This document shows positions 1-64,000 of a stretch of DNA of 64,000 nucleotides, piece by piece (within the stretch, counting starts at the first letter, position 1; each line of letters begins with the position of its first letter). The DNA is taken from contig NZ_JHWJ01000006.1 in the NCBI RefSeq assembly GCF_000687555.1, forward strand, positions 62,001-126,000, in the 5' to 3' direction. The notes under the pieces are model-generated. The model saw only the letters and a program-made list of their open reading frames with translations, ran no database searches and was not told the DNA's origin. The stretch is from [Clostridium] aerotolerans DSM 5434. GTDB lineage: Bacteria; Bacillota; Clostridia; Lachnospirales; Lachnospiraceae. The position numbers were made by a program, and so were the translations under genes.

Positions 1-1109
1 GCATTAAGCATACTCTTTTGAAAGATTTGAATGCTTTTCTTATAAGAATCATCATTTAATATATTCATTGCATTATCTGCTAAGATTTCAGGAGTCAGAT
101 GTTTTTTTGACAGTCTTTTCCCCATATGCAGGGTCTCTATTTGTCTTGCTACTGCAGGCTGGTCGTTTCCCACTGGCATTACAAGCATAGGGACTCCATA
201 ATAAATAGATTCGTTGACACTATTCATTCCGCCATGAGTGATAAATACACTTGTTTGTTTTAAAATTTCTAACTGGGGTACAAATGGATAGATAAAAATG
301 TTATCAGGGATGGAACCTAGTTTTTCCGCTTTCACAAGCAATCCGATTGATATAATTACAGTCACAGGTTTATCCTTGAATGCCTGAATACATTTTTTAA
401 AAAAGGATGTGGAATTATTTAAAAGTGTGCCTAGAGAGATATAAATTAAGGGAGAGCGCAGCTCGGGAAAATGAAAGGATGGATCAATTGGCCTGTCACT
501 GATTGCTGCTCCTATGTATTTATAATGGAATGGATCAAATTCTTCAGAGAAAATTTGAAATTCTTTGATTGTGTAGGTGAAGTTTAAAGGCGGGGCATTG
601 TCGACCATTTCTTTTGCAATGCTGTTATAGCGCAAATGAAACTTTTTCTGAATTCTCTTAGAAATCAGGCTGCATAAAAAGGGATACCGGAAAATACAGG
701 TCATATACCATCCCCCTGTTTGACCGAAATAACTCAGAACGTGCTCATTTAAAGAGAAGGTGGAAAACAGCCGGAATGCTGGGATTCCCAGTTCATCAGC
801 CAGAGACTTGCCAGGTAAAAACAACATTTCATAAATGAGACAGTCATAATCACGGCCAATTCGTTTCACAGTCTTATAAGCAGAGCCCCAGCTTTTTAAC
901 TCTTTTTGAGAGGGGGATAATGTTTCTGGATAATCATCATAGGGGATAAAATGAGCCCCTGTTTTTTCCACTTTTGTCTTCCAGTCAGGAGCCTGTACAT
1001 AGGTGACTTCATGCCCTAGGCTAATGATCACCTTTGCAAGTCCAAGGGTGGGGTTGGTATGACCGGAAAAGGGCAGATTGACCATTAAAATTTTCTTTTT
1101 ACTGTTCAT
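1..1109 (-). CDS. MGT-family glycosyltransferase (partial, C-terminus off the left edge)
   Basis: About 369 codons are visible before the window edge. The protein opens MNSKKKILMVNLPFSGHTNP, the usual N-terminus of macrolide-type UDP-glycosyltransferases (GT1). Further on it has YISLGTLLNN and the donor-binding region ITHGGMNSVNESI followed by GNDQPAVARQ, so both Rossmann halves are present. The family transfers a sugar from a nucleotide donor to a small hydrophobic acceptor, often a polyketide, for tailoring or self-protection. Its ATG lies inside the last codons of the TetR gene (11-bp overlap), so the two are co-transcribed and probably respond to the same ligand. It is related to, but clearly distinct from, the glycosyltransferase at 28,747. 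The acceptor is unknown; glycosylation of the product of the adjacent PKS operon is an inference. Confidence 0.85.
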   Translation of the reverse strand, partial: MNSKKKILMVNLPFSGHTNPTLGLAKVIISLGHEVTYVQAPDWKTKVEKTGAHFIPYDDYPETLSPSQKELKSWGSAYKTVKRIGRDYDCLIYEMLFLPGKSLADELGIPAFRLFSTFSLNEHVLSYFGQTGGWYMTCIFRYPFLCSLISKRIQKKFHLRYNSIAKEMVDNAPPLNFTYTIKEFQIFSEEFDPFHYKYIGAAISDRPIDPSFHFPELRSPLIYISLGTLLNNSTSFFKKCIQAFKDKPVTVIISIGLLVKAEKLGSIPDNIFIYPFVPQLEILKQTSVFITHGGMNSVNESIYYGVPMLVMPVGNDQPAVARQIETLHMGKRLSKKHLTPEILADNAMNILNDDSYKKSIQIFQKSMLN

Positions 1110-1740
1110 AATATACTTTTAACCTTTCTTTGATTATATTTTCACTGGTTTCACTAATGAGAGGTGTCTCGAATTTTTGCAGCATTGTCACAATAAACTG
1201 GATTCTATTATATACTTCAATATATGTGCTGTTGACGATGATAGGATCCAGCCAAATATCAAATAGAAGTATAAAAATTTCTGCCATCTCTTTGGGATAC
1301 TTGCAGTTAAATTCCAAGGAAGCATTTCCCTGACGAATGATCTCTTCCACATACTTACTTAAAACATTGATGGAATTTCTTAATGTATTAAGTAAAGCAT
1401 AAGGAACTTTTTCCGCCCAATGATTTTGAGTTAGATTATAAAGAGTGTCATCCCCTTGTAATTCTCTTACAAGCAGATCAATTTTTTCTACGGAATTCAA
1501 ATCTCTGTTCTCAACCAATCTCTCAAACAAAATTTTTATAGCCTCTTTTCTTTGAGCAATGATATATTCCATAATTTCCTGCTTGCTGTTAAAGTGATGG
1601 TATAAAGCGCCCTTAGATAATCCAGTAGATTTCATAATATCCATCATGGTCGTATTTTCAAAGCCCTTTTGAGAAAAGAGAACGGTGGCTGTTGTTGTGA
1701 TCTTCTGTTTTGTAATACTGGCTTTATCTATTCTTGACAT
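1099..1740 (-). CDS. TetR/AcrR-family transcriptional regulator
   Basis: The 213-aa protein has a canonical TetR N-terminal helix-turn-helix: ITTTATVLFSQKGFENTTM, then IMKSTGLSKGALYHHFNSKQ at roughly residues 33-52. The rest is an all-helical ligand-binding domain with no family I can name. A GGAGG ribosome binding site lies 9-10 nt ahead of the ATG, and a palindrome typical of TetR operators lies just upstream of it, so autoregulation is likely. It is co-directional with the glycosyltransferase at 1-1109 and divergent from the PKS operon at 2042, so it could control both. The ligand cannot be told from sequence. Confidence 0.9.
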   Translation of the reverse strand: MSRIDKASITKQKITTTATVLFSQKGFENTTMMDIMKSTGLSKGALYHHFNSKQEIMEYIIAQRKEAIKILFERLVENRDLNSVEKIDLLVRELQGDDTLYNLTQNHWAEKVPYALLNTLRNSINVLSKYVEEIIRQGNASLEFNCKYPKEMAEIFILLFDIWLDPIIVNSTYIEVYNRIQFIVTMLQKFETPLISETSENIIKERLKVYYEQ

Positions 1741-1755
1741 CTATTCTTACCTCCA

Positions 1756-1776
1756 AAAAGACCGCTGGTCGGTTTT
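1756..1776. promoter_or_regulatory. Probable TetR operator
   Basis: The sequence AAAAGACCGCTGGTCGGTTT contains ACCG-N5-CGGT with A/T-rich flanks, and a nested GACC/GGTC dyad. This is the common style of TetR-family operator. It lies directly upstream of the tetR ribosome binding site, so occupancy would block tetR-glycosyltransferase transcription. Binding is inferred from position and symmetry. Confidence 0.55.
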
Positions 1777-1884
1777 TGTAATTGTATCAAAACAAATAAT
1801 ATCTGTCAACTAAAACATGCAATAATGATAAAAAAACAATAATGACTTAATATAAATAAAAATTACAAATATTTGCGCGTAATT

Positions 1885-1915
1885 AAAGTGGACAAAAAAC
1901 GACAGAAAGTGGACA
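1885..1915 (+). promoter_or_regulatory. Direct repeat, probable LytTR-family binding site
   Basis: The 10-mer AAAGTGGACA occurs at 1885-1894 and again at 1906-1915, exactly 21 bp apart (two helical turns). Tandem direct repeats at this spacing are the hallmark of AgrA/LytTR-domain binding sites. The repeat lies in the 301-bp divergent region 1741-2041, about 130 bp upstream of the first PKS gene. The PKS operon ends with a LytTR regulator (14,321), and an AgrA homologue is encoded at 23,616; either could be the ligand. A similar repeat precedes agrDB. Confidence 0.55.
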
Positions 1916-1926
1916 TTTTTTTAAAT

Positions 1927-1955
1927 TTGCTCATTTTTATGTTTTAATCCATAAC
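1927..1955 (+). promoter_or_regulatory. Candidate weak promoter of the PKS operon
   Basis: TTGCTC (1927-1932) and CATAAC (1950-1955) are separated by 17 bp and match the sigma-A hexamers in 3 and 4 positions. A poor promoter placed shortly downstream of a tandem LytTR-type repeat fits an activator-dependent start. The rest of 1741-2041 is A/T-rich, with no further element that I recognise apart from the TetR operator. Confidence 0.35.
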
Positions 1956-2041
1956 AGATAAAATAATCTATCAATGAAAAGAACAGGATCTGAAGTATTC
2001 TGTAAGGAATACTCTGTGAGAGAGAAAGGAGGATATGGATC

Positions 2042-2983
2042 ATGAAGTTTGCAATGTTATTTCCAGGACAGGGTGCTCAATATGTTTCTATGGGAAAAGG
2101 ACTCTACGAAACGTTCGATTGGGTAAAAAAGATTTACCAGGATATCAGTAATCGCTTTGCCCTGGACCTTTACAAGTTGAGCTGCGAAAGCGATTTGGAA
2201 TATCTGACGAGAACGGATCATGCTCAGATCGCCATATTTGTGGTTAGTTACATGAACTATCTTGCTTTTTTAAATGAATTTAATATTAGGCCTGAATATA
2301 TGGCTGGTCACAGCCTTGGCGAATTTACTGCGCTTGCAGCATCGGGGGCATTATCTTTTGAAGAATCTCTGGGATTAGTACTTGAAAGAGGAAGGCTCAT
2401 GCAGATAGAGGCAGACAAATCCCAGGGCGGAATGCTTGCGGTAAAATCAAGCTATGAAAATGTGAATCTTTTGTGCAAAGAATTTATGGAACAGCATCAT
2501 TCCAAAATCAGTATATCTAATTACAATTCAGCAAATCAAATCGTTTTGTCTGGTGACTCGGATACATTAAATATAATAGAAAAGACATTGGAATCTAATG
2601 GTATATTAACGACCAGATTGAATGTTGGCGCTGCATTTCACAGCAGTTATATGGATATGGCATCCCGTGAGTTCTCATCTTTATTATCAAAAATAAACTT
2701 TTCAACCCCTAATTGTGAAGTAATTTCAAATGTCAGCAGTCTTCCGTATGGAGGAGATATTTACAGTCTGTTGTCAAAACAGATGGTTTCCACGGTTCGG
2801 TGGCATGAAACCATAAAATATCTGGAGGGGGAGGGCGTTGATATTTATATTGACCTGGGACCAAAGAGCATTTTAAAAGGCATGATGAAAAGAAGCCTGA
2901 GTAAGGGGAAAGTTTATTCCTATGAAGATGAGGAAGATAAAGTCTTACTGAATCAAATTTTAAATAAACAAGAGCAATCATAG
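2042..2983 (+). CDS. Malonyl-CoA:ACP acyltransferase (FabD-like)
   Basis: This 313-aa acyltransferase loads malonyl (or another acyl) units onto the ACP. It begins MKFAMLFPGQGAQ. The nucleophile elbow GHSLGE places Ser at residue 91, and the partner His is in AAFHSSYM at residue 200. Both are standard for FabD, as is the length. An AAAGGAGG-type ribosome binding site precedes the ATG. It is the first gene of an operon that runs to about 14.2 kb with very short gaps, so it is probably the dedicated extender-unit loader for the ketosynthases downstream. A second, more divergent acyltransferase is encoded at 47,420. Confidence 0.9.
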   Translation: MKFAMLFPGQGAQYVSMGKGLYETFDWVKKIYQDISNRFALDLYKLSCESDLEYLTRTDHAQIAIFVVSYMNYLAFLNEFNIRPEYMAGHSLGEFTALAASGALSFEESLGLVLERGRLMQIEADKSQGGMLAVKSSYENVNLLCKEFMEQHHSKISISNYNSANQIVLSGDSDTLNIIEKTLESNGILTTRLNVGAAFHSSYMDMASREFSSLLSKINFSTPNCEVISNVSSLPYGGDIYSLLSKQMVSTVRWHETIKYLEGEGVDIYIDLGPKSILKGMMKRSLSKGKVYSYEDEEDKVLLNQILNKQEQS

Positions 2984-2997
2984 GAAAGAGGTGAAAT

Positions 2998-3738
2998 ATG
3001 AATAAGGCAGCAGTTGTAATCGGAGGTTCCGGTGCCATTGGAAGTGAAATATGTAAGCGGCTTGCAGAAGAAAACTATCATACATATTTTACTTACCTGA
3101 AAAATAAGGATACTGCCAGTGAATTAGAGCAGGCATTTCCCGGCTATCTTCATGGCATTTCCTGCAATATCCGCAATCATGAAGAGGTGGAATTGTTAAT
3201 AGACAGGGTTAAAAAGGAATGTGGCAGAGTTGATGTTTTAATTAATTGTGCAGGAATTTCAGGAGAAAGTCTTTTTGTGAACAAAAGCATTGATGAATGG
3301 ACAACTGTTTTGGAAACGAATCTATTCAGCATATTTTATTCCTGCAGAGCAGTGGTTCCAATTATGCTGGAGCAGTATGGGGGAGTGATCATTAATGTAT
3401 CTTCTATCTTAGGCACCTTTGGCATTCCCGGAATGGAAGACTATTGTTCCTCTAAAAGCGCTATGATCGGATTTACACAATCACTTGCTTCCGAAGTGGC
3501 GCGTTTTGGAATACGGGTCAATTGTATCAGTCCAGGTATGATTGATACCCAGATGTCGAAAGGGGCTCAAAAGCAAATTGGGAAAAGTGTTAAAAAACTA
3601 ATTCCCTGCAAGGAATTCGGTTCTGCTGAAAATGTTGCAGATTTAATGGTATTTTTAATTTCTGAGAAAGCAAGTTACATTACTGGTGAAAATATACTGA
3701 TTGGCGGTGGTCTGGGAAGAACGCTTCCAGTCAGTTAA
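2998..3738 (+). CDS. 3-oxoacyl-ACP reductase (FabG-like SDR)
   Basis: The 246-aa protein is a classical short-chain dehydrogenase. A TGxxxGxG-like glycine motif (GGSGAIGSEI) sits at residues 8-17, NCAGIS follows the fourth strand, and the catalytic Ser and YCSSK (Tyr-x3-Lys) lie near residues 136-155. The C-terminal SPGMIDTQM region is typical of FabG. It would reduce the 3-keto group formed by the operon's ketosynthases using NAD(P)H. It starts 14 nt after the acyltransferase gene with a GGAAAGAGG ribosome binding site. Confidence 0.88.
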   Translation: MNKAAVVIGGSGAIGSEICKRLAEENYHTYFTYLKNKDTASELEQAFPGYLHGISCNIRNHEEVELLIDRVKKECGRVDVLINCAGISGESLFVNKSIDEWTTVLETNLFSIFYSCRAVVPIMLEQYGGVIINVSSILGTFGIPGMEDYCSSKSAMIGFTQSLASEVARFGIRVNCISPGMIDTQMSKGAQKQIGKSVKKLIPCKEFGSAENVADLMVFLISEKASYITGENILIGGGLGRTLPVS

Positions 3739-3758
3739 TAAGAAAGGTGGATAAAGCG

Positions 3759-4151
3759 ATGGAGAACAAGGAATTATTTGACATGGTACAGGAGACGGTT
3801 GCAGAGGTACTTGACGTTGAAAAGGAGGAAATCAGTGAAGTAACAAGACCTGTTGTTGATTTGGATGCAGAATCTTTGGATTTGCTGGACATTTTGTTTA
3901 AGTTAAGCCGGCAGACCGGTAAGAAGGTAACCATGCAGGTGATCCAAAAAGATGTAAGAGGCGGTTTGACAGAAGATGAATTTATAGATGAGGCAGGATA
4001 TGTTACCAGAGAGGGAGTCGAAAAAATCAAGGCTGCGATTGGAGATGACAATATTCAGGCTGAAAATATAACATCAAAAGAAGTTTTAAGGCTGATCGAT
4101 ATTAAATATATTATGAAAATTTTCAATGAAACCCCGGCTGGAGAAGTGTAA
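3759..4151 (+). CDS. Acyl carrier protein with C-terminal extension
   Basis: The start is placed at ATG 3759, preceded by AAAGGTGG at good spacing; a GTG at 3747 lies within that element. The 130-aa product has a four-helix ACP core with DLDAESLDLLDI, so the phosphopantetheine Ser is residue 39. The usual Asp of DSL is replaced by Glu. It is longer than a typical 75-80-residue ACP: about 50 extra residues follow the core and include a helix-like lysine-rich segment. It is almost certainly the carrier for the growing chain in this operon and a substrate of the PPTase at 10,725. Confidence 0.82.
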   Translation: MENKELFDMVQETVAEVLDVEKEEISEVTRPVVDLDAESLDLLDILFKLSRQTGKKVTMQVIQKDVRGGLTEDEFIDEAGYVTREGVEKIKAAIGDDNIQAENITSKEVLRLIDIKYIMKIFNETPAGEV

Positions 4152-4152
4152 C

Positions 4153-4587
4153 ATGCGGTTTCATCTGATTGATAAATTATTATCATTTACGGAGTGGAAG
4201 GAAGCTTCGGCATTAAAGAATGTCACCTATGGAAATTCGGAATTTATAAATGAGAATCATTACATGGACGATACCCTTTTGCTGGAGAGTATTTTCCAGT
4301 GTGCCGCATGGCTGATTGTCATATCATCCGGTCAAACATTGAGACCAACCATTGTAACGGCAGAGGGATACCAGATATACGAACATGCCTCTCCGGGCGA
4401 ACAGTTGAAAATTAATATTACCATTGAGGATTATAATGCAGAGTACGCAACCATTCGTGGAGAAGTCTATAAAAAAGATAAATTATGTGTAACATTAAAG
4501 AATGCCATTTTAAAGCTGGTTGATACCTCAGAGTTAGAGGATCCGGAAATAACAAAAAAGTATATAAAGTACTTAACTCAAAAATGA
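4153..4587 (+). CDS. Hotdog-fold 3-hydroxyacyl-ACP dehydratase-like protein
   Basis: The start is ATG 4153, 1 nt after the ACP stop codon. The 144-aa protein resembles FabZ-type hotdog dehydratases: NHYMDDTLLLESIFQCAAWL lies where FabZ has its HFP...E...Q helix, keeping the catalytic His and Glu. The sequence is divergent, without the usual HFPGxPVMPG. A second, more FabZ-like hotdog protein is encoded at 5878. In highly reducing type II systems such as aryl polyene clusters, two dehydratase subunits can form a heterodimer, which may apply here. Confidence 0.7.
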   Translation: MRFHLIDKLLSFTEWKEASALKNVTYGNSEFINENHYMDDTLLLESIFQCAAWLIVISSGQTLRPTIVTAEGYQIYEHASPGEQLKINITIEDYNAEYATIRGEVYKKDKLCVTLKNAILKLVDTSELEDPEITKKYIKYLTQK

Positions 4588-4588
4588 G

Positions 4589-4617
4589 GGGATGTTGGAA
4601 TATAACATCCCTTTTTT
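4589..4617 (+). terminator. Intrinsic terminator or attenuator inside the PKS operon
   Basis: GGGATGTT (4589-4596) and AACATCCC (4604-4611) form an 8-bp stem with a 7-nt loop, followed by six T residues. It begins immediately after the stop codon of the dehydratase gene and ends 15 nt before the ketosynthase start. It would lower expression of the downstream ketosynthase genes relative to the acyltransferase, ketoreductase and ACP genes. Confidence 0.75.
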
Positions 4618-4631
4618 AGAAAGGCGAAACT

Positions 4632-5888
4632 ATGATAACAAAGGAAGATAGAAAAGTAGTCGTTACGGGAATGGGTATGATTTCGCCGATTGGTAATAAT
4701 GTGGAGCAGTCCTGGAGGAATTTATTAGAGGAACAGTCGGGAATACAGCGAATCACATTATTTGATACGGAAGGGTTCTCCTGTAAAATTGCAGGACAGG
4801 TAAACGATGAGACATATCGCACTGATTTGCCATATAGCCGGGGCACACATTTTGGACTGGCGGCATCAAAAGAGGCACTTGAGGATGGGAATGTGATCAA
4901 TGATGGGGATATACTTGATGAGATGGCTGTTTTCCTTGGCAATTCAGGAACAAGAACCGGGCTTGATGATTTTTCGGGAGAATTTAAGGCCCGAAATTTA
5001 AAAGAGTTAACCTTAAGGAACCTAAACAGTGACCACCAGTTTGATAAAAGCAGATATTCAGCTGCCGCAGAAACCATAGCAAAGGAACTGAAACTATACG
5101 GCGGATGTTACTCCATTACTACAGCATGTGCATCAGGCACTCAGGCAATTGGTATGGCTTATGAAAGCATCAAAGCGGGAGAAAATACGGTTGTGCTGGC
5201 AGGAGGGTGCGATGCCATGATAACGGAGATTGATTTAATGGGATTTTGCATGCTTGGAGCTGTAACAAGCGAATACAATGAAAATCCGTCAAAGGGAAGC
5301 AGGCCCTTTAATAAGGACAGAAGCGGTTTTGTTCTGGGAGAAGGGGCAGGCATGTTGATTCTTGAAGAAAAGAAACATGCTCTGGACAGGAAGGCTAAAA
5401 TTTATGCTGAAATAGTGGGTTTTGGCAATGCCATCTCCGGCTACAGTATTCTCGATACGCCTCCCAATGGTGAAAATCTTGCACAAGCCATGGAAATTGC
5501 CTTGGCTGAGGCTGGAATCAACAAAAAACAGATTGGGTATATCAATGCTCATGGAACCTCAACACGCGATAATGATTCCTCAGAATCTGCAGCTGTGACC
5601 AGAGTATTTGGTGAAGATACCATGAATATTCCCATAAGTTCTACAAAGGCATCCACCGGTCATTTAATCTCTGGAGCCGGAGCCATAGAAGCTATTTTTT
5701 CTATTATGGCCCTGAAGGATCAGTGTCTTCCGCCAACCCTGAATCTTGAGGATATAGACGGAAAATGTTCCTTATTACATATCCATAAACCATTAAAAAG
5801 ACCTATTGATTACGCCATGTCAAACTCTTTGGGGTTTGGGGGATCTAATGCAAGTGTCATTTTCAGGAGGGCGGAGAATGAGCTTTAA
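4632..5888 (+). CDS. Beta-ketoacyl-ACP synthase II-type ketosynthase (KS alpha)
   Basis: The 418-aa KAS II (FabF)-type enzyme catalyses decarboxylative condensation. The thiolase-fold triad is intact: Cys166 in TTACASGTQ, His in NAHGTST near residue 311, and the second His in STGHLISGAGAIEA. The GFGGSNAS motif closes the C-terminus. It is followed by a hotdog dehydratase and then by a ketosynthase homologue without the active Cys, so it looks like the KS alpha half of a type II PKS pair. It follows the intra-operon terminator and has an AAAGG ribosome binding site. Confidence 0.92.
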   Translation: MITKEDRKVVVTGMGMISPIGNNVEQSWRNLLEEQSGIQRITLFDTEGFSCKIAGQVNDETYRTDLPYSRGTHFGLAASKEALEDGNVINDGDILDEMAVFLGNSGTRTGLDDFSGEFKARNLKELTLRNLNSDHQFDKSRYSAAAETIAKELKLYGGCYSITTACASGTQAIGMAYESIKAGENTVVLAGGCDAMITEIDLMGFCMLGAVTSEYNENPSKGSRPFNKDRSGFVLGEGAGMLILEEKKHALDRKAKIYAEIVGFGNAISGYSILDTPPNGENLAQAMEIALAEAGINKKQIGYINAHGTSTRDNDSSESAAVTRVFGEDTMNIPISSTKASTGHLISGAGAIEAIFSIMALKDQCLPPTLNLEDIDGKCSLLHIHKPLKRPIDYAMSNSLGFGGSNASVIFRRAENEL

Positions 5889-6294
5889 AATGGTTGATAA
5901 AATCTGCGAAGTCAGCTATTCCGGCATAAAGACAATTAAGCTGCTGTCCATCGCCGAGCCTGTATATGAAATACATTTTCCTTTTTTTCCAGTGCTTCCT
6001 GCTGTGCTCTTATTAGAAAATGTCAAACAGAGTATTGATTTATTCATAAGAAATAATGAAGAAGATAAGATATGCTTTTTTCAGGGAGTGAAAAAGCTGA
6101 AGGTATATAAAGCCCTGTGCCCTGGAGATGCAATTTTTACGGAAGTATTCTTAATCAGTAAAGCTGATGATTGCTATGTGTTTGATGCAGCTATTTATCA
6201 TAATGAAACGATAGCAGCGAAATTAAAAGAAGTTAAAGTTGTTGTGGAAAAGGAGAAAACTGCATGGGAAAAAGAGTTGCAATCACAGGTCTAG
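5878..6294 (+). CDS. FabZ-like 3-hydroxyacyl-ACP dehydratase
   Basis: The start is ATG 5878, 7 nt after AGGAGG and overlapping the ketosynthase stop by 11 bp. The 138-aa hotdog protein has EIHFPFFPVLPAVLLLENV, matching the FabZ active-site helix with catalytic His (near residue 38) and Glu (near 51). It would dehydrate 3-hydroxyacyl-ACP to the 2-enoyl form. It is the second hotdog protein of the operon and may act alone or pair with the product of 4153. It overlaps the next gene by 31 bp, implying translational coupling. Confidence 0.78.
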   Translation: MSFKMVDKICEVSYSGIKTIKLLSIAEPVYEIHFPFFPVLPAVLLLENVKQSIDLFIRNNEEDKICFFQGVKKLKVYKALCPGDAIFTEVFLISKADDCYVFDAAIYHNETIAAKLKEVKVVVEKEKTAWEKELQSQV

Positions 6295-7307
6295 GAGTCA
6301 GCCTTAAATCAGCTGAAAATGAAAAAGCTTTTAAAAACAGAAAAATAAAAAAGCTATTATCAAGAGGAGAAAAAATCTTTTGCCGTTCTGCCGTTGATGC
6401 CGTTCTTGATTCCGGAATTCTGGAAGCTGATACTGCAAATGAAAAAAGAGGAATATTTCTTGGTACAACAAAAGAATCTTCTTCCAGAACGGAGCTTTTA
6501 AATGTTTTAAAGAGCATCTATGATGGAGAAATCAGACACAAAGAGTTTGCAGAAGCCGTAGCAGAAAATATGTCTCCTCTTTTTGTAATTAAATCTCTGC
6601 CCAATGCCTGTCTTCATTATGCCGCAGAGGAATTTGGCATTAGGGGAAGTAATTCCTTATTTATAACAAATGGAGCAGCAGGTTCTCAGGCAATCGCGGC
6701 CGCGTATCATACGATTCTAAGGGACGACTGCATCTGGTGTTTGGCTGGAGGATTCGATTCTCATATGGATGAGGAAGAAGCTTATAATTTTAAACAATAT
6801 GGATTTATAGCTGATATTATAGGCGAGGAAAAAAGCAGTGAGGTGTTAGGAGAAGGAGCAGGTACCTTCATTTTAGAAGATTATGACCATGCTGTTTCAA
6901 GAAATGCAAAAATATATGGTGAGATTATCGGACATGGGGAAACTTTTTTGGATCTCAATCAGGAAGAAACAGAGAATATAAGAATTCTAAAAAAGGGGAT
7001 ATGCAAAAGCCTGGCATCTGCTCATGAAGATGTTACTAACGTTGCATTTGTTCATGCCGATGGTCTGACCTATAAAAATTATAATGTGATTGAGGAAAAA
7101 GCCATTAAAGATATCTTTCACGACGCACCGCAGATAAATTCAAAGAATCAGTTTGGAAATCTGCTTGGGGCAGCTCCTATTGTAGAAATTGCCGAGGATT
7201 TAAATAAAAAGGAAATAGATCAAAACAAATCACAGGTATTTATGAAACTATCTGCTGGTTTTGGAGGAGAAGTATCAATCATTGTGATAAGGAGGAATGA
7301 GCTATGA
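6264..7307 (+). CDS. Chain-length-factor-like ketosynthase homologue (KS beta)
   Basis: The 347-aa protein has the KAS II fold landmarks: VAITGLGVS at the N-terminus, GEGAGTFILE in the middle and SAGFGGE near the end. The active-site Cys is gone: ITNGAAGSQAI has Gly137 where the KS has Cys, and the NAHGTST His motif is eroded to VHADGLT. This matches the chain-length factor subunits of type II PKS, which pair with an active KS and shape chain length. It is also shorter than the KS. Its position two genes after the KS at 4632, with overlaps on both sides, supports pairing. Confidence 0.82.
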   Translation: MGKRVAITGLGVSLKSAENEKAFKNRKIKKLLSRGEKIFCRSAVDAVLDSGILEADTANEKRGIFLGTTKESSSRTELLNVLKSIYDGEIRHKEFAEAVAENMSPLFVIKSLPNACLHYAAEEFGIRGSNSLFITNGAAGSQAIAAAYHTILRDDCIWCLAGGFDSHMDEEEAYNFKQYGFIADIIGEEKSSEVLGEGAGTFILEDYDHAVSRNAKIYGEIIGHGETFLDLNQEETENIRILKKGICKSLASAHEDVTNVAFVHADGLTYKNYNVIEEKAIKDIFHDAPQINSKNQFGNLLGAAPIVEIAEDLNKKEIDQNKSQVFMKLSAGFGGEVSIIVIRRNEL

Positions 7308-8344
7308 ATTCAAAAATATCAGGAATAGGTTCTTATTTTCCAGGTACTGCTATATCAAATGAGTTATTGACGGAAAGGTATGAAATAGATCCCTGGCTTT
7401 TAAAAGAATTAGGAGTGGAGAACCGGTTTTGGGCCTCTGATCCTGAGAGTCTTATTCTTAATGAGACACAAAGTGAGATGATGGCAAAGGCCGTAGAAGC
7501 AGCCATTGCTGATTCACAGATCAGGAAGGAGGATATAGACCTGCTGATTACCACATCAACGGTTCCGGATTATACCCTGCCAACAACTGCTACTCTGGTA
7601 CAGGAGCTGTTGGAAATCAAAAAGTGTAATGCCCTGGAGATTCATTGCGGATGTGTTGGAGCGCTTCAGGCAATTGATATTGCAAATTGCTATATTAAAT
7701 GCGGGAAAGCCAAAACTGTGGTAATTGCTGCAGGGAATCTAATGAGTACCTATTGGCTTCGGGATTGGAAAAATAAAGAAGTAGATGGGATGGCAGATCA
7801 ACTGAATATGGCCATGTTTTCAGACAGTGCCAGTGCCATTGTGATACAAGAATCCAAGGAAGAAGGAATTTTATATAGTTTTTCAGAAAGCGTGGGCAGT
7901 GGGATTGAAAAGGGTATTTTTCTGGATATGGGCGGGGCTGTATACCCAGGAGACCAGATGGATTTTTCCGAGAACCGGCATAAATGGAGTCAAAGGCCTA
8001 AACTGATTAAAAAACATGGCAGCGCTTTATCAAAGAGTGCAATGGAAGAGCTGGCAGAAGGGACGGGCCTGGCAATAAAGGATTTAAAATGGATTATCTT
8101 CCCTCAGGCGAATCCTTCCTTACTGTTAAATGATATAGAAGCATTGAAATCCAGCGGATTTCCAGTGGAAAAAATCAGATATAACGTAAATAAAGTAGGA
8201 AATAGCGCAACTGCATCACTGTTTCATGTTCTATATGAGATCGATCAAAACGGGGAACTGTCATACGGAGACAAAATAGCCATAATTGGAGGGGAAGCTT
8301 CCAAATGGATGTATGGGGGCGTGTTGATAGAATGGAAAAAGTAG
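7304..8344 (+). CDS. KAS III (FabH)-like initiating ketosynthase with altered triad
   Basis: The 346-aa protein has the FabH layout: SGIGSYFPG at the N-terminus, the nucleophile Cys117 in HCGCVGALQA, and Asn300 in KVGNSATASL. The position of the catalytic His reads FPQAN instead of HQAN, so His is Pro267. Loss of this His should impair decarboxylative condensation; such variants may act as acyltransferases or prime with non-malonyl substrates. The family normally starts chains by condensing an acyl-CoA with malonyl-ACP. It overlaps its neighbours on both sides. Confidence 0.85.
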   Translation: MNSKISGIGSYFPGTAISNELLTERYEIDPWLLKELGVENRFWASDPESLILNETQSEMMAKAVEAAIADSQIRKEDIDLLITTSTVPDYTLPTTATLVQELLEIKKCNALEIHCGCVGALQAIDIANCYIKCGKAKTVVIAAGNLMSTYWLRDWKNKEVDGMADQLNMAMFSDSASAIVIQESKEEGILYSFSESVGSGIEKGIFLDMGGAVYPGDQMDFSENRHKWSQRPKLIKKHGSALSKSAMEELAEGTGLAIKDLKWIIFPQANPSLLLNDIEALKSSGFPVEKIRYNVNKVGNSATASLFHVLYEIDQNGELSYGDKIAIIGGEASKWMYGGVLIEWKK

Positions 8345-9081
8345 CGCTTGTTACGGGAAGCTCCAGAGGAATTGGGAAAGTAATCGCTGAACAATTACTG
8401 TTAGAAGGCTATACGGTGTATCTTCATTATTGCATGAATGAGGAAATAGCAAAAAATACTTATATCGATTTTTTGAAACGGGATTTGAAAGCAAAGCTGA
8501 TTTGTTCTGATATATCAAATGAAGAGGAAATAAAGCAGATGTTTCAGAAAATTCAGGAAGAATCGGGGTATTTAGATGTACTTATAAACAATGCAGCAAC
8601 TGGAGTCCATAAGAACATTACAGATACCAGAAAGAGAGACTGGGATTTTACTTTTGAGGTAAATGCAAGAGGAACATTTCTCTGCAGCAAATATGCAGTT
8701 CCTTTGATGAAAGCAGGGACATCAAGATATAAAGCAATTGTGAATATTACCAGTACCGGTAGTCAAAGGTTCATTCCAGGATATTCACTCATAGGAGGTA
8801 CCAAAGCCTATATTGAAAATCTTACGAAGTATCTGGCATGTGAATTATCCGGCTATGGAATTAACGTAAATGCGGTTTCAGGAGGTTTGGTCGAAACAGA
8901 CTCTTTAAATTATTTTCAGGACAAAAAACTGGTAATGGAAGAGTTTATAAAGAGAGTTCCAGCGGGCCGCATGGTTTTACCGGAGGACATTGCAAATTTG
9001 GTATTAGTTCTTTGCGATTCAAAGTCTGAGATGATAAGAGGTCAGACAATTATTGTAGACGGTGGGGCATCTTTGGTTTGA
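8332..9081 (+). CDS. FabL-type enoyl-ACP reductase (SDR)
   Basis: The start is ATG 8332 (MEKVALVTGSSRGIG); it overlaps the KAS III gene by 13 bp. The 249-aa SDR looks like a ketoreductase at first sight, but the Tyr and Lys are spaced Tyr-x6-Lys (YSLIGGTK), as in enoyl reductases FabI and FabL. The sequence NVNAVSGGLVETDSL is the characteristic region of FabL. It would saturate 2-enoyl-ACP using NADPH. Together with the ketoreductase at 2998 and the hotdog proteins, the operon encodes a full reductive cycle. A ketoreductase role is less likely but not excluded. Confidence 0.75.
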   Translation: MEKVALVTGSSRGIGKVIAEQLLLEGYTVYLHYCMNEEIAKNTYIDFLKRDLKAKLICSDISNEEEIKQMFQKIQEESGYLDVLINNAATGVHKNITDTRKRDWDFTFEVNARGTFLCSKYAVPLMKAGTSRYKAIVNITSTGSQRFIPGYSLIGGTKAYIENLTKYLACELSGYGINVNAVSGGLVETDSLNYFQDKKLVMEEFIKRVPAGRMVLPEDIANLVLVLCDSKSEMIRGQTIIVDGGASLV

Positions 9082-9106
9082 AACTAAAACCCAGGAGGAG
9101 ATGAAT

Positions 9107-10750
9107 ATGAAATATAATAGCAAAAATGAAGTTTACACGGGAGGTAAAAGTTATCACGGCAAAAAGTCTCCATTTGATGTCTGGACAAGGGGGAATGTAG
9201 CGGAAGCCTTCCCCGATATCATGACACCCCTAAGCTGGTCGCTGTGGGGAGAGACCATGAATGAGCTGTTAAGAAATGCCTTCCGGTATTATTCGTTTTC
9301 ATCAGAGGTGAAAGAAAAGTGCTTTATTATGCTGAAAAATGGAAAGCTTTACTACAATATCGGATTGGTCAATCTGTACATGAAACGAATAGGCCTATTT
9401 TCTATGGACGAGATTGTCGGTGGAGAAACAGCATATAAAGAGAAGAAGCAAAAGAGACGAATTCATTGGCTCAAGTTTATGGTTCATTTACCCGGCAGTA
9501 TAAAAGCGGAAAAAAACAATGGGAAGCTGGAAGCAGAATCCCGTATAAAATGGAGAGAGTTTCATCGCTATCATAAAAAATGGGCTGAATTGGATTATAA
9601 TTCTATGAATTTAGATGAGCTTTTTCATTTATTCAAGGAAAGAATTGTCTATGGAAAAGCAAACATGCATTTACATACGGATGCGACAACCGCTGCATTT
9701 TCTAAAATGGCAATGCTCCAATGGAAGCTTGAGAAAAATGGTTATGATAATTCAAGCTTATTAAAGCTGGTAAATGATATTGAAGGGATTGAGATGGCAG
9801 AGATCAACCAGTATATGGAACTTTTAAAAAATATGATTGAGCCATTGGAACAAAAACAGCAGATCTTGGAATGTCTGAAACATGAAAACTGGAAACAGTC
9901 CTTGCTGGATTCAGGCTTTACACAGGTCAGCCATTTTATTGAGGATAATATTATCGGCAATTATGGTCATCGGGGAAAGAATGAGCTGGAAATAAAAGAA
10001 CCATACTGGGCTGAAAATCCCCGTATGCTTTTAAATATGATAATTGAAAGATGTGAGAATAAAGAAGCTTACAGGTCAAAAGAACAGGAAAAAATAAATG
10101 TAGAGGATAAGAAGTTCGGGAAATTAATCGGGCAGGCCAGAACCTTTACCATGCTGAGAGAAAATAATAAGCATTATTTGTATTTTATTATCGCAGAGAT
10201 CAAAAGAATCATAAGAATATTGAATACAAAATTATGCAGCACCATACCCCAAATGGAGCAGGATGACATTTATTTTATGGAATATGAGGAGCTGGGCCGG
10301 CTGATTGGGGATATTTCTGAGTTTGAGAAAATAAAAGCAAATGTCACCGTAAGAAAGAAGATATATTCTGAATTCCGGCTAAACAGTGACGAACCTGAAA
10401 CAAAAACACCAGCAAAGAAAGTGCTTCGGGGAATACCGGCCTGCTATGGACGGATAATGGGAAAGGTAAAGGTAATAAATCAGGATTATGCCGGGGACAT
10501 AAAAAAGGGAGATATTATTGTGATAAAATCCCTTGATATTAGCTGGACTCCTTTGTTTTCCGTTGCAGGCGGCCTGGTTACTGAACTTGGAGGAATCTTG
10601 TCACATGCCGCTATTATAGCAAGAGAATACAATATACCTACCATTGTTAATGTAGAGAATGCTACTTCCATCTTAAAGAATGGAGACCAGATCATATTAG
10701 ACGGTGAAACCGGAGTAATCCATTATGATAAAACTATTTCTACTTCATAA
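9107..10750 (+). CDS. Rifampin-phosphotransferase-like protein, substrate-binding plus phosphohistidine domains
   Basis: The start is ATG 9107, 8 nt after AGGAGG; an earlier ATG at 9101 is too close to it. The 547-aa protein has a helical N-terminal part with RGNVAEAFPDIMTPLSWSLW, as in the middle domain of rifampin phosphotransferases. It ends in a PEP-utilising swivelling domain, GGILSHAAIIAREYNIPT, with the phosphocarrier His near residue 500. The N-terminal ATP-grasp domain of that family is missing here but is encoded separately at 13,288, so the two products probably form one enzyme. Such enzymes transfer the beta-phosphate of ATP, via His, to a hydroxyl of a small molecule. The substrate is unknown; the PKS product is the obvious candidate. 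Confidence 0.75.
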   Translation: MKYNSKNEVYTGGKSYHGKKSPFDVWTRGNVAEAFPDIMTPLSWSLWGETMNELLRNAFRYYSFSSEVKEKCFIMLKNGKLYYNIGLVNLYMKRIGLFSMDEIVGGETAYKEKKQKRRIHWLKFMVHLPGSIKAEKNNGKLEAESRIKWREFHRYHKKWAELDYNSMNLDELFHLFKERIVYGKANMHLHTDATTAAFSKMAMLQWKLEKNGYDNSSLLKLVNDIEGIEMAEINQYMELLKNMIEPLEQKQQILECLKHENWKQSLLDSGFTQVSHFIEDNIIGNYGHRGKNELEIKEPYWAENPRMLLNMIIERCENKEAYRSKEQEKINVEDKKFGKLIGQARTFTMLRENNKHYLYFIIAEIKRIIRILNTKLCSTIPQMEQDDIYFMEYEELGRLIGDISEFEKIKANVTVRKKIYSEFRLNSDEPETKTPAKKVLRGIPACYGRIMGKVKVINQDYAGDIKKGDIIVIKSLDISWTPLFSVAGGLVTELGGILSHAAIIAREYNIPTIVNVENATSILKNGDQIILDGETGVIHYDKTISTS

Positions 10751-11225
10751 AAATGTGTATTCCTATCAGTCGGTCCTCCGTATGGTTCATTCCATCGATG
10801 CCAGGGGAATTGTGATTTATAATAAGAAAGGACAGGCTGTCATTAAAGAGGCGGATCTATTTCTTAGTATTTCTCATTCCGGCCAGTGGGCGGTAATCGG
10901 TATAGGAGAAGAGAAGATTGGAGTCGATATCCAGCATTATAAAGTTAAGAGCAGGGACTTTATAGAATATGTAACCGGTGAAACTGGCATATCAGTGCCG
11001 ATGTTTAGTAAAATATGGTCCATTAAGGAAAGCTTTGTTAAATGGCTGGGCACTGGCTGGGTAGGAATAGAACCCAATGAAATTTACATAGACTTTAATT
11101 TGCAAAAGGTATACAGCAAAACAGAGACAGCCTATTTTATTACCTCTGAGATATTTGAATCTTATGTTGTTTGTATATGCAGTGAATTATCATCTATTCT
11201 GAAAGAAAGGATCAGGTTTGAATGA
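10725..11225 (+). CDS. 4'-phosphopantetheinyl transferase (short Sfp-type)
   Basis: The 166-aa protein carries the PPTase signatures: FLSISHSGQWAVIGIG, then KIGVDIQ with the Mg-binding Asp, and FSKIWSIKESFVKWLG, the W-(S/T)-x-K-E-(S/A)-x-x-K motif. Sfp itself is about 220 residues, so this is a short version. It would convert the operon's ACP (Ser39 of the 3759 product) to the holo form. It overlaps the phosphotransferase gene by 26 bp and the following KS gene by 4 bp. A second, longer PPTase is encoded at 45,051. Confidence 0.85.
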   Translation: MIKLFLLHKNVYSYQSVLRMVHSIDARGIVIYNKKGQAVIKEADLFLSISHSGQWAVIGIGEEKIGVDIQHYKVKSRDFIEYVTGETGISVPMFSKIWSIKESFVKWLGTGWVGIEPNEIYIDFNLQKVYSKTETAYFITSEIFESYVVCICSELSSILKERIRFE

Positions 11226-12394
11226 GTAATCGTGTCTTTATAACGGGAATGGGTATGATATCACCCCTTGGTGATGATGTAGATGGGAACTGGAAAAGTC
11301 TGATACAAAGAACAAACCATTTTGTGCCCTATCAGCTGTTTAAGGGAAAGGGCAAAAAGATGGAAGAATTCTATGTCGGAAGGGTTTCGTGCAGTTTGGA
11401 ACAAGAAAAATACAGTAAATTAGCGGAAGACGCTTTGGTTCAGGCAATTCACGATTCAGGAATCAACCCAGAGGAAAACCAGGGGAGATGCGCATTGATA
11501 ATAGGCAGCAGCTTAGGAAACAGCGAATACATGTCTCAAAACACATCTGATCGGTACTGCAAGCTGCAATTAGAGGAAGTATTACCTGAAGTTCTTGCTC
11601 ATAAATTGGCTGAAAAATATTTTGTGAATTCCATTGTAATGGTGATAAACAGTGCCTGTTCCTCCTCATCCAATGCAATAGGGAAAGCATACCGTCTGAT
11701 TAAGAACGATAGGATTGACTGCGCTTATGTAATCGGTATCGATTCTGTGCTTTCAGACATAGGTCTGGCCAGCTTTTCTGCTTTAGGAGTACTTAGCAGT
11801 GATGAATCAATGAGACCGTTTGATGTTCATCATAACGGATTTATTCTAAGTGAAGGATCCGGGGCTTTAATATTGCAGCGAGAAGATCACATAAAAGAAG
11901 GTCATTTAAACGATTGTACGGAAATTATCGGGTATGGTGCCAGTTGTGATGCATATCACATCGTCGCTCCTGACGGGAAAGGTGAGGGAGCTGCATTGTC
12001 CATGAAGAAGGCGCTAAAGGATGCAGGGATTCAATCCGAAGAAGTAGACTATATCAATTGCCATGGGACCGGAACGAAGCTAAATGATGAATCGGAATAC
12101 AATGCAATGGAGCTGATTTTCAATCATTCGGTCTATGCAAGCTCAACCAAAGGAATGACAGGTCATTTACTGGGTGCTTGTGGAATAATAGAAACGATTT
12201 TTTCATGTCTGTCAATGAAACATAGCTTGATTCCGGGTACCGTGAATTTAAAAGATCCCATAAAAAACAATCACATTCGATTGCTGTCTGAAAATCTGCA
12301 GATAAAGTTAAATGTTGTAATGAATAACACATTTGCTTTTGGAGGACAGAATGCATCTCTGATACTAAAGAAGTGGGAAGGAGAATCTATTTGA
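11222..12394 (+). CDS. Second KAS II-type ketosynthase
   Basis: The 390-aa KAS II-type protein has all three catalytic residues: Cys146 in NSACSSSSNA, His in NCHGTGT and His in KGMTGHLLGACG. FAFGGQNAS is near the C-terminus. It begins VFITGMGMISPLGDD. It overlaps the PPTase gene by 4 bp and the next, degenerate ketosynthase-like gene at the sequence TTGA, so this looks like a second KS/CLF pair in the operon. A division of labour between early and late chain extension, as in some polyene systems, is possible but not shown. Confidence 0.9.
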   Translation: MSNRVFITGMGMISPLGDDVDGNWKSLIQRTNHFVPYQLFKGKGKKMEEFYVGRVSCSLEQEKYSKLAEDALVQAIHDSGINPEENQGRCALIIGSSLGNSEYMSQNTSDRYCKLQLEEVLPEVLAHKLAEKYFVNSIVMVINSACSSSSNAIGKAYRLIKNDRIDCAYVIGIDSVLSDIGLASFSALGVLSSDESMRPFDVHHNGFILSEGSGALILQREDHIKEGHLNDCTEIIGYGASCDAYHIVAPDGKGEGAALSMKKALKDAGIQSEEVDYINCHGTGTKLNDESEYNAMELIFNHSVYASSTKGMTGHLLGACGIIETIFSCLSMKHSLIPGTVNLKDPIKNNHIRLLSENLQIKLNVVMNNTFAFGGQNASLILKKWEGESI

Positions 12395-13254
12395 ATCGTA
12401 TATTTATTAAAGATATCGTCTGCCTTTATCCGGATGAGGTCAGCGGTTGCATAGATACAAATTTGTTACTGCTTCCCAGGGAAAAAAGAAAGCTTGACCG
12501 ATATTCTCAAATATCATTAGCAATCTCCAAAAAGATACATGAATGTAACCCGGATTTTTTTGAACATGGGGAAGATATTTCTGTTTTATCAGCAACCTGC
12601 TTTGGGGCCATGAATACAATAACCGATGAAGTCGCAAGGTACCATGAAACAGGATTGGTATCACCTGTTTTTATCACTAAAATACTTTCCAATATGCAAG
12701 CTGCCGTTATTGCAATTGCATTGCAGCTAAAAGGTGCTAATTATACGGTATCAACAGGTGTAAACTCATCCTGTGATGCTGTGATAGACGGATATGAGCT
12801 AATCATGGAAAACAGAGAAGGCCGGGTATTGGTTGTTAGCAGTGATTCCTGCGATGGTGAATTTGGAGCAGCGGTACATGGAAATTACTGTCAGGATGAT
12901 GTGAAAGACTTTGGTGAGTGCGGAGCCGCATTATTGCTGGACTCACAGTCTGGAAATGGGGCCTTAGGGGAAATAACAGAGATACAGAGAGGGATTCTTC
13001 ATCAGCACGAAAGTATCTTTAAAAGGTTACATATAGATGTTGAGAAGAAGGAGAATGGAAGTCATGGTATCTACCTTAGAGAATCCAGGAAGCAGATTAT
13101 TGATCTCCCGTTTTCCTCTGGCTCCCAAACAATTTTTGATATAAAAAAAGGAATTGAATATTGCAGAGATAATAAGGATAAGGAGTTCATTGTTTATACC
13201 ATTTCAAAGAAGATGATATATAGTGCAATTACCATTAAGTGCGTCCCAAATTAA
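12391..13254 (+). CDS. Truncated, Cys-less ketosynthase homologue
   Basis: The likely start is TTG 12391, 7 nt after AAGGAG and overlapping the previous stop; a GTG at 12373 would lie upstream of that element. The 287-aa product keeps the thiolase-fold N-terminal half. VSTGVNSSCDAV aligns with the KS active-site helix, with Val in the position of the Cys. The C-terminal half is shortened and neither NAHGTST nor the second His motif is present. It is probably a non-catalytic partner of the KS at 11,222, perhaps a minimal chain-length factor. A decaying gene is the alternative, although the reading frame is intact. Confidence 0.65.
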   Translation: MNRIFIKDIVCLYPDEVSGCIDTNLLLLPREKRKLDRYSQISLAISKKIHECNPDFFEHGEDISVLSATCFGAMNTITDEVARYHETGLVSPVFITKILSNMQAAVIAIALQLKGANYTVSTGVNSSCDAVIDGYELIMENREGRVLVVSSDSCDGEFGAAVHGNYCQDDVKDFGECGAALLLDSQSGNGALGEITEIQRGILHQHESIFKRLHIDVEKKENGSHGIYLRESRKQIIDLPFSSGSQTIFDIKKGIEYCRDNKDKEFIVYTISKKMIYSAITIKCVPN

Positions 13255-13287
13255 TTACTTTCAGGATAATGAGGAGATTTATGACGT

Positions 13288-14229
13288 ATGTATGTTAGGA
13301 ACTTAAAGGAGTTAAATATTCGTGACAATATAAATGTTGGCGGCAAGGCTGCAAATCTTGGAGAATTACACTCGTTAAAGGTTAATATTCCAATGGGATT
13401 TTGCATTACCTACAATGCATATGAAGACTTTATTAAGGAAAACGGAATTAATGAATCTATAAAGCGTTACTTAAGTGAAAATTTGAATGGAAAGATATCT
13501 CTGAAAGAGTGCAGCCAATGCATCTTAGAAAGTTTTTTACATGGAAACATACCCATTCCTATAAAAATAGAAATTATAAAGGAATACAGGGCTCTGGGAA
13601 AAAAAGCATGTGTAGCGGTAAGATCCTCCGCTAATATGGAAGACAGGAAGGATGCAAGTTTCGCAGGGCAGCAGGATACCTATTTAAATATCTCCGGAGA
13701 TTTTAATGTTTTTCAACATGTGAAAAAATGCTGGGCCTCCCTCTGGTCACCGAGAGCAATCGATTACAGAAGGAAAAATAATTTTGAAGATAATCCTATT
13801 CAGATGGCGGTTCTCATTCAAAAGATGATTTCTCCTGATGCAGCAGGCGTTGTCTTTACCTGCAATCCAATGAATGATCAAAAAGGAGAAGTGCTGGTCA
13901 ATTCAGCATACGGCTTGGGCGAGGCGGTTGCTTCCGGTACAGTTTCTCCAGATACATATGTTTATGATATGAACAAAAAAAGAATTATTTACAGACAAAA
14001 AGGAGGAAAAGAATATCGGTTTATTAATTCTGATAATGGCATAAAAAAGGTACTTAACAGCGGGAAATTGAAGCAGACTTATTCCTTAAATTATCTGAAT
14101 GTATTGAGACTTGTTAAGGTATGCAAAAAAATTGAAGGTAGATTTGGCTGTCCTCAGGATATTGAATGGGGAATTGTAAATGGAAAAATATATATTGTGC
14201 AATCAAGACCGATAACGAATCTAAGATAA
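13288..14229 (+). CDS. ATP-grasp (PEP synthase/PPDK N-terminal) domain protein
   Basis: The 313-aa protein is the stand-alone ATP-binding domain of the PEP synthase/rifampin phosphotransferase family. It has GGKAANLGEL near the start, VRSSANMEDRKDASFAGQQ, then QKMISPDAAGVVFTCNP, and NSAYGLGEAVASG. It ends with IEWGIVNGKIYIVQSRPI, the normal end of this domain. It has no swivelling His domain; that is supplied by the product of 9107 in the same operon. Two-protein enzymes of this kind are known, for example phenylphosphate synthase. It should take ATP to form the phosphohistidine on its partner. Confidence 0.82.
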   Translation: MYVRNLKELNIRDNINVGGKAANLGELHSLKVNIPMGFCITYNAYEDFIKENGINESIKRYLSENLNGKISLKECSQCILESFLHGNIPIPIKIEIIKEYRALGKKACVAVRSSANMEDRKDASFAGQQDTYLNISGDFNVFQHVKKCWASLWSPRAIDYRRKNNFEDNPIQMAVLIQKMISPDAAGVVFTCNPMNDQKGEVLVNSAYGLGEAVASGTVSPDTYVYDMNKKRIIYRQKGGKEYRFINSDNGIKKVLNSGKLKQTYSLNYLNVLRLVKVCKKIEGRFGCPQDIEWGIVNGKIYIVQSRPITNLR

Positions 14230-14320
14230 ATGAGAAAATTACAATAAGTTAAGGAATTTTTACATGCTGTTATTTATGAAGATAAAACAGGATAACCTAT
14301 AACCTACGGAGGTGAATAGG

Positions 14321-15037
14321 ATGAATATTGGGTTTTATACAAAAGATGTTAGTTTCATGAGCTCAGTCAATAAAGTGGTACATACCATAATCAAATATAA
14401 ATATTCCCCGTTGGAGCTAAATGTCTGGGAGGATATTAAGAGCGCATTATTTTTAATTGACGAAGAGTATTGTGATGGTTTTATCATAGATATTACAAAT
14501 AACACCAGGGAAGAGTCATGTGGATTTATATCAAAGCTCATTCAACACTATCCTCATACAAAAATAATCGTTTTAATTGATAATTTGGAATGTATCGACT
14601 GGTTCTTAAAATATAAAATATTTAAATATATGTCCAAAAAAAATATAATAAAGGAATTGGAAACCATACTGTCCATTCTGCATCATAGTGTTGCTGGCAG
14701 AAAAAACAGAACACTTGAATTGGTAACAAAGAAAAGATATGATAAAATTTATTTTAATGATATTTTGTATATTAACCGGGAAGGTAAAAATGTAAAAATA
14801 TTTACTGCGGACAATCGATGCGTGACTTATCGTATGAGTTTACTGCACATTTATGAAAAATTAGATGAAAAGACCTTTATCTATGTAGATAAAGGTTGTA
14901 TCGTGAACAGTTCTTTTGTAAGTGAGTTTACGGCTCAACAGTTGCAGTTGATCAATGGTACTAAATTACCTGTTAGCAGAGATGGGATTAAAAGACTATC
15001 AAAGTTGCTTGAATTTAATCATGTTTTAACCAATTAG
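14321..15037 (+). CDS. LytTR-domain transcriptional regulator, receiver-like N-terminus
   Basis: The start is ATG 14321, 8 nt after GGAGG; a GTG at 14312 overlaps that element. The 238-aa protein has a receiver-like N-terminal half (FIIDITNN holds the candidate phospho-Asp, and a Lys is in YMSKKNI). The usual Thr/Ser position is poorly conserved, so phosphorylation is uncertain. The C-terminal half is a LytTR DNA-binding domain with DILYINREGKNVKIF and VDKGCIVNSSFV. No histidine kinase is next to it. It is 91 bp after the last biosynthetic gene and may activate the operon through the tandem repeat at 1885-1915. Confidence 0.82.
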   Translation: MNIGFYTKDVSFMSSVNKVVHTIIKYKYSPLELNVWEDIKSALFLIDEEYCDGFIIDITNNTREESCGFISKLIQHYPHTKIIVLIDNLECIDWFLKYKIFKYMSKKNIIKELETILSILHHSVAGRKNRTLELVTKKRYDKIYFNDILYINREGKNVKIFTADNRCVTYRMSLLHIYEKLDEKTFIYVDKGCIVNSSFVSEFTAQQLQLINGTKLPVSRDGIKRLSKLLEFNHVLTN

Positions 15038-15063
15038 ATATCATAAGTTTCATTCGTTAAGTA

Positions 15064-15663
15064 TTACTTGAATGCGGCATCCATTTTCTGCTTTTTCATA
15101 ACAAAATATTCCATATTTCTATCTATATCAGCGATTATCTCTATCACCTGATCCATAGGATATGTGAAATTAGATTCTACCCATTTGCTGATGATAGCCA
15201 GGCAGCCCTGAACATGATAGCGGACTTTAAATTTCAATTCTTCACTGATTTCAGAATACTGCCATTCCTTACACCAGGTTTCCATGCATTTTTCCTCGAA
15301 TAAATCATTCAGACGGATCACAAAGCTTCCTTCCCCGTTTGTACTAAATAACATATGGCATATTTGCTTATTCTCCATAATGTATTCAAATATAATTTTA
15401 TAAAAATGGACAGGAGGCTGGGAATAGTTTAGCATAATCAAATCATTAAGCTCTGTAACTACCTCCTCCTCCATTTGTTCGTAGAGATCGTAGATGTCTT
15501 TATAATGGGCGTAAAAGGTGGCTCTGTGAATATCCACCTTATCCGTTAATTCCCGGACAGTTATATTACGAAGGTCTTTACGAACCATTAATTCAGCAAG
15601 ACCGTTTCTCAATGCTTTCTTTGTTTTTCTTACTCGTCTATCATCTTTCTCAATCCCAGGCAT
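15064..15663 (-). CDS. TetR/AcrR-family transcriptional regulator
   Basis: The 199-aa protein starts MPGIEKDDRRVRKTKKAL and carries the TetR helix-turn-helix NITVRELTDKVDIHRATFY at about residues 34-53. The C-terminal domain is of the clostridial type common in regulators of unknown ligand. It converges on the LytTR gene and is divergent from the GNAT gene at 15,990, so its target may be in the 326-bp region between 15,664 and 15,989. Confidence 0.85.
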   Translation of the reverse strand: MPGIEKDDRRVRKTKKALRNGLAELMVRKDLRNITVRELTDKVDIHRATFYAHYKDIYDLYEQMEEEVVTELNDLIMLNYSQPPVHFYKIIFEYIMENKQICHMLFSTNGEGSFVIRLNDLFEEKCMETWCKEWQYSEISEELKFKVRYHVQGCLAIISKWVESNFTYPMDQVIEIIADIDRNMEYFVMKKQKMDAAFK

Positions 15664-15989
15664 AAATGAATCCTTCTTTCCATAATTTTTGTTGTTACAT
15701 TGAATCGATAAACCTCATTATAGTGTAATGAAGAAAAACGACTCGAGTATAATTATAATACACCCGTATAGCTAAAACAATCCCTGTTTCCGACACTTTC
15801 GCATTATTCTGCCGTTTAGCAGACATTTAACGATGTAATTGAATATAGAAAAGCGACTATAGTTAGGATATTATACATATGAAAAGATAATAAATCGATG
15901 AAACGTTTTCTAGTTATGATTTGAAGTAAAGTAAATTTTTATGAATAGTTTGATCAAAATCAGAAAAATAATCTATAGGAGGAAAAAGA
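15664..15989. other. Divergent intergenic region between tetR and a GNAT gene
   Basis: This A/T-rich stretch contains short dyads such as TATAATTATA near 15,751, but no convincing operator. A possible + strand promoter, TTGAAG-N17-AATAGT near 15,920-15,950, would serve the GNAT gene, whose start has a good AGGAGG ribosome binding site. No open reading frame of note or RNA gene was seen. Confidence 0.3.
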
Positions 15990-16643
15990 ATGATACGTTA
16001 TAGAAGACCGAAATTAGAAGAATTAAAAGATATCGCAAGAATGTGTGCCTTAACATTTATCGATTATCCTATTTGTAATGATATAAAAAGCGGGTTCCCA
16101 AATGTAGATTCCTTTCTAGATTTTATGAATGATGTATATTATGTTTATATCAGGGCTTATTTTAGAAAGAGCGAGTTTTTTGTAGGTGAGGATGATGGGA
16201 AAGTGAAGAGCTTTGCTGTTTTGGTACGCCCTCGAAGCCCAGAGGTGGGGCTGGTGGATTACTTCCGATCTGGTGCACTCTTGTTATTAAAAAAAGTCAG
16301 CCTGCCAAGCCTATTAAGGTTTTTAAATGTTCTTGAACAAGGGCACAAACCATGCAGTGGAATTAAGGAGCACTCCTGGCTCCTGGAATCATTAGCAGTA
16401 GACAGATCCTTAAGAGGCCAGCAATTAGGGTCTAAAATGCTGAATGAATGCATAATACCGTATATAAAAGAACAAAGCATCGGCGACAAACCAGAAACAT
16501 TTATTACATTTACAAATACGGAAAGAAATAAAGAGTTTTATATAAAAAATGGGTTCTCCCAATTCGATTACAAAACAATACCGATGAAAGATTCGGCTAT
16601 TGGTAATTGGAGTTTCCGTATGACCATTAACCCAGGCTTGTAA
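15990..16643 (+). CDS. GNAT-family acetyltransferase
   Basis: The 217-aa protein has a GNAT fold: LLESLAVDRSLRGQQLGSK is the beta4/motif A region with the acetyl-CoA loop (RGQQLGSKM), and FTNTERNKEFYIKNGF is motif B. The substrate cannot be predicted. It stands alone behind AGGAGG and is followed by a terminator-like hairpin. Confidence 0.82.
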   Translation: MIRYRRPKLEELKDIARMCALTFIDYPICNDIKSGFPNVDSFLDFMNDVYYVYIRAYFRKSEFFVGEDDGKVKSFAVLVRPRSPEVGLVDYFRSGALLLLKKVSLPSLLRFLNVLEQGHKPCSGIKEHSWLLESLAVDRSLRGQQLGSKMLNECIIPYIKEQSIGDKPETFITFTNTERNKEFYIKNGFSQFDYKTIPMKDSAIGNWSFRMTINPGL

Positions 16644-16709
16644 ATCACAATTCAATACCAGATGTTATTACCAAAGCAGATATTTCATTTTATCTAAAAA
16701 TTTTATTAC

Positions 16710-16771
16710 ATGCTCCTATTAAGGTAGACGAGTGAATCAATAAAGCTTGTCACTTAAGTGGGAGCATTTTT
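16710..16771 (+). terminator. Long-loop terminator-like hairpin after the GNAT gene
   Basis: TGCTCC at about 16,711 pairs with GGAGCA at 16,761-16,766. TTAAG/CTTAA adds to the stem with a small internal mismatch, and the T run TTTTT follows. The loop is long and a competing GTGA/TCAC pairing exists within it, so the efficiency is uncertain. Confidence 0.45.
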
Positions 16772-16804
16772 ACGCAAATATTCGGATAAAAATTGAATTT
16801 ACTC

Positions 16805-16833
16805 TTGTAAGTATTAAAAAGCTGTAGTATAAT
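16805..16833 (+). promoter_or_regulatory. Sigma-A promoter for the PPOX-type gene
   Basis: TTGTAA (16,805-16,810) and a perfect TATAAT (16,828-16,833) are 17 bp apart. The leader to the next gene at 17,049 is about 205 nt. It contains a 12-codon ORF (ATG near 16,875), which I do not think is significant, and no RNA element that I recognise. Confidence 0.75.
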
Positions 16834-17048
16834 AAGAATAGAACATACATTCGATTTGGAGAAAAGTTATTCTATGAGTCACAAATACATAATGATTTCC
16901 CTTCTAATTTAAGTAACGCAATCCCCCAGATAAAACAGACCCATAAGAAATCTGCTGATAGTAATATAAGATTAATAAGTGGAAAATCAAAAATCTCATT
17001 CAGTTCGGATAGATTTTCAGATTATATTATTTTAAGGAGGATATAAAG

Positions 17049-17540
17049 GTGAGCAGGTATGAAGAAGGATTGAGCGTAATTGAGGAGAGATGTGGCAACG
17101 GAAAAGATAATATCATATCACTTTCGACGATTGCAATGGAGCCAGGCGCAGATGGCGCTCCCCGCCCATATGTTCGTGATGTGGATGCATATTACGAGGA
17201 TGGAGTATTCTATATTGTTACATGGGAAAAATCAACTAAAATGCAACAGATAGCGAAGAACCAGGAAGTCGCATTTTCTGTTTGCAGCCAATGGTTTTCC
17301 GGCAATGGTGTTGGGGTAAATTTAGGCTGGGTCCTGGATCCGAATAATGCTGAGATAAGATCTAAGCTTCGTAAAGCATTTGCCGATTGGTACGACGCTG
17401 TAAATAATGAAAAGGATGAAACCTGCATTATATTGGCGATTAAAATTACAAGAGCTACAGTCATTAAAGATCATGGTGCTGTTTGTTACCAGATGGACTT
17501 TGTGCATAAAGTGGAGACTGCAGAAGGAAAAATTATATAA
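17049..17540 (+). CDS. Pyridoxamine 5'-phosphate oxidase-like flavoprotein family
   Basis: The 163-aa protein resembles the split-barrel FMN-binding (PPOX) family: RPYVRDVDAYYEDGVFYIVT followed by KSTKMQQIAKNQEVAF is the typical barrel strand pair. The start is a GTG 9-10 nt after AAGGAGG. Family members bind FMN, F420 or haem; the true substrate is unknown. It is first in a small set with a GNAT gene and a VOC gene, all co-directional. Confidence 0.75.
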   Translation: MSRYEEGLSVIEERCGNGKDNIISLSTIAMEPGADGAPRPYVRDVDAYYEDGVFYIVTWEKSTKMQQIAKNQEVAFSVCSQWFSGNGVGVNLGWVLDPNNAEIRSKLRKAFADWYDAVNNEKDETCIILAIKITRATVIKDHGAVCYQMDFVHKVETAEGKII

Positions 17541-17567
17541 GATAGCAAGAGAGAACGGAGTATTAAG

Positions 17568-18005
17568 ATGTTTATTGAGAATCCAGACAGAACGGAACAA
17601 TTAATCAAGGAGCTGGTTGTTATATGGGAAGCATCTGTAAAAGCAACCCATACCTTCCTGAAGGAAGAAGACCGGATTTCCCTGCGTCCATATGTACAAG
17701 AAGCTCTCAAAGAGATTGATCAGTTAATTGTGGCATATCAAGGTGAGAAGCCCGTAGGCTTTATGGGAATCGAAAACCAAAAAGTAGAAATGTTATTTTT
17801 GGAGCCCGATTGTATTGGACAAGGAATAGGGAAGAAGCTTATCACAAAAGCCATAGAAGAATATGGAGTATCCTATGTAGATGTGAATGAACAAAATCCT
17901 CATGCCGCCGAATTCTATAAGCGTGCTGGTTTTGCTGTATTTGAGCGTACAGAAAAAGATGAGATGGGAAATCCGTTTCCCATTTTAAAAATGAAGCTTG
18001 GATAA
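17568..18005 (+). CDS. GNAT-family acetyltransferase
   Basis: The 145-aa protein ends in a clear GNAT core: VEMLFLEPDCIGQGIGKKL is the acetyl-CoA-binding region, and NPHAAEFYKRAGFAVFERT is motif B. It resembles the YjaB-like group of small acetyltransferases. It begins 27 nt after the PPOX-type gene and is probably co-transcribed with it. The substrate is not predictable. Confidence 0.85.
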   Translation: MFIENPDRTEQLIKELVVIWEASVKATHTFLKEEDRISLRPYVQEALKEIDQLIVAYQGEKPVGFMGIENQKVEMLFLEPDCIGQGIGKKLITKAIEEYGVSYVDVNEQNPHAAEFYKRAGFAVFERTEKDEMGNPFPILKMKLG

Positions 18006-18063
18006 ATAATGAGAATGATTGGTGTTAAAAGCAAGAAGTAAAAATATTGGAGGTGTTACTCGT

Positions 18064-18489
18064 ATGGATGATGGATTAAAAATCAAGATGTATTCTTTTA
18101 CGATGGATTGCAAAGACCCGCATGAATTAGCAGCGTTTTATGGGGCATTGCTTAAGTGGGAGACAAGGGCTATTGATGAAGGGTGGGCATGTGTATATGC
18201 TCCAGGTACGAATCAGGGAGCATATCCAGGTATACTGTTTCAAAAAAATACGGAATATAAGCCACCGGTATGGCCAGATAAGCCTGAAGCTCAACAGCAG
18301 ATGGCACATTTAGACTTTGCCGTGAATGATTTGGAAAAAGCAGTTCAGCATGCACTCCAATGTGGGGCATCGGTCGCAGAAGAACAATTTTCCAATGAGT
18401 GGACCGTTATGATTGATCCCGCAGGACATCCTTTTTGCTTATGCGAGATGAAATCCGTTATGGAGAGTTCCCATTTTGCGTTATTATAA
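18064..18489 (+). CDS. VOC-superfamily (glyoxalase/bleomycin-resistance-like) protein
   Basis: The start is ATG 18064, 7 nt after GGAGGTG. The 141-aa protein has two beta-alpha-beta-beta-beta modules typical of the VOC fold: MDCKDPHELAAFYGALLKW in the first, and HLDFAVNDLEKAVQHALQ plus DPAGHPFCLCEM in the second. The metal or ligand and the substrate are unknown. It is the last gene of the small set and is followed by a strong terminator. Confidence 0.82.
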   Translation: MDDGLKIKMYSFTMDCKDPHELAAFYGALLKWETRAIDEGWACVYAPGTNQGAYPGILFQKNTEYKPPVWPDKPEAQQQMAHLDFAVNDLEKAVQHALQCGASVAEEQFSNEWTVMIDPAGHPFCLCEMKSVMESSHFALL

Positions 18490-18556
18490 AAAATTAAAAT
18501 CATAGTACTTATCATAGATTTTTAAATTGTTAGTAAAATAAAATCGTAGTTTTAGG

Positions 18557-18595
18557 AAAAGGGATATCCTCTATGGAAGAAGATATCTCTTTTTT
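18557..18595 (+). terminator. Rho-independent terminator
   Basis: AAAAGGGATATC (18,557-18,568) pairs with GATATCTCTTTT (18,582-18,593) over 12 bp with one G-T pair and a 13-nt loop. A T run continues beyond the stem. It ends the PPOX-GNAT-VOC transcript. Confidence 0.82.
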
Positions 18596-18703
18596 GTATG
18601 GGAAGGAATGAAAGCAGCAATTACAAAAATTATAGTGGAACATAAATCATTAATAATACGCTAACCATCTGATTTTTCGATTGCATATATAAAAATAATT
18701 GGT

Positions 18704-18732
18704 TTTACCTATGATACTTAACATGATATGAT
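18704..18732 (+). promoter_or_regulatory. Promoter of the nitroreductase gene
   Basis: TTTACC (18,704-18,709) and TATGAT (18,727-18,732) are 17 bp apart, close to the sigma-A consensus. They lie about 90 bp upstream of the chosen GTG start. The rest of 18,490-18,821 holds only the terminator of the preceding transcript. Confidence 0.55.
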
Positions 18733-18821
18733 GATATCAGATGTCAGAAATCATAACTAGCGCTTATTATTATTATTTCTATAGTTGTAATAAAGGAAAA
18801 CAGAGAATGGGAGGTATAACT

Positions 18822-19325
18822 GTGAAAGAAATATTCAACCGAAGAAGCATTCGAAAGTTTAGAGACTTACCTGTGGAGAAAGAAAAAATAGATAAACTGT
18901 TACGGGCAGCCATGCAGGCGCCTTCCGCATTAAACCAACAGCCATGGGAATTTATAGTAGTTGAAGATAGAACAGCTTTACAAAAACTATCAAAAGCTAT
19001 GCCTGATGCGAAGCCAGTGGGTAATTCCGGATTAACAATTATTTTGGCAGCGAATAGCGAAAAATTCAGATATGAACCGGATTGGGAATTGGACATGAGC
19101 GCTGCGGCTCAAAATATATTATTGGAAGCCGTCTATTTGGAACTGGGAGCCGTGTGGATGAGCATTTCATCAGTGGATACTGCGATAGATTACGTACGGG
19201 AGATGTATCAATTACCAGCCCATATAAAACCTTTTGCATTCATTGCAGTTGGTTATCCAGAGAGCCAACAGAATCAATTTATAGATAGATATCATAAAGA
19301 AAAAGTCCATTATGAAACGTGGTAA
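18822..19325 (+). CDS. Nitroreductase-family FMN-dependent oxidoreductase
   Basis: The start is GTG 18822, 7 nt after GGGAGG, giving a 167-aa protein that begins MKEIFNRRSIRKF, the FMN-binding N-terminus of the family. APSALNQQPWEFIVV and GAVWMSIS complete the flavin site. The short length fits the clostridial nitroreductase group. An upstream ATG at 18741 would add a tyrosine-rich stretch with no ribosome binding site. It probably reduces nitro or quinone compounds with NAD(P)H. Confidence 0.87.
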   Translation: MKEIFNRRSIRKFRDLPVEKEKIDKLLRAAMQAPSALNQQPWEFIVVEDRTALQKLSKAMPDAKPVGNSGLTIILAANSEKFRYEPDWELDMSAAAQNILLEAVYLELGAVWMSISSVDTAIDYVREMYQLPAHIKPFAFIAVGYPESQQNQFIDRYHKEKVHYETW

Positions 19326-19377
19326 TATTGTGATTGACGGCATTACGATTCATGGGATTTTGTGGAGAATACAAAAT

Positions 19378-19417
19378 AGCAAGCATAATAAGTGTGCTGA
19401 TACTTATTATGCTTGCT
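19378..19417. terminator. Bidirectional terminator between convergent genes
   Basis: AGCAAGCATAATAAGT (19,378-19,393) and its exact complement at 19,402-19,417 form a perfect 16-bp stem with an 8-nt loop. Pyrimidine-rich sequence follows on the + strand and ATTTTG on the - strand. It lies between the convergent nitroreductase and rsmH-like genes. Confidence 0.85.
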
Positions 19418-19464
19418 TTCCTTTATTGTAAACAATCGAATGTAAACAATAGAATGGCTTTACA

Positions 19465-20526
19465 TTATGCTTTGATTGCCCAACGTAATTTCGCACATTT
19501 TGCACGACTATTGAAACTGCATTCCGCTGCTGATGGGCGAATGGGCTCAGGAGCGATTTCTTTGTAAAGACCTTCACGATAGAAGCGCTGGAACGATTTT
19601 TTGACCAGCCGGTCTTCTCCGGAATGAAACGTAAGAATGGCAACTCGTCCCCCCTCAGCCAAAGCAGAAGGTAACTTTTCAAGAAATTCATATAATACTT
19701 CGTATTCTTTGTTAACATCAATTCGAAGGGCCTGAAAGCATCTTTGGCATGATTTTTTAATTGCAAGATCCTTATCTTTTTCCGGAATGAATCTAAGGGC
19801 ATCCTGTATGATTTGTTGCAGCTGACTCGTTGTAATAATCTCTTTTCCTTTTTTTATTGCGAATACAATGGCACGAGAAATCTCCGCAGAATAAGGCTCG
19901 TCTGCATTCTCCAATAACATTCCCTGTAATTCGTCTTGCGATATGGTTTTCAGCCGATCCGCGGCAGAGATGCCTTTGGAAGGGTTTAACCGTAAGTCCA
20001 AAGGTCCCTCTGTTTTAAATGAAAATCCTCGATCGGGATTATCAATCTGCATGGAAGAGACACCTAAGTCTGCCAATACAAAGTTAAGAGGGCCTGAATC
20101 GGAAGTGATCTGATCGATATTAGAAAAATTCGTATTTCTGATGGTTAAAATTTCCGGGCCATATCCTAAGCGTTCCAAACGCTCCTTTGTTCTCGGCAAT
20201 TCGATAGGATCTTCATCGGTGGCATACAAGTGTCCCTTTGAATCTAAACATTTAAGCATTTCTAAGGTATGACCACCATAACCTAAGGTGGCATCCATAC
20301 CAATTTGTCCCGGAGTTATTTGTAGGAACTCCAGTATCTCATTCACACAAATGGAACGATGCATGCCGGCAGGCGTGCTGCCCTTTTGAATTACCTTAGC
20401 AATTGTATCCCCATATAGCTCTGGCTGCAGTTCTTTGTATTTTTCCTTAAAGGTCTTTGGGTGAGTGCCTTTATACCTGGGCCGGCGCTGATGTTTTTGT
20501 TCCTGATTATCCATTCCTTTATCCAC
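19465..20526 (-). CDS. RsmH-like 16S rRNA (cytosine-N4)-methyltransferase paralogue
   Basis: The 353-aa protein has the MraW/RsmH core: DATLGYGGHTLEML for SAM binding, NFVLADLGVSSMQIDNPDRG, LDLRLNP and VAILTFHSGEDRLVK. RsmH modifies C1402 of 16S rRNA. It is longer than the usual 310 residues because of an approximately 40-residue basic N-terminal extension rich in Arg, Lys and His. It is not in a cell-division (dcw) gene context, so it is probably a second copy rather than the housekeeping mraW. The activity of the paralogue is inferred from intact motifs only. Confidence 0.85.
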   Translation of the reverse strand: MDKGMDNQEQKHQRRPRYKGTHPKTFKEKYKELQPELYGDTIAKVIQKGSTPAGMHRSICVNEILEFLQITPGQIGMDATLGYGGHTLEMLKCLDSKGHLYATDEDPIELPRTKERLERLGYGPEILTIRNTNFSNIDQITSDSGPLNFVLADLGVSSMQIDNPDRGFSFKTEGPLDLRLNPSKGISAADRLKTISQDELQGMLLENADEPYSAEISRAIVFAIKKGKEIITTSQLQQIIQDALRFIPEKDKDLAIKKSCQRCFQALRIDVNKEYEVLYEFLEKLPSALAEGGRVAILTFHSGEDRLVKKSFQRFYREGLYKEIAPEPIRPSAAECSFNSRAKCAKLRWAIKA

Positions 20527-20714
20527 CTTTTAACATGTAATTATTATTTATGATCCAAAGTGTCACCAAAACTGACTGCTTGGAATTTTCCTATTACTAC
20601 ATGATATCAAATACAGGTCATAATAGCAAACCTATAATCAAATAACCGATCCAATCCTTCACATAAAATGAAATAAGTGCAAAGAATTCCCTGGTTTCTT
20701 ACAAAGAATTATGT

Positions 20715-20743
20715 TGTATTTTGTCATAATGGATGATATTATA
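20715..20743 (+). promoter_or_regulatory. Promoter of the acetate permease gene
   Basis: TTGTAT (20,715-20,720) and TATTAT (20,738-20,743) are separated by 17 bp, about 50 bp upstream of the ATG at 20,793. The remainder of the divergent region 20,527-20,714 shows no clear operator. Confidence 0.55.
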
Positions 20744-20792
20744 TGCCAGGTGCGTATTCGCATATTTATATAACGAAAGGATATTTCAAATA

Positions 20793-21392
20793 ATGTCAAC
20801 CAAAACAGCACAATCCATTCAGACAACACCAGCAGCACAAACAGCTTCCGCTGCCATAGCCAATCCAGCTCCTCTTGGACTTTTAGGATTTGGAATGACT
20901 ACCTGCCTGCTCAATCTCCACAATGCAGGAATCATACCTTTATCCATTGTTATTGTAGCGATGGGATTTGCATTAGGCGGTGCCGCTCAGATCATAGCTG
21001 GCATTATGGAATTTAAGAAAAATAACACCTTTGGCGCAACGGCATTCACAGCCTATGGTTTCTTCTGGTGGTCCTTGATTATCATCTGGATCAATCCATT
21101 TAAAGGAATCGAAGCTGCTGATCCTATGAGCATGGGCTTTTACTTAGGTCTTTGGTGTGTATTCACTCTCTTTATGTTCATTGGAACTTTGAAACATAAC
21201 CGTGCCAGCCAGGTGGTTTTTGGCTCCCTTACTGTTTTGTTTTTCCTGCTTTCCATGGCAAACTTTACCGGTTCTGAATCCATACATACTTTAGCTGGAT
21301 ATGTAGGAATTTTCTGCGGTCTTTCCGCTATCTATAATTCTATGGGACAGGTTATAAACAACGAATTTAAAAAGACAATTATGCCTTTATAA
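20793..21392 (+). CDS. satP: SatP/GPR1/FUN34/YaaH-family acetate permease
   Basis: The start is ATG 20793, 13 nt after GAAAGG; an upstream in-frame ATG at 20733 overlaps the -10 box. The 199-aa membrane protein has the family signature NPAPLGLLGFGMTT before the first of about six transmembrane helices, plus FFWWSLIIIWI. It transports acetate or succinate with protons. It is monocistronic, with its own promoter and a strong terminator. Confidence 0.9.
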   Translation: MSTKTAQSIQTTPAAQTASAAIANPAPLGLLGFGMTTCLLNLHNAGIIPLSIVIVAMGFALGGAAQIIAGIMEFKKNNTFGATAFTAYGFFWWSLIIIWINPFKGIEAADPMSMGFYLGLWCVFTLFMFIGTLKHNRASQVVFGSLTVLFFLLSMANFTGSESIHTLAGYVGIFCGLSAIYNSMGQVINNEFKKTIMPL

Positions 21393-21397
21393 ATTGT

Positions 21398-21444
21398 GAA
21401 TAGAAAAAAGGATTTGAAACGAAACGTTTCAAGTCCTTTTTTTC
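21398..21444. terminator. Bidirectional terminator, satP and fdhD
   Basis: GGATTTGAAACG pairs with CGTTTCAAGTCC over 12 bp, with one G-T pair and an AAA loop. It is flanked by an A run upstream and a T run downstream, so it can terminate both the + strand satP and the - strand fdhD transcripts. Confidence 0.9.
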
Positions 21445-21450
21445 TTGGTG

Positions 21451-22257
21451 TCAATATAGAAGCCTTTGTTCATTGGAATATAAATTAAGTTTCGTTCCTC
21501 TTGCAAAGCCCGCCAAAGTAATATTGTACTTATCCGCCATTTCAATGGCCACATCTGTGGGGACAGAGCGGGCCACCAGAATAGGGATTTTAGCCTTAAT
21601 GATTTTTAATATCATATCGCTGGGGACTCTGCCGCTGGTAATAAGGACGGTCTTTGATAAGTCAATTCTGTGGTCCATGGCGTAACCCAGGACTTTATCC
21701 ACTGCATTATGTCTGCCGATATCCTCCATCAGATAGAGTAAGCCCTTGTCATTATAAAGTGCGCAGGAATGGATTCCACGGGTTGATTTGTAAATTTCAC
21801 TGCTTTTTTGAAAATCATTCATATAAGACAGAACCGCCCCAAATGGGATCGTATAAGAGTACTCCAGAGGAGCTAAGTCACTGTCGTTCATGAGATAATA
21901 AGCGATGGAATGTTGTTTCCCGCAGGCTGTAGTAACGGTACGGATTCCTTCGGTCGCCTCAATCATATCTTTAAAAATATCATTGTTCGTTAATTTGACA
22001 AACGCTTTTCCCTCATCTTCTTTTATTTCAATGGATTCGATCTCTGACATTCCTCCAATGATTCCTTCCGTGTATAAATTTCCAAGGACCAATTCATATA
22101 AATTCTTATGGGTACAAATAAGGTTTACATAACGAATGCCGTTTACAAAGATAGATAGCTTGTATTCTATTAAGATGTCCTGATGCTCTTCGGACTGTGA
22201 ATCAGTGCTGCATACTAAAATCTTATAATTTTTGCTGATGTGGTTTGTATCTGGCAT
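21451..22257 (-). CDS. fdhD: FdhD-type sulfurtransferase for molybdenum/tungsten enzyme activation
   Basis: The 268-aa protein matches FdhD: TTACGKQ holds the active Cys (single, rather than a CxxC), GIHSCALYN and EDIGRHNAVDK follow, then LITSGRVPSDMILKI. FdhD passes sulfur from a cysteine desulfurase to the bis-pterin cofactor of formate dehydrogenase. It lies 27 bp after agrC on the same strand, without a terminator between, and so appears to be co-transcribed with agrA-agrC. No formate dehydrogenase gene is visible; the closest pterin enzyme is the AOR at 25,422, which is not known to need FdhD. Confidence 0.9.
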   Translation of the reverse strand: MPDTNHISKNYKILVCSTDSQSEEHQDILIEYKLSIFVNGIRYVNLICTHKNLYELVLGNLYTEGIIGGMSEIESIEIKEDEGKAFVKLTNNDIFKDMIEATEGIRTVTTACGKQHSIAYYLMNDSDLAPLEYSYTIPFGAVLSYMNDFQKSSEIYKSTRGIHSCALYNDKGLLYLMEDIGRHNAVDKVLGYAMDHRIDLSKTVLITSGRVPSDMILKIIKAKIPILVARSVPTDVAIEMADKYNITLAGFARGTKLNLYSNEQRLLY

Positions 22258-22284
22258 GGATTCTCCTTTTCATCAATCATATAA

Positions 22285-23619
22285 TCAGCAGGCTTCATCA
22301 GGTAAATATAGTAAAACATTAGCTGTAAATAAATTTTTTTCTCCTCTTTGCTGCTCTCCGTAATTAAATTCAAGAACCCCGTTATATTTTTTGACGGTAT
22401 GACTAACAGAATTTAATCCGATTCCATGCCAGGTCTTATCCTTTTTGGTTGAGTATGGTTTTCCGTCTTTGATGTTTAACTGGGAGAAATCATAGGAGTT
22501 TATTACCTGTATAGTAAGAACTCCGTGGATGGCAGAGACATGAATTAAAATCTCTCTTTGCTCTTTTGGAAGTTTGATACAAGCTTCCAGCGCATTGTCC
22601 AAAAGGTTTCCTAAGATAATGGTGAGATCCATCTTGTCAATGTCAAGAATTTTGGGAAGCCGGATGTGCACTTGGGTTTTTACATAAAAATGCTGGGAAA
22701 GATAAAGCTTATTGTTAATCAGTGCATCTATGACCGGATGTCCACTGTTGACACCGGCTTCCTGGGCTTTTACATTGACCGTAAGCTTTCTGATATATTC
22801 GATCAATTCTGTGTTCTGCCCTTGTTCTGCCAGTCCTGATATGGCGGCCAGATGGTTATTTATGTTGTGGCGGTCTTCCCGCAGACTTTTTTGGAACCGC
22901 TGGATCAGAACGGATTGCTTTTCATATGCATTGTTCTGTTGAGAGAGAAGGAGGTTTTCATACTTTAAATTCTCTTCCAGTAGTAGCTTATCATATAAGT
23001 AAAACAGTAAAATATTAACGACTAATAAAACAAGAGACGCACTGGCTAATAAAAAAGAAGATTCGGCTTGATTGGAAATGATCTCTAACGTCATGCTGTT
23101 TAAGATATAGATACTACCGGCAGGAATCAAAAACATAGCCAGCCAGCGAGGAGGCCTTATATCCGTGTTATAAGTTTCTTGTTTGTAAAAGAAGATTTTA
23201 CTCCATTTTACCAGACCGAACATCATCATATTTGATAAGATGATTCCAATTACAACGAAAAAATCTTGTTGTATGATGGTATTAAAGGAAGCTCCAATAA
23301 AAAGAACAAGTGCCGCCGCCGTACAATCTTCACTTGCTAGAGAGAGGATATAGATGAAGGAAGCAGCGAGAAGGCGTTTAAATACAGATGTCTTGTAAAA
23401 ATAGCATATGAGAAAAAATGCAGTCAAATTAAAAATGATGTTTAACATGGGATTGAATAAATAAAAGTACAAGTATGCCCCAGCAAGGTAATAGGCTGTA
23501 TAAGCAATTCCAATGGCCCAGACAGGGGTCCTCCTTTTCTTTAAAAAGGTATCAATAAAATCATATATTACATAAGTCCGAATGATATTCATAATTAAAT
23601 ATGTAATGACTACGTTCAT
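22285..23619 (-). CDS. agrC: AgrC-like sensor histidine kinase
   Basis: The 444-aa protein has six or seven transmembrane helices over about 200 residues, then a coiled segment (LLLSQQNNAYEKQ). The phosphoacceptor region EDRHNINNHLAAISG and a GHKL ATPase domain with ILGNLLDNALEACI and GIGLNSV follow. This is the layout of AgrC-type peptide sensors. It overlaps agrA by 4 bp (ATGA) and faces agrD-agrB, so it should sense the cyclic peptide made from the 24,571 gene. Confidence 0.9.
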   Translation of the reverse strand: MNVVITYLIMNIIRTYVIYDFIDTFLKKRRTPVWAIGIAYTAYYLAGAYLYFYLFNPMLNIIFNLTAFFLICYFYKTSVFKRLLAASFIYILSLASEDCTAAALVLFIGASFNTIIQQDFFVVIGIILSNMMMFGLVKWSKIFFYKQETYNTDIRPPRWLAMFLIPAGSIYILNSMTLEIISNQAESSFLLASASLVLLVVNILLFYLYDKLLLEENLKYENLLLSQQNNAYEKQSVLIQRFQKSLREDRHNINNHLAAISGLAEQGQNTELIEYIRKLTVNVKAQEAGVNSGHPVIDALINNKLYLSQHFYVKTQVHIRLPKILDIDKMDLTIILGNLLDNALEACIKLPKEQREILIHVSAIHGVLTIQVINSYDFSQLNIKDGKPYSTKKDKTWHGIGLNSVSHTVKKYNGVLEFNYGEQQRGEKNLFTANVLLYLPDEAC

Positions 23620-24353
23620 TTGTTATCTTCCTTATTTTTCCTAAGCTGCAAATACTTCGCCCTTATGTCCTTTCTCTTTGGGCCGCTGATTGCTAATTCA
23701 GTCTGATTGGACATGTGAACCTTATCATAGGACATTTGCCGAATATGGTTGTAATTAATTAAGATAGAATGATGAATCAATAAAAATCCTCGTGTTTCTA
23801 ATCTCTCAGATACTTCCGTCAGCTTTCCATAGAAGATATACCCGTTATCTTTTGTAATTACATTAATTTTATGACCTTTGGATATCTCCATATAAATGAT
23901 ATCCTCAATGGGAATATTGCATTGTCCCTTGTCAATGTCCTTAAAACAAAAAAAATCGTCCTGTGTTTCATTTAACCGTTTATAAGCACTTAAAAGATCT
24001 TTTTTAAAAAGCTGAGGATCTATAGGCTTTGATAAAAAGCGAAAGGTGTCTAAGCAAAAAACCTCTTTTGCCCGGTTATCGTAGGAAGATATGTAGATAA
24101 TAATGGTTTTTTTAATTTGAAAATAATATCTTAGTTTCGTTCCGACTTCAATTCCGTTCATGCCATTCATGCTAATATCCAGAAATGCCAAGTCATAAAA
24201 AGTACCTCCTTTTAGTTTTTCACACAAACTCTCCCCTGATGTGAAAGAATCGGTGAAGTAAGAGATATGCGCCTCTGATAATGTGCTTTGAATCATGGAT
24301 TTAATCTGCTCAATAAATATGGGCTCGTCATCACAGATAGCAATTTTAATCAT
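23616..24353 (-). CDS. agrA: AgrA-like LytTR response regulator
   Basis: The start is the ATG at 24353 (MIKIAICDDEP), preceded by AAGGAGA; an upstream ATG at 24401 adds a 16-residue extension without a site. The 245-aa protein has a receiver domain with acidic CDDEP and phospho-Asp in LAFLDISMNG, and a C-terminal LytTR DNA-binding domain (DIIYMEISKGHKINVI, LIHHSILINYNHI). It is the first gene of the agrA-agrC-fdhD unit. Its likely target is the tandem repeat at 24,447-24,475. Confidence 0.9.
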   Translation of the reverse strand: MIKIAICDDEPIFIEQIKSMIQSTLSEAHISYFTDSFTSGESLCEKLKGGTFYDLAFLDISMNGMNGIEVGTKLRYYFQIKKTIIIYISSYDNRAKEVFCLDTFRFLSKPIDPQLFKKDLLSAYKRLNETQDDFFCFKDIDKGQCNIPIEDIIYMEISKGHKINVITKDNGYIFYGKLTEVSERLETRGFLLIHHSILINYNHIRQMSYDKVHMSNQTELAISGPKRKDIRAKYLQLRKNKEDNK

Positions 24354-24446
24354 AAATGTCTCTGTCTCCTTCCATTCTTTTACTAAAAAATATTTTATCA
24401 TAGGTATGTCAAAAAAAGTATTAAAAAAATGTTGAAAAAGGGGATT

Positions 24447-24475
24447 TAAGAGAATTTGCTTATTTTATAAGAGAA
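24447..24475 (+). promoter_or_regulatory. Tandem direct repeat, probable AgrA site
   Basis: TAAGAGAA occurs at 24,447-24,454 and 24,468-24,475, 21 bp apart; the match extends to TAAGAGAA-N2-TG. The second copy ends 13 bp upstream of the -35 box of agrD. Spacing and position are as expected for activation by an AgrA/LytTR protein, making a positive feedback loop. Confidence 0.65.
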
Positions 24476-24488
24476 AATGAAAAGATAT

Positions 24489-24516
24489 TTTACAGAAAAA
24501 AAGATTATGCTATACT
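24489..24516 (+). promoter_or_regulatory. Promoter of agrD-agrB and probably the downstream array
   Basis: TTTACA (24,489-24,494) and TATACT (24,511-24,516) are separated by 16 bp, each one mismatch or so from consensus. Transcription would start near 24,523, about 48 nt ahead of agrD. On the opposite strand a TTGACA (24,412-24,407) could be the -35 element for agrA, though its -10 is poor. Confidence 0.7.
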
Positions 24517-24570
24517 AGGCAAAATTAAGTAACTCTAATTCAATATTTTAAAACAAAGGAGAGTATTAAA

Positions 24571-24714
24571 ATGAAAAAATTATCTGTTGTTATGGGAAAT
24601 GTTGTGTCTGCTCTTGCTCTTAAATCAGCTGTTACCACAAGCAATCTGGCATGCGGATATATTTATTATCAGCCTGAGATGCCAAAAGAAGCAAAGAAAT
24701 TAAGAAAATTCTAA
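24571..24714 (+). CDS. agrD: AgrD-like cyclic lactone autoinducer precursor peptide
   Basis: This 47-codon gene has AAAGGAGAG upstream. The peptide has a basic start, an amphipathic or hydrophobic leader (VVMGNVVSALALKSAV), Cys28 in LACGYIY, then the acidic, proline-containing tail YQPEMPKEAKKLRKF. This is the AgrD pattern: leader, core with Cys, conserved recognition tail. By alignment with staphylococcal AgrD, the ring should be a thiolactone from Cys28 to Tyr32 (CGYIY). It is directly followed by agrB. Confidence 0.88.
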   Translation: MKKLSVVMGNVVSALALKSAVTTSNLACGYIYYQPEMPKEAKKLRKF

Positions 24715-24718
24715 TATC

Positions 24719-25306
24719 ATGTTCAGAAGATTAAGTATCAGGATAGCCGATCAGCTGATCTCAATGGGGAGATTCATGGAAGAGGACAGGGCTATCTACC
24801 AGTTTGGTCTTGAGATGCTGTTCCTCAATCTTGTTAATTTGTTATCGGCAGCTTTCATAGGACTTTTTATGGGACAACTGCTGGAATGCTTTCTGTTCCT
24901 GGCACTTTTTATTCCTCTTCGCTGTCATGCAGGAGGATATCATGCAGAGAATCCACTGTGTTGTTATTTTTTGTCGAATGCAGTCATTGTTTTCGTTCTT
25001 CTGCTCCTTCGCACCCCTCCCGTAATGATGGAGAGGGGCGCAGGGGTGGCCTTCTTAACTTTATCCGCAGGCATGGCAGCAATTTTGGCCCCTGTGGAAA
25101 ACTTAAATAAGCCACTGGATGAAGTAGAGAAAAGGGTTTATGGATTCCGGACCCGGATTGTACTGATCATAGAGGTCCTTATTGGTCTGGTCTGCTACGC
25201 ATACGCCTATGATCAGGGGGGATGGATTGTATTACTGACCATTGCTCTCATGGTAATAACAGAACTACTGGGAATTTTACAAAATACCTTTAGCCGCAGC
25301 CGGTGA
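24719..25306 (+). CDS. agrB: AgrB-like peptide-processing membrane protease
   Basis: The 195-aa membrane protein has the AgrB signature LRCHAGGYHAENPLCC: His75 and Cys82 are seven residues apart, as in the catalytic pair of staphylococcal AgrB. Four to six transmembrane segments are apparent. It cleaves the AgrD tail and forms the thiolactone. It starts 4 nt after the agrD stop. A 115-bp gap to the AOR gene contains no recognisable terminator, only a T run without a good stem. Confidence 0.92.
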   Translation: MFRRLSIRIADQLISMGRFMEEDRAIYQFGLEMLFLNLVNLLSAAFIGLFMGQLLECFLFLALFIPLRCHAGGYHAENPLCCYFLSNAVIVFVLLLLRTPPVMMERGAGVAFLTLSAGMAAILAPVENLNKPLDEVEKRVYGFRTRIVLIIEVLIGLVCYAYAYDQGGWIVLLTIALMVITELLGILQNTFSRSR

Positions 25307-25421
25307 CCATCTTTTTTTTAAGACCCAAATCTGCTGCGAAGTACCACCCCACATTGGAGGCACATGACGCGGCGTGGCTTCACCAACGAAAAAAGCGGAT
25401 ATAGCAAGGAGGCTGGTAATC

Positions 25422-27476
25422 GTGGAATATATTCATGACAATCAGATTGCTACCATTAACTTAACCACTGGTGATGTGAGATTTGAAGAGATCACCAGAG
25501 AACTTAGAACGAATTACATAGGCGGGCCGGGAATCAATACGAAGATTTTGTATGATTCTGATGCTGCTGACCATGATGCCCTTTCAGAAAAGAACTTATT
25601 GATCTTTGGAATCGGGCCAAGTGTAGGCACTGGGCTTCCGGCCAGTAACCGTTGTACCATTACGGCGAAAAGTCCCATTACTGACGCGTATGGCGATTCC
25701 AATCTGGGCGGAGAATTTAACGTCAGGCTCCGTACGGTAGGAATCGATCATCTTGTATTTTCCGGAAGATCCGATCATCCGGTGTATGTTCTTATTAAAA
25801 GCAACCGTGAGATTGAAATATTAGATGCCAGCGAGCTTTGGGGAATGTATACGGAGAAAGTGACCGAGCTTCTTACGGAGCGTCATGGAAAAGGTTCAGA
25901 GGTTACCTGCATCGGGCCGGCAGGTGAGAATCTGGTACGGTTTGCAAGTGTCATCATGTCAAAATGCCATGTGGCAGGAAGAACCGGTATGGGATGCGTC
26001 ATGGGGGCAAAAAACTTAAAAGCCATTGTTGTAGAAAAAAAGGTTGGAAAACCCCAGGTATATAATCCGGAAAAGGTCAAGGAAATCCGGGATCGGTGGA
26101 TTAAGAAATGCCGGGCATCGGTTATCTTAAAATCCGGAAGTATTCAGGGAACCTTAATGCTAATCAAACGGTATCACAAGCAGGGGGCCCTGCCCATCCG
26201 TAATTTTCAGGCGGCTGATGATAAAAAGGTGAAAGAGTTATACGCTGAGAACTTCCTGTACAAACATGAGACAAAACGCAAAGCCTGTATTTACTGTCCC
26301 GTCGGGTGCGCCAGGGAATATGAGATTAAGGAAGGGCGGCATAAGGGAGAAAAAGGCGATCGTCTTGACTATGGTGCAGTCGCAGGCATCGGTCCGTTAA
26401 ACGGAATTTTTGACTGGGCAAGCATTCTTCATCTTAAAAATCTAAGTGACAATCTTGGCTTTGATGCCATTGAGGGTGGTTCTACCATTGGCTTCATCTT
26501 AGAGTGTTATCAAAGAGGTATCATAAAAAATCCAGAAAAGATTTATGAATTTGGCAATGCAGATGATGTGGAAGAATTAATGCATAAGATCTGCCTCAGA
26601 GAAGGAATCGGAGATATTGCAGCAGAAGGTGCTTACCGGGCTTCCATTGTGTTACATGCCGAAGAGTATGCATTTTGTATCAGAAAGTCTTCTGCTGGTC
26701 TTCATTCAAATTCCCATCTGGCAAAATCTTTAAGCTATCTCACCTCTACCAGAGGGGCAGATCACTTAAAGGGTTATGTATTTACTGCAGTTTTTGGCGG
26801 ATTTTTCTCCGAAGTGGTTTCAAAGCATATTTTTAAAACAAAGGCTGAGAAGAACTTTTCCAAAGTAGAGAAAAAAGGCCGTGTGGTATGCTGGCATGAA
26901 AATTATAAATATGCCATTGACTGCCTGGGGCTGTGCCTGTTTGCTATCACAGCACTTCCGAGTGCAGGCGTTGCCTATTTTAATGAATTTGCAGAGGTGA
27001 CTAACGCAATTCTGAATACGGATTTAACCGACGAAGAGATATATACTGCCGGAGAGCGTATTTATCAGCTTCAAAATGCCTTTAATGTGGCGTGTGGCTT
27101 AAAGCTGGAAGATTATCACTGGCCGGAGCGTAAAAAGGAAGATGGTGTGAAAGAAAAATTCCTGAAAGACACTACCATTAAGGTGGGAGGAGAGGAAGGA
27201 ATGCTTCCGGAATATTTCCGGTACAGAGGTCTGACGCCAGAAGGGCTTCCTACGGTAAAACGATTTCAGGAATTGGGCATTTCCATGTACATAGATAAGG
27301 CAAGAGCCACAGAGCTTAAAGATGTTATGCCCATAGAAGCTTTATTAAAAGAAGTTGGTCTAAATGCAGAGCTGACGAAAAAAGAAAACAGGATCAATGA
27401 GGTCATGAGCTCCCTGATTTGTAAGCTGATGACAAAACAGGACGAAAAAGCGCTGCGTAACATGAAGCATGAGTAG
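25422..27476 (+). CDS. Tungsten-containing aldehyde:ferredoxin oxidoreductase
   Basis: The GTG at 25422 lies 9 nt after AAGGAGG and gives the usual N-terminus (EYIHDNQIATINLTTGDV); a GTG at 25374 lacks such a site. The 684-aa protein has the AOR iron-sulfur ligands CIYCPVGC (Cys289, 292, 296) and the distant Cys505 in DCLGLCLF, nearly the same positions as in the Pyrococcus enzyme. Pterin-binding GPGINTK and GRTGMGCVMGAKNLKA are present. AOR interconverts carboxylic acids and aldehydes using ferredoxin. Here it opens a biosynthetic array that also contains tungstate uptake and pterin genes, so an acyl or aryl acid of that pathway is the likely substrate. This is inference. Confidence 0.93.
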   Translation: MEYIHDNQIATINLTTGDVRFEEITRELRTNYIGGPGINTKILYDSDAADHDALSEKNLLIFGIGPSVGTGLPASNRCTITAKSPITDAYGDSNLGGEFNVRLRTVGIDHLVFSGRSDHPVYVLIKSNREIEILDASELWGMYTEKVTELLTERHGKGSEVTCIGPAGENLVRFASVIMSKCHVAGRTGMGCVMGAKNLKAIVVEKKVGKPQVYNPEKVKEIRDRWIKKCRASVILKSGSIQGTLMLIKRYHKQGALPIRNFQAADDKKVKELYAENFLYKHETKRKACIYCPVGCAREYEIKEGRHKGEKGDRLDYGAVAGIGPLNGIFDWASILHLKNLSDNLGFDAIEGGSTIGFILECYQRGIIKNPEKIYEFGNADDVEELMHKICLREGIGDIAAEGAYRASIVLHAEEYAFCIRKSSAGLHSNSHLAKSLSYLTSTRGADHLKGYVFTAVFGGFFSEVVSKHIFKTKAEKNFSKVEKKGRVVCWHENYKYAIDCLGLCLFAITALPSAGVAYFNEFAEVTNAILNTDLTDEEIYTAGERIYQLQNAFNVACGLKLEDYHWPERKKEDGVKEKFLKDTTIKVGGEEGMLPEYFRYRGLTPEGLPTVKRFQELGISMYIDKARATELKDVMPIEALLKEVGLNAELTKKENRINEVMSSLICKLMTKQDEKALRNMKHE

Positions 27477-27499
27477 CATTTCACAGAGGCGGATAACCC

Positions 27500-27997
27500 A
27501 TGGATTGGTTAGATAATAAAGAGAAAATAGAGATACGTTCGCAGGTTTTTATTCCTATTTCTGAGGATCAAAAAGGCATTGTTTTTGATCATGTGTATGA
27601 CAGAGAAAAGTTTCATAAATGGTTTGACTTTATGCCGGTTCTTTGGATCAGCTTTGACCGGAAACAGCTGGAGGAAGGCTGCATTGGAACTATCTGTTTT
27701 ACCATGCCTTTGTTCTATTACAGATTGAAGGTAACAGAAGTGATAAAGGAAAAATCAATTGTCCTTAAGGGAGATGGCGGCCCTATGAGAGGAAAGGCAT
27801 ATTTTAATTTCCATCCTGCTGATGGCGGGGTCATACTGGAAAACATTCATATTCTATCTGGTAAAAATAAGCTTGTGCATAAGTATTATGTTTATTGCCT
27901 GGTTCCCAATCATCTGGCTTTTATGAATTGGAGATATTCTGTCTTAAAAAAGCAAATTAAAAAAGAACTTGAAAGAAACAAAAAATCACATAAGTAG
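27500..27997 (+). CDS. SRPBCC-like (polyketide cyclase-like) protein
   Basis: The 165-aa protein has the shape of a helix-grip (START/SRPBCC) domain: an initial strand IRSQVFIPISE, helix DREKFHKWFDFMPVL, and long antiparallel strands ending in a C-terminal helix rich in Lys. Such domains bind hydrophobic ligands; some in PKS clusters act as cyclases or aromatases. No catalytic residue can be assigned. It begins 24 nt after the AOR gene. A second member of the group is encoded at 32,184. Confidence 0.55.
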   Translation: MDWLDNKEKIEIRSQVFIPISEDQKGIVFDHVYDREKFHKWFDFMPVLWISFDRKQLEEGCIGTICFTMPLFYYRLKVTEVIKEKSIVLKGDGGPMRGKAYFNFHPADGGVILENIHILSGKNKLVHKYYVYCLVPNHLAFMNWRYSVLKKQIKKELERNKKSHK

Positions 27998-28010
27998 AGA
28001 GGTGCTGATT

Positions 28011-28814
28011 ATGAGAGGTGTTATTTTAGCAGGCGGTCATGGAACGCGTCTGAATCCGTTAACGATCATTACCAACAAGCATTTGCTTCCAGTCTATAAA
28101 AAGCCCATGATCTATTACCCCATAGAGACCCTGGCTAAAGTAGGAATCAAAGATATTCTCATCGTTACAAGCGGAGAATATTTAGGGCATTTTTACAAGC
28201 TTCTAAAGACAGGGGAAGAGTTTGGGGTAAAGCTTCATTATGAGATTCAGGAAGGCAATGAAGGAACCGGAGCAGCCTTATTGTGCGCAGAGGAATTTGT
28301 AAGAGGTGATGAGTTTATGGTCATTCTTGGTGACAATATTGTGACGGAAGATCTAACATCGTTTGTAAAAGATTTTGAATCAGAGAAAAAGGATTTCAGT
28401 GCCAAGATTCTTATTACCCAGTCGGATAATCCAAAGCTTTACGGAGTGGTGGAATTTAAGAAAAATAAAATTACCAGGCTGGTGGAAAAGCCCAAAGAAC
28501 CTTTTTCCAATTACGTCAACACCGGCTTATGGATCTTTAAGCCAGAGGTATTTGAGCTGTTAAAGCAGATGAAGCTAAGCTCAAGAAATGAATATGAAAC
28601 CACGGATGTTCTCCACCACTATGCAGAACAGGGACAGCTTACCTATGGGATTTTAACTTCCAAATGGACCGATGCGGGAACCTTTGAACAGTTATTTGAG
28701 GCAACTGTATTGATGAAAGAGTTAGAAGAGAAGGAGAAAAAGGAAATTGAAAAAGATCATGTTTATCAGTCTTCCGGTATCCGGGCACGTAAACCCGCAG
28801 CTCAACCTGTGTAA
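28011..28814 (+). CDS. RmlA-like sugar nucleotidyltransferase
   Basis: The start is ATG 28011 (MRGVILAGGHGTRLNPLT), after GAGAGGTG; a start at 27969 would overlap the previous gene. The 267-aa protein has the nucleotide-binding GGxGTRL loop, KPMIYYP, LGDNIV and VEKPKEP, as in glucose-1-phosphate thymidylyltransferases. It is somewhat shorter than RmlA (about 290). It should make dTDP-glucose for the RmlB-like dehydratase at 43,547. Its last 68 bp overlap the next gene in another frame. Confidence 0.87.
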   Translation: MRGVILAGGHGTRLNPLTIITNKHLLPVYKKPMIYYPIETLAKVGIKDILIVTSGEYLGHFYKLLKTGEEFGVKLHYEIQEGNEGTGAALLCAEEFVRGDEFMVILGDNIVTEDLTSFVKDFESEKKDFSAKILITQSDNPKLYGVVEFKKNKITRLVEKPKEPFSNYVNTGLWIFKPEVFELLKQMKLSSRNEYETTDVLHHYAEQGQLTYGILTSKWTDAGTFEQLFEATVLMKELEEKEKKEIEKDHVYQSSGIRARKPAAQPV

Positions 28815-29955
28815 AGAATTATCCCAGCGTAATGTGAACCTGATTTATTATACCTTTGAGCAGTATTTCCATAAGTTTGACCAGATGGATGGGGTGGATT
28901 TGAGGAAATATCCCGATGATTTCTATCATTATTATAATAAGCTTGCGGCAGATGAGAAGCTTCAGTCACAGTTCATGAATCTGCTCTATGTATTTTATAC
29001 ATTTACAGAGAAGCTCCTCCCCTTCATGATGAAAGAAGTGGAAAAAGAGAAGCCGGATCTTATTATATGCGATACCCTGGCTATTTGGAGCAAAATTGCT
29101 GCCAGATATTTTCATATCCCCTATGTGTATTTTGTAAGCAGCTTTATGGGAGATAAGATCATGATGAAAGAAACACCTGCTTTTACCATGAGCCTGGTAA
29201 AAAGCGCAGCGGTTTCCATTCCTTATATCATGAAATTTAACACCATTATAAAACGGTTGGAAAAGCAGTATGGCAAGGTGGTCGATAAACCATGGAATAT
29301 CATGGAGCCGGAAGGAAAATTTACGATGGTGGTGACCTCCAGGGATTTTCATCCCGGCGGATATAAATATCCTTCTAATGTTAAATTTGTAGGCCCTGCC
29401 TTTGTGGACAAAGAAAATCTCACGGAAAAAAAAGATACCATATTCATCAGCCTTGGTACCATTTGTTTCAGCCATACCTATTGGGATATCTGTATTGATG
29501 CCTCCAAAGACTTAGGATATCAGGTGGTAGTATCCTTTGGCGGCAACAAGAATAATAAAGTAAATGAAGAAAACTTACCGGAACACGTAACGGTTTATGA
29601 GAATCTAAGCCTGGAGGAATACCGCAAGGTATTAAAACGGTCTGTATTATTCATATCCCACGGCGGGTTTAACAGCATCAGTGATTCCATTCTGTATGAG
29701 ACTCCCCTCATTATTTGCCCTGGGCATGCGGAGCAGGCCAGCAATGGAAGAGTGGTGGAAGCGGATGGCTGCGGAAAGCTTTTCATGGCAAATACAGAAG
29801 CGTTCCAGAAAGATAACTTAAAGGCGCTGATTCTTCAGGTAGTTGAAGATGATACCATGAAAAAGAATTTATCCAAATATCGCAAGTCCTTTTTAGAATC
29901 CCCTGGATTTCAGAAGGTGGTAGATGAATTAGACCAGGAATTTCAATTGTTCTGA
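28747..29955 (+). CDS. MGT-family glycosyltransferase
   Basis: The likely start is TTG 28747, 10 nt after AAGGAG, giving KKIMFISLPVSGHVNPQLNL, the complete GT1 N-terminus; the next ATG (28759) would remove only four residues. The 402-aa protein has FISLGTICF and the donor site FISHGGFNSISDSI followed by GHAEQASNGR. It would glycosylate the acyl or polyketide product, with the dTDP-deoxysugar made by the neighbouring genes as a plausible donor. It overlaps the preceding sugar gene by 68 bp, which is unusually long. Confidence 0.9.
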   Translation: MKKIMFISLPVSGHVNPQLNLCKELSQRNVNLIYYTFEQYFHKFDQMDGVDLRKYPDDFYHYYNKLAADEKLQSQFMNLLYVFYTFTEKLLPFMMKEVEKEKPDLIICDTLAIWSKIAARYFHIPYVYFVSSFMGDKIMMKETPAFTMSLVKSAAVSIPYIMKFNTIIKRLEKQYGKVVDKPWNIMEPEGKFTMVVTSRDFHPGGYKYPSNVKFVGPAFVDKENLTEKKDTIFISLGTICFSHTYWDICIDASKDLGYQVVVSFGGNKNNKVNEENLPEHVTVYENLSLEEYRKVLKRSVLFISHGGFNSISDSILYETPLIICPGHAEQASNGRVVEADGCGKLFMANTEAFQKDNLKALILQVVEDDTMKKNLSKYRKSFLESPGFQKVVDELDQEFQLF

Positions 29956-29978
29956 TACATACATAAGGGAGATGGATT

Positions 29979-30947
29979 ATGGCTTTTATCGTAAATACGG
30001 CGCAGTATCTGCCTGCCAATGAGATATTCAATGATGACTTGACCCAGTTTCCGTCAAAATACCGGCAGCTCATTGAAGAAAAAGCTGGGATTAAGACAAG
30101 AAGACACGTGACAGATGAGTGCACTTCTGATCTTGGAGCTTTGGCGGTGAAAGAGCTTTTACGTAAGACCAGGATGAATCCCGTAGAGGTTGAGGTTCTT
30201 ATTTGTGCAACATCCTCCCCTGACCGGATACAGCCTGCCACTGCTACCAGGATACAGGAACTATGCGGGATTAAAAATGCCTTTGCATTTGATATTAATT
30301 CAGTCTGCAGCGGAGGAATCTACGGACTAAAGATCGCTTCTTCCCTCATAAATGACGGGGCCAAGAATGTAATCGTGGTGGCTTCAGAGGTATACAGCAA
30401 GATATTAAATCCAAAAGATATCGCTACGTTTCCTTATTTTGGGGACGGGGCGGCAGCCGTTCTTTTATCCGACCATGGAGCTTATGAACTGAAAGATATC
30501 CTGCTCTTTTCCGATGGAAGTGGCTGTGATGTGATTCAGGTTCCGGCAGGAGGAAGTATGCTACCGGCAGCAGCCGTTAAAAAGGAACGGGATTATTATT
30601 TTTCTATGGAGGGTCAAAGTGTGTACCGGTTTGCCTGTGAGAAGGGAAGCGAGCTGATTGGACTCCTTTCTAAGCGGAATGAGGTAATGGCGGACAGGGT
30701 CATCACTCATCAGGCCAATTTAAACATCATCAAAGAAATTGCCAGACGCACAGACGTTTCTGATGAGAAATTCTTCATCAATGTGGACAAATATGCCAAT
30801 ACAGCCGGTGCTTCCGTTCTCATTGCCTTAAACGAATATCTGGAGTCGGAAGAAGCAAAAAACGAAAATCATGTATTTCTTGCAGCCTTTGGAGGCGGTC
30901 TTTCCTGGGGCGGATGCTATTTAAAGAAAGAACACGATACTAAATAA
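29979..30947 (+). CDS. 3-oxoacyl-ACP synthase III (FabH-like)
   Basis: The 322-aa KAS III has an intact triad: Cys110 in INSVCSGGIYGL, His244 in VITHQANLN and Asn274 in KYANTAGAS. Length and motif order are canonical, so it should condense an acyl-CoA starter with malonyl-ACP. The ACP gene follows 27 bp later. In this locus the starter could be the acyl-CoA made by IorAB; the sequence does not reveal specificity. Confidence 0.92.
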   Translation: MAFIVNTAQYLPANEIFNDDLTQFPSKYRQLIEEKAGIKTRRHVTDECTSDLGALAVKELLRKTRMNPVEVEVLICATSSPDRIQPATATRIQELCGIKNAFAFDINSVCSGGIYGLKIASSLINDGAKNVIVVASEVYSKILNPKDIATFPYFGDGAAAVLLSDHGAYELKDILLFSDGSGCDVIQVPAGGSMLPAAAVKKERDYYFSMEGQSVYRFACEKGSELIGLLSKRNEVMADRVITHQANLNIIKEIARRTDVSDEKFFINVDKYANTAGASVLIALNEYLESEEAKNENHVFLAAFGGGLSWGGCYLKKEHDTK

Positions 30948-30974
30948 GCGGAGAAGATAAAGGGGAATGAAACC

Positions 30975-31193
30975 ATGTTAGATATTATTATGACACTTGC
31001 TACTGATATTTTTGAGGATGACGATATCCTTCCCACTTCCAGGTTGGAAGAAGCTAATAGATTTGATTCCATGAACCTGGTTCAGTTCATCATTGAACTG
31101 AGCGGAGCACTGGATATGGATATTGAAGATGAAGAAGTGGAAAAGACCATGACATTTGCTGAGCTGGCAAAGAACCTGGAAGCAAAAAAATAA
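30975..31193 (+). CDS. Acyl carrier protein
   Basis: The 72-aa acidic protein has the ACP attachment motif FDSMNLVQF, with Ser32 as the phosphopantetheine site. Asp-Ser-Met replaces the common Asp-Ser-Leu. Four short helices can be traced. It follows the KAS III gene and is probably its partner. A second ACP is at 35,837. Confidence 0.88.
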   Translation: MLDIIMTLATDIFEDDDILPTSRLEEANRFDSMNLVQFIIELSGALDMDIEDEEVEKTMTFAELAKNLEAKK

Positions 31194-31216
31194 ATTGGTT
31201 AAACCAATAAGGTGAG

Positions 31217-32158
31217 GTGAGTGTCTTGGAATTTCGATTGCTGACGGAGGATTCGGAAAAGCTTAGGTTTGTAAATGGCTGGGAGCACGCTTTTAGCCGG
31301 TCCTTTGAAATGCGGGATTATGAATGGATCTTTGATTCCCGTAATCTTATCTATGGAGCCTTTGACCAGGAAACCTTGTGTGCAGGATATTGTATTCTGC
31401 AAAGCCAGGCTGTGTTTCAAGGGAATCTGGTAAAGAGCGGACTGTGCAATAATGTGTTTGTCACACCAGAATATCAGGGCTGCCATTTGTTTACAAAGCT
31501 TGGGCGGTATGTACTTTCAGCGGCCGGTGAAATGGGAATACAGATATTAATAGGAATGCCAAATGAAAGTTCTCTTCCGGGGCATCGGAGAGTAGGGTGG
31601 ACTACATTTCCTCCGAATTTTTATCTTGAAAAAAAGATAATAGAAGATGAGAGCGTAACTCAGTTAGAGGATGAGAGTATCACTCCCATCACCTCTCTTA
31701 ATTTTCCGTTGTGGAAAGAAGCTTTTAATGAATTTGCCTTTAAGATCTCTTTTGGAAGATCATTTTCCATTATCAAGGAGGCGGATTACTTTTCCTGGCG
31801 ATATTTAAATCGTCCTTCTGGAGATTACAAAATATTTATCTATCAGGAGAAGGGGGCGGTGAAGGGATATGTGGTATATAAGTACTACCAGCCTTTTAAA
31901 CGAATCCATATCCTTGATGTAGAAGCAGAGAATGAGACCGTCTTTTTCGAATTATTAAAGACGTCAGGAACCATAAAAGAATCGGTTTCTCTCATTAACG
32001 TGTTAAGCTCTACCATTTATGCAGATTATTTTAGTCGTGCTGGATACTGTATAAGTGCAGAATACAGCAACTTAATAGCACATGATCCTCTGTCAAAGGC
32101 CCCGGTTTCTCTTGGAGATACCTGTAATCTGGTCATAGGGGATAATGAAGTTTTTTAA
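31217..32158 (+). CDS. GNAT-like acyltransferase
   Basis: The 313-aa protein starts with a GTG at 31217 after a weak AAGGTGAGG site; a TTG at 31226 is an alternative. The N-terminal half is GNAT-like: NNVFVTPEYQGCHLFTKLG matches the acetyl-CoA-binding region, preceded by a strand AGYCILQSQ. The C-terminal half, with YFSWRYLNRPSGDYKIFIYQ, is characteristic of GNATs found in polysaccharide and lipid clusters. It could N- or O-acylate the sugar or chain; the substrate is unknown. Confidence 0.65.
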   Translation: MSVLEFRLLTEDSEKLRFVNGWEHAFSRSFEMRDYEWIFDSRNLIYGAFDQETLCAGYCILQSQAVFQGNLVKSGLCNNVFVTPEYQGCHLFTKLGRYVLSAAGEMGIQILIGMPNESSLPGHRRVGWTTFPPNFYLEKKIIEDESVTQLEDESITPITSLNFPLWKEAFNEFAFKISFGRSFSIIKEADYFSWRYLNRPSGDYKIFIYQEKGAVKGYVVYKYYQPFKRIHILDVEAENETVFFELLKTSGTIKESVSLINVLSSTIYADYFSRAGYCISAEYSNLIAHDPLSKAPVSLGDTCNLVIGDNEVF

Positions 32159-32183
32159 TACGAAAGATAAAGGAGATAGAGCG

Positions 32184-32603
32184 GTGGCATATGCAAACGC
32201 AAGTGTCGTGTTATACGGGAAATTAGAAGAAATATTTGAATTTATATTAGATGGAAGAAATAATAAGAAATGGCGGCCCGGTGTGAAATCCGTAGAATAT
32301 TCATCGGAGGAGCCCATTGACGCTGGGGCCTTGTTCTTGCAGGAGATGAACGGCCCTCCCACAAGAACCATCAAGGCAGATTATAAAATCATAGAATGTG
32401 ATCGTTATAAAAAGATTTCCTTCCTAATCTTAAATGGTCCTTATACACCAACAGGCAGTTTTTTCTTTGAAGTGAATGATGATGGGGTATCTGTTGATTT
32501 TTCCATGGAAGAAGCCGGTGTGGTCAGCCCGGAACGGGAGAACCATTTTCAAAAGGTGGTAAATGACATTTATAATCTCCAGGAACATTTCGAAAGGAAA
32601 TGA
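32184..32603 (+). CDS. SRPBCC-family protein (polyketide cyclase/dehydrase-like)
   Basis: I prefer the GTG at 32184, 8 nt after AAGGAG, over ATG 32145, which overlaps the preceding gene. The resulting protein of about 139 residues begins MAYANASVVLYGKLEEIFEF and has the helix-grip fold pattern of polyketide_cyc proteins: N-terminal strand, helix with GRNNKKWRPGV, and a long C-terminal helix FQKVVNDIYNLQEHF. A ligand-binding or cyclase role in the pathway is possible. No catalytic residue is assignable. Confidence 0.65.
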   Translation: MAYANASVVLYGKLEEIFEFILDGRNNKKWRPGVKSVEYSSEEPIDAGALFLQEMNGPPTRTIKADYKIIECDRYKKISFLILNGPYTPTGSFFFEVNDDGVSVDFSMEEAGVVSPERENHFQKVVNDIYNLQEHFERK

Positions 32604-32610
32604 AATACAT

Positions 32611-34344
32611 ATGAAAAATATACTCTTAGGAAATGAAGCGGTTGCAAGAGGTGCTTTTGAGTATGGAGTGACAGTTGCATCTGCCTATCCGGGAACACCC
32701 AGTACGGAAATTACAGAGAATATTAAAAAGTATGAATCCATTAATACAGAATGGTCTCCCAATGAAAAAGTAGCCTTAGAAGTAGGAATCGGCGCTTCCA
32801 TCGCAGGAGCCAGAACCATTGTATCCATGAAACATGTAGGACTGAATGTTGCGGCTGATGCCCTGATGTCCATTTCTTATCCGGGTGTAAATGCAGGTTT
32901 GCTCCTTGCAGTCGCAGATGACCCAAGCCAGCACAGCTCTCAAAATGAGCAGGATACAAGATATTTTGGGATGGCAGCCAAAGTTCCCATTCTGGAGCCT
33001 TCCGACAGCCAGGAATGTAAGGATTTTGTGGGGATCGGGCTGGAAATCAGTGAGACCTTTGACACTCCGGTAATCTTAAGGTTAAATACGAGAATCTCCC
33101 ATTCGCAAAGCATGGTAGAGCTTCTCGATCAAGTACCCTTTCAGTTAAAGGAGTATGATAAGAATCCCAATAAGTACATCGTGGCTCCGGCAGTAGCAAA
33201 AAAGAGAAGAGTGGTAGCAGAGGAGCGGTTAAGAAAGCTGGAGGCATTGGCTGAGACTACAGAGCTTAATACGGTGGAGTATCAGAGCAGGGACATTGGA
33301 ATTATTACAAACGGCATAGCGTATCAATATTCCAAGGAGGTGCTTCCGGAAGCTTCCTATTTAAAGCTGGGCCTTTCCTATCCTCTTCCCAGAAAGAAGA
33401 TCACGGAATTTATAAGGAACTGTAAGACCGTTTATGTCATTGAAGAACTGGAACCCATAATAGAAGAGAAGATTAAATCCTGGGGACTTTCGGTCATTGG
33501 CAAAGATGTGATTCCTGTTATTGGAGAGTTAAATCAGGAAATCGTCCGTGCCGCCGTGCTTAAGGAAAGGATTGATGGAGTGACATCAGAGCTGACTAAG
33601 GATATCCCAGTCAGACCTCCGGTTCTCTGTCCAGGCTGCCACCACAGAGGGGTATTTTATGTCTTAAATAAGCTAAAGCTTCATGTTTCGGGAGATATTG
33701 GCTGTTATACTCTGGCGGCGTTTGCACCTTTAAGTTCTATGGATACGTCCATCTGTATGGGAGCCAGCATTGGAATGGCTTTTGGGTTTGAAAAGGCAAG
33801 AGGGAAAGAGTTCTCAAAAAAGACCGTTGCAGTGATCGGAGATTCCACGTTTGTACATTCCGGCATTACAGGCCTGATTGATGTGGTATATAACCAGGGA
33901 AATACTACGGTCATCATACTTGATAATTCCACCACCGCCATGACCGGGCACCAGGATCATCCGGGAACCGGCTGTACCATTCGGGGGGAGAAAAGTCAGG
34001 CGGTTGATTTTGTAGCTCTGGCAAAGGCCATTGGAATCAAACGGATCCAGACCGTAGACGCCCACGATATCACGGAACTGGAGCGAATCGTCATAGAAGA
34101 GACGCAAGCGGAAGAGCCTTCCGTAATCATAACGAAGCGTCCCTGTGTCCTCCTTAAAAACTCCTCTTTGATTCGTAAGCCTCTGAGCATTAAGGAATGC
34201 AAAGGATGTAAGGCATGCATGAAGATCGGTTGTCCTGCCATCTCTTTTTCCCGTAGCAGGGCAGAGATAAAAAAAGAGCTTTGTGTTGGCTGCGAACTTT
34301 GCACCAGAATCTGCAAATTCGATGCCATTAAAAAAGAGGCGTAA
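32611..34344 (+). CDS. iorA: Indolepyruvate ferredoxin oxidoreductase, alpha subunit
   Basis: The start is ATG 32611 (MKNILLGNEAVARGAFEYGV). The 577-aa protein has the pyruvate-oxidoreductase-type domain first (SAYPGTPSTEI), then the TPP-binding domain (GDIGCYTLAAFAPL, VIGDSTFVHSGI), and two C-terminal 4Fe-4S motifs, CKGCKACMKIGCP and CVGCELCTRIC. With IorB it oxidatively decarboxylates aryl pyruvates to aryl-acetyl-CoA and reduces ferredoxin. Its place inside a KAS/ACP cluster suggests starter-unit supply rather than amino-acid catabolism. Confidence 0.93.
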   Translation: MKNILLGNEAVARGAFEYGVTVASAYPGTPSTEITENIKKYESINTEWSPNEKVALEVGIGASIAGARTIVSMKHVGLNVAADALMSISYPGVNAGLLLAVADDPSQHSSQNEQDTRYFGMAAKVPILEPSDSQECKDFVGIGLEISETFDTPVILRLNTRISHSQSMVELLDQVPFQLKEYDKNPNKYIVAPAVAKKRRVVAEERLRKLEALAETTELNTVEYQSRDIGIITNGIAYQYSKEVLPEASYLKLGLSYPLPRKKITEFIRNCKTVYVIEELEPIIEEKIKSWGLSVIGKDVIPVIGELNQEIVRAAVLKERIDGVTSELTKDIPVRPPVLCPGCHHRGVFYVLNKLKLHVSGDIGCYTLAAFAPLSSMDTSICMGASIGMAFGFEKARGKEFSKKTVAVIGDSTFVHSGITGLIDVVYNQGNTTVIILDNSTTAMTGHQDHPGTGCTIRGEKSQAVDFVALAKAIGIKRIQTVDAHDITELERIVIEETQAEEPSVIITKRPCVLLKNSSLIRKPLSIKECKGCKACMKIGCPAISFSRSRAEIKKELCVGCELCTRICKFDAIKKEA

Positions 34345-34361
34345 GATGAGGGGGATTTGAG

Positions 34362-34964
34362 ATGAATATATTGATTTCAGCGGTCGGGGGTCAGGGAGCT
34401 GTGCTGGCCAGCAGAATTCTTGGCAAGATGGCTCAAAACAGCGGACTGGATGTGAAAGTCTCTGAAGTGCACGGCATGTCTCAAAGAGGCGGAAGTGTAG
34501 TTACATATGTGAGGTTTGGTGAAAAGATTCATTCTCCCATTATAGAGAAAGGAACCGCAGATATCATTCTCGCCTTTGAGATGCTGGAAGGCGCCAGGTA
34601 TGTGGAATGGCTAAAGCCGGGCGGAACCTTAATTACAAGCAGTCAACGGATTGACCCTATGCCTGTAATCACCGGCGCAGCGGAGTATCCGGAAGATTTG
34701 GAGGAGCGGTTTCAGGCCTTGCCAATCCATTATAAGATCATTGATGCCCTAACTTTTGCAAAAGAGGCCGGCAATCAAAAGACTGTTAATGTGGTCCTCA
34801 TCGGGGCATTGGCAGCTATCACTAATATAGAGGAAGAAAAATGGCGTACAGCCATAAAAGAAGCAGTACAGGAAAAATTGGTGGGCATCAATTTAAAAGC
34901 TTTTGAACTTGGATATGAAAACAGTAAATCTATGAAAACGAATAGGAAGAATAATGAGATATAG
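34362..34964 (+). CDS. iorB: Indolepyruvate ferredoxin oxidoreductase, beta subunit
   Basis: The 200-aa protein is the gamma-domain-type subunit: NILISAVGGQGAVLASRILG at the N-terminus, VHGMSQRGGSVVTYVRFG, and ADIILAFEMLEGARY. It binds the CoA-related substrate and completes the IorAB enzyme. It is 17 nt after iorA, and its 3' end overlaps the next gene by 11 bp. Confidence 0.93.
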   Translation: MNILISAVGGQGAVLASRILGKMAQNSGLDVKVSEVHGMSQRGGSVVTYVRFGEKIHSPIIEKGTADIILAFEMLEGARYVEWLKPGGTLITSSQRIDPMPVITGAAEYPEDLEERFQALPIHYKIIDALTFAKEAGNQKTVNVVLIGALAAITNIEEEKWRTAIKEAVQEKLVGINLKAFELGYENSKSMKTNRKNNEI

Positions 34965-35814
34965 AAAGTCAATCGGTTTCTTAACCATATTAATTGTTAT
35001 ACTGGCTGGAATTGCCGCAGCCGCAGGCATTTTCTTACGGGGTGGAGGAAGAGAGATACCCTTACGTTCCATCCATCAAAATCTGGTGATGGCTTATGGA
35101 CAGGGACTTTATAGGAATGAGTCTGTATCCATGGCATTACAGGCAAGAGCCCAGGATGTGATAACCCTGGTCTTAGGAGTTCCCACACTGCTGTGGTCGT
35201 TCCTTCTTGCAGGAAAAGGTTCTCTAAAAGGCAGATTTCTTCTGCTTGGGCTTTTAGGATACCTTCTCTATACGTATACGACGTATTCCTTTGGAGCTAT
35301 GTATAACGGACTTTTTTTAGTCTATGTGGCATTGTTGTCGGCCTGCTTTTTCGCCTTTATACTGACGTTTTTGTCTTTGTGGGAAGAAGATATACAGTCC
35401 AGATTAGACAAAGGATTTCCTGAAAAGTTTGTAGGGATTATCCTCATTATAACTGCGACATTAGCTGGCATGATGTGGTTAAAACGGATTTGCGTTCCCC
35501 TGGTCCATCAGGAAGTTCCAGGAGAACTGGAGCATTACACCACACTGGTGATTCAGGCTTTAGACCTTGCCATCCTCCTTCCCACTGGAATTCTGGCAGG
35601 CATTTTACTTATGAAGAAAAATAAGTTTGGCTACCTCTTAGCACCGGTTATGGTGATCAAGCAGATGGTACTTATCATTGTGATCATTGCCATGTTCATC
35701 AATCAGTCAATCAATGGAGTTGCTACAGATATATCTGAACTGGTTGGTTTTCTGGTGATTGCGGTTATTCTAAGCAGCTGCCTTTACTTATTTCTAAAAA
35801 ATATTAAAGAATGA
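34954..35814 (+). CDS. Polytopic membrane protein of unknown function
   Basis: The 286-aa protein has about seven hydrophobic segments: an N-terminal helix (LTILIVILAGIAAAAGIFL), one near residues 70-85, a cluster at 95-145, one near 165-180, and three in the C-terminal third. I recognise no family. There is no ATPase next to it. Its place between iorB and an ACP gene suggests a role in the pathway, for example moving the glycosylated product or anchoring the enzymes, but nothing in the sequence decides this. Confidence 0.6.
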   Translation: MRYRKSIGFLTILIVILAGIAAAAGIFLRGGGREIPLRSIHQNLVMAYGQGLYRNESVSMALQARAQDVITLVLGVPTLLWSFLLAGKGSLKGRFLLLGLLGYLLYTYTTYSFGAMYNGLFLVYVALLSACFFAFILTFLSLWEEDIQSRLDKGFPEKFVGIILIITATLAGMMWLKRICVPLVHQEVPGELEHYTTLVIQALDLAILLPTGILAGILLMKKNKFGYLLAPVMVIKQMVLIIVIIAMFINQSINGVATDISELVGFLVIAVILSSCLYLFLKNIKE

Positions 35815-35836
35815 GAAAGAACAAAGGAGATATCAT

Positions 35837-36142
35837 ATGAAACTATTAAATGAAGAGACAAAAAAAGAAATTAAAGACATGGTGTACTCATTTTTAGCCG
35901 ATGAGTGTGAGGTTTCCATCAGTGAGCTGAAAGAGGACTTATCTGTCATTGATGATTTAGATGGGGATTCCCTGATGTTTGTAGAGATGATTGAGCAGTT
36001 AAAAAAGAAATACAGTTTAAATATCCAGATGCAGAATATTGGGAAATATCTGCTTAAGAATCCGGCAAACACCATTAAAGAGGTGGTTGAGACAGCCTAT
36101 CTGGTCTATGAAAAGGAAAATGATATCGTAGAGGCATTATAA
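35837..36142 (+). CDS. Acyl carrier protein (second in the locus)
   Basis: The 101-aa protein is an ACP with LDGDSLMFVEMI; Ser45 is the phosphopantetheine site. It has about 20 residues more than a housekeeping ACP, mainly at the C-terminus. AAAGGAGA precedes the ATG. It is followed 2 nt later by a crotonase gene, so it may carry the intermediates of the enoyl-hydratase-like enzymes. Confidence 0.87.
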   Translation: MKLLNEETKKEIKDMVYSFLADECEVSISELKEDLSVIDDLDGDSLMFVEMIEQLKKKYSLNIQMQNIGKYLLKNPANTIKEVVETAYLVYEKENDIVEAL

Positions 36143-36144
36143 TC

Positions 36145-36882
36145 ATGAACAGAGAACCGTCTCCCATGGTGGAATATGATACGGCAGGAGAAAACATCGG
36201 AGTGTTGAGACTTCATAACGGAAGAGATAATCTGGTGGATCATGCTGTTTTTCTGGATCTTACTGAGCTTAAACAGTGGCTGCAGCAATATTCCTTTCAG
36301 GGACTGATTATAACAGGAAACGGAAGGAATTTCAGCAAAGGTGCCAATGTAGAGCGGATCAAAGGGTATAAAGACTGCCCGGAAATACTGGAAGAAGAAC
36401 TGAATGAAGGAAAGAAAATCTTATCCTACATAGAAGAACTGCCTCTTATCACAGTGGCAGCCATTGAAGGAGCCTGTTTTGGAGCTGGTCTTGAAATTGC
36501 CCTTAGCTGCAATTACCGGCTGGCGTCTGAATCCGCCTTATTTTCTTTTCCAGAGGTGACCCTGGGCCTGCTGCCTGGGTTTGGAGGAACCATAAGGCTT
36601 CCGAAGCTAATCGGGCAAAGAGCAGCAAAAAAGCTGATTTTATCCGGAGATATGATTAGCGCTCAGGAGGCGCTGCGCCTGGGGCTTGTGGATGAGACCA
36701 CGGGAAAGAAAGAAGCGTTTTTAAAAGCAGTGGAACTGGTGGAAGGACTTGCAAGACGCTGTTCGGCCAGACAAATGGAATGCTTTGATCACATGATGGA
36801 TCAGCCAGGGTCTGATTACTGGCCCGTGTACGAGAAAGAAAGCAGATATTTCGGCGAGCTCATAAAGGCCATGGATATCTGA
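36145..36882 (+). CDS. Enoyl-CoA hydratase/isomerase family protein
   Basis: The 245-aa crotonase-fold protein has the oxyanion-hole sequence FSKGANVERI and IEGACFGAGLEIALSCNYR, then FPEVTLGLLPGFGGTIRLPK. Both catalytic Glu positions (in GLEIAL and PEVTLG) are kept, so hydration or dehydration of an enoyl thioester is expected. It could replace a FabZ in this locus, where no hotdog dehydratase of the FabZ type was found. The substrate could be ACP- or CoA-bound. Confidence 0.87.
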   Translation: MNREPSPMVEYDTAGENIGVLRLHNGRDNLVDHAVFLDLTELKQWLQQYSFQGLIITGNGRNFSKGANVERIKGYKDCPEILEEELNEGKKILSYIEELPLITVAAIEGACFGAGLEIALSCNYRLASESALFSFPEVTLGLLPGFGGTIRLPKLIGQRAAKKLILSGDMISAQEALRLGLVDETTGKKEAFLKAVELVEGLARRCSARQMECFDHMMDQPGSDYWPVYEKESRYFGELIKAMDI

Positions 36883-36901
36883 CTGGACAGGAGATGATAT
36901 T

Positions 36902-37324
36902 ATTTTAACCAATCAGTGCTGGTTTGAAGTTCAGGGGCATGAGCTGGATTCTTTCAAACATGTAAATAATTCGGTTTATTTAAATTATTTAGAGACTGTG
37001 CGCTGGAATTTCTTTCGGGAGTTTTCCATGATGGAGGACTTAGAACGGGAGAAGCTATATCCGGTTGTCATAGAGGTAAATGTCAAGTATATCAAAGAAT
37101 TACGGCTGTTTGACCGGTTTGTGATAAACAGCCGTTACTGGATAGAAAACAATTATATTGTATCCGACCATAAAGCGGTATGTGAGGGTCAGAAAACCAC
37201 CATGATGAAAGCAAAGGTAAAAATGCTTCTTGTGTCAGAGGATCGGATTGTGTACGATATTCCGCCCCATATCAGAGAGATGTTTTCAGCCAAAGAACCA
37301 GTCATAGCCCACAGGGGGGAATGA
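36902..37324 (+). CDS. Hotdog-fold thioesterase (4HBT-like), start codon unresolved
   Basis: The frame encodes CWFEVQGHELDSFKHVNNS, the 4-hydroxybenzoyl-CoA-thioesterase-like active-site segment (Asp in ELDSF, then HVNN), and continues to a stop at 37324. There is no ATG, GTG or TTG ahead of this segment in the frame. AGGAGATG lies at 36,889-36,896, and its ATG (36,894) runs into TAA after four codons. Either an ATT at 36902 is the start, or one T is missing from the TTTT run and ATG 36894 is the real start. The GTG at 36998 would delete the active site. It would release or proofread acyl thioesters. Confidence 0.62.
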   Translation: MLTNQCWFEVQGHELDSFKHVNNSVYLNYLETVRWNFFREFSMMEDLEREKLYPVVIEVNVKYIKELRLFDRFVINSRYWIENNYIVSDHKAVCEGQKTTMMKAKVKMLLVSEDRIVYDIPPHIREMFSAKEPVIAHRGE

Positions 37325-37328
37325 TTTG

Positions 37329-37946
37329 ATGGATAACCATATGTTAATCTGCCAGATCAGGACCGAAAGGGATCTGGAACCATTTATAAGCGGAGCGATT
37401 GAGACAGGAGAGCATAACATCATTATCCTGCAACTGAAAGAGGACTGTTTCAGTGACCTATCGGGCAGTGATTTTCTAGAGATAAAAAAGGTTCTTTTTA
37501 ATCCTTATATCATTTCTGTTTTAGTCATTGATTGTGAGTTCTCCATGAGTCTTTGCGAAAAGATGTATGTATTTGATCTGTGCTTTCTCTCCGAAGATTG
37601 CGCTATGCGGTATGATCCAAAGCATTTGAGAGGTGTTTATTTTTTACAGCTTCTATTCGCTCCCAAAGCTTCATTCGGAAAAGAAGCCCGGATCATGAAT
37701 TGTGAAGAACTTATCAATCATGGATTTGCCAATGCAATGTTAAGGAACGAAAGCTTCTATAAAGACTTGGAAACAGAAATGGTAAACCTGACTCTGGAGC
37801 GGACGAGAGAGCAGCTTCATGGGATTAAAAGCTGTATGAATGCCTACAAAGACTGCTGTCTGTCAGGAAAAACACTCACCACCGATCCTGAGACCAGTTA
37901 TTTTTGTAAACTGGCACTTATAAAAACTGAGGAAGATACAAAGTGA
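37329..37946 (+). CDS. Degenerate crotonase-like protein
   Basis: The 205-aa product lies between two enoyl-CoA hydratase genes and has weak similarity in layout to the crotonase fold: IIILQLKEDCFSDLSG in the position of the first oxyanion loop, VLVIDCEFSMSLCEKMYVFD where GxxxGxGxELA should be, and a C-terminal helix region ending in KTLTTDPETSYFCKLALIK. The glycine-rich loops and one or both catalytic Glu are absent. It may be a structural partner or a binding protein. The assignment rests mainly on context and a vague pattern. Confidence 0.45.
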   Translation: MDNHMLICQIRTERDLEPFISGAIETGEHNIIILQLKEDCFSDLSGSDFLEIKKVLFNPYIISVLVIDCEFSMSLCEKMYVFDLCFLSEDCAMRYDPKHLRGVYFLQLLFAPKASFGKEARIMNCEELINHGFANAMLRNESFYKDLETEMVNLTLERTREQLHGIKSCMNAYKDCCLSGKTLTTDPETSYFCKLALIKTEEDTK

Positions 37947-38650
37947 TGACACATAAATTTAAGACCATTATTTACGAAGAATCGGAAGGAATTGCATATA
38001 TCTGCATTAATATGCCTCCAGCCAATAAAATGCAATCCCAGTTTCTGTTAGAGATATCAAAGGTCATAGAGGAATATGCCCTGACCACAAGTGCTTCCGG
38101 AATCATTATATATGGAAGCGGAAGGCATTTTAGCTCTGGGGCTGATGTGGGAGAGCTGTTGGATTTTATCAGTTCTCATACATCAGTAGAAGATGGTTTG
38201 GTAACTCATTATCCCGAATGGTATGTGGAGTGTAAAAAAAGCTTTCGAAAGCTGTTTCATATGGAGATTCCCGTGGTAAGTGCCATAGGTGGCTTCTGCA
38301 TTGGATCTGGATTTGAACTGGCCTTATCTTCCCATATAAGAATTTGTGAGTCAGGTGCCAGGCTTGGGCTTCCGGAATCTACCTTCGGGCTCCTGCCCGG
38401 AGTCAATGGAAACCAGAGGCTTTCGGAAGAAGCAGGATTTTTTCATGCCTATGAAATGATTGTAAAGGGAAGTCTCATTGATTCCCAGGAAGCGGACAAG
38501 CTGGGAATGGTCGATCTTCTGGTACCAAGAAAAAGCTCGTTGGATTATGCAAAAAAGCTCATTGCTTTTATCAAGGAACATCGGTGTGATTATAATTTCG
38601 CCAATCGGTTTCGTTTCTTAGATGGGTTTAAAGAATACTATTTTACTTAG
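37946..38650 (+). CDS. Enoyl-CoA hydratase/isomerase family protein
   Basis: The start is ATG 37946, overlapping the previous stop; a GTG at 37943 is possible. The 234-aa protein has HFSSGADVGELLDF for the first oxyanion loop, AIGGFCIGSGFELALSSHIR with the first Glu, and LPESTFGLLPGVNGNQRL with the second. It is distinct from the 36,145 product in the active-site loops (GVNGN for GFGGT). One of the pair may hydrate and the other isomerise or decarboxylate. Confidence 0.85.
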   Translation: MTHKFKTIIYEESEGIAYICINMPPANKMQSQFLLEISKVIEEYALTTSASGIIIYGSGRHFSSGADVGELLDFISSHTSVEDGLVTHYPEWYVECKKSFRKLFHMEIPVVSAIGGFCIGSGFELALSSHIRICESGARLGLPESTFGLLPGVNGNQRLSEEAGFFHAYEMIVKGSLIDSQEADKLGMVDLLVPRKSSLDYAKKLIAFIKEHRCDYNFANRFRFLDGFKEYYFT

Positions 38651-38667
38651 AGAGGAGAGTCCAGCCG

Positions 38668-39780
38668 ATGGCTATCAATGTAAAATTATCTGGCGCAGGT
38701 ACATACCTTCCGGGAAATCCCATTGATTTTGACCAAATCAATGATTATCTGGGAGAATTTAAGGAGGCACCTAAAAAGATTAAGAACTGGGCAGGAAGAG
38801 TGCAGCCTATTATTAAAGAAATGCTTGGGATCAATCACTGCTACTATGCCTTTGACAATGAAACAAGGACATTTACGGACGACAACTTAACAATGTCTGT
38901 CAAAGCGGCTAAAAAGGCCATGGAAGAAGCCGGTGTTTTGGCAAAGGATATTGATCTCTTAATATACGGCGGTGCTTATTCCCATCAGATTCCGCCCATT
39001 ACGACAAGAATACAGGAAGAGCTGGGGATTGATATGTGCGGAGAAATTCACATTCATTCCAACTGTACCTCCATCTACAAAGCGATTAAGCTGGCCCATG
39101 TTATGCTGGCCTCAGGGGAGTATAAGAATGCTCTTGTGATTTCCTCCAGTGTAGCAAGTTCCTGCTTTATCCCGGAATTTTATAATCAGACCCTGATTAC
39201 CAAAGAAGACATCTTCCTGCGCTGGTATCTCTGCGATGGGGCAGGCGCTATGGTATTTACTGCGGCAAAGGATGAAAAGGAAGGGCTTTATCTGGAAGAT
39301 ACCTACTTTGAATCCACGGGAAGCAAAAAGCTGTCAGCCATGGGAAACAGCTATCCCTATCACTGGACCAATCCTAAGGAGGATTACGAGAAGGGCTATC
39401 ACCATATCCGTCAGATTTATCTTAATGAAATGCGGGATTATGCCATGGAAGAGAATGGAAAATCCATCTTCTACAATGCTCTGGTTCGTATGCTAAATGA
39501 AAAGAACATTGATTTAAAAGACTTAAAGCATTTTGTGGTAAATATGCCCTCAAAGTTTGTGAGAGAGCTGATCATCGAAGAATGTCTGGGCCTTGGGATC
39601 CGCAAAGACCAGTTTTACAGTGCCATTGAAGATGTTGGATATGCAGGACCTCCTGCCGCTCTAATATCCATTGACAATTTGTTAAAGGAACACGCCTATG
39701 AGAGCGGGGATCTTATTTTCAGCTTTGTCATGGAGGTAAGCAAATTCATGCAGGCAGGTTTTACACTAAGAAAAATATAA
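38668..39780 (+). CDS. KAS III-like protein lacking the His and Asn of the triad
   Basis: The 370-aa thiolase-fold protein begins VKLSGAGTYLPGNPIDF, as KAS III proteins do. It keeps a nucleophile in HSNCTSIYKAI (Cys133). Where FabH has HQAN this protein has VNMPSKF, and where FabH has the GNTxxA Asn it has GYAGPPAA. Condensation as in FabH is therefore unlikely; an acyltransferase that forms an ester or amide from an acyl-Cys intermediate, or a strict starter carrier, fits better. It is also longer than FabH (about 320). Confidence 0.82.
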   Translation: MAINVKLSGAGTYLPGNPIDFDQINDYLGEFKEAPKKIKNWAGRVQPIIKEMLGINHCYYAFDNETRTFTDDNLTMSVKAAKKAMEEAGVLAKDIDLLIYGGAYSHQIPPITTRIQEELGIDMCGEIHIHSNCTSIYKAIKLAHVMLASGEYKNALVISSSVASSCFIPEFYNQTLITKEDIFLRWYLCDGAGAMVFTAAKDEKEGLYLEDTYFESTGSKKLSAMGNSYPYHWTNPKEDYEKGYHHIRQIYLNEMRDYAMEENGKSIFYNALVRMLNEKNIDLKDLKHFVVNMPSKFVRELIIEECLGLGIRKDQFYSAIEDVGYAGPPAALISIDNLLKEHAYESGDLIFSFVMEVSKFMQAGFTLRKI

Positions 39781-39795
39781 AGTGAGGAACAAGGA

Positions 39796-41193
39796 ATGAA
39801 AATACTATTGGTAAATCCTCCCATTCCCAGAGTTTTCCGTATGTTTGATTTTGCTGATGACGCCGTAAGAAAATCTTTTGGGAGAAGAGTCATGGTGGGA
39901 CCGCCTCTGGCTTTAAATGAGCTGGCAAGTATGGTACCTGACGATGAAGTGGTGATTCTGGATCAAAAAACAGAAGAAGATAATATACCGGGATATGATT
40001 TTACCCAGGCGTATGTGGAAGAATTAAAACGGTTTTCTCCTGATTTCGTGGGAGTTACCTGCATTACTGCCCAGTATAATTCAGTGCTTAAAATCTTAAA
40101 TATCACAAAGGAATATAACAAGAACATTTTAACCATGGTAGGTGGCATACACCCCACCCTCTGCCCTGATTCCTTTGCAGGCTCCAAGGCCGATCTTGTT
40201 ACCGTTGGAATTGGAAAATACAGCTTTAAAAAGATGATAGAGATATTTAAGGCAGATGGCTGGCTGGCCGATTTCAGTCAGATTCCAGGGCTTGGGCTTA
40301 ATAAAGGGACCAGCCTTTTCTATACCCAGTCCATTTGCAGTCTCAGCACCGAGGATATTAAGGAGCAGCATATTTTGGATACGGTTATGCCAAACCGAAA
40401 GCTGACGGATAAATATAATTATACCATTCGGCAGATGGGAAAAAAGATCCACTATATCAGTACCTCCCAGGGCTGCACCCATAAATGTAACTTCTGCAGC
40501 ATCTGGCAGACCACGGGCGGACGATATTTTCATAAAGATGTGGAATGCATTATCCGGGAATTAAAGACAATGGATGAATATCCTATTATCCGTTTCTGCG
40601 ATGCCAATACCTTCGGTGATATTAAAAAAGCCAGACTCTTATTCACAAGAATTATTGAGGAAGGATTAAACAACCATTATTATCTGGCAGATGTGCGGAC
40701 GGATACGGTGATCAAGCATCCGGACCTTATTGAGCTCGCCGTTAAAGCAGGGCTTCGAATTACAATTTGCGGATTAGAGGCCACCAGCAATGAAGAGCTG
40801 GAAGCTTATAATAAACAAAACACCATCGAGAATATTTCCGGTGCCTTAAAGTTCTTAAACAGCCTTGGTATCTTAGTCAATGGCAACTACATAGTAAGAC
40901 CGGAATACGTGGAGTCAGACTTTGACCGGGTGGCACAGTTTGTAAGCGATAATCCCATCTATCATGCCGGATTTACGGTGCTGACTCCATTTCCTGGAAC
41001 AGACCTCTATGAGACCATGAAAAAGGACATCATCAACCATAATCTGGATTACTACAATCTAACCAATGCAGTCGTGGAGACCGTGCTGCCGGAAGCGAAA
41101 TTTTATGAGCAGGTTGGAAAATTATATAAAACCAGCAAAGTTGCGGGAGATGAATATCGTCTGAAATACGGAAGCGACCTGCTGGTAGAATAG
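39796..41193 (+). CDS. B12-binding-domain radical SAM enzyme
   Basis: The 465-aa protein has an N-terminal cobalamin-binding-type domain (MKILLVNPPIPRVF, then VGGIHPTLCPDSF) without the DxHxxG base-off motif, followed by the radical SAM site CTHKCNFC (Cys227, 231, 234). The C-terminal part ends in a YRLKYGS-containing helix. Members of this class methylate unactivated carbons, make or rearrange rings, or act on lipids and polyketides. The precise reaction is open. It sits between the KAS III-like and the hydroxyacyl-CoA dehydrogenase genes. Confidence 0.88.
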   Translation: MKILLVNPPIPRVFRMFDFADDAVRKSFGRRVMVGPPLALNELASMVPDDEVVILDQKTEEDNIPGYDFTQAYVEELKRFSPDFVGVTCITAQYNSVLKILNITKEYNKNILTMVGGIHPTLCPDSFAGSKADLVTVGIGKYSFKKMIEIFKADGWLADFSQIPGLGLNKGTSLFYTQSICSLSTEDIKEQHILDTVMPNRKLTDKYNYTIRQMGKKIHYISTSQGCTHKCNFCSIWQTTGGRYFHKDVECIIRELKTMDEYPIIRFCDANTFGDIKKARLLFTRIIEEGLNNHYYLADVRTDTVIKHPDLIELAVKAGLRITICGLEATSNEELEAYNKQNTIENISGALKFLNSLGILVNGNYIVRPEYVESDFDRVAQFVSDNPIYHAGFTVLTPFPGTDLYETMKKDIINHNLDYYNLTNAVVETVLPEAKFYEQVGKLYKTSKVAGDEYRLKYGSDLLVE

Positions 41194-41200
41194 GATAAGA

Positions 41201-42307
41201 ATGACAATAGGAATTGTTGGATCAGGAAGAATGGGACAGGATCTTTTCTATTCCTTCATGGAGTATGATTGCGAAGTCATACTGGTATCCAGGAACCTGG
41301 AGCAAATAGAAAAGATCACGAAGAAAACTCAGAAAATATTAAAAAGAGAACCAGAGCGTATGGGAAAAGGAAGTCCTATGATTACAGACAAGCTGTCTGA
41401 CTTAGCTGGTTGTGATGTGATTATAGAGACTGTAATAGAAGATTTAGCTGTAAAGCAGGATATCTTTCAAAGATTGGAAGGGATTGCGAAAAGTACTTGT
41501 ATCTTTGCAACCAATTCTTCTTCTCTTGACGTTTCGGATGTATTTTGTGGCGCAAAGGCAAAAGAGCGATGCCTGGGACTTCACTATTTCTATCCATTAA
41601 AATTAATTTCCACAGCAGAAGTAAATGCAGGCCCTGATACAAGTGATGAAACGATAACGGAAATGGTTAAGTTCCTTTTCGTGACGGGAAGAAAGCCTTT
41701 GGTATTAAGAGGAGAAAACCGTCTGGTGATGTCAAAGATTTTAATCTCACTGGCCGCATATGCCTATATGCTGTCTTTAGAAGGAGAGCTTACCTTAAAA
41801 GAGCTTGACCAGATTACCAAGCAGGTACTTTTATTTGGAATCTTTGAAATGGTGGATTCCACCGGCTTTCCAATTATTTCACAGTGTCTGACCAATCTGC
41901 CGGACAAAATTCATTCAGCCCTTTATAAGCCTCTTCTTTTAAAAATTTCTGATCTCAAGAAGCAGGGGAAAGAGGGAAGAAGGGGAGAGGGACTTTTATC
42001 CCTGGAAGATTGCCGTAAGAGAGATTCTGCATTTACTGGAAGTCTGGAAGAGTGTTATGAAAAATATGGGATAAGATTTCTTTCCTTTCTGCTTAATGAA
42101 ATTGCGCGTTACATGGAAGATCCTCTCTTAGACAATAAGCAGTTTCAGGAGAGCGTAGAGGAAGTCTTAGGCCTGTCTGCTTCATTAAAAGCTCTTTATA
42201 AGGAATTAAAAGAGGAGAAGCTTTTAGAAACCTTAAAGGCAGAATATAAAAAGTCATTGGATCCGTTGTTTCTTCCGGCAGATTTAAAGGTATATGGTGA
42301 ACATTAG
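41201..42307 (+). CDS. 3-hydroxyacyl-CoA dehydrogenase
   Basis: The 368-aa protein has a Rossmann domain with GIVGSGRMGQDL, DVIIETVIEDLAVKQ, and the catalytic His in LGLHYFYPLKLIS with Ser/Asn around ATNSSSLDVS. The C-terminal helical domain is longer than in HbdA (about 280 residues). It interconverts 3-oxo- and 3-hydroxyacyl thioesters with NAD(H). No FabG-type ketoreductase is present in this locus, so it may supply the ketoreduction step. A beta-oxidation role is possible but unlikely in this setting. Confidence 0.87.
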   Translation: MTIGIVGSGRMGQDLFYSFMEYDCEVILVSRNLEQIEKITKKTQKILKREPERMGKGSPMITDKLSDLAGCDVIIETVIEDLAVKQDIFQRLEGIAKSTCIFATNSSSLDVSDVFCGAKAKERCLGLHYFYPLKLISTAEVNAGPDTSDETITEMVKFLFVTGRKPLVLRGENRLVMSKILISLAAYAYMLSLEGELTLKELDQITKQVLLFGIFEMVDSTGFPIISQCLTNLPDKIHSALYKPLLLKISDLKKQGKEGRRGEGLLSLEDCRKRDSAFTGSLEECYEKYGIRFLSFLLNEIARYMEDPLLDNKQFQESVEEVLGLSASLKALYKELKEEKLLETLKAEYKKSLDPLFLPADLKVYGEH

Positions 42308-42317
42308 GGGGGTATCC

Positions 42318-43544
42318 ATGAAAGAAAAAAAGACCGTTATTACAGGTATGGGAATGATAAATGCTTTAGGAAATACTATGGAAGAAAGCTTTTGTAACAT
42401 GATAAAGGGAGCTTCTGGCGTAAGGCAGATTACGCTGTTCGATCCTTCTGAATTAGAGACGAAGATAGGGGCTCAGGTAGATGACAGCTTTTTAGAAAAG
42501 GCAAAAGAGCTGATAAAAAAGAGAGAACGAGGCAAGATGACCCGCTTGACCCAGATGGCGTTGGTCGCGGCAGATGAGGCGGTCAAAGACAGCTTCATTG
42601 ATTTTGATGCCTGTGACAGAAGCCGGGTGGCTGTGATCTTGGGAATTGTAACCACTGCTTACGGTGATGTGGAGAAAGAAAAATCAGAAAGTAATAGCAT
42701 TGTAAAATCCATGCCCAATGCTCCCAGTGCCTGGATCTCCATCCGCTATGGGTTAAAAGGACCCAATTTTAATGTTTCCACTGCCTGTGCCTCATCTGCC
42801 TATGCAATTGCACTGGGGCAGCAGCTGATTCAATCAGGCCTTGCAGATGTGGTCATTACAGGGGGCGCCGATTCCCATATTCAAAAGGATTATATCAGGG
42901 GCTTTAACCAGATCATGACCCTTTCCGTAAAGAATGAAACGCCTAAAACGGCCTGCTGTCCGTTCTCCAAAAACAGGGATGGATTTGTAATGGGAGAAGG
43001 GGCTGGCATCATGATCTTAGAATCCGAAGAGCATGCAAAGAAACGGGGAGCCAGAATCTACGCGGAGGTAGGTGGCTGTGCCATAACAAGCGACGCAGGA
43101 GATATCACCGCACCGGAAGCAGATGGTGTGATGATGGCAAAGACCATGAAGCTTTCTATGGACCAGGCAGGAGTGAAGCCGGAAGATGTTGATTATATCA
43201 ACGCCCATGGTACCTCCACTTATTTAAATGATAAATACGAGACCATGGCCATTAAATCCTGTTTTGGGTCCCATGCGGATAACCTTTACGTTTCTTCAAC
43301 CAAATCCATGATTGGTCATACCGTGGGTGCTTCCGGAGTTATTGAGGGAATTGTTACGGTTTTAACAATGAATCGGGGTATCATTACTCCAACCATCAAT
43401 TATAAAGAGCCAGACCCGGAACTGGATTTAAATTACGTACCCAATGTTCCAATCCAAAAAGTAGTCAACGTGGCAATCTCTAATTCCTTTGGTTTTGGGG
43501 GCCATAATGCCAGCATATTATATAAAAAATACGAAGGAGAATGA
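42318..43544 (+). CDS. Beta-ketoacyl-ACP synthase II (FabF-like)
   Basis: The start is ATG 42318 after a G-rich site; ATG 42294 overlaps the previous gene further. The 408-aa KAS II has the complete triad: Cys157 in VSTACASSAYA, His in NAHGTST and His in KSMIGHTVGASG. FGFGGHNAS is near the end. It should elongate the ACP-bound chain in this locus. Its Cys is not replaced by Ser, so it is not the decarboxylating KS of a beta-branching cassette. Confidence 0.93.
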   Translation: MKEKKTVITGMGMINALGNTMEESFCNMIKGASGVRQITLFDPSELETKIGAQVDDSFLEKAKELIKKRERGKMTRLTQMALVAADEAVKDSFIDFDACDRSRVAVILGIVTTAYGDVEKEKSESNSIVKSMPNAPSAWISIRYGLKGPNFNVSTACASSAYAIALGQQLIQSGLADVVITGGADSHIQKDYIRGFNQIMTLSVKNETPKTACCPFSKNRDGFVMGEGAGIMILESEEHAKKRGARIYAEVGGCAITSDAGDITAPEADGVMMAKTMKLSMDQAGVKPEDVDYINAHGTSTYLNDKYETMAIKSCFGSHADNLYVSSTKSMIGHTVGASGVIEGIVTVLTMNRGIITPTINYKEPDPELDLNYVPNVPIQKVVNVAISNSFGFGGHNASILYKKYEGE

Positions 43545-43546
43545 AG

Positions 43547-44548
43547 ATGAGAAAATATTTAGTTACTGGCGGTGCCGGATTTATCGGTTCAAACTTCGTG
43601 AAATATTTATATGAGAAAGAAAAGGATATCCATGTGACCGTACTGGATAAGCTTACCTATTCCGGTAATATGGACAATCTGGCAGAAGTTATAGACCGGG
43701 AAGATTTTGAGTTTGTAAAAGGAGATATCTGCGACTCCAACCTGGTAGAAACGCTGATGGAGGGGATTCATGTAGTGGTCAATTTTGCAGCTGAGGTTGC
43801 GGTGGACCGTTCCATTGGAAATACACAGGACTTTTTAATGACGGATGTGATCGGGGTATATGTACTCCTTGAGCATGCCTTAAAGAACCGTGAAACTCTG
43901 GAAAAGTTTATTCAGATCTCAACGGATGAGGTGTATGGACAGATTCAGGAGGGAAGTTTTTACGAGACCTCAGAATTAAAACCCAGAAACCCCTATTCTG
44001 CCTCAAAGACAGGAGGAGATCGTCTGGCATACAGCTATTATGCTACCTATGGACTTCCTGTCTGTATTACAAGAGCTTCCAATACCTACGGACCCTTCGC
44101 TTATCCGGAAAAGGTTATCCCCCTGTTTATCACCAATCTTTATGAAGGAATTTCAGTTCCCGTATTTGGTGACGGCAGTCAGATCAGAGACTGGCTCTAT
44201 GTAAAAGACCATTGCAGCGGGATTTATCAGGTAATAAAAGAAGGCAGGAATGGAGAAGTGTACAACGTAGGCGGTGCCCAGGAAGTCACAAATCTGGATC
44301 TGACAAAACGGATCCTGACTCTTATGGGAAAAGACGAATCCCTGATCCGCTATGTCAATGACAGACCGGGCCATGATCTTCGCTACAGCTTAAATACGGA
44401 TAAACTAAGGGCTCTCGGCTGGCAGCCCCAATATGATATCACTTCCGGGCTTTCAAAGACAGTGGATTGGTATGTCAATCATGTGGAGTATTGGAAAAAA
44501 TTAAGAGATGGAATGGATCAGCGATACTTCAAAGGTTTTTGGAATTAA
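43547..44548 (+). CDS. rmlB: dTDP-glucose 4,6-dehydratase
   Basis: The start is ATG 43547, 9 nt after AAGGAG; an in-frame ATG at 43541 is too near. The 333-aa SDR-type protein has YLVTGGAGFIGSNFVKYL for NAD, STDEVYGQI with the catalytic Thr/Asp/Glu set, and YSASKTGGDRL with the catalytic Tyr-x3-Lys. It makes dTDP-4-keto-6-deoxyglucose. With the nucleotidyltransferase at 28,011 and the SDR at 45,746 it can supply a 6-deoxysugar. No RmlC-type epimerase is visible. Confidence 0.93.
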   Translation: MRKYLVTGGAGFIGSNFVKYLYEKEKDIHVTVLDKLTYSGNMDNLAEVIDREDFEFVKGDICDSNLVETLMEGIHVVVNFAAEVAVDRSIGNTQDFLMTDVIGVYVLLEHALKNRETLEKFIQISTDEVYGQIQEGSFYETSELKPRNPYSASKTGGDRLAYSYYATYGLPVCITRASNTYGPFAYPEKVIPLFITNLYEGISVPVFGDGSQIRDWLYVKDHCSGIYQVIKEGRNGEVYNVGGAQEVTNLDLTKRILTLMGKDESLIRYVNDRPGHDLRYSLNTDKLRALGWQPQYDITSGLSKTVDWYVNHVEYWKKLRDGMDQRYFKGFWN

Positions 44549-44562
44549 GAGCAGGAGGCAGC

Positions 44563-45045
44563 ATGAAAAATTTAGTACTGTATGCTTCAAGAAATAACAC
44601 CACGGAGGAAACGGTTTTACGGATTAAGTCACACGCAAATGACCCCATTGATATCTATAAGATTTCAGAGACCGGGGACCTTAATTTATCCCTTTATTCC
44701 CATATCTATATTGGTACCGGTATCTATGGCGGGAGGCTTCCTTACTCTGTAACAAGCTATGTAAAGAAAAACAAAGTAGTTCTTCGTCAAAAGCCTGTCA
44801 CTTTTTTCATTCATGGGCTGGACTCTCAGGACAAATATACAAAGATCGTAGATCAGGGAGTATCCAGATACTTAGAGGGCAATCCCTATGAAAGTATTTA
44901 CCTGGGAGGAAAACTGGATATCTCCGCCCAGAGCTTTATTATAAAAATGATTTTGATTGAGATCGCAAATAAGAATCACTTTGATCCCAATAATGCGGAT
45001 ACGCGTAAGGAAGAGGCTATTTCAGAACTAATAAAGCGGTTTTAG
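44563..45045 (+). CDS. Flavodoxin-domain protein
   Basis: The start is ATG 44563, 4-5 nt after AGGAGG. The 160-aa protein has a flavodoxin-like fold: KNLVLYASRNNTTEETV for the phosphate loop, and HIYIGTGIYGGRLPY for the second FMN loop. It resembles the HemG-like flavodoxin family (compare 61,565). In this locus it could be an electron carrier for the radical SAM enzyme or another redox step. The partner is unknown. Confidence 0.75.
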   Translation: MKNLVLYASRNNTTEETVLRIKSHANDPIDIYKISETGDLNLSLYSHIYIGTGIYGGRLPYSVTSYVKKNKVVLRQKPVTFFIHGLDSQDKYTKIVDQGVSRYLEGNPYESIYLGGKLDISAQSFIIKMILIEIANKNHFDPNNADTRKEEAISELIKRF

Positions 45046-45050
45046 CCGGT

Positions 45051-45749
45051 ATGTATGGACTTTTTACTCTGATGGATCGTGGGGCGGTGGTTCTCATAAA
45101 GGAACATGTGTATCTGGCAGACTTAGACCGGTGCAGAAAAGTAAATGAAATCCCTTTTGAAGCTTATTTATCGAAAGAAGAGAGGGAGCAGTTAGATCAT
45201 ATTACGATTCTGCGGTCAAGAAACAGGGCAATGCTCCGGCGTTCCCTGACCAGAATCATAATAAGCAGTTTTTTAAGCTGTTCCCCAGATACGCTCCGGT
45301 TTTGCAGAAATTCCTATGGAAAGCCCTATGTTTTAGAGCCCGTCACTGATTTAACGTTCAATCTATCCCACAGCGAAAATTATCTGGTCCTGATTGCTGA
45401 TAAGAACCGGGAGGTAGGCATAGATATAGAAACAGCCCATTCCTTACAAAAAAGAAAGTATAAGGATCTGGAGGCCATTTATTCCGGTAAAGAATTAGCC
45501 TCTTATGAGAGGCTTTTACCAGGAGAAAAGTATGAGATGTTTTGCAGAACCTGGGTCATGAAAGAAGCGATCACAAAGGCCCTCTCGTTTGGTCTTACCG
45601 CTGATTTAGGTGAGATATCACTTCCGGTAGAAGAGGTTTCTTCAGACGCCATACAGTCTTTTGAATGTTACGGTAAGGTGTTAAAGATTCAATGGATCAA
45701 AAGAGAAGATTATCAGATTGCAATTGCATATGGGGAGGAAAATATATGA
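45051..45749 (+). CDS. 4'-phosphopantetheinyl transferase (Sfp-type)
   Basis: The 232-aa protein is a full-length Sfp-type PPTase: KPYVLEPVTDLTFNLSHSE, then REVGIDIETA with the metal-binding Asp and Glu, and FCRTWVMKEAITKALSFGL. It should activate the ACPs at 30,975 and 35,837. It begins 5 nt after the flavodoxin gene with a poor ribosome binding site, so an internal start is possible, but the motifs lie well downstream. Confidence 0.88.
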   Translation: MYGLFTLMDRGAVVLIKEHVYLADLDRCRKVNEIPFEAYLSKEEREQLDHITILRSRNRAMLRRSLTRIIISSFLSCSPDTLRFCRNSYGKPYVLEPVTDLTFNLSHSENYLVLIADKNREVGIDIETAHSLQKRKYKDLEAIYSGKELASYERLLPGEKYEMFCRTWVMKEAITKALSFGLTADLGEISLPVEEVSSDAIQSFECYGKVLKIQWIKREDYQIAIAYGEENI

Positions 45750-46615
45750 AAGTGCTGATCACAGGCGTCAATGGATTTGTGGGTGGGTATCTTTTTTCCA
45801 GACTCAAGACACTGGAGCATGAAATCCATGGACTGGGAATGGAACCGTCTTCTCCTTATGACCTGGACAAATATTACTCGGTCGATATTACAAAGAAATT
45901 TCATTTAAATCAGGAGTTTGATGCAATCATTCATCTGGCGGCACTAAACCGTACTACCATTGGTGCAGACATTGACAGTCAGATATTCCATCAGATCAAT
46001 GTGGAAGGTACAAAAAATCTCATTGAGTCCTGCGGATTTTCTAAGTTTATTTATATTTCCACGGCTGCGGTTTATGCAAGGGATGAAGAAATTGTCACAG
46101 AGGAATCTCACATAGCTCCTATGGGAAATTACGCTAAGACAAAATATGAAGCAGAGCTTCTCTGCCAGAAGCTGATCCCCCATAAGAAGCTGATCATTCT
46201 CCGCCCTGTCAACATCTCCGGAGCCGGACAAAAGAATATTGCAGCGGTCCCTCTGTTTTTTGAGCGGGCGTTGAATCACGAGGATTTAGAGCTTTCTGTA
46301 GCTCCTTCTAAAACCATTCAGTTACTTGATGTAGATGATTTTACTAAAGCCATCTATCAATGCCTTGAATGTTCCGGCAGCGGGATTTATAACCTGGCAC
46401 CAGAGGATTCTATGACTATGCTTCAACTGGTTACTAAAATTCTTACTCTGTGCAGCTCCAAATCTTCGCTGATCTTAAAGGAAGATAAGGAGGAAGCACC
46501 TTCCGTCATTTGTGCAGGAAAGGCTGGGCTGGAGATAAACTTTCGGGCATCAAAGTCCATGAATCAAATACTGGAGAATTACTATAAATCACGAAAGAGA
46601 GGAACGAAAGGATGA
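45746..46615 (+). CDS. NAD-dependent epimerase/reductase (extended SDR)
   Basis: The start is ATG 45746 (MKVLITGVNGFVGGYL), overlapping the PPTase stop by 4 bp. The 289-aa protein has the nucleotide loop GVNGFVGG, IHLAALN, ISTAAVYAR with the Ser, and GNYAKTKYEAELL with Tyr-x3-Lys. It belongs to nucleotide-sugar SDRs and could be the 4-ketoreductase that turns the RmlB product into a dTDP-6-deoxyhexose. An epimerase role is equally possible. Confidence 0.82.
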   Translation: MKVLITGVNGFVGGYLFSRLKTLEHEIHGLGMEPSSPYDLDKYYSVDITKKFHLNQEFDAIIHLAALNRTTIGADIDSQIFHQINVEGTKNLIESCGFSKFIYISTAAVYARDEEIVTEESHIAPMGNYAKTKYEAELLCQKLIPHKKLIILRPVNISGAGQKNIAAVPLFFERALNHEDLELSVAPSKTIQLLDVDDFTKAIYQCLECSGSGIYNLAPEDSMTMLQLVTKILTLCSSKSSLILKEDKEEAPSVICAGKAGLEINFRASKSMNQILENYYKSRKRGTKG

Positions 46616-47244
46616 AAGTACTGGTCATAGCATCCCATATTGATGATGAAGTATTAGGATGCGGAGGAACCATAAAAAAACATACTAAAGCAGGAGACCA
46701 GGTTTATGTGGTATTTATCAGCTCTAAAGATTCCAAGCGCTTTGATGAGGCGATTATGAACACAAGAAAAGCTCATGCAAAAAAAGCGGCAGATGTGCTG
46801 GGAATACAGGAGATATTCTTCGCAGACCATCCCCTAATCATGTTAGATACCATTCCGCAGCTTGACATCGTAACCTCTCTGGAGCGCATCATCTTTGAAA
46901 TAAAGCCGGAAGTTCTGTACTGTCATTATGATGCTGATATGAATTCAGACCACCGTATTGTTTCTCAGGCAGCCATGGTCTGGTGCCGTCCGTCAAAAAC
47001 TCCCTTTTTAAAGAAAGTATTGTTTTATGAAATATTTGCTTCCACCCAAAAGTTTAATCCCAATTACTATGTAGATATCAGCCATGAGATAGAGGATAAG
47101 CTGGAGGCTCTTTCTGCATATTCTACAGAAAACAATGTCCAGACAAGAACCTTGGATACCAGCAGGCTGGTAGCAGGATATCGGGGAGCGGAAGTTAATA
47201 CGGCTTACGCGGAAGCATTTTATTTATACCGGGAAATTGTATAG
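46612..47244 (+). CDS. PIG-L/LmbE-family deacetylase
   Basis: The 210-aa protein has the zinc motif SHIDDEVLGCGGT, the second His in NSDHRIV, and YYVDISHEIEDKLEAL, all typical of the PIG-L family. Members remove the N-acetyl group from GlcNAc or other sugars in glycolipids, teicoplanin-type antibiotics or mycothiol precursors. Its presence in a locus with a glycosyltransferase suggests that the attached sugar is, or once was, N-acetylated. No sugar aminotransferase is present here. It overlaps the SDR gene by 4 bp. Confidence 0.85.
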   Translation: MKVLVIASHIDDEVLGCGGTIKKHTKAGDQVYVVFISSKDSKRFDEAIMNTRKAHAKKAADVLGIQEIFFADHPLIMLDTIPQLDIVTSLERIIFEIKPEVLYCHYDADMNSDHRIVSQAAMVWCRPSKTPFLKKVLFYEIFASTQKFNPNYYVDISHEIEDKLEALSAYSTENNVQTRTLDTSRLVAGYRGAEVNTAYAEAFYLYREIV

Positions 47245-47271
47245 AGGAACCACTTTTAGTGGGAGAGGAGT

Positions 47272-47430
47272 GTGGAAAGGTTGTTAAAAGGAATCAAATT
47301 GTTATCAATGTGTGTCACAGCTATCATTTTATCTTCCGTCAGCTGGTTTCTATGGGACAAGCGGACCAATAAAATCTATTTTAAAACCAAACGGAAGCAT
47401 AAAGATATAGGAGACAGTTATGGAACGTAA
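47272..47430 (+). CDS. Small single-pass membrane protein
   Basis: The GTG at 47272 follows GGGAGAGGAG and opens a 52-aa reading frame: a basic start (MERLLKGIK), a hydrophobic span of about 20 residues (MCVTAIILSSVSWFLW) and a Lys-rich hydrophilic tail. It overlaps the following acyltransferase gene by 11 bp in another frame, so the two may be coupled. A TTG at 47281 is an alternative start. I do not recognise the family. It lies between the deacetylase and acyltransferase genes and could anchor an enzyme at the membrane. Confidence 0.5.
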   Translation: MERLLKGIKLLSMCVTAIILSSVSWFLWDKRTNKIYFKTKRKHKDIGDSYGT

Positions 47431-48373
47431 TCTTAAAAATAAAACCAGTATGGCAATGATGTTTGCAGGGATCGGTACGGACTACCGGAAAGCAATTCAT
47501 AAGCTTCCAGAAAAGGAAAGAGAAAAGATCCGTCAGCTTTCCGCCTTATTAAAAGACAGATATGATCTGGATATTGATTCCTACTTAGATGGTGATCCCC
47601 TGGATACGGAAAATAATTTTTATAACTGGCTATCCATCTACACCTGTGACTATGTTATCTACCAGTGGTATGCCTCTCAGGGCGTGGTGCCGGACTATCT
47701 CATCGGATACAGTATGGGGCTCATAACAGCGCTGGCCTGCAGTCATGCCATTACATTTGAAGATGGGGCCTTTTTGCTTTATGAAATCAACCAAAAGGAA
47801 AGTAATAAAGAAGGTATGGCGACCATCATCGGATTTGAGAAGGAGGCGCTTGGTGAGATCATAAAGGATAGCTATTGTGAGGACAAGGTATATATAGCCT
47901 GCGAAAATAATCCCTATTGTTTTGGAATCTCAGGATATGAAAGTGCTATTCGGACTGTTTGTGAGATGGCAGCAGAAAGAGGTGCTCTTAATATCTATGC
48001 CATTGATTCTAAATTTGCATTCCATACTCCTCTTTATCATACAAAGGAGAGAGATTTATCCATCAGTGTAGAAAAAATCAAAATGTTTGATTCCGCCATT
48101 CCCGTAGTATCCAGTATTGATCAGAGCATTCGATGGACAGCGAAAGATCTTTCGGAGGAATTGATACGGAACATGTACAGTACCATGAAATGGGGGAAAT
48201 CAATTACCCTGCTCTCACAGTCAGGAACCAAAGGTTTTATTGAGGTGGGACTTGGAAAGGGATTGACGAAAATATCAAGATCCATGGAAGATACCTGTCG
48301 GTTTGATACCTTTGATACGGTAAGTAAAGACATTGCCAGTTATGCCACTGTTGGAGTATCGGTGCATGCTTAA
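47420..48373 (+). CDS. Malonyl-CoA:ACP acyltransferase-like protein
   Basis: The 317-aa protein is FabD-like but diverged: AMMFAGIGTDYRKA replaces FPGQGAQ at the N-terminus, the nucleophile elbow is GYSMGL (Ser98, with Tyr for His), and KFAFHTPLYH holds the partner His. The mutated GHSxG and N-terminal motifs could mean an acyl specificity other than malonyl. It is the last biosynthetic gene before moaA, 11 bp away. The start ATG lies within the small upstream ORF. Confidence 0.82.
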   Translation: MERNLKNKTSMAMMFAGIGTDYRKAIHKLPEKEREKIRQLSALLKDRYDLDIDSYLDGDPLDTENNFYNWLSIYTCDYVIYQWYASQGVVPDYLIGYSMGLITALACSHAITFEDGAFLLYEINQKESNKEGMATIIGFEKEALGEIIKDSYCEDKVYIACENNPYCFGISGYESAIRTVCEMAAERGALNIYAIDSKFAFHTPLYHTKERDLSISVEKIKMFDSAIPVVSSIDQSIRWTAKDLSEELIRNMYSTMKWGKSITLLSQSGTKGFIEVGLGKGLTKISRSMEDTCRFDTFDTVSKDIASYATVGVSVHA

Positions 48374-48384
48374 AAGGATAAGAA

Positions 48385-49365
48385 ATGATAGATCAATTCA
48401 AAAGAGACATCAATTATATAAGAATATCGGTCACAGACAGGTGTAACCTGGCCTGCGTATACTGTATGCCAAAGGACGGTGCTGTCTTTCTTCCAAAGAG
48501 CGAGATACTGACTTTTGAAGAAATCATCAGGCTATGCCGCTGCTTTGCCCGATTGGGAATTAAGCATGTGAAGATTACAGGCGGGGAACCACTCGTCAGG
48601 AAGGATATCATTTCCCTGGTGGGAGAGATGAAACGGTTGGAAGGAATCAGCCGTGTTACCCTGACTACCAATGGAGCCCTATTAATGGAGCACCTCCCTG
48701 GCCTTTTTGCAGCAGGATTAGACGGGGTAAATATCAGTCTTGACACCTTAGTCTCAGACCGATACAAACAGATTACAAGAAGAGACTGCTTTCATCAGGT
48801 GTACTCTGCCATAGAAGAAGCGGTTAAGTACAAAGAATTACAGGTTAAGATCAACTGTGTCCCAATGGCTGATACATCAAAAGAAGATATAAAAGGTCTG
48901 GTGGGACTTGCTAGAAGAAATCGGTTGAGTGTTCGGTTTATCGAGATGATGCCCATTGGACTAGGTAAGAATTATACCTTCTGCAAAGAAGAGGAGCTTC
49001 GCACCCTGATCACTCACACCTACGGAGAGATGACTCCCATTCCTTCGGCAAAAGAAGGCGGCCCAGCCCGTTACTATTCCTTACCAGGATTTGTTGGTTC
49101 CATCGGGTTTATCAGTGCCATGTCTCATAAGTTCTGTAACGAATGCAACCGGATTCGACTGACCGCGGACGGATATTTAAAGACCTGCCTCCAATATGAA
49201 AAAGGCTGGGATTTAAAATCCATATTAAGACGGGAAACCAGTGATGTCACCTTGGAACGGGCCATTGCACTTGGTATTTATGGAAAGCCAGATGGACACA
49301 GCTTTCATACTCCCCAGTACCCGGAGTACTATGAGCAGGATTATATGTCCCAGATCGGTGGATAA
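48385..49365 (+). CDS. moaA: GTP 3',8-cyclase MoaA
   Basis: The 326-aa radical SAM enzyme has TDRCNLACVYCMPK at the N-terminus for the first 4Fe-4S cluster, GGEPLVRKDI, and the second cluster site HKFCNECNRIRLT and KTCL near the C-terminus. It converts GTP to cyclic pyranopterin precursor for the tungsten or molybdenum cofactor. The gene starts 11 bp after the acyltransferase, so the cofactor genes appear to be part of the same transcript as the biosynthetic locus. Confidence 0.95.
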   Translation: MIDQFKRDINYIRISVTDRCNLACVYCMPKDGAVFLPKSEILTFEEIIRLCRCFARLGIKHVKITGGEPLVRKDIISLVGEMKRLEGISRVTLTTNGALLMEHLPGLFAAGLDGVNISLDTLVSDRYKQITRRDCFHQVYSAIEEAVKYKELQVKINCVPMADTSKEDIKGLVGLARRNRLSVRFIEMMPIGLGKNYTFCKEEELRTLITHTYGEMTPIPSAKEGGPARYYSLPGFVGSIGFISAMSHKFCNECNRIRLTADGYLKTCLQYEKGWDLKSILRRETSDVTLERAIALGIYGKPDGHSFHTPQYPEYYEQDYMSQIGG

Positions 49366-49422
49366 GGAAAATGCAGTCTCAAAGCAATTAACAATAATAA
49401 ATAGGATAGGACGGAACAAACG

Positions 49423-50316
49423 ATGAAATGTGTACGAATGATATTATTAAGCCTTATGGTATGTATCTTATTAATGGGATGCGGCACTGTCAAGACCTCA
49501 GAAACAACGGCACAGACCCAGCCTGTAACAACCACTGGAGCAGGTAAGAGTAATGAGGCGGTTCCGGTAAAAGGTAAAATTATCTTATCCACGACCACAA
49601 GTACCCAGGACTCCGGGCTTTTAGATGTGATTCTACCGGATTTCACAAAAAAGACAGGCTGGGAAGTGGATACCGTAGCAGTTGGCACCGGGGAAGCATT
49701 AAAGATGGGAGAAAGCGGTGAGGCAGATGTTCTACTTGTTCATGCCAAAGCAAAAGAAGAGGAGTTCATCAAAGCTGGTTATGGTGTAAAACGATACGAT
49801 GTCATGTATAACGACTTTGTGGTGGTAGGACCAACCGGGAAGATAGAGCCAAATGAAGACGTTAAGACAACGTTCCAGACTATTTTTGACAATCAGTATC
49901 CCTTTGTTTCCAGAGGAGATGATTCGGGGACCAATACAAAAGAGCTTTCTATTTGGAAATCCTTAAATCTTACACCCGATCAGAATCCTAATTATCTAAG
50001 CTCTGGTCAGGGAATGGGAGCGACGCTTCTTATGGCAGATGAAAAAGGTGCCTATACCTTATCCGACCGTGCCACTTGGCTGACGACTAAAGAGAAAACT
50101 TCCATGGATATTATCTGTGAAAAGGATACACAGCTTCTTAATTATTATGGAGTCATTGCGGTAAATCCCAAGCAGAATTCCAAGATCAATGAGGAGGGAG
50201 CAAAGGACTTTGTAGACTGGATTCTATCCGATGATACCCAAAAGCTCATTGGAAGCTATGGAATAGAAGAATATGGACAATCCTTATTTACTCCCAATGC
50301 AGGGGCCAATGAGTAA
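49423..50316 (+). CDS. tupA: Tungstate ABC transporter substrate-binding lipoprotein
   Basis: The 297-aa protein has a lipoprotein signal with lipobox LLMGCGT and a Thr-rich linker, then STTTSTQDSGLLDVILPDF, the TTTS signature of TupA/WtpA-type binding proteins. RGDDSGTNTKE and ATWLTTKEK complete the oxyanion site. It captures tungstate at the cell surface. It follows moaA by 57 bp. Confidence 0.93.
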   Translation: MKCVRMILLSLMVCILLMGCGTVKTSETTAQTQPVTTTGAGKSNEAVPVKGKIILSTTTSTQDSGLLDVILPDFTKKTGWEVDTVAVGTGEALKMGESGEADVLLVHAKAKEEEFIKAGYGVKRYDVMYNDFVVVGPTGKIEPNEDVKTTFQTIFDNQYPFVSRGDDSGTNTKELSIWKSLNLTPDQNPNYLSSGQGMGATLLMADEKGAYTLSDRATWLTTKEKTSMDIICEKDTQLLNYYGVIAVNPKQNSKINEEGAKDFVDWILSDDTQKLIGSYGIEEYGQSLFTPNAGANE

Positions 50317-50324
50317 AGGAGCAG

Positions 50325-50993
50325 ATGAATGTGACTCTTAATCGGGAAACCATGGATATCATATGGCTGACTATGAGGCTGGGGCTTGTTTCCACTTTTC
50401 TTTCTGCGCTTATTGGGATTCCCCTGGGTCTTTTATTAGAAAGCAGAGATTTTTATGGGAAGAGAGTTATTTTAAGGATCAACCGGACGCTTATGGGATT
50501 TCCGCCAGTGGTGGTGGGCCTGATTGTCTACCTGCTATTCATGCGCAGAGGGCCTTTTGGGGAGCTTTCCTTGTTGTTTTCTTTCCCTGCTATGGTCATT
50601 GCTCAGTTATTCATTATTACTCCCATTGTCAGCGGAATGGTTTGTACAGCAGCAAAGAATGTAGCATCGGAGATCCGTACATTTGCCATCAGCATGAATG
50701 CCAGCCGGAGTCAGACCTTTTTTCTGCTGATAAAGGAAATGAAGCACGATATCTATTTTACAATGGCAGCCAGCTTTGGGCGGTCTATTAGTGAAGTAGG
50801 TGCCGTTATGATCGTGGGAGGCAACATTCAGTATAAAACTAGAACCATGACCACTGCAATTTCCTTGATGAGGAACAAGGGGGATTACAGTGAGGCAATT
50901 ACCCTTGGAGTGGTTCTTTTGCTTCTTTCATTTTGCATACAGACACTAATGGATACGTTAAAAAGGTACGAAAACAATGGTGAAAATTATTGA
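50325..50993 (+). CDS. tupB: Tungstate ABC transporter permease
   Basis: The 222-aa integral membrane protein has about five or six transmembrane segments and the ABC coupling loop FAISMNASRSQTFFLLIKE followed by GRSISEVGAVMIVGG, the EAA-type motif. It forms the channel with TupA and TupC. It is separated by 8 nt from tupA. Confidence 0.93.
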   Translation: MNVTLNRETMDIIWLTMRLGLVSTFLSALIGIPLGLLLESRDFYGKRVILRINRTLMGFPPVVVGLIVYLLFMRRGPFGELSLLFSFPAMVIAQLFIITPIVSGMVCTAAKNVASEIRTFAISMNASRSQTFFLLIKEMKHDIYFTMAASFGRSISEVGAVMIVGGNIQYKTRTMTTAISLMRNKGDYSEAITLGVVLLLLSFCIQTLMDTLKRYENNGENY

Positions 50994-51645
50994 ACTGGAA
51001 AAAAGAATTGAAAGTTTTCAACTGGATATTAAGAGCCTGCTGTTTCAGGAAAAAAAGATACATGGGCTAATTGGCAGTAACGGAAGTGGAAAGTCCACGT
51101 TGATAAAGCTCATCACCGGACTGATGAGACCGGATCAGGGAACGATTGATCTTGGCAGCCTAAGGAGTAAGGACATTACCTTTACCACCCAAAGACCCTA
51201 TATGCTTCATGATACGGTTTATCATAACCTGATCTACCCTTTAAAAATAAGAAATCAGATTCCTGCAAAGGAAGTGATAGGAAAATGGCTTGATCTGTGC
51301 GGCCTTACAGGAAAAGAAGAGCAGTTTGCTCCCAGCCTTTCCAGTGGAGAACGCCAGAAGCTTTCCTTTGCCAGAGCACTCATATTTAAACCGAAACTGG
51401 TTTTTATCGATGAGACCATGGCAAACATGGACCCTGAGAGCATCCGAACGTTTGAGCGCATTATTACAGACATTCAAACAGAAGATCCTATCACCTGGGT
51501 GATTGTAAGCCACCAGCCCACTCATATCTACAATCTATGCCAGGAAGTTCATATGATGGAAGCCGGAAAGCTCCTCTTTTCGGGAACACCAAAGGAGACT
51601 GGATACTTTATTAAGGAAAGGCATGAAAAGCAATGGAGTTATTAA
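50977..51645 (+). CDS. tupC: Tungstate ABC transporter ATP-binding protein
   Basis: The 222-aa ATPase has a Walker A GSNGSGKSTLIK, Q-loop TTQRPYM, signature LSSGERQKLSFARA and Walker B LVFIDETMANMD, all intact. The His switch is in VSHQPTH. It overlaps tupB by 17 bp and moeA by 13 bp, linking tungstate uptake and cofactor insertion in one transcript. Confidence 0.94.
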   Translation: MVKIIELEKRIESFQLDIKSLLFQEKKIHGLIGSNGSGKSTLIKLITGLMRPDQGTIDLGSLRSKDITFTTQRPYMLHDTVYHNLIYPLKIRNQIPAKEVIGKWLDLCGLTGKEEQFAPSLSSGERQKLSFARALIFKPKLVFIDETMANMDPESIRTFERIITDIQTEDPITWVIVSHQPTHIYNLCQEVHMMEAGKLLFSGTPKETGYFIKERHEKQWSY

Positions 51646-52862
51646 AGGTCCATACCTTAGAAGGTGCGAGAGAAAAACTGGTAGATGTCATGGAGGGGAA
51701 AGAACCTAAGATTCTTCGGCTCGAACTCTTAAAATCGCTGGATCACATACTGGCTCAGGATATCATGGCAGGAGAGCCAGTTCCAGCTTATTGCCGTTCC
51801 ATGGTTGACGGATACGCTGTAATGTCAGGAGATACCGGGGGAGCCTCGGAGGGGCTTCCCGTACTGCTTAAGCTGGCTGGAGAGGTATCCATGGGCTTTT
51901 CGCCTGATTTTATTGTAAAAGCGGGAACCTGCGGATATGTGCCCACAGGAGGCATGATTCCTGAGGGAGCCGATGCCGTGGTCATGGAGGAATACTGTGA
52001 ACTGTTCGATGAACATCACCTGGCAGTCTATGATGCCGTGGCTCATGGTAAAAATGTAGTCGCACAGGGAGAGGATATCCGTCATGGTGAGGTGGTCATA
52101 AAAAAGGGAACCAGAATCCGTCCCCAGGAGATTGGAGTTATGGCCAGTCTTGGAGTTTTAGAGGTGATGGTATATGAGCCCTGGACCATAACCATTATCT
52201 CCACCGGAGACGAACTGGTACACCCATCGCGTCAGCCGTTACCTGGAGAAATCAGAGATATTAATTCCTACGCCCTCAGTGCCAAGGCGGAAGCTTACGG
52301 TCTTAAGGTGCTAAATGTTATGGTACTTAAAGACGAAAAGGAACCTTTAAAAGAAAAGGTGCTGCAATCCATGAAGACCAGTGATCTTGTCATGATATCT
52401 GGTGGCAGCTCCAAAGGGAAAAAAGATGCCACCAGCCAGATTATTGATGAAGTGACAGGGGGGAATTCTCTCATTCATGGATTGGCTTTAAAGCCGGGAA
52501 AGCCCTCCATCTTTGGATTTGACCCGTTAACTGGTACTTTGGTCGTTGGCCTGCCGGGTCATCCGGTGGCTGCCATACTGGTATTTGAACTCATGGTCGC
52601 TTGGCTTTATAAACATATGACCAATCAAAAAGGAGCTCATTCCCTTTTTGCCCGTATGACCACCAACCTGGCCGGAGCACCGGGCAGGGCCACCTGTCAG
52701 CTGGTAAGGCTTATAAAGAAGGAAGAGGAGTATTATGCAGAGCCTGTGCACGGAAAATCCGGCCTTATCAGTACTTTAACAAGAGCAGACGGCTATTTTA
52801 TAATGGGACAAAATCAGGAAGGAATAAAAAAAGAGCAGCGGGTGGAAGTATTTTATCTATGA
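51633..52862 (+). CDS. moeA: Molybdopterin molybdenumtransferase MoeA
   Basis: The 409-aa protein has the MoeA layout: PAYCRSMVDGYAV, PTGGMIPEGADAVVMEEY, TGDELVHP and ISGGSSKGKKDAT, with domain IV near the C-terminus. MoeA inserts metal into adenylated pterin. Because it follows tupC, the metal is probably tungsten here, though the protein itself does not tell. Confidence 0.93.
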   Translation: MELLKVHTLEGAREKLVDVMEGKEPKILRLELLKSLDHILAQDIMAGEPVPAYCRSMVDGYAVMSGDTGGASEGLPVLLKLAGEVSMGFSPDFIVKAGTCGYVPTGGMIPEGADAVVMEEYCELFDEHHLAVYDAVAHGKNVVAQGEDIRHGEVVIKKGTRIRPQEIGVMASLGVLEVMVYEPWTITIISTGDELVHPSRQPLPGEIRDINSYALSAKAEAYGLKVLNVMVLKDEKEPLKEKVLQSMKTSDLVMISGGSSKGKKDATSQIIDEVTGGNSLIHGLALKPGKPSIFGFDPLTGTLVVGLPGHPVAAILVFELMVAWLYKHMTNQKGAHSLFARMTTNLAGAPGRATCQLVRLIKKEEEYYAEPVHGKSGLISTLTRADGYFIMGQNQEGIKKEQRVEVFYL

Positions 52863-52890
52863 CAGGAATCCCCATGGAAAGGCAGAGATT

Positions 52891-54801
52891 ATGGGTAAAA
52901 GGAATTTATACTTAAACAATACTCCGGTAGAAGAAGCTCGTATCATTTATGAGAATGCCTTGAAAAACCGGATCAAGATGGATTACGAAGAAATTCCAAC
53001 GGAAGCAAGCTTAGGTCGAATAACGAAAGAAGCTGTTTTTGCATTATGTTCTTCCCCTCTGTTTAACGCAGCCGCCATGGATGGAATTGCTGTAATCGCC
53101 GAAAGGACAAAGGGAGCATCCGACCGGGAACCATTGGAACTGAAAAAACACGAGGATTTTATTATCGTGGATACCGGTGATCCTGTTAAATATCCATACG
53201 ATGCTGTAATTATGGCAGAAGATGTGATAGAGATGGAGGACGGCTCCATAAAAATCTTGGAAGCAGCAACACCCTGGCAGCATATCAGGCCTGTGGGAGA
53301 GGATATTGTTGTCGGAGAAATGCTTTTAGCCAGTATGCATAAAATCCGCCCCATTGACATCGGGGTTCTTTTTTCCGGAGGAATTACAAACGTCAAAGTG
53401 GTAAAACAACCAAAGGTAGCCATTTTCCCTACGGGCACGGAGATCATCGAACCTGGAGAAGTGCCAAAAGATGGAGATATCATAGAATCCAATTCCAGAA
53501 TGTTTGAAGCGATGGTAGACTCTTACGGTGGAATTGCAGAGCGTTTTTCTCCCATTGAAGATGATTACGATAAGATTAAAAATGCGGTGTCCGGCGCCCT
53601 GGATTACTGCGATATGGTCATTGTAAACGCTGGCTCCAGCGCAGGAACAGAAGATTATACGGTTCATGTTTTAAGGGAGCTTGGGGAAGTCTTGGTACAC
53701 GGAGTTGCCATAAAGCCAGGAAAGCCAGTCATACTTGCCGTAATAAAGAATAAGCCAGTCATTGGACTTCCCGGCTATCCGGTATCCGCCTACATTGGAT
53801 TTGAAACTTTTGTAAAGCCAATTTTATCCATGTTTACGGGAGAACACGGATATGATAGCAACAAGGTAAATGCCGTACTCTCAAAGCGTCTCGTCTCTTC
53901 CTTAAAGCACAAGGAATACGTGAGAGTAAAGGTCGGAGAGGTGGATGGAAGATTGGTGGCATCCCCCCTTTCCAGAGGTGCCGGTGCGGCTATGAGTCTT
54001 GTACGTGCAGATGGTTTTTGTGTGATCGATCAGAACTGCGAAGGCATAGAAGCAGGAGAAGCCGTAAATGTAGAGCTTTACAGAAGCTTATCAGAGATCA
54101 GACATACCCTGGTTTCCATTGGGAGCCATGATCTTATTCTTGATATCATTGGAGATTTGATGTCGATTCACAATCCGGGAATCTATATGTCCAGCACTCA
54201 TGTAGGGAGCATGGGAGGTCTTATGGCCTTAAGGCGGGGAGAGGCACATATGGTTCCGGTTCATCTCCTCGATGAGGAATCCGGAGTATATAACATCCCT
54301 TATTTAATCCGGTTATTCAAAGAACCAATGGCACTTATAAAAGGAGTCAAACGGATTCAGGGCCTGATGATCCAAAAGGGCAATCCACGTATGATAAAAG
54401 GAATAGAAGATCTGGCTGATTGCCGTTATGTAAATAGGCAAAGAGGAGCGGGGACCCGTGTGCTTTTTGATTACAAGCTAAAGCTTTCAGGCATGGATGC
54501 TTCTCTGATCTCTGGTTACGACAGAGAAGCATCGACCCATATGGCAGCAGCGGCCCTGGTGGCCAGCAACAGCGCGGACGCTGCCCTGGGAATATATGCG
54601 GCTGCAAGTGCCATGGATTTGGAGTTTCTTCCCATTGGAGAAGAAGAGTATGATTTTGCAGTGCCGGTCAAATATTTAGACCTTCCTGAAATGCAGTCCT
54701 TTCTTCAAGTATTAAAATCAAAAGAGCTTCACCGTCGTATGGATGAGATCGGCGGGTATCAATATGATATGGCAGGTGAAATAATTTTCCTTCATCAATG
54801 A
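52891..54801 (+). CDS. MoeA fused to a C-terminal periplasmic-binding-like domain
   Basis: The 636-aa protein has a MoeA half (residues 1-400, with [23 protein letters not shown] and [12 protein letters not shown]) and a C-terminal substrate-binding-like domain (about 415-636, starting [14 protein letters not shown], with [13 protein letters not shown]). Such fusions occur in clostridia and archaea and are thought to bind the metal oxyanion or sense it. With the separate MoeA upstream, two MoeA proteins are encoded in tandem, as in some tungsten-using organisms. Confidence 0.92.
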
Positions 54802-54856
54802 AATAAGCAGCCAGATGCACAAAGGAAGCAGTGTACAAGAAAGGAAGTCAGAGAAC

Positions 54857-55351
54857 ATGGAGATAGAGACTGGTTTTACACATTTTGACACCAATGGAAA
54901 CGCCGTCATGGTAGATGTGACAGATAAAAAAGAAACCGTCAGGGAAGCAGTAGCAAAAGGAAGAATCAAGATCAGCAAAGCCATCTATGAAGCAATTAGG
55001 AATAAAAACATAGAAAAAGGTGATGTGCTTGGAATCGCCAGAGTGGCTGGAATCATGGGAGCCAAAAAGACCCCGGACCTGATTCCCCTGTGTCACACCC
55101 TCCCAATCACCAAAGCGTCAGTGGATTTTAATATGGATTCCCATAGCTATGAGATTGAAGCAGTCTGTACCATAAAGACAACTGGAAAAACCGGTGTTGA
55201 AATGGAAGCACTTACTGGTGTGAGTGTTGCTCTTTTGACCATTTACGATATGTGTAAGGCAATGGATAAAGGGATGATGATAAAGGATATCTATCTGGAG
55301 CAGAAATCAGGCGGAAAAAGTGGGGATTTCTTAGCAGACAGAAACAGATAA
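54857..55351 (+). CDS. moaC: Cyclic pyranopterin monophosphate synthase MoaC
   Basis: The start is ATG 54857 after AAAGGAAG; an earlier in-frame ATG at 54815 lacks a site. The 164-aa protein has the MoaC signatures [30 protein letters not shown] and [11 protein letters not shown]. It completes the first pterin step with MoaA. MoaD and MoaE are not seen in this window. Confidence 0.95.
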
Positions 55352-55373
55352 ATAACAGGGATCGGTGAGAGAT

Positions 55374-56306
55374 ATGGGAATTGTAAAGGCAGTATGTATC
55401 AGTGAGAATCGGGGAACCCAAAAGGTAAATGTGAAAACAGCTGAGTTTGCCATGAACTATGGGATTATAGGAGACGCTCATGGGGGGAGCTGGCATCGTC
55501 AGGTAAGTCTTCTGTCTCATGAAAAGATTGAGGCATTTAAAAGAGAGGGCGCGGATGTTCTCCCCGGTGCTTTTGGAGAAAATCTGATTGTGGAAGGCTT
55601 TGATTTCAGTTCCATTCCAATAGGCACCAGATTTCAGTGCAAGGATGTAATCTTGCAGTTGACACAGCATGGCAAACAATGCCATTCCCACTGTCAGATC
55701 TATTACAAAATGGGGAAATGTATCATGCCCACAGAGGGAACGTTTGCAGAAGTTATAAAGGGCGGGACAATTTCTGTGGGAGATGAGGTGATTCAGCTTA
55801 AGGATCGGGATGAGAGATTGACAGCTGCCGTTATAACCCTCAGTGATTCTGGTTTTGCAGGAAAACGGGAAGACAGGAGCGGAGTGCTGTTAAAAGAGCT
55901 GTTAGAAGAAAACGGCTACCGTATAGTGGAATCCTTGCTGCTTCCCGATGAACAAAGCCAGATTGAGGAAGAGCTGATCAGACTTTCTGATCAAAGAGAG
56001 GTGAATCTAATCGTGACAACCGGCGGAACCGGATTTTCTCCAAGAGACTGTACACCAGAGGCAACTCTCGCGGTAGCCACCAGAAATGCTCCCGGAATTG
56101 CAGAGGCCATGAGACTATACAGCATGGCAATTACAAAGCGAGCCATGCTCAGCCGCGGAGTCAGTGTAATTCGGGGAAAGACATTAATCGTAAATCTTCC
56201 CGGAAGCCCTAAAGCGGTAAAAGAAAGCATGGAATGTATTGCAGATCAGTTACCCCATGGATTAAATGTATTATTAGGAAGGGTATCCAATTGCGCAAGG
56301 CCATGA
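55374..56306 (+). CDS. MOSC domain-MogA/MoaB fusion protein
   Basis: The start is ATG 55374. The 310-aa protein has an N-terminal MOSC domain (residues 1-150: IIGDAHGGSWHRQVSLLSHE, GAFGENLIVEG and QHGKQCHSHC, with a conserved Cys) and a C-terminal MogA/MoaB adenylyltransferase domain (from about residue 155: AVITLSDSGFAGKREDRSG, TTGGTGFSPRD). The MogA half activates the pterin for MoeA, and MOSC domains are associated with sulfur transfer. It is the last gene of the long array and is followed by a terminator. Confidence 0.92.
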   Translation: MGIVKAVCISENRGTQKVNVKTAEFAMNYGIIGDAHGGSWHRQVSLLSHEKIEAFKREGADVLPGAFGENLIVEGFDFSSIPIGTRFQCKDVILQLTQHGKQCHSHCQIYYKMGKCIMPTEGTFAEVIKGGTISVGDEVIQLKDRDERLTAAVITLSDSGFAGKREDRSGVLLKELLEENGYRIVESLLLPDEQSQIEEELIRLSDQREVNLIVTTGGTGFSPRDCTPEATLAVATRNAPGIAEAMRLYSMAITKRAMLSRGVSVIRGKTLIVNLPGSPKAVKESMECIADQLPHGLNVLLGRVSNCARP

Positions 56307-56376
56307 AGCTGGTTTGGTAGTTTCTCAATATATGAAACACCAATAATAAATTTAAATGAGATGAATAAAGTTAATG

Positions 56377-56410
56377 CAGAGAGCCTTGTAAAGCAAAGCT
56401 CTCTGTTTTT
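56377..56410 (+). terminator. Terminator of the long AOR-PKS-tungstopterin array
   Basis: CAGAGAGC (56,377-56,384) and GCTCTCTG (56,398-56,405) form an 8-bp stem with a 13-nt loop, followed by five T residues. It lies 70 bp after the MOSC-MogA stop. It is the first clear terminator on the + strand after 25.3 kb that I could find. Confidence 0.75.
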
Positions 56411-56546
56411 AAATATGGTGATTTCCTTTTGCTTTTCAGCAATTATGGAATGTTGTGATAAATTATGTTAGAATAATGGGTAGCATGATAGATAATACCA
56501 TGCCAGCCTTAAAAAATAGACAGATATACGAAAGACAGATGATAAC

Positions 56547-56978
56547 ATGGAAACATATAACTGTATCGTTGTATTTAATAAAACGAAAGATAAAATACTA
56601 TTTTGTAAAAGAGTTAAAGACCCATACAAAGGACGATATAACTTTGTAGGCGGTAAAGTTGAAGCAGGGGAAAGCAGTGCTCATGCTGCATACCGGGAAT
56701 TGGAAGAGGAAACTGGGATATCAAGGTGCCATATTACATTACACAGGTTGATGGACATAACATACTATTATCAGGATCTTATATTGGAGTTTTTCGTAGG
56801 GCAGCTAAGAGACGATATAACATTGGTACAAGAAATCAATCCCTTAGAGTGGTTTCCTCTGACAGAAAACTTTGCCGATGAGGACAGATTTGCTGGTGAG
56901 CAGAACATAGGCCATATTGTAAATATAGCGTTGAAGTATCCGTTGTCTCAGGTCTCCCCAAAAGCCGATGATAGATGA
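56547..56978 (+). CDS. Nudix hydrolase
   Basis: The 143-aa protein has a complete Nudix box, GGKVEAGESSAHAAYRELEE plus ETGI, with the metal-binding Glu residues. The preceding strand RYNFV is typical of MutT/NUDT1-like members. It hydrolyses a nucleoside diphosphate derivative; the substrate is unknown. The ribosome binding site is weak. Confidence 0.88.
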   Translation: METYNCIVVFNKTKDKILFCKRVKDPYKGRYNFVGGKVEAGESSAHAAYRELEEETGISRCHITLHRLMDITYYYQDLILEFFVGQLRDDITLVQEINPLEWFPLTENFADEDRFAGEQNIGHIVNIALKYPLSQVSPKADDR

Positions 56979-57075
56979 CAACGGTCTTATGATGCGTATG
57001 GACATACTCGCAGACATAAGAATAGAAACAGGAGAAGTTTTATTCACTAACATACAACTACAAAGGAAGAGGTGC

Positions 57076-57924
57076 ATGATGATGAACTATAACGATATTA
57101 AGCCAATCATAGAAGAACTGAAAGTAAGGACTAAAAAGGAAGCATTTTCTATTAAAATCTGTAAAGATAAGGTGCCGGATTTGCGGGACAGTAAGTTGGG
57201 CGGGATTCCCTATTGGGATATAGAAAAAGAATATCCCGTTGACTCCCAGGGAAAGAAGCTCATGATGTTAGCTCAGATAAATCTGGAACAATATGATTTT
57301 GGACAACGGCTGCCTGGTAAAGGCATGCTGCAGTTTTTTACTGGACTTGATGATGTTTTTGGTCTGGATTTTGATGAGCAGGACAAACAGGATACGTTTC
57401 GAGTGATATATCATGAAACAATAAATGATACCATAGCAAAAGAAGCTGTTATGAGCCTTGGAGCTCCAACGAATCTGGAAGAGATATTAGAGGAATACAC
57501 ACCGGTCACCAAGGAGTATGCCTTAGAGTTTTCAAAAAAAGAAGTATACTTAGGGGAATGTGATTACCGGTTTGAACCTTTATTCCGTGAGATTGCGAAA
57601 GAAATAGGGATTGACCTCCAGGAAGAAGAAAACCTTTATGATTTAATGGATGATGAAGTATATGAGCAAATGATTGAGGAACTTTCAAGTACAGGTCACT
57701 GGCTGTTAGGCTATCCATTCTTCACACAGACCGATCCCAGACAGTACAATGAGAAATACAGCTATTACGATACCGTGCTGTTTCAATTGGATTCAGATTA
57801 TGACAAAGAATATGGCGATCTGGTGCTATGGGGAGATTGCGGCGTAGGCAATTTCTTCATCAACAGTGAAGATTTAAAGAATCGAAACTTTGACAAGATT
57901 CTTTATAATTGGGATTGTTGTTAA
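57076..57924 (+). CDS. YwqG-like protein (DUF1963)
   Basis: The start is ATG 57076, 8 nt after AAGGA; an ORF from 56968 overlaps the Nudix gene without a site. The 282-aa protein fits the DUF1963/YwqG family: KLGGIPYWDIEKEYP, LMMLAQINLEQ and the C-terminal DLVLWGDCGVGNFFIN region. The family has no established function. Confidence 0.85.
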   Translation: MMMNYNDIKPIIEELKVRTKKEAFSIKICKDKVPDLRDSKLGGIPYWDIEKEYPVDSQGKKLMMLAQINLEQYDFGQRLPGKGMLQFFTGLDDVFGLDFDEQDKQDTFRVIYHETINDTIAKEAVMSLGAPTNLEEILEEYTPVTKEYALEFSKKEVYLGECDYRFEPLFREIAKEIGIDLQEEENLYDLMDDEVYEQMIEELSSTGHWLLGYPFFTQTDPRQYNEKYSYYDTVLFQLDSDYDKEYGDLVLWGDCGVGNFFINSEDLKNRNFDKILYNWDCC

Positions 57925-57959
57925 GTAAACAGATAAAAGTAATTTAGAAAGAGGCATCT

Positions 57960-58412
57960 ATGAAACACATTGCAATCTTATCGGATACTCATGGTTTGCT
58001 GCGAGAGGAAGTCAGGGTTCATTTGGCAGCCGCTGATTGTATCATTCATGCCGGTGATATAGATAATTCCCTCATCTATTATGAGATGGAGCGGCTGGGG
58101 GAAATCTATGCAGTCCGTGGAAATAACGATAAGAATTGGGCAGAAAATCTGCCTGAAAGCATTACAGTCACCATAGAAGGCGTGTGCTTTTTTATCGTTC
58201 ATAATAAAAAGGATGTCCCTGAGGATCTGTCAAATATAGATGTGGTGATTTATGGACATTCTCATAAGTATTCCCAGGAAATGATTGATGGGGTGCTGTT
58301 CTTAAACCCAGGAAGCTGCGGAAAACGGCGTTTTGATTTGGAGCTTACCATGTGCTGCATGACAGTGAACGCGGGGCAATATGAGTTTGAAAAGATAAGT
58401 ATTCCCTACTAA
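57960..58412 (+). CDS. YfcE/MJ0936-like metallophosphodiesterase
   Basis: The 150-aa protein has the calcineurin-like motifs: SDTHGLL (Asp, His), HAGDIDN (Asp), VRGNNDKN (Asn, Asp) and YGHSHKYSQ. NPGSCGKRR is typical of the YfcE group. It hydrolyses phosphodiesters with two metal ions. The biological substrate is unknown. Confidence 0.9.
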   Translation: MKHIAILSDTHGLLREEVRVHLAAADCIIHAGDIDNSLIYYEMERLGEIYAVRGNNDKNWAENLPESITVTIEGVCFFIVHNKKDVPEDLSNIDVVIYGHSHKYSQEMIDGVLFLNPGSCGKRRFDLELTMCCMTVNAGQYEFEKISIPY

Positions 58413-58484
58413 ACGATGATGTTTGGATATTATAGAAGTATATGAAAAATCAGACTTAAATGACAGAATGAAAGGAACAATAAA

Positions 58485-58685
58485 ATGGATGGAACAGTGA
58501 GAAAAGAGATTAAAATCGGTGACCGGGTCATGGTCGTGCAAAAGCAGGACCAGAGAACCGGAAAACTGACCGAAGGTGTGGTACAGAGAATATTAACCAA
58601 TTCCCCCAATCACCCAAGAGGCATTAAGGTGATGTTAGAAGGGGGAATTGTAGGCAGAGTACAAGGCGGAATAGATACTAAGTAA
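58485..58685 (+). CDS. ywbE: YwbE family protein
   Basis: The 66-aa protein matches the YwbE family: IKIGDRVMVVQKQDQRTGKL, ILTNSPNHPRGIKVMLEGG and VGRVQ. It is a small, conserved protein of unknown function, here with a clear ribosome binding site, AAAGGAA. Confidence 0.9.
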   Translation: MDGTVRKEIKIGDRVMVVQKQDQRTGKLTEGVVQRILTNSPNHPRGIKVMLEGGIVGRVQGGIDTK

Positions 58686-58718
58686 AGAAGTTGTTTTCCG
58701 TGGTTTGGTTAGTCAGTA

Positions 58719-59603
58719 TTACCATGTCACATTCCTGCATATTTCTAAAAATGCTTCCAGAGAGGGAGAGAGCCATTTATCTCTGTGATGAACCACCTGA
58801 ACGTATAGCTCTAACTCTTTCCCTTTCCAGTCAAGCATGGAAAGCTTACCTGATTCCAGTTCCTGCCAAACGGCATATAACGGTAAGACTGCAACTCCAA
58901 AGCCAAGTATGGCAAACTGCTTTAAATCAGAGATACTTGCTGTTTCCAGCATAATTCTATAAGATTCATTTGCTTCTTCCATGACGGCCTGAAAAATATT
59001 CTTCCAGCAGCTGCTGTGGGATACCAAAAGCATGGGCTGGTCTGACACGTCATGGGGAAGTATATGTTTCACGTCTAATAAAGGGTGATTTGGGGAAACA
59101 AAGAAGCCCAAAGTTTCTTCCTCGCAGATTTTAACCGTAAGCTCTGGAACATTCCAGAGTTTGTCCAATAAGACTGCCACATCAATCTGGTTTTCGTTCA
59201 GCCACAATTCCAATTCATCTGTGGAACCGATTTTAATATGAAATTCTACCTCCGGAAACTGTTTGCGGTATTCTTCTAACAGCTTTGGTAATTTTACAGA
59301 GCAAACCGATTCATTTACCCCAATGGTCAGTATTCCATGTGGAGACGTTGAATGAGAGAGTGAGCCTTTTGCTTTTTCCCATGAAAAAAGCAGCTGTCTT
59401 GCGTCAGTCAGAAAATGTTCTCCTTCCGGAGTAAGAGAAACCTTTTTACCCAATCGGTCAAATAATCTTACACCCAATTCTTTCTCCAGAAGCTGAATTT
59501 GGGAGGTAATTGTTGATTGGGCATATCCAAGCTGTTCCGCCGCCTTTGTGAAGTTATGAAGGGAAGCTACCGTTACAAATGCTTTCAGTAAACGTACGTC
59601 CAT
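58719..59603 (-). CDS. LysR-family transcriptional regulator
   Basis: The start is the ATG at 59603 (MDVRLLKAFVTVASLHNFTK), after AAAGGA; a start at 59654 adds a hydrophobic stretch that is not typical. The 294-aa protein has the LysR helix-turn-helix KAAEQLGYAQSTITSQIQLL at about residues 20-39 and a periplasmic-binding-like effector domain. It is divergent from the flavoprotein at 59,770, the most likely target; the 166-bp region between has a TGATT/AATCA dyad. Confidence 0.9.
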   Translation of the reverse strand: MDVRLLKAFVTVASLHNFTKAAEQLGYAQSTITSQIQLLEKELGVRLFDRLGKKVSLTPEGEHFLTDARQLLFSWEKAKGSLSHSTSPHGILTIGVNESVCSVKLPKLLEEYRKQFPEVEFHIKIGSTDELELWLNENQIDVAVLLDKLWNVPELTVKICEEETLGFFVSPNHPLLDVKHILPHDVSDQPMLLVSHSSCWKNIFQAVMEEANESYRIMLETASISDLKQFAILGFGVAVLPLYAVWQELESGKLSMLDWKGKELELYVQVVHHRDKWLSPSLEAFLEICRNVTW

Positions 59604-59769
59604 GCTCTTAATCCTTTCATCGAATATATTGATAATAATAATAGAAACAATCAATTTTACTGATTATAAAAATCATGTTAGTATGATACCACAGTTGGAG
59701 GGTAAAATGCAACGCTGCTTTCATTGTTGTAATTACAGCATCTGATATTAAAAAAATGGAGAATTGATC

Positions 59770-60312
59770 ATGGCAAAACAGATTGTTTTACTGAATGGGA
59801 GCCCAAGAAAAAACGGGAATACAGAACTTTTAGCCAATGCATTTATAAAGGGAGCTAAGGATAGTGGCAATACTGTAACCAGCTTTCATGTAGGAAGAAT
59901 GAAAATCGGTGGCTGTATGGATTGTAAATATTGCCATTCTCATCCTGGGGAATGTGTGCAAAAAGATGACATGCAAGAAATTTACAATGCTTTATACCGT
60001 GCGGATATGCTGGTGTTTGCAAGTCCTGTTTATTGGTTTGGAATGACAGCTCATATAAAATCAGCCATTGACAGAATGTATGCAGCGTCCTACAAGGAAA
60101 TGCCCATCACATCTACCGCACTGCTGGCTGTTTATGAAGATACAAATACCGACACAATAAAACCAACCATCAGTCAATATAAATCTATGATACAATACTT
60201 AGGGTGGAAGGACTGTGGAATTATTACTCAATCAGAGGTTTTGAATAAGGGAGATATCGAAGGAAAACAGAGTCTAACAGATGCAGAAAATTTGGGAAAG
60301 AGCATACAGTAA
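59770..60312 (+). CDS. NADPH-dependent FMN reductase/flavodoxin-family protein
   Basis: The start is ATG 59770, 8 nt after GGAG. The 180-aa protein begins KQIVLLNGSPRKNGNTELL, the FMN-binding loop of the family, and has a Cys pair in GGCMDCKYCHSHPGEC, as in iron-sulfur flavoproteins, followed by FASPVYWFGMTAH. It is probably an NAD(P)H-dependent FMN reductase. It stands divergent to a LysR regulator. Confidence 0.87.
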   Translation: MAKQIVLLNGSPRKNGNTELLANAFIKGAKDSGNTVTSFHVGRMKIGGCMDCKYCHSHPGECVQKDDMQEIYNALYRADMLVFASPVYWFGMTAHIKSAIDRMYAASYKEMPITSTALLAVYEDTNTDTIKPTISQYKSMIQYLGWKDCGIITQSEVLNKGDIEGKQSLTDAENLGKSIQ

Positions 60313-60486
60313 AGAATACTATTGTCCGATATAGAATATATGATAATCGAGGTTACCATGAAAGCATATCGAGACTTAAGTTCTCATGTGGAATCTATTG
60401 ATAAAATAGAGTTGCTTTAAAGCCGTATAGTATCCTCATATATCCATAATAATAGTTTAGGAAATGCGAAGGCAGGAGGATTACTT

Positions 60487-61269
60487 ATGAATCACGAAAT
60501 TGATTATGAGATTATCGGTCACGAGATGCAGGTAGCTGAGATTGAGCTGGACCCAGGAGAGAGTGTAGTCGCAGAAGCTGGTGCCATGATGTATATGGAT
60601 GAGGGGATTTCCCTGGATACGATCTTCGGTGATGGCTCAGATAGGAGCAGTTCAAACGGGCTGATGGGAAAGCTTATGGGCGCAGGGAAACGTCTTTTGA
60701 CCGGAGAAAGCCTGTTTATGACACTGTTTACCAATCAGGGCTATGGTAAGCAGAGGGTCGCATTTGCTGCTCCATATCCAGGCAAAATTATCCCCATGGA
60801 TTTATCTGAATATGGCAATGAGCTGATCTGTCAAAAGGATTGTTTTCTATGCGCCGCCAAAGGCGTTTCCATTGGAATAGAATTAACGAAAAAGCTGGGT
60901 GCCGGTTTTTTTGGAGGAGAAGGCTTTATTTTGCAAAAGCTGGAAGGCGATGGTATGGCTTTCGTTCATTCTGGCGGCACCGTGATACAGCGTCAGTTAG
61001 GTCCAAGAGAAAGACTTCGGATCGATACTGGCTGCCTGGTGGCCTTTACAAAGGATGTCACCTACGATATCCAGATGGTAAAAGGCGTGAGATCAGCTTT
61101 GTTTGGCGGAGAAGGATTGTTTTATGCAGTGCTTTCTGGCCCTGGAACCGTATGGATTCAGTCTCTGCCATTTAATCGGCTGGCAGCTCGTGTTGTCCAG
61201 TCAATGCCTTCCCAAGGGGAGGAAAGTTCTCTTGGCGGAAGCATTGGGAATTTCTTAAGCGGACGATAA
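60487..61269 (+). CDS. AIM24/TIGR00266 family protein
   Basis: The 260-aa protein is a typical bacterial AIM24 protein: [17 protein letters not shown] near the N-terminus, [20 protein letters not shown] in the middle, and [11 protein letters not shown] at the end. The family is beta-rich and its function is unknown; some members are linked to stress responses. It is preceded by GCAGGAGG and followed by a terminator. Confidence 0.9.
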
Positions 61270-61294
61270 GTAATATGTATATGATTCTTTTATG

Positions 61295-61328
61295 GTTCGG
61301 TACAGTTTTTTTCTGTACCGGACTTTTT
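61295..61328 (+). terminator. Rho-independent terminator
   Basis: GTTCGGTACAG and CTGTACCGGAC form an 11-bp stem with one G-T pair and a loop of seven T; CTTTTTA follows. It ends the AIM24 transcript. Confidence 0.82.
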
Positions 61329-61415
61329 ATGCGGTCGTCTAATAAGCTTAAGTTTTTTAATAATTCTGTTAAATAATGGAAAATTGATGCTTGCTGATGA
61401 GGTACACACATGTTA

Positions 61416-61450
61416 AAATGAGAATGAAAATTTTATTTTTATTCTCATTT
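61416..61450. promoter_or_regulatory. 35-bp near-perfect palindrome upstream of a flavodoxin gene
   Basis: The outer arms are AAATGAGAAT (61,416-61,425) and ATTCTCATTT (61,441-61,450); inside, AAAAT pairs with ATTTT, with a single mismatch apart from the centre. The TGAGAAT/ATTCTCA elements resemble Fur-type half sites. It lies 115 bp upstream of the flavodoxin start. The region 61,329-61,564 contains no other element that I recognise. Confidence 0.5.
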
Positions 61451-61564
61451 ACAAGTTTATCAACCATACAATTCATAAAAACTCACATCATGACGAAGTA
61501 ATCTAAGTTATAAATCCTACAGTAAGAAACCAAAGGCGAATATTAAATATGGGAGGTTTTAATT

Positions 61565-62038
61565 ATGAGTACATTAATTGCATATGCAAGCAAATACGGA
61601 TTTACAAAAACGTGTGCCGAGCATCTGGCTAAAAAGCTTGGTGATCAGGTGGAACTTTGTGATTTAGGCAGCAATCAGCCGGATCTTAAAAAATATGATA
61701 AGGTCATCATCGGTGGTTCTATTTATGCGGGGAAAATCAGAAAGCCAGTCACTCGTTTTTGTTCAGAGAATTTAAAAGATCTCGCAGAGAAAAAGTTAGG
61801 GCTTTTTATCTGTGGAATGGCAAAAGAGGAAGATGCCAAGAAACAGCTTGAGGCTTCCTTTCCAAGGGAGCTGTTGTCTGCTGCTGCTGCTGCAAAGGAA
61901 TCATTGGGCGGGGAATGCAATTATGATAAGATGAATTTCCTGGAGAAATTTATCATGAAAAAGATAACCGGCTCAAGTCAAAGCCAGACGCATATAGCGG
62001 AAGACAACATAACACGTTTTGCCAGTCAGATGAAGTAA
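61565..62038 (+). CDS. Flavodoxin-domain protein (HemG-like)
   Basis: The 157-aa protein has the flavodoxin loop STLIAYASKYGFTKTCAEHL and VIIGGSIYAGKIRKPVTRF, as in the protoporphyrinogen oxidase HemG family. Its electron partner is unknown. GGGAGG precedes the ATG, and a palindrome that may be a Fur-like operator precedes the gene, in line with flavodoxins being made when iron is scarce. Confidence 0.83.
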   Translation: MSTLIAYASKYGFTKTCAEHLAKKLGDQVELCDLGSNQPDLKKYDKVIIGGSIYAGKIRKPVTRFCSENLKDLAEKKLGLFICGMAKEEDAKKQLEASFPRELLSAAAAAKESLGGECNYDKMNFLEKFIMKKITGSSQSQTHIAEDNITRFASQMK

Positions 62039-62116
62039 ATCAGTGACATAATTGCAGAATTCATTCCTGTTTAGGCGGAACAGTTTCATTTTTGTAGACA
62101 TGAGGAGGAAGAGGGA

Positions 62117-62566
62117 ATGAAAATATATGTGGATGCAGATGCCTGTCCGGTGGTCAGCATTGTTGAAAGAGCAGCAAGGGATCATAAGATAGAAGTTTGT
62201 CTTCTGTGTGATACCAATCATGTATTGCAGTCTGACTATAGTGAGATAAAGATCATCGGAGCAGGAGCGGATGCCGTGGACTTTGCACTGATAAGCCTTT
62301 GCAGGGCTGGTGATATTGTGGTGACACAGGATTATGGCGTGGCGGCAATGGCACTTGGAAAGAAGGCTTATGCCATCCATCAGTCTGGAAGATGGTTTAC
62401 CAATGATAATATCGACCAGCTTTTAATGGAACGGCATGTGGCAAAAGCCGCAAGAAGAGCAAAATCGAAACATCATATAAGCGGTCCAAGAAAAAGAACT
62501 CAGGAAGACGATAAGCATTTTGAGGAATCTTTTCGAAAGCTAATCACCTATGCAGAGGAATCATAA
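62117..62566 (+). CDS. YaiI/YqxD family protein (DUF188)
   Basis: The 149-aa protein begins KIYVDADACPVVSIVERAA and has VVTQDYGVAAMALGKKAYAI, both typical of the YaiI/YqxD family, which has a PIN-like fold with conserved Asp residues. The molecular role is not established. It stands alone, after GAGGAGGAAGAG. Confidence 0.92.
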   Translation: MKIYVDADACPVVSIVERAARDHKIEVCLLCDTNHVLQSDYSEIKIIGAGADAVDFALISLCRAGDIVVTQDYGVAAMALGKKAYAIHQSGRWFTNDNIDQLLMERHVAKAARRAKSKHHISGPRKRTQEDDKHFEESFRKLITYAEES

Positions 62567-62728
62567 GGCGCCATCAAACTAGCTTTAGGATCTCAACATA
62601 TAATTGTATATCATTGCTGAAAGGGATAATATATTTGAAATAATATAACATTATTACAGCTGTTCCACATTTTAAGGGGTAATGGTTTTTGGTTTCTGAA
62701 ACATATTATAATGAGGGGGAAATTAGGG

Positions 62729-64000
62729 ATGAAACGTAGGTTCATTGGGGTATTTTTGATGTTGTCACTTATTCTGTCGGGGTGTGCCGGGAAGCAGGTC
62801 AATTCTGGGGAAACGACGATAGAGAGCACAGCTGTTGTATCAGATAACAAGGAAAACAGTACTTCCGTAGACGATATTCTTGCCAGATTAACCTTAGATC
62901 AAAAAGCCGCCCAGATGGTACAGGGGGCGATATATAGTGTATCAGATGAAAGCATGAAGAAGAACTGCTACGGCAGCATCCTTTCTACCTTTGGCGAGAA
63001 TTCCTTTAATGCCACCGAATGGAAGAATCTGATTCTTAAATATCAAAAATATGCGGTGGAATCAGAAGCTGGCGTCCCTTACATATATGGAAATGATGCG
63101 GTTCACGGGGTCAATACCTGTGAGGGCGCGGTCATTTTCCCTCATAACATTGGAATCGGTGCTGCCAATAATAAAGAATTAACGTACCAGATGGGCCTGG
63201 CTGTAGCAGATGAAGCAAAATTGACAGGCATGCTTTGGAGCTTTTCTCCCTGCTTAACCACTGCTATGGATCCAAGATGGGGGCGCACCTATGAAAGCTA
63301 TTCCTCCGAAACAGGTATTGTAACGGAGCTTGGAACTTCATTTGCCAAGGGGTTAATGGATGGGGGAGTTCTTCCCTGTGCAAAGCATTTTTTTGCAGAC
63401 GGAAATGTCTTGTACGGAACAGGGGAAACACTGGACGGTGAAAAAAGACTCATCGATCGTGGAGATGCCAAGCTGACAGACGGAGAGATTAAGGAGCTAT
63501 TAAAGATGTATCAAGCTGCAATTGATGCTGGTGTCAAGACCATCATGATCAGCCACAGCAGTGTAAACGGAGTTAAGATGCATGCCAATGAAACCTATAT
63601 CTCCATGCTTAAAAATGAAATGAATTTTAAAGGCTTTATCGTAAGCGATTGGGACTCAATCCACAACATACCCGGTGACAATCGAAAGGATCAGACCATT
63701 ACTGCAATCAATGCCGGGATTGATATGCTGATGGAGGCTGACGAATTCGAGGATTGCCGGCAATACATTGTGGAAGCAGTCAATGAAGGAAAGATATCCA
63801 AAGAACGTGTAGATGATGCTGTGAGACGTATCCTGACGGTAAAGAAAGAGATGGGAATCTTAGATGACCCCATGATGGAAAAGGTAACAACAAAGGAGAG
63901 CAGTGTAGGTTCTAAAGAATACCGGAATCTGGCGAGAACCCTGGTGGAAGAAAGTCTTGTTTTACTAAAGAACGATAATTCCATACTGCCTATTAAAAAG
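62729..64000 (+). CDS. Glycoside hydrolase family 3 beta-glucosidase-like lipoprotein (partial, right edge)
   Basis: The ATG at 62729 follows GAGGGGGAAATT. The first 424 codons are visible. A lipoprotein signal with lipobox LILSGCAG shows it is exported and lipid-anchored. The (beta/alpha)8 domain of GH3 follows, with GVPYIYGNDAVHG, PRWGRTYESYSSE, CAKHFFADG and the nucleophile Asp in GFIVSDWDSI. It hydrolyses beta-linked glucosides or similar oligosaccharides. The C-terminal domain begins (LVLLKNDNSILPI) at the edge. Confidence 0.92.
   Translation, partial: MKRRFIGVFLMLSLILSGCAGKQVNSGETTIESTAVVSDNKENSTSVDDILARLTLDQKAAQMVQGAIYSVSDESMKKNCYGSILSTFGENSFNATEWKNLILKYQKYAVESEAGVPYIYGNDAVHGVNTCEGAVIFPHNIGIGAANNKELTYQMGLAVADEAKLTGMLWSFSPCLTTAMDPRWGRTYESYSSETGIVTELGTSFAKGLMDGGVLPCAKHFFADGNVLYGTGETLDGEKRLIDRGDAKLTDGEIKELLKMYQAAIDAGVKTIMISHSSVNGVKMHANETYISMLKNEMNFKGFIVSDWDSIHNIPGDNRKDQTITAINAGIDMLMEADEFEDCRQYIVEAVNEGKISKERVDDAVRRILTVKKEMGILDDPMMEKVTTKESSVGSKEYRNLARTLVEESLVLLKNDNSILPIKK

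Follow-up and report, generated by a model that had tools for sequence, protein, structure and literature searches.

A clostridial gene cluster family that joins an aldehyde oxidoreductase-family enzyme to ketosynthase and carrier-protein genes

A run of 37 genes in a Lacrimispora genome is best read, with a probability of about 0.7, as a specialised-metabolite cluster of a family present in several clostridial families. Its enzymes would assemble a compound of acyl or polyketide-like type on acyl carrier proteins (ACPs) and then glycosylate it, with a tungsten-type enzyme of the aldehyde oxidoreductase (AOR) family as a fixed tailoring step. This reading is carried by the observed gene content, synteny, co-conservation, grouping of the AORs in a single clade and replacements in active sites. 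All coordinates given are positions in the window, i.e. the whole stretch of 64,000 nt that was analysed.

The array starts with agrD (24571) and ends at an inverted repeat at 56.4 kb, and all its genes lie on the plus strand with almost no gaps between them. A sequence-only reading had described this one-strand run, and profile matches confirmed the genes it named: AgrD, AgrB, AOR, IorA, IorB, KAS III, a FabF-type KAS, a StlD/DarB-like KAS, two ACPs, two crotonases, a B12 radical SAM enzyme, RmlA-like and RmlB genes, TupABC-like genes, MoaA, two MoeA, MoaC and MOSC-Mog. Its maximum gap of about 115 bp was not borne out, as the widest gap measures 175 bp (47245–47419). This gap contains a 52-aa ORF with a GTG start and a hydrophobic segment (47272–47430), which had no Pfam match and is present in 3/3 relatives compared with 63–90% identity. 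The 115-bp gap before the hotdog thioesterase gene results from the annotation, as the reading frame of this gene is open upstream: a candidate ATT start at 36899 sits behind AGGAG, the relative G300 has an in-frame ATG at that place, and reading from 36899 raises the 4HBT_2 score from 20.7 to 49.3 bits, making ATT 36899 the probable start (gene 36899–37324). The inverted repeat (56377–56405, 12 pairs) was listed by the terminator scan on the minus strand; read on the plus strand, it precedes TTTTT and is a probable terminator. Counting both strands, 6 terminator-like sites were observed against 14.4 expected at 24.3–41 kb, and 20 against 14.3 expected (sd 3.9) at 41–57.5 kb, while promoter-like sites in the array stayed at chance level. 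A single transcript from agrD to 56.4 kb is plausible. The arrangement is not due to chance, since it is syntenic in Lacrimispora relatives, where full-length genes are about 63–99% identical, and since its core recurs in other genera.

We read five neighbourhoods outside the genus (G278, G403, G517, G528 and G1162), and all five keep the core. It consists of the AOR, a FabD-like acyltransferase, an ACP, two crotonases, an SRPBCC protein, the hotdog thioesterase, a StlD/DarB-like KAS lacking the catalytic His, the B12 radical SAM enzyme, a hydroxyacyl dehydrogenase, the FabF-type KAS, a glycosyltransferase and a PPTase. Gene order is near that of the window in four neighbourhoods and rearranged in G528. 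Identity of the core to the window in other genera ranges from 21 to 69% (the hotdog row of G1162 was left out of this comparison), with 44–57% for the AOR, 64–69% for the StlD/DarB-like KAS, 58–62% for the FabF-type KAS and 49–69% for the B12 radical SAM enzyme. Within the genus, the AOR (at least 90% identical) and the StlD/DarB-like KAS co-occur in exactly the same 6/25 genomes, a count which, like the 9/25 given below for the tungsten genes, is not made of independent cases because the genomes are related. Conservation of the AOR together with KAS/ACP genes as a single unit is thus supported by the outside neighbourhoods as well as by the genus genomes, and among the 25 genus genomes this AOR was not found where the KAS is absent.

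Altogether, cluster genes were detected in 6 genera of 4 families. Searches with the KAS profile returned only the window genome among 398 genomes of the phylum, 5/391 in the class, 2/247 in the order of G528, 2/22 in the order of G517 and 1/6 in the family of G403, the last being G403's own genome. A plasmid search with the KAS gave 32 records, none with at least 60% identity; the matches listed, at about 24–26%, are general KAS III relatives. The flanks of the upstream rsmH-like gene differ among G302, G305, G306 and G300, so that no clean insertion site could be defined there. In G278 the cluster adjoins non-ribosomal-peptide-like genes, which blurs its edges there. Judged by its genes, the array appears to be a member of a gene-cluster family distributed across several clostridial families, and recurrence of the core in these families makes it look like a genuine kind of biosynthetic pathway.

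The AOR gene (25374–27476) encodes complete AFOR_N (229 bits, cut-off 29.8) and AFOR_C (288 bits, cut-off 27) domains. Like the AORs of P. furiosus (1aor) and C. autoethanogenum (9g7j), the protein possesses the FeS-cluster cysteines and the catalytic His, but it differs from both by Gly334 at the Glu312/313 position, Asp463 instead of the Cys before the His, a C-terminus longer by about 60 residues and its location in a KAS/ACP cluster. We aligned the nine cluster AORs with other AORs, for which 24 loci were taken; all but L025 yielded a protein row, 23 in total. The position of the catalytic Glu (E312 of CaAFOR, whose role is described in PMC12727526) is Gly in 9/9 cluster AORs and Glu in 20/23 others. 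The catalytic His (H448 of CaAFOR), near W, is kept as His464 in all nine; Asp463 adjoins it in 9/9, where 17/23 others carry Cys. Cysteines 305, 308, 312 and 521 are likewise present in 9/9, including G1162, whose alignment shows the Gly within EFG and the Asp and His within RGGDHLR. The cluster AORs show more clade-specific changes at positions otherwise conserved in the 20 Glu-type AORs and form one clade with a support of 100/100 (tree of 9 against 23 rows). Going by these sequences, the clade seems so far to occur only in these clusters. A predicted AOR structure (pLDDT 38.6) was left out of the reading.

Since Glu is replaced by Gly in 9/9 cluster AORs, an ordinary aldehyde/acid reaction of the AOR is doubtful. 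Loss of the Glu could also be compatible with an inactive or non-redox AOR. As a tentative proposal, with somewhat less than even odds, the tungsten enzyme would be an obligatory catalyst in specialised-metabolite assembly: in place of aldehyde/acid chemistry, the clade may have acquired a new reaction of low potential that acts on a polyketide-like intermediate, the Asp next to the His now providing the acid group formerly at the Glu312 position, in a cluster family that also employs beta-oxidation-type enzymes and a His-less KAS. It is possible, though at odds well under even, that ordinary activity persists, Asp463 replacing the lost Glu and the enzyme reducing a thioesterase-released acid to the aldehyde or oxidising an aldehyde. 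Such an activity would fit the complete AFOR domains, the retained FeS cysteines and His, the thioesterase beside the AOR and the invariant Asp463 at a place where most other AORs have Cys; the uniform Glu to Gly exchange together with the further clade-specific changes speaks against it.

The remaining core genes are those of carrier-protein-bound acyl assembly. Two ACP genes were found, the first (30975–31193) with weak ACP matches and the second, in the core, at 35837–36142 (PF00550); together with the Sfp-type PPTase (45051–45749, Pfam match) the array thus has discrete ACP and PPTase genes as in type II polyketide synthase clusters. Profile matches and alignment identified a FabH-type KAS III with Cys, His and Asn kept (29979–30947) and the FabF-type KAS with its Cys and two His (42294–43544). 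The latter is the single FabF-type KAS, and no chain-length-factor-like partner was found among the array proteins searched. The third ketosynthase (38668–39780) has StlD/DarB, known from stilbene and dialkylresorcinol formation, as best profile and best PDB match, nearly over the full length and with Cys133 kept, but reaches only 111.8 bits against the family cut-off of 450 and has Asn292 at the His position, an exchange found in 9/9. The FabD-like acyltransferase (47420–48373; profile match, alignment) displays GYSMG; GYSxG instead of GHSxG is found in 9/9, and the window protein carries Asn where its best PDB match has Arg. In malonyl-CoA:ACP transacylases this Arg binds malonate.

Crotonase A (36145–36882) has both catalytic Glu positions, which we assigned on the assumption of the familiar crotonase pattern, filled, and crotonase B (37943–38650) was identified by Pfam match and alignment. 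Between the hotdog gene and crotonase B lies an ORF of unknown family (37326–37946) at a conserved position, with 12–19% identity to the same-position ORFs in three outside clusters aligned. Profile matches further identified the B12-binding radical SAM enzyme (39796–41193) and a 3-hydroxyacyl-CoA-dehydrogenase-type ketoreductase (41201–42307). No enoyl reductase was recognised in the array. For the core SRPBCC protein (27500–27997), a profile comparison with PDB sequences yielded nothing beyond weak matches to DNA polymerases (E about 0.5); its fold is assigned from an AlphaFold model (pLDDT 86.6) with SRPBCC/START-like Foldseek matches. Additional genes encode a GNAT acyltransferase (31217–32158, PF13527), a small protein without Pfam match that we judged SRPBCC-like by eye (32145–32603) and a membrane protein with two relatives in the G1162 neighbourhood (34954–35814). 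A HMG-synthase beta-branching cassette, considered because of the ACP-crotonase-KAS gene order, was rejected: the KAS matched no HMG-CoA synthase Pfam family at E 0.001, and the NCBIfam HMG model gave 37.8 bits (cut-off 244).

From these functions we infer the following route. The PPTase would activate the ACPs, the acyltransferase, lacking the usual malonate-binding Arg, would load a non-malonyl group, and the FabF-type KAS would extend the chain. Beta-carbon processing by the hydroxyacyl dehydrogenase and the two crotonases would resemble reversed beta-oxidation and, as no enoyl reductase was recognised, leave unsaturation. Cyclisation or transfer of the chain may then fall to the SRPBCC protein and the His-less StlD/DarB-like KAS, and the B12 radical SAM enzyme may methylate or cyclise it. 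The AOR would carry out a low-potential two-electron change on an intermediate, with ferredoxin or flavodoxin supplying the electrons; in Lacrimispora these might come from IorAB through 2-oxoacid oxidation. Release would be brought about by the hotdog thioesterase, and the glycosyltransferase and dTDP-sugar enzymes would act last.

Sugar genes comprise an RmlA-like nucleotidyltransferase (28011–28814, profile matches), the core MGT-type glycosyltransferase (28747–29955; TIGR01426, 178 bits, below the cut-off of 260), a dTDP-glucose 4,6-dehydratase (43541–44548; TIGR01181, 428 bits), a sugar epimerase/reductase-like SDR (45692–46615, profile matches) and a PIG-L-type deacetylase (46612–47244, Pfam match). 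The G528 cluster additionally contains a 2,3-dehydratase, an aminotransferase, more glycosyltransferases and a MacB/FtsX-type protein, and those of G403 and G517 contain one additional glycosyltransferase each. The product is therefore probably glycosylated, as had been suggested for this array. A cell-envelope glycolipid or fatty-acid-derived lipid instead of a secreted small molecule would be in keeping with the FAS-like and beta-oxidation-like enzymes, the membrane protein and the glycosyltransferase. We regard it as unlikely, because glycosyltransferases of the macrolide/EryCIII type and deoxysugar sets that differ between genera suit small-molecule glycosides.

At its distal end the array carries genes for MoaA (48385–49365; TIGR02666, 357 bits), a TupA-like binding protein (49423–50316; 245 bits, cut-off 400), a TupB-like permease (50325–50993), a TupC-like ATPase (50977–51645), MoeA (51633–52862) and a MoeA with a binding-protein domain (52891–54801; both by profile matches), MoaC (54815–55351; PF01967, 199 bits) and a MOSC-Mog fusion (55365–56306, Pfam match). 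Among the array proteins searched, none was recognised as moaD/moaE-like. TupB and TupC match tungstate models and, like TupA, stay below the curated cut-offs, so that the metal is predicted only. TupA is present in the same 9/25 genus genomes as an AOR match and in 0/16 of the remainder. The tungsten genes are not adjacent to the cluster in G300, where they do not follow the acyltransferase gene, nor in G517, G528 and G1162. A different AOR (32–34% identity) accompanied by a tungsten module of its own exists in G300, G304, G311 and G313; the two adjoin each other in G304 and G311 and lie on different contigs in G300 and G313. In G304 and G311 this AOR has the canonical Glu, most metal and pterin genes are 58–77% identical to those of the array, and no KAS or ACP was recognised in the 20-kb stretches read. 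The tungsten genes, which had been taken as part of the locus, hence do accompany AORs but are not specific to the pathway; from their distribution they look like a portable AOR-support module.

These separate modules, and the missing metal genes beside the G300 cluster, would also fit an independent aldehyde-handling unit of AOR and metal genes that merely neighbours a polyketide-like cluster. This is improbable, as it is the AOR and not the metal module that stays constant, being present in 5/5 outside clusters, belonging to one clade and sharing the genus genomes of the KAS. A degradative pathway for aromatic compounds or fatty acids, with a benzoyl-CoA-reductase-like AOR, hydratases and a dehydrogenase, could account for AOR, crotonases and 3-hydroxyacyl dehydrogenase in one place, but is very improbable given the ACPs, PPTase, ketosynthases and sugar genes, and the identity of the AOR as class II benzoyl-CoA reductase was rejected, BamB being the lowest-scoring of nine PDB matches.

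Two further elements of the array, IorAB and agr, are confined to the genus in their linkage. IorA (32611–34344; TIGR03336, 705 bits) and IorB (34362–34964; NF005325, 284 bits) each exceed an NCBIfam cut-off, and they are linked to the cluster in Lacrimispora only. G278, G403, G517 and G528 have one IorA each on a contig other than the cluster's, and IorAB as fixed redox partner of the AOR is therefore not supported. Of the flavodoxin (44467–45045, PF12724), G320 has a shortened version and G300 a remnant; it was not recognised in the G528 neighbourhood, and thus is not an obligatory electron donor.

The agr locus is complete, with AgrD (24571–24714; TIGR04223, 43.3 bits, cut-off 19) and AgrB (24719–25306; PF04647, 117 bits) heading the array and the genes of an AgrC-like sensor kinase (22285–23619, GHKL domain) and an AgrA-like response regulator (23616–24401, LytTR and Response_reg both above cut-offs) divergent upstream on the minus strand. 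Between agrA and agrD lies a LytTR-site-like direct repeat TAAGAGAA with a 13-bp spacer (24447–24475, plus strand), noticed after the fact, which is exact in 4/5 aligned genomes and has a degenerate second copy in the fifth. A FdhD/NarQ-type sulfurtransferase gene (21451–22257, minus strand; PF02634, 236 bits) is the divergent neighbour and stays adjacent to the cluster in Lacrimispora relatives. The inclusion of agr in the array holds for Lacrimispora but not outside, where no AgrB was recognised in the five neighbourhoods. An agr switch at the head and metal uptake plus pterin synthesis at the end would thus be features of the Lacrimispora arrays.

Clusters of the clostrubin and wexrubicin type are expected to contain discrete KAS and ACP genes. 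As clostridial type II polyketides of anaerobes (PMC11747023), these compounds offer a likeness to the array, which by description is set apart through the absence of a recognised chain-length factor and the presence of beta-oxidation-type tailoring and an AOR. Candidate ladderane clusters likewise combine FAS-like genes with radical SAM enzymes (PMC2649909); the main text of that paper mentions neither "aldehyde" nor "tungsten", and the ladderane B12 radical SAM model scores 32 bits on the array enzyme (cut-off 360). The statement that no described pathway shows this combination agrees with our search of the open-access literature, in which we found no description of such an AOR/KAS/ACP cluster. 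Apparently, the cluster family represents an undescribed kind of biosynthetic pathway.

The known roles of AOR-family tungsten enzymes lie in energy and aldehyde metabolism and in anaerobic degradation; to our knowledge none acts in specialised-metabolite assembly, and the literature search brought up no contradiction. If the proposal is true, an AOR clade with a changed active site, fixed in carrier-protein clusters, would widen tungsten chemistry and make natural products of strict anaerobes accessible to genetic study. The combination of Gly334/Asp463 AOR, His-less KAS and B12 radical SAM enzyme would be a ready marker for finding similar clusters, and as Lacrimispora is culturable, the model is directly testable.

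The assembly comprises 4.73 Mb in 50 contigs, and the window corresponds to positions 62001–126000 of contig C6. The array begins with agrD (24571), ends with the MOSC-Mog gene (56306) and, counting agrD and an ORF of 52 amino acids, consists of 37 genes; all lie on the + strand, which bears out the single-strand arrangement of the sequence-only reading. Its limit of about 115 bp for the gaps did not hold as a maximum: the largest gap measures 175 bp, and the 115-bp gap itself vanishes if the hotdog gene starts at ATT 36899. In this region (36860–36910) the start is apparently ATT in the window and in the related genomes G320 and G299; the genome G300 has one extra base and an ATG in frame. 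The 175-bp gap, the sole large one, is filled by the small conserved 52-aa ORF (47272–47430), which contains a hydrophobic stretch and is kept in all three relatives compared. The array ends with an inverted repeat followed by TTTTT. Promoter-like and terminator-like sites within the array were near or below chance with one exception, terminator-like sites at 41–57.5 kb, where 20 were found on both strands versus 14.3 expected (sd 3.9).

The closest named relative found to carry the tungsten-type aldehyde oxidoreductase (AOR, 25374–27476) is Clostridium sp. 12(A) with 98% identity, followed by Lacrimispora amygdalina, L. algidixylanolytica and a MAG named Hungatella sp. with 90–91%; on these matches the window is assigned to Lacrimispora here. 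The AOR (at least 90%) and the StlD/DarB-like ketosynthase (KAS, 38668–39780; at least 94%) occur in an identical set of 6 out of 25 genomes of the genus. Neighbourhoods in G299, G300 and G320 were examined in full; G307 and G321 were judged by match positions, which place AOR, IorA, KAS and TupA on a single contig in a stretch of about 25 kb at most.

Outside the genus, 299 family genomes searched for the AOR contained a single match well above the others (G278, 45%), and a KAS search of the class yielded G403, G517 and G528 (68–70%). Later searches added G1162, from the genus of G528, and, from G1087, a contig of 3.8 kb with crotonase B, KAS and B12 radical SAM genes. By database labels, cluster genes are thus present in six genera and four families. 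The neighbourhoods in G278, G403, G517, G528 and G1162 were big enough to be judged. All five contain AOR, acyltransferase, ACP 2, both crotonases, SRPBCC protein 1, hotdog protein, KAS, B12 radical SAM enzyme, hydroxyacyl dehydrogenase, FabF-type KAS, glycosyltransferase and PPTase; flavodoxin is found in four and relatives of RmlA and RmlB in three (G403, G528, G1162). Of the genes whose co-conservation the sequence-only reading suggested checking, AOR recurs in all five, a KAS III relative in two (G403 and G517) and adjoining metal genes in two (G278 and G403); IorAB adjoins none of the five clusters. Gene order is window-like in four and rearranged in G528. RmlA (74% identical to the window), RmlB (71%), PIG-L (60%), GNAT (45%) and epimerase (40%) are shared with G1162, while its congener G528 differs in this set, a pattern suggestive of horizontal movement. 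In G278 large non-ribosomal-peptide-like genes border the cluster together with ABC transporters (locus L055:5692–17023 and upstream in L054), judged by eye a possible siderophore cluster. In the G403 cluster (L076:11789–14556) two neighbouring genes encode proteins of 468 and 453 aa that match no Pfam family; G517 has neighbours of similar size.

The cluster AORs form a single clade (100/100) separate from 23 other family members. PMC12727526 notes that every mechanism put forward for AORs has a conserved Glu and His helping catalysis; in the AOR of C. autoethanogenum they are E312 and H448. These residues align with Gly334 and His464. Position 334 is Gly in all nine cluster AORs, including G1162, and Glu (20), Lys (2) or Ala (1) in the others; the residue preceding the histidine is Asp in 9/9 and Cys in 17 of the 23. 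The clade also differs from the 20 Glu-type AORs at C208, K355, S440, Y581, F615 and L620, and G1162 shares all of these residues. Since Gly334 and Asp are invariant and the FeS cysteines are retained, the exchange does not look like decay; we favour a changed reaction or relocation of the acid to Asp463.

TupA was found in 9 of 25 genus genomes. These nine are exactly the ones in which the AOR search (E 1e-10) had a match, and the other 16 gave no TupA (Fisher p 5e-7, a value that ignores relatedness). G304 and G311 each carry a second AOR (32–34% identical, with canonical Glu) next to a module of the same metal genes; in G300 and G313 second AOR and module lie on separate contigs. The G300 AOR/KAS cluster stops at the acyltransferase with no metal genes in the next 19 kb, and the sole TupA of this genome belongs to the module with the second AOR. 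Together the second-AOR modules and the G300 cluster indicate that the metal module accompanies AORs in general, and one copy per genome seems able to serve two AORs. The compact AOR and tungsten/pterin module of other Lacrimispora (L083, L084) has no KAS genes in the stretch examined. IorA was present in all six cluster-bearing genus genomes versus 3/19 others, and as one copy on a different contig from the cluster in each of G278, G403, G517 and G528. This distribution fits a supply of electrons or acyl-CoA by IorAB (32611–34964); the co-occurrence falls short of proving a role because the Lacrimispora gene sits inside the cluster.

Among the other core enzymes, the StlD/DarB-like KAS retains Cys133, and at the position of the StlD His it has Asn292, part of an NMPS motif invariant in 9/9. 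The acyltransferase shows GYSxG in place of GHSxG (9/9) and Asn at the Arg position of the best PDB match. Catalytic residues are retained in FabF-type KAS and KAS III, as are, in crotonases A and B, both Glu positions that are catalytic in enoyl-CoA hydratase. The predicted structure of SRPBCC protein 1 (pLDDT 86.6) matches SRPBCC/START-type folds. Among these are StfQ, an aromatase/cyclase, and DynU16, from a natural-product locus; the matches support a ligand-binding or cyclase role, but at fold level only. For the protein at 37326–37946, homology to same-position ORFs elsewhere is not established because identity is 12–19% and there is no Pfam match. An internal deletion shortens the flavodoxin of G320 (L061:7630–7965), G300 retains a remnant of 29 residues (L065:2491–2577), and none was recognised in the G528 cluster; the protein is hence dispensable. 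No enoyl reductase was recognised in the array, which suggests an unsaturated or cyclised chain; step order, substrates and product of the pathway we infer.

The array opens with agrD and agrB, and agrCA is divergent from it. In the agrA–agrD gap a direct repeat is found at 24447–24475 (TAAGAGAA, 13-bp spacer, TAAGAGAA); four of the five genomes in the alignment have it exact, and L. amygdalina has a degenerate form. LytTR regulators are described in PMC6193735 as binding 9-bp repeats upstream of -35 with spacers of mostly 12 bp, sometimes 11 or 13. The chance expectation of 0.13 (up to 2 mismatches) is a rough guide, because the pattern was defined after the sequence was seen. No AgrB was recognised in the five outside clusters. 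A further agr-like locus lies near the far end of the G320 cluster (L060:11407–14128; AgrB 25%, AgrC 28% and AgrA 25% identical).

Upstream of the array, 2042–14229 holds another type II polyketide-like cluster, distinct from the array, with acyltransferase, FabG-like SDRs, FabA-like dehydratase, KAS III, PPTase, two KAS each followed by a CLF-like KAS, and a split PEP-utiliser/PPDK-like gene pair, with a LytTR regulator after the cluster. Copies of its KAS III (87–97% identical) lie near the AOR/KAS cluster in G299 and G320, and none was seen near that of G300.

Searches of an open-access library turned up no paper that places an AOR or another tungsten enzyme in a cluster of this kind; in PMC8346489 the AOR phrase stands in the reference list. 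The array is best described as a gene cluster of the carrier-protein type in which an AOR-family enzyme belongs to the core.
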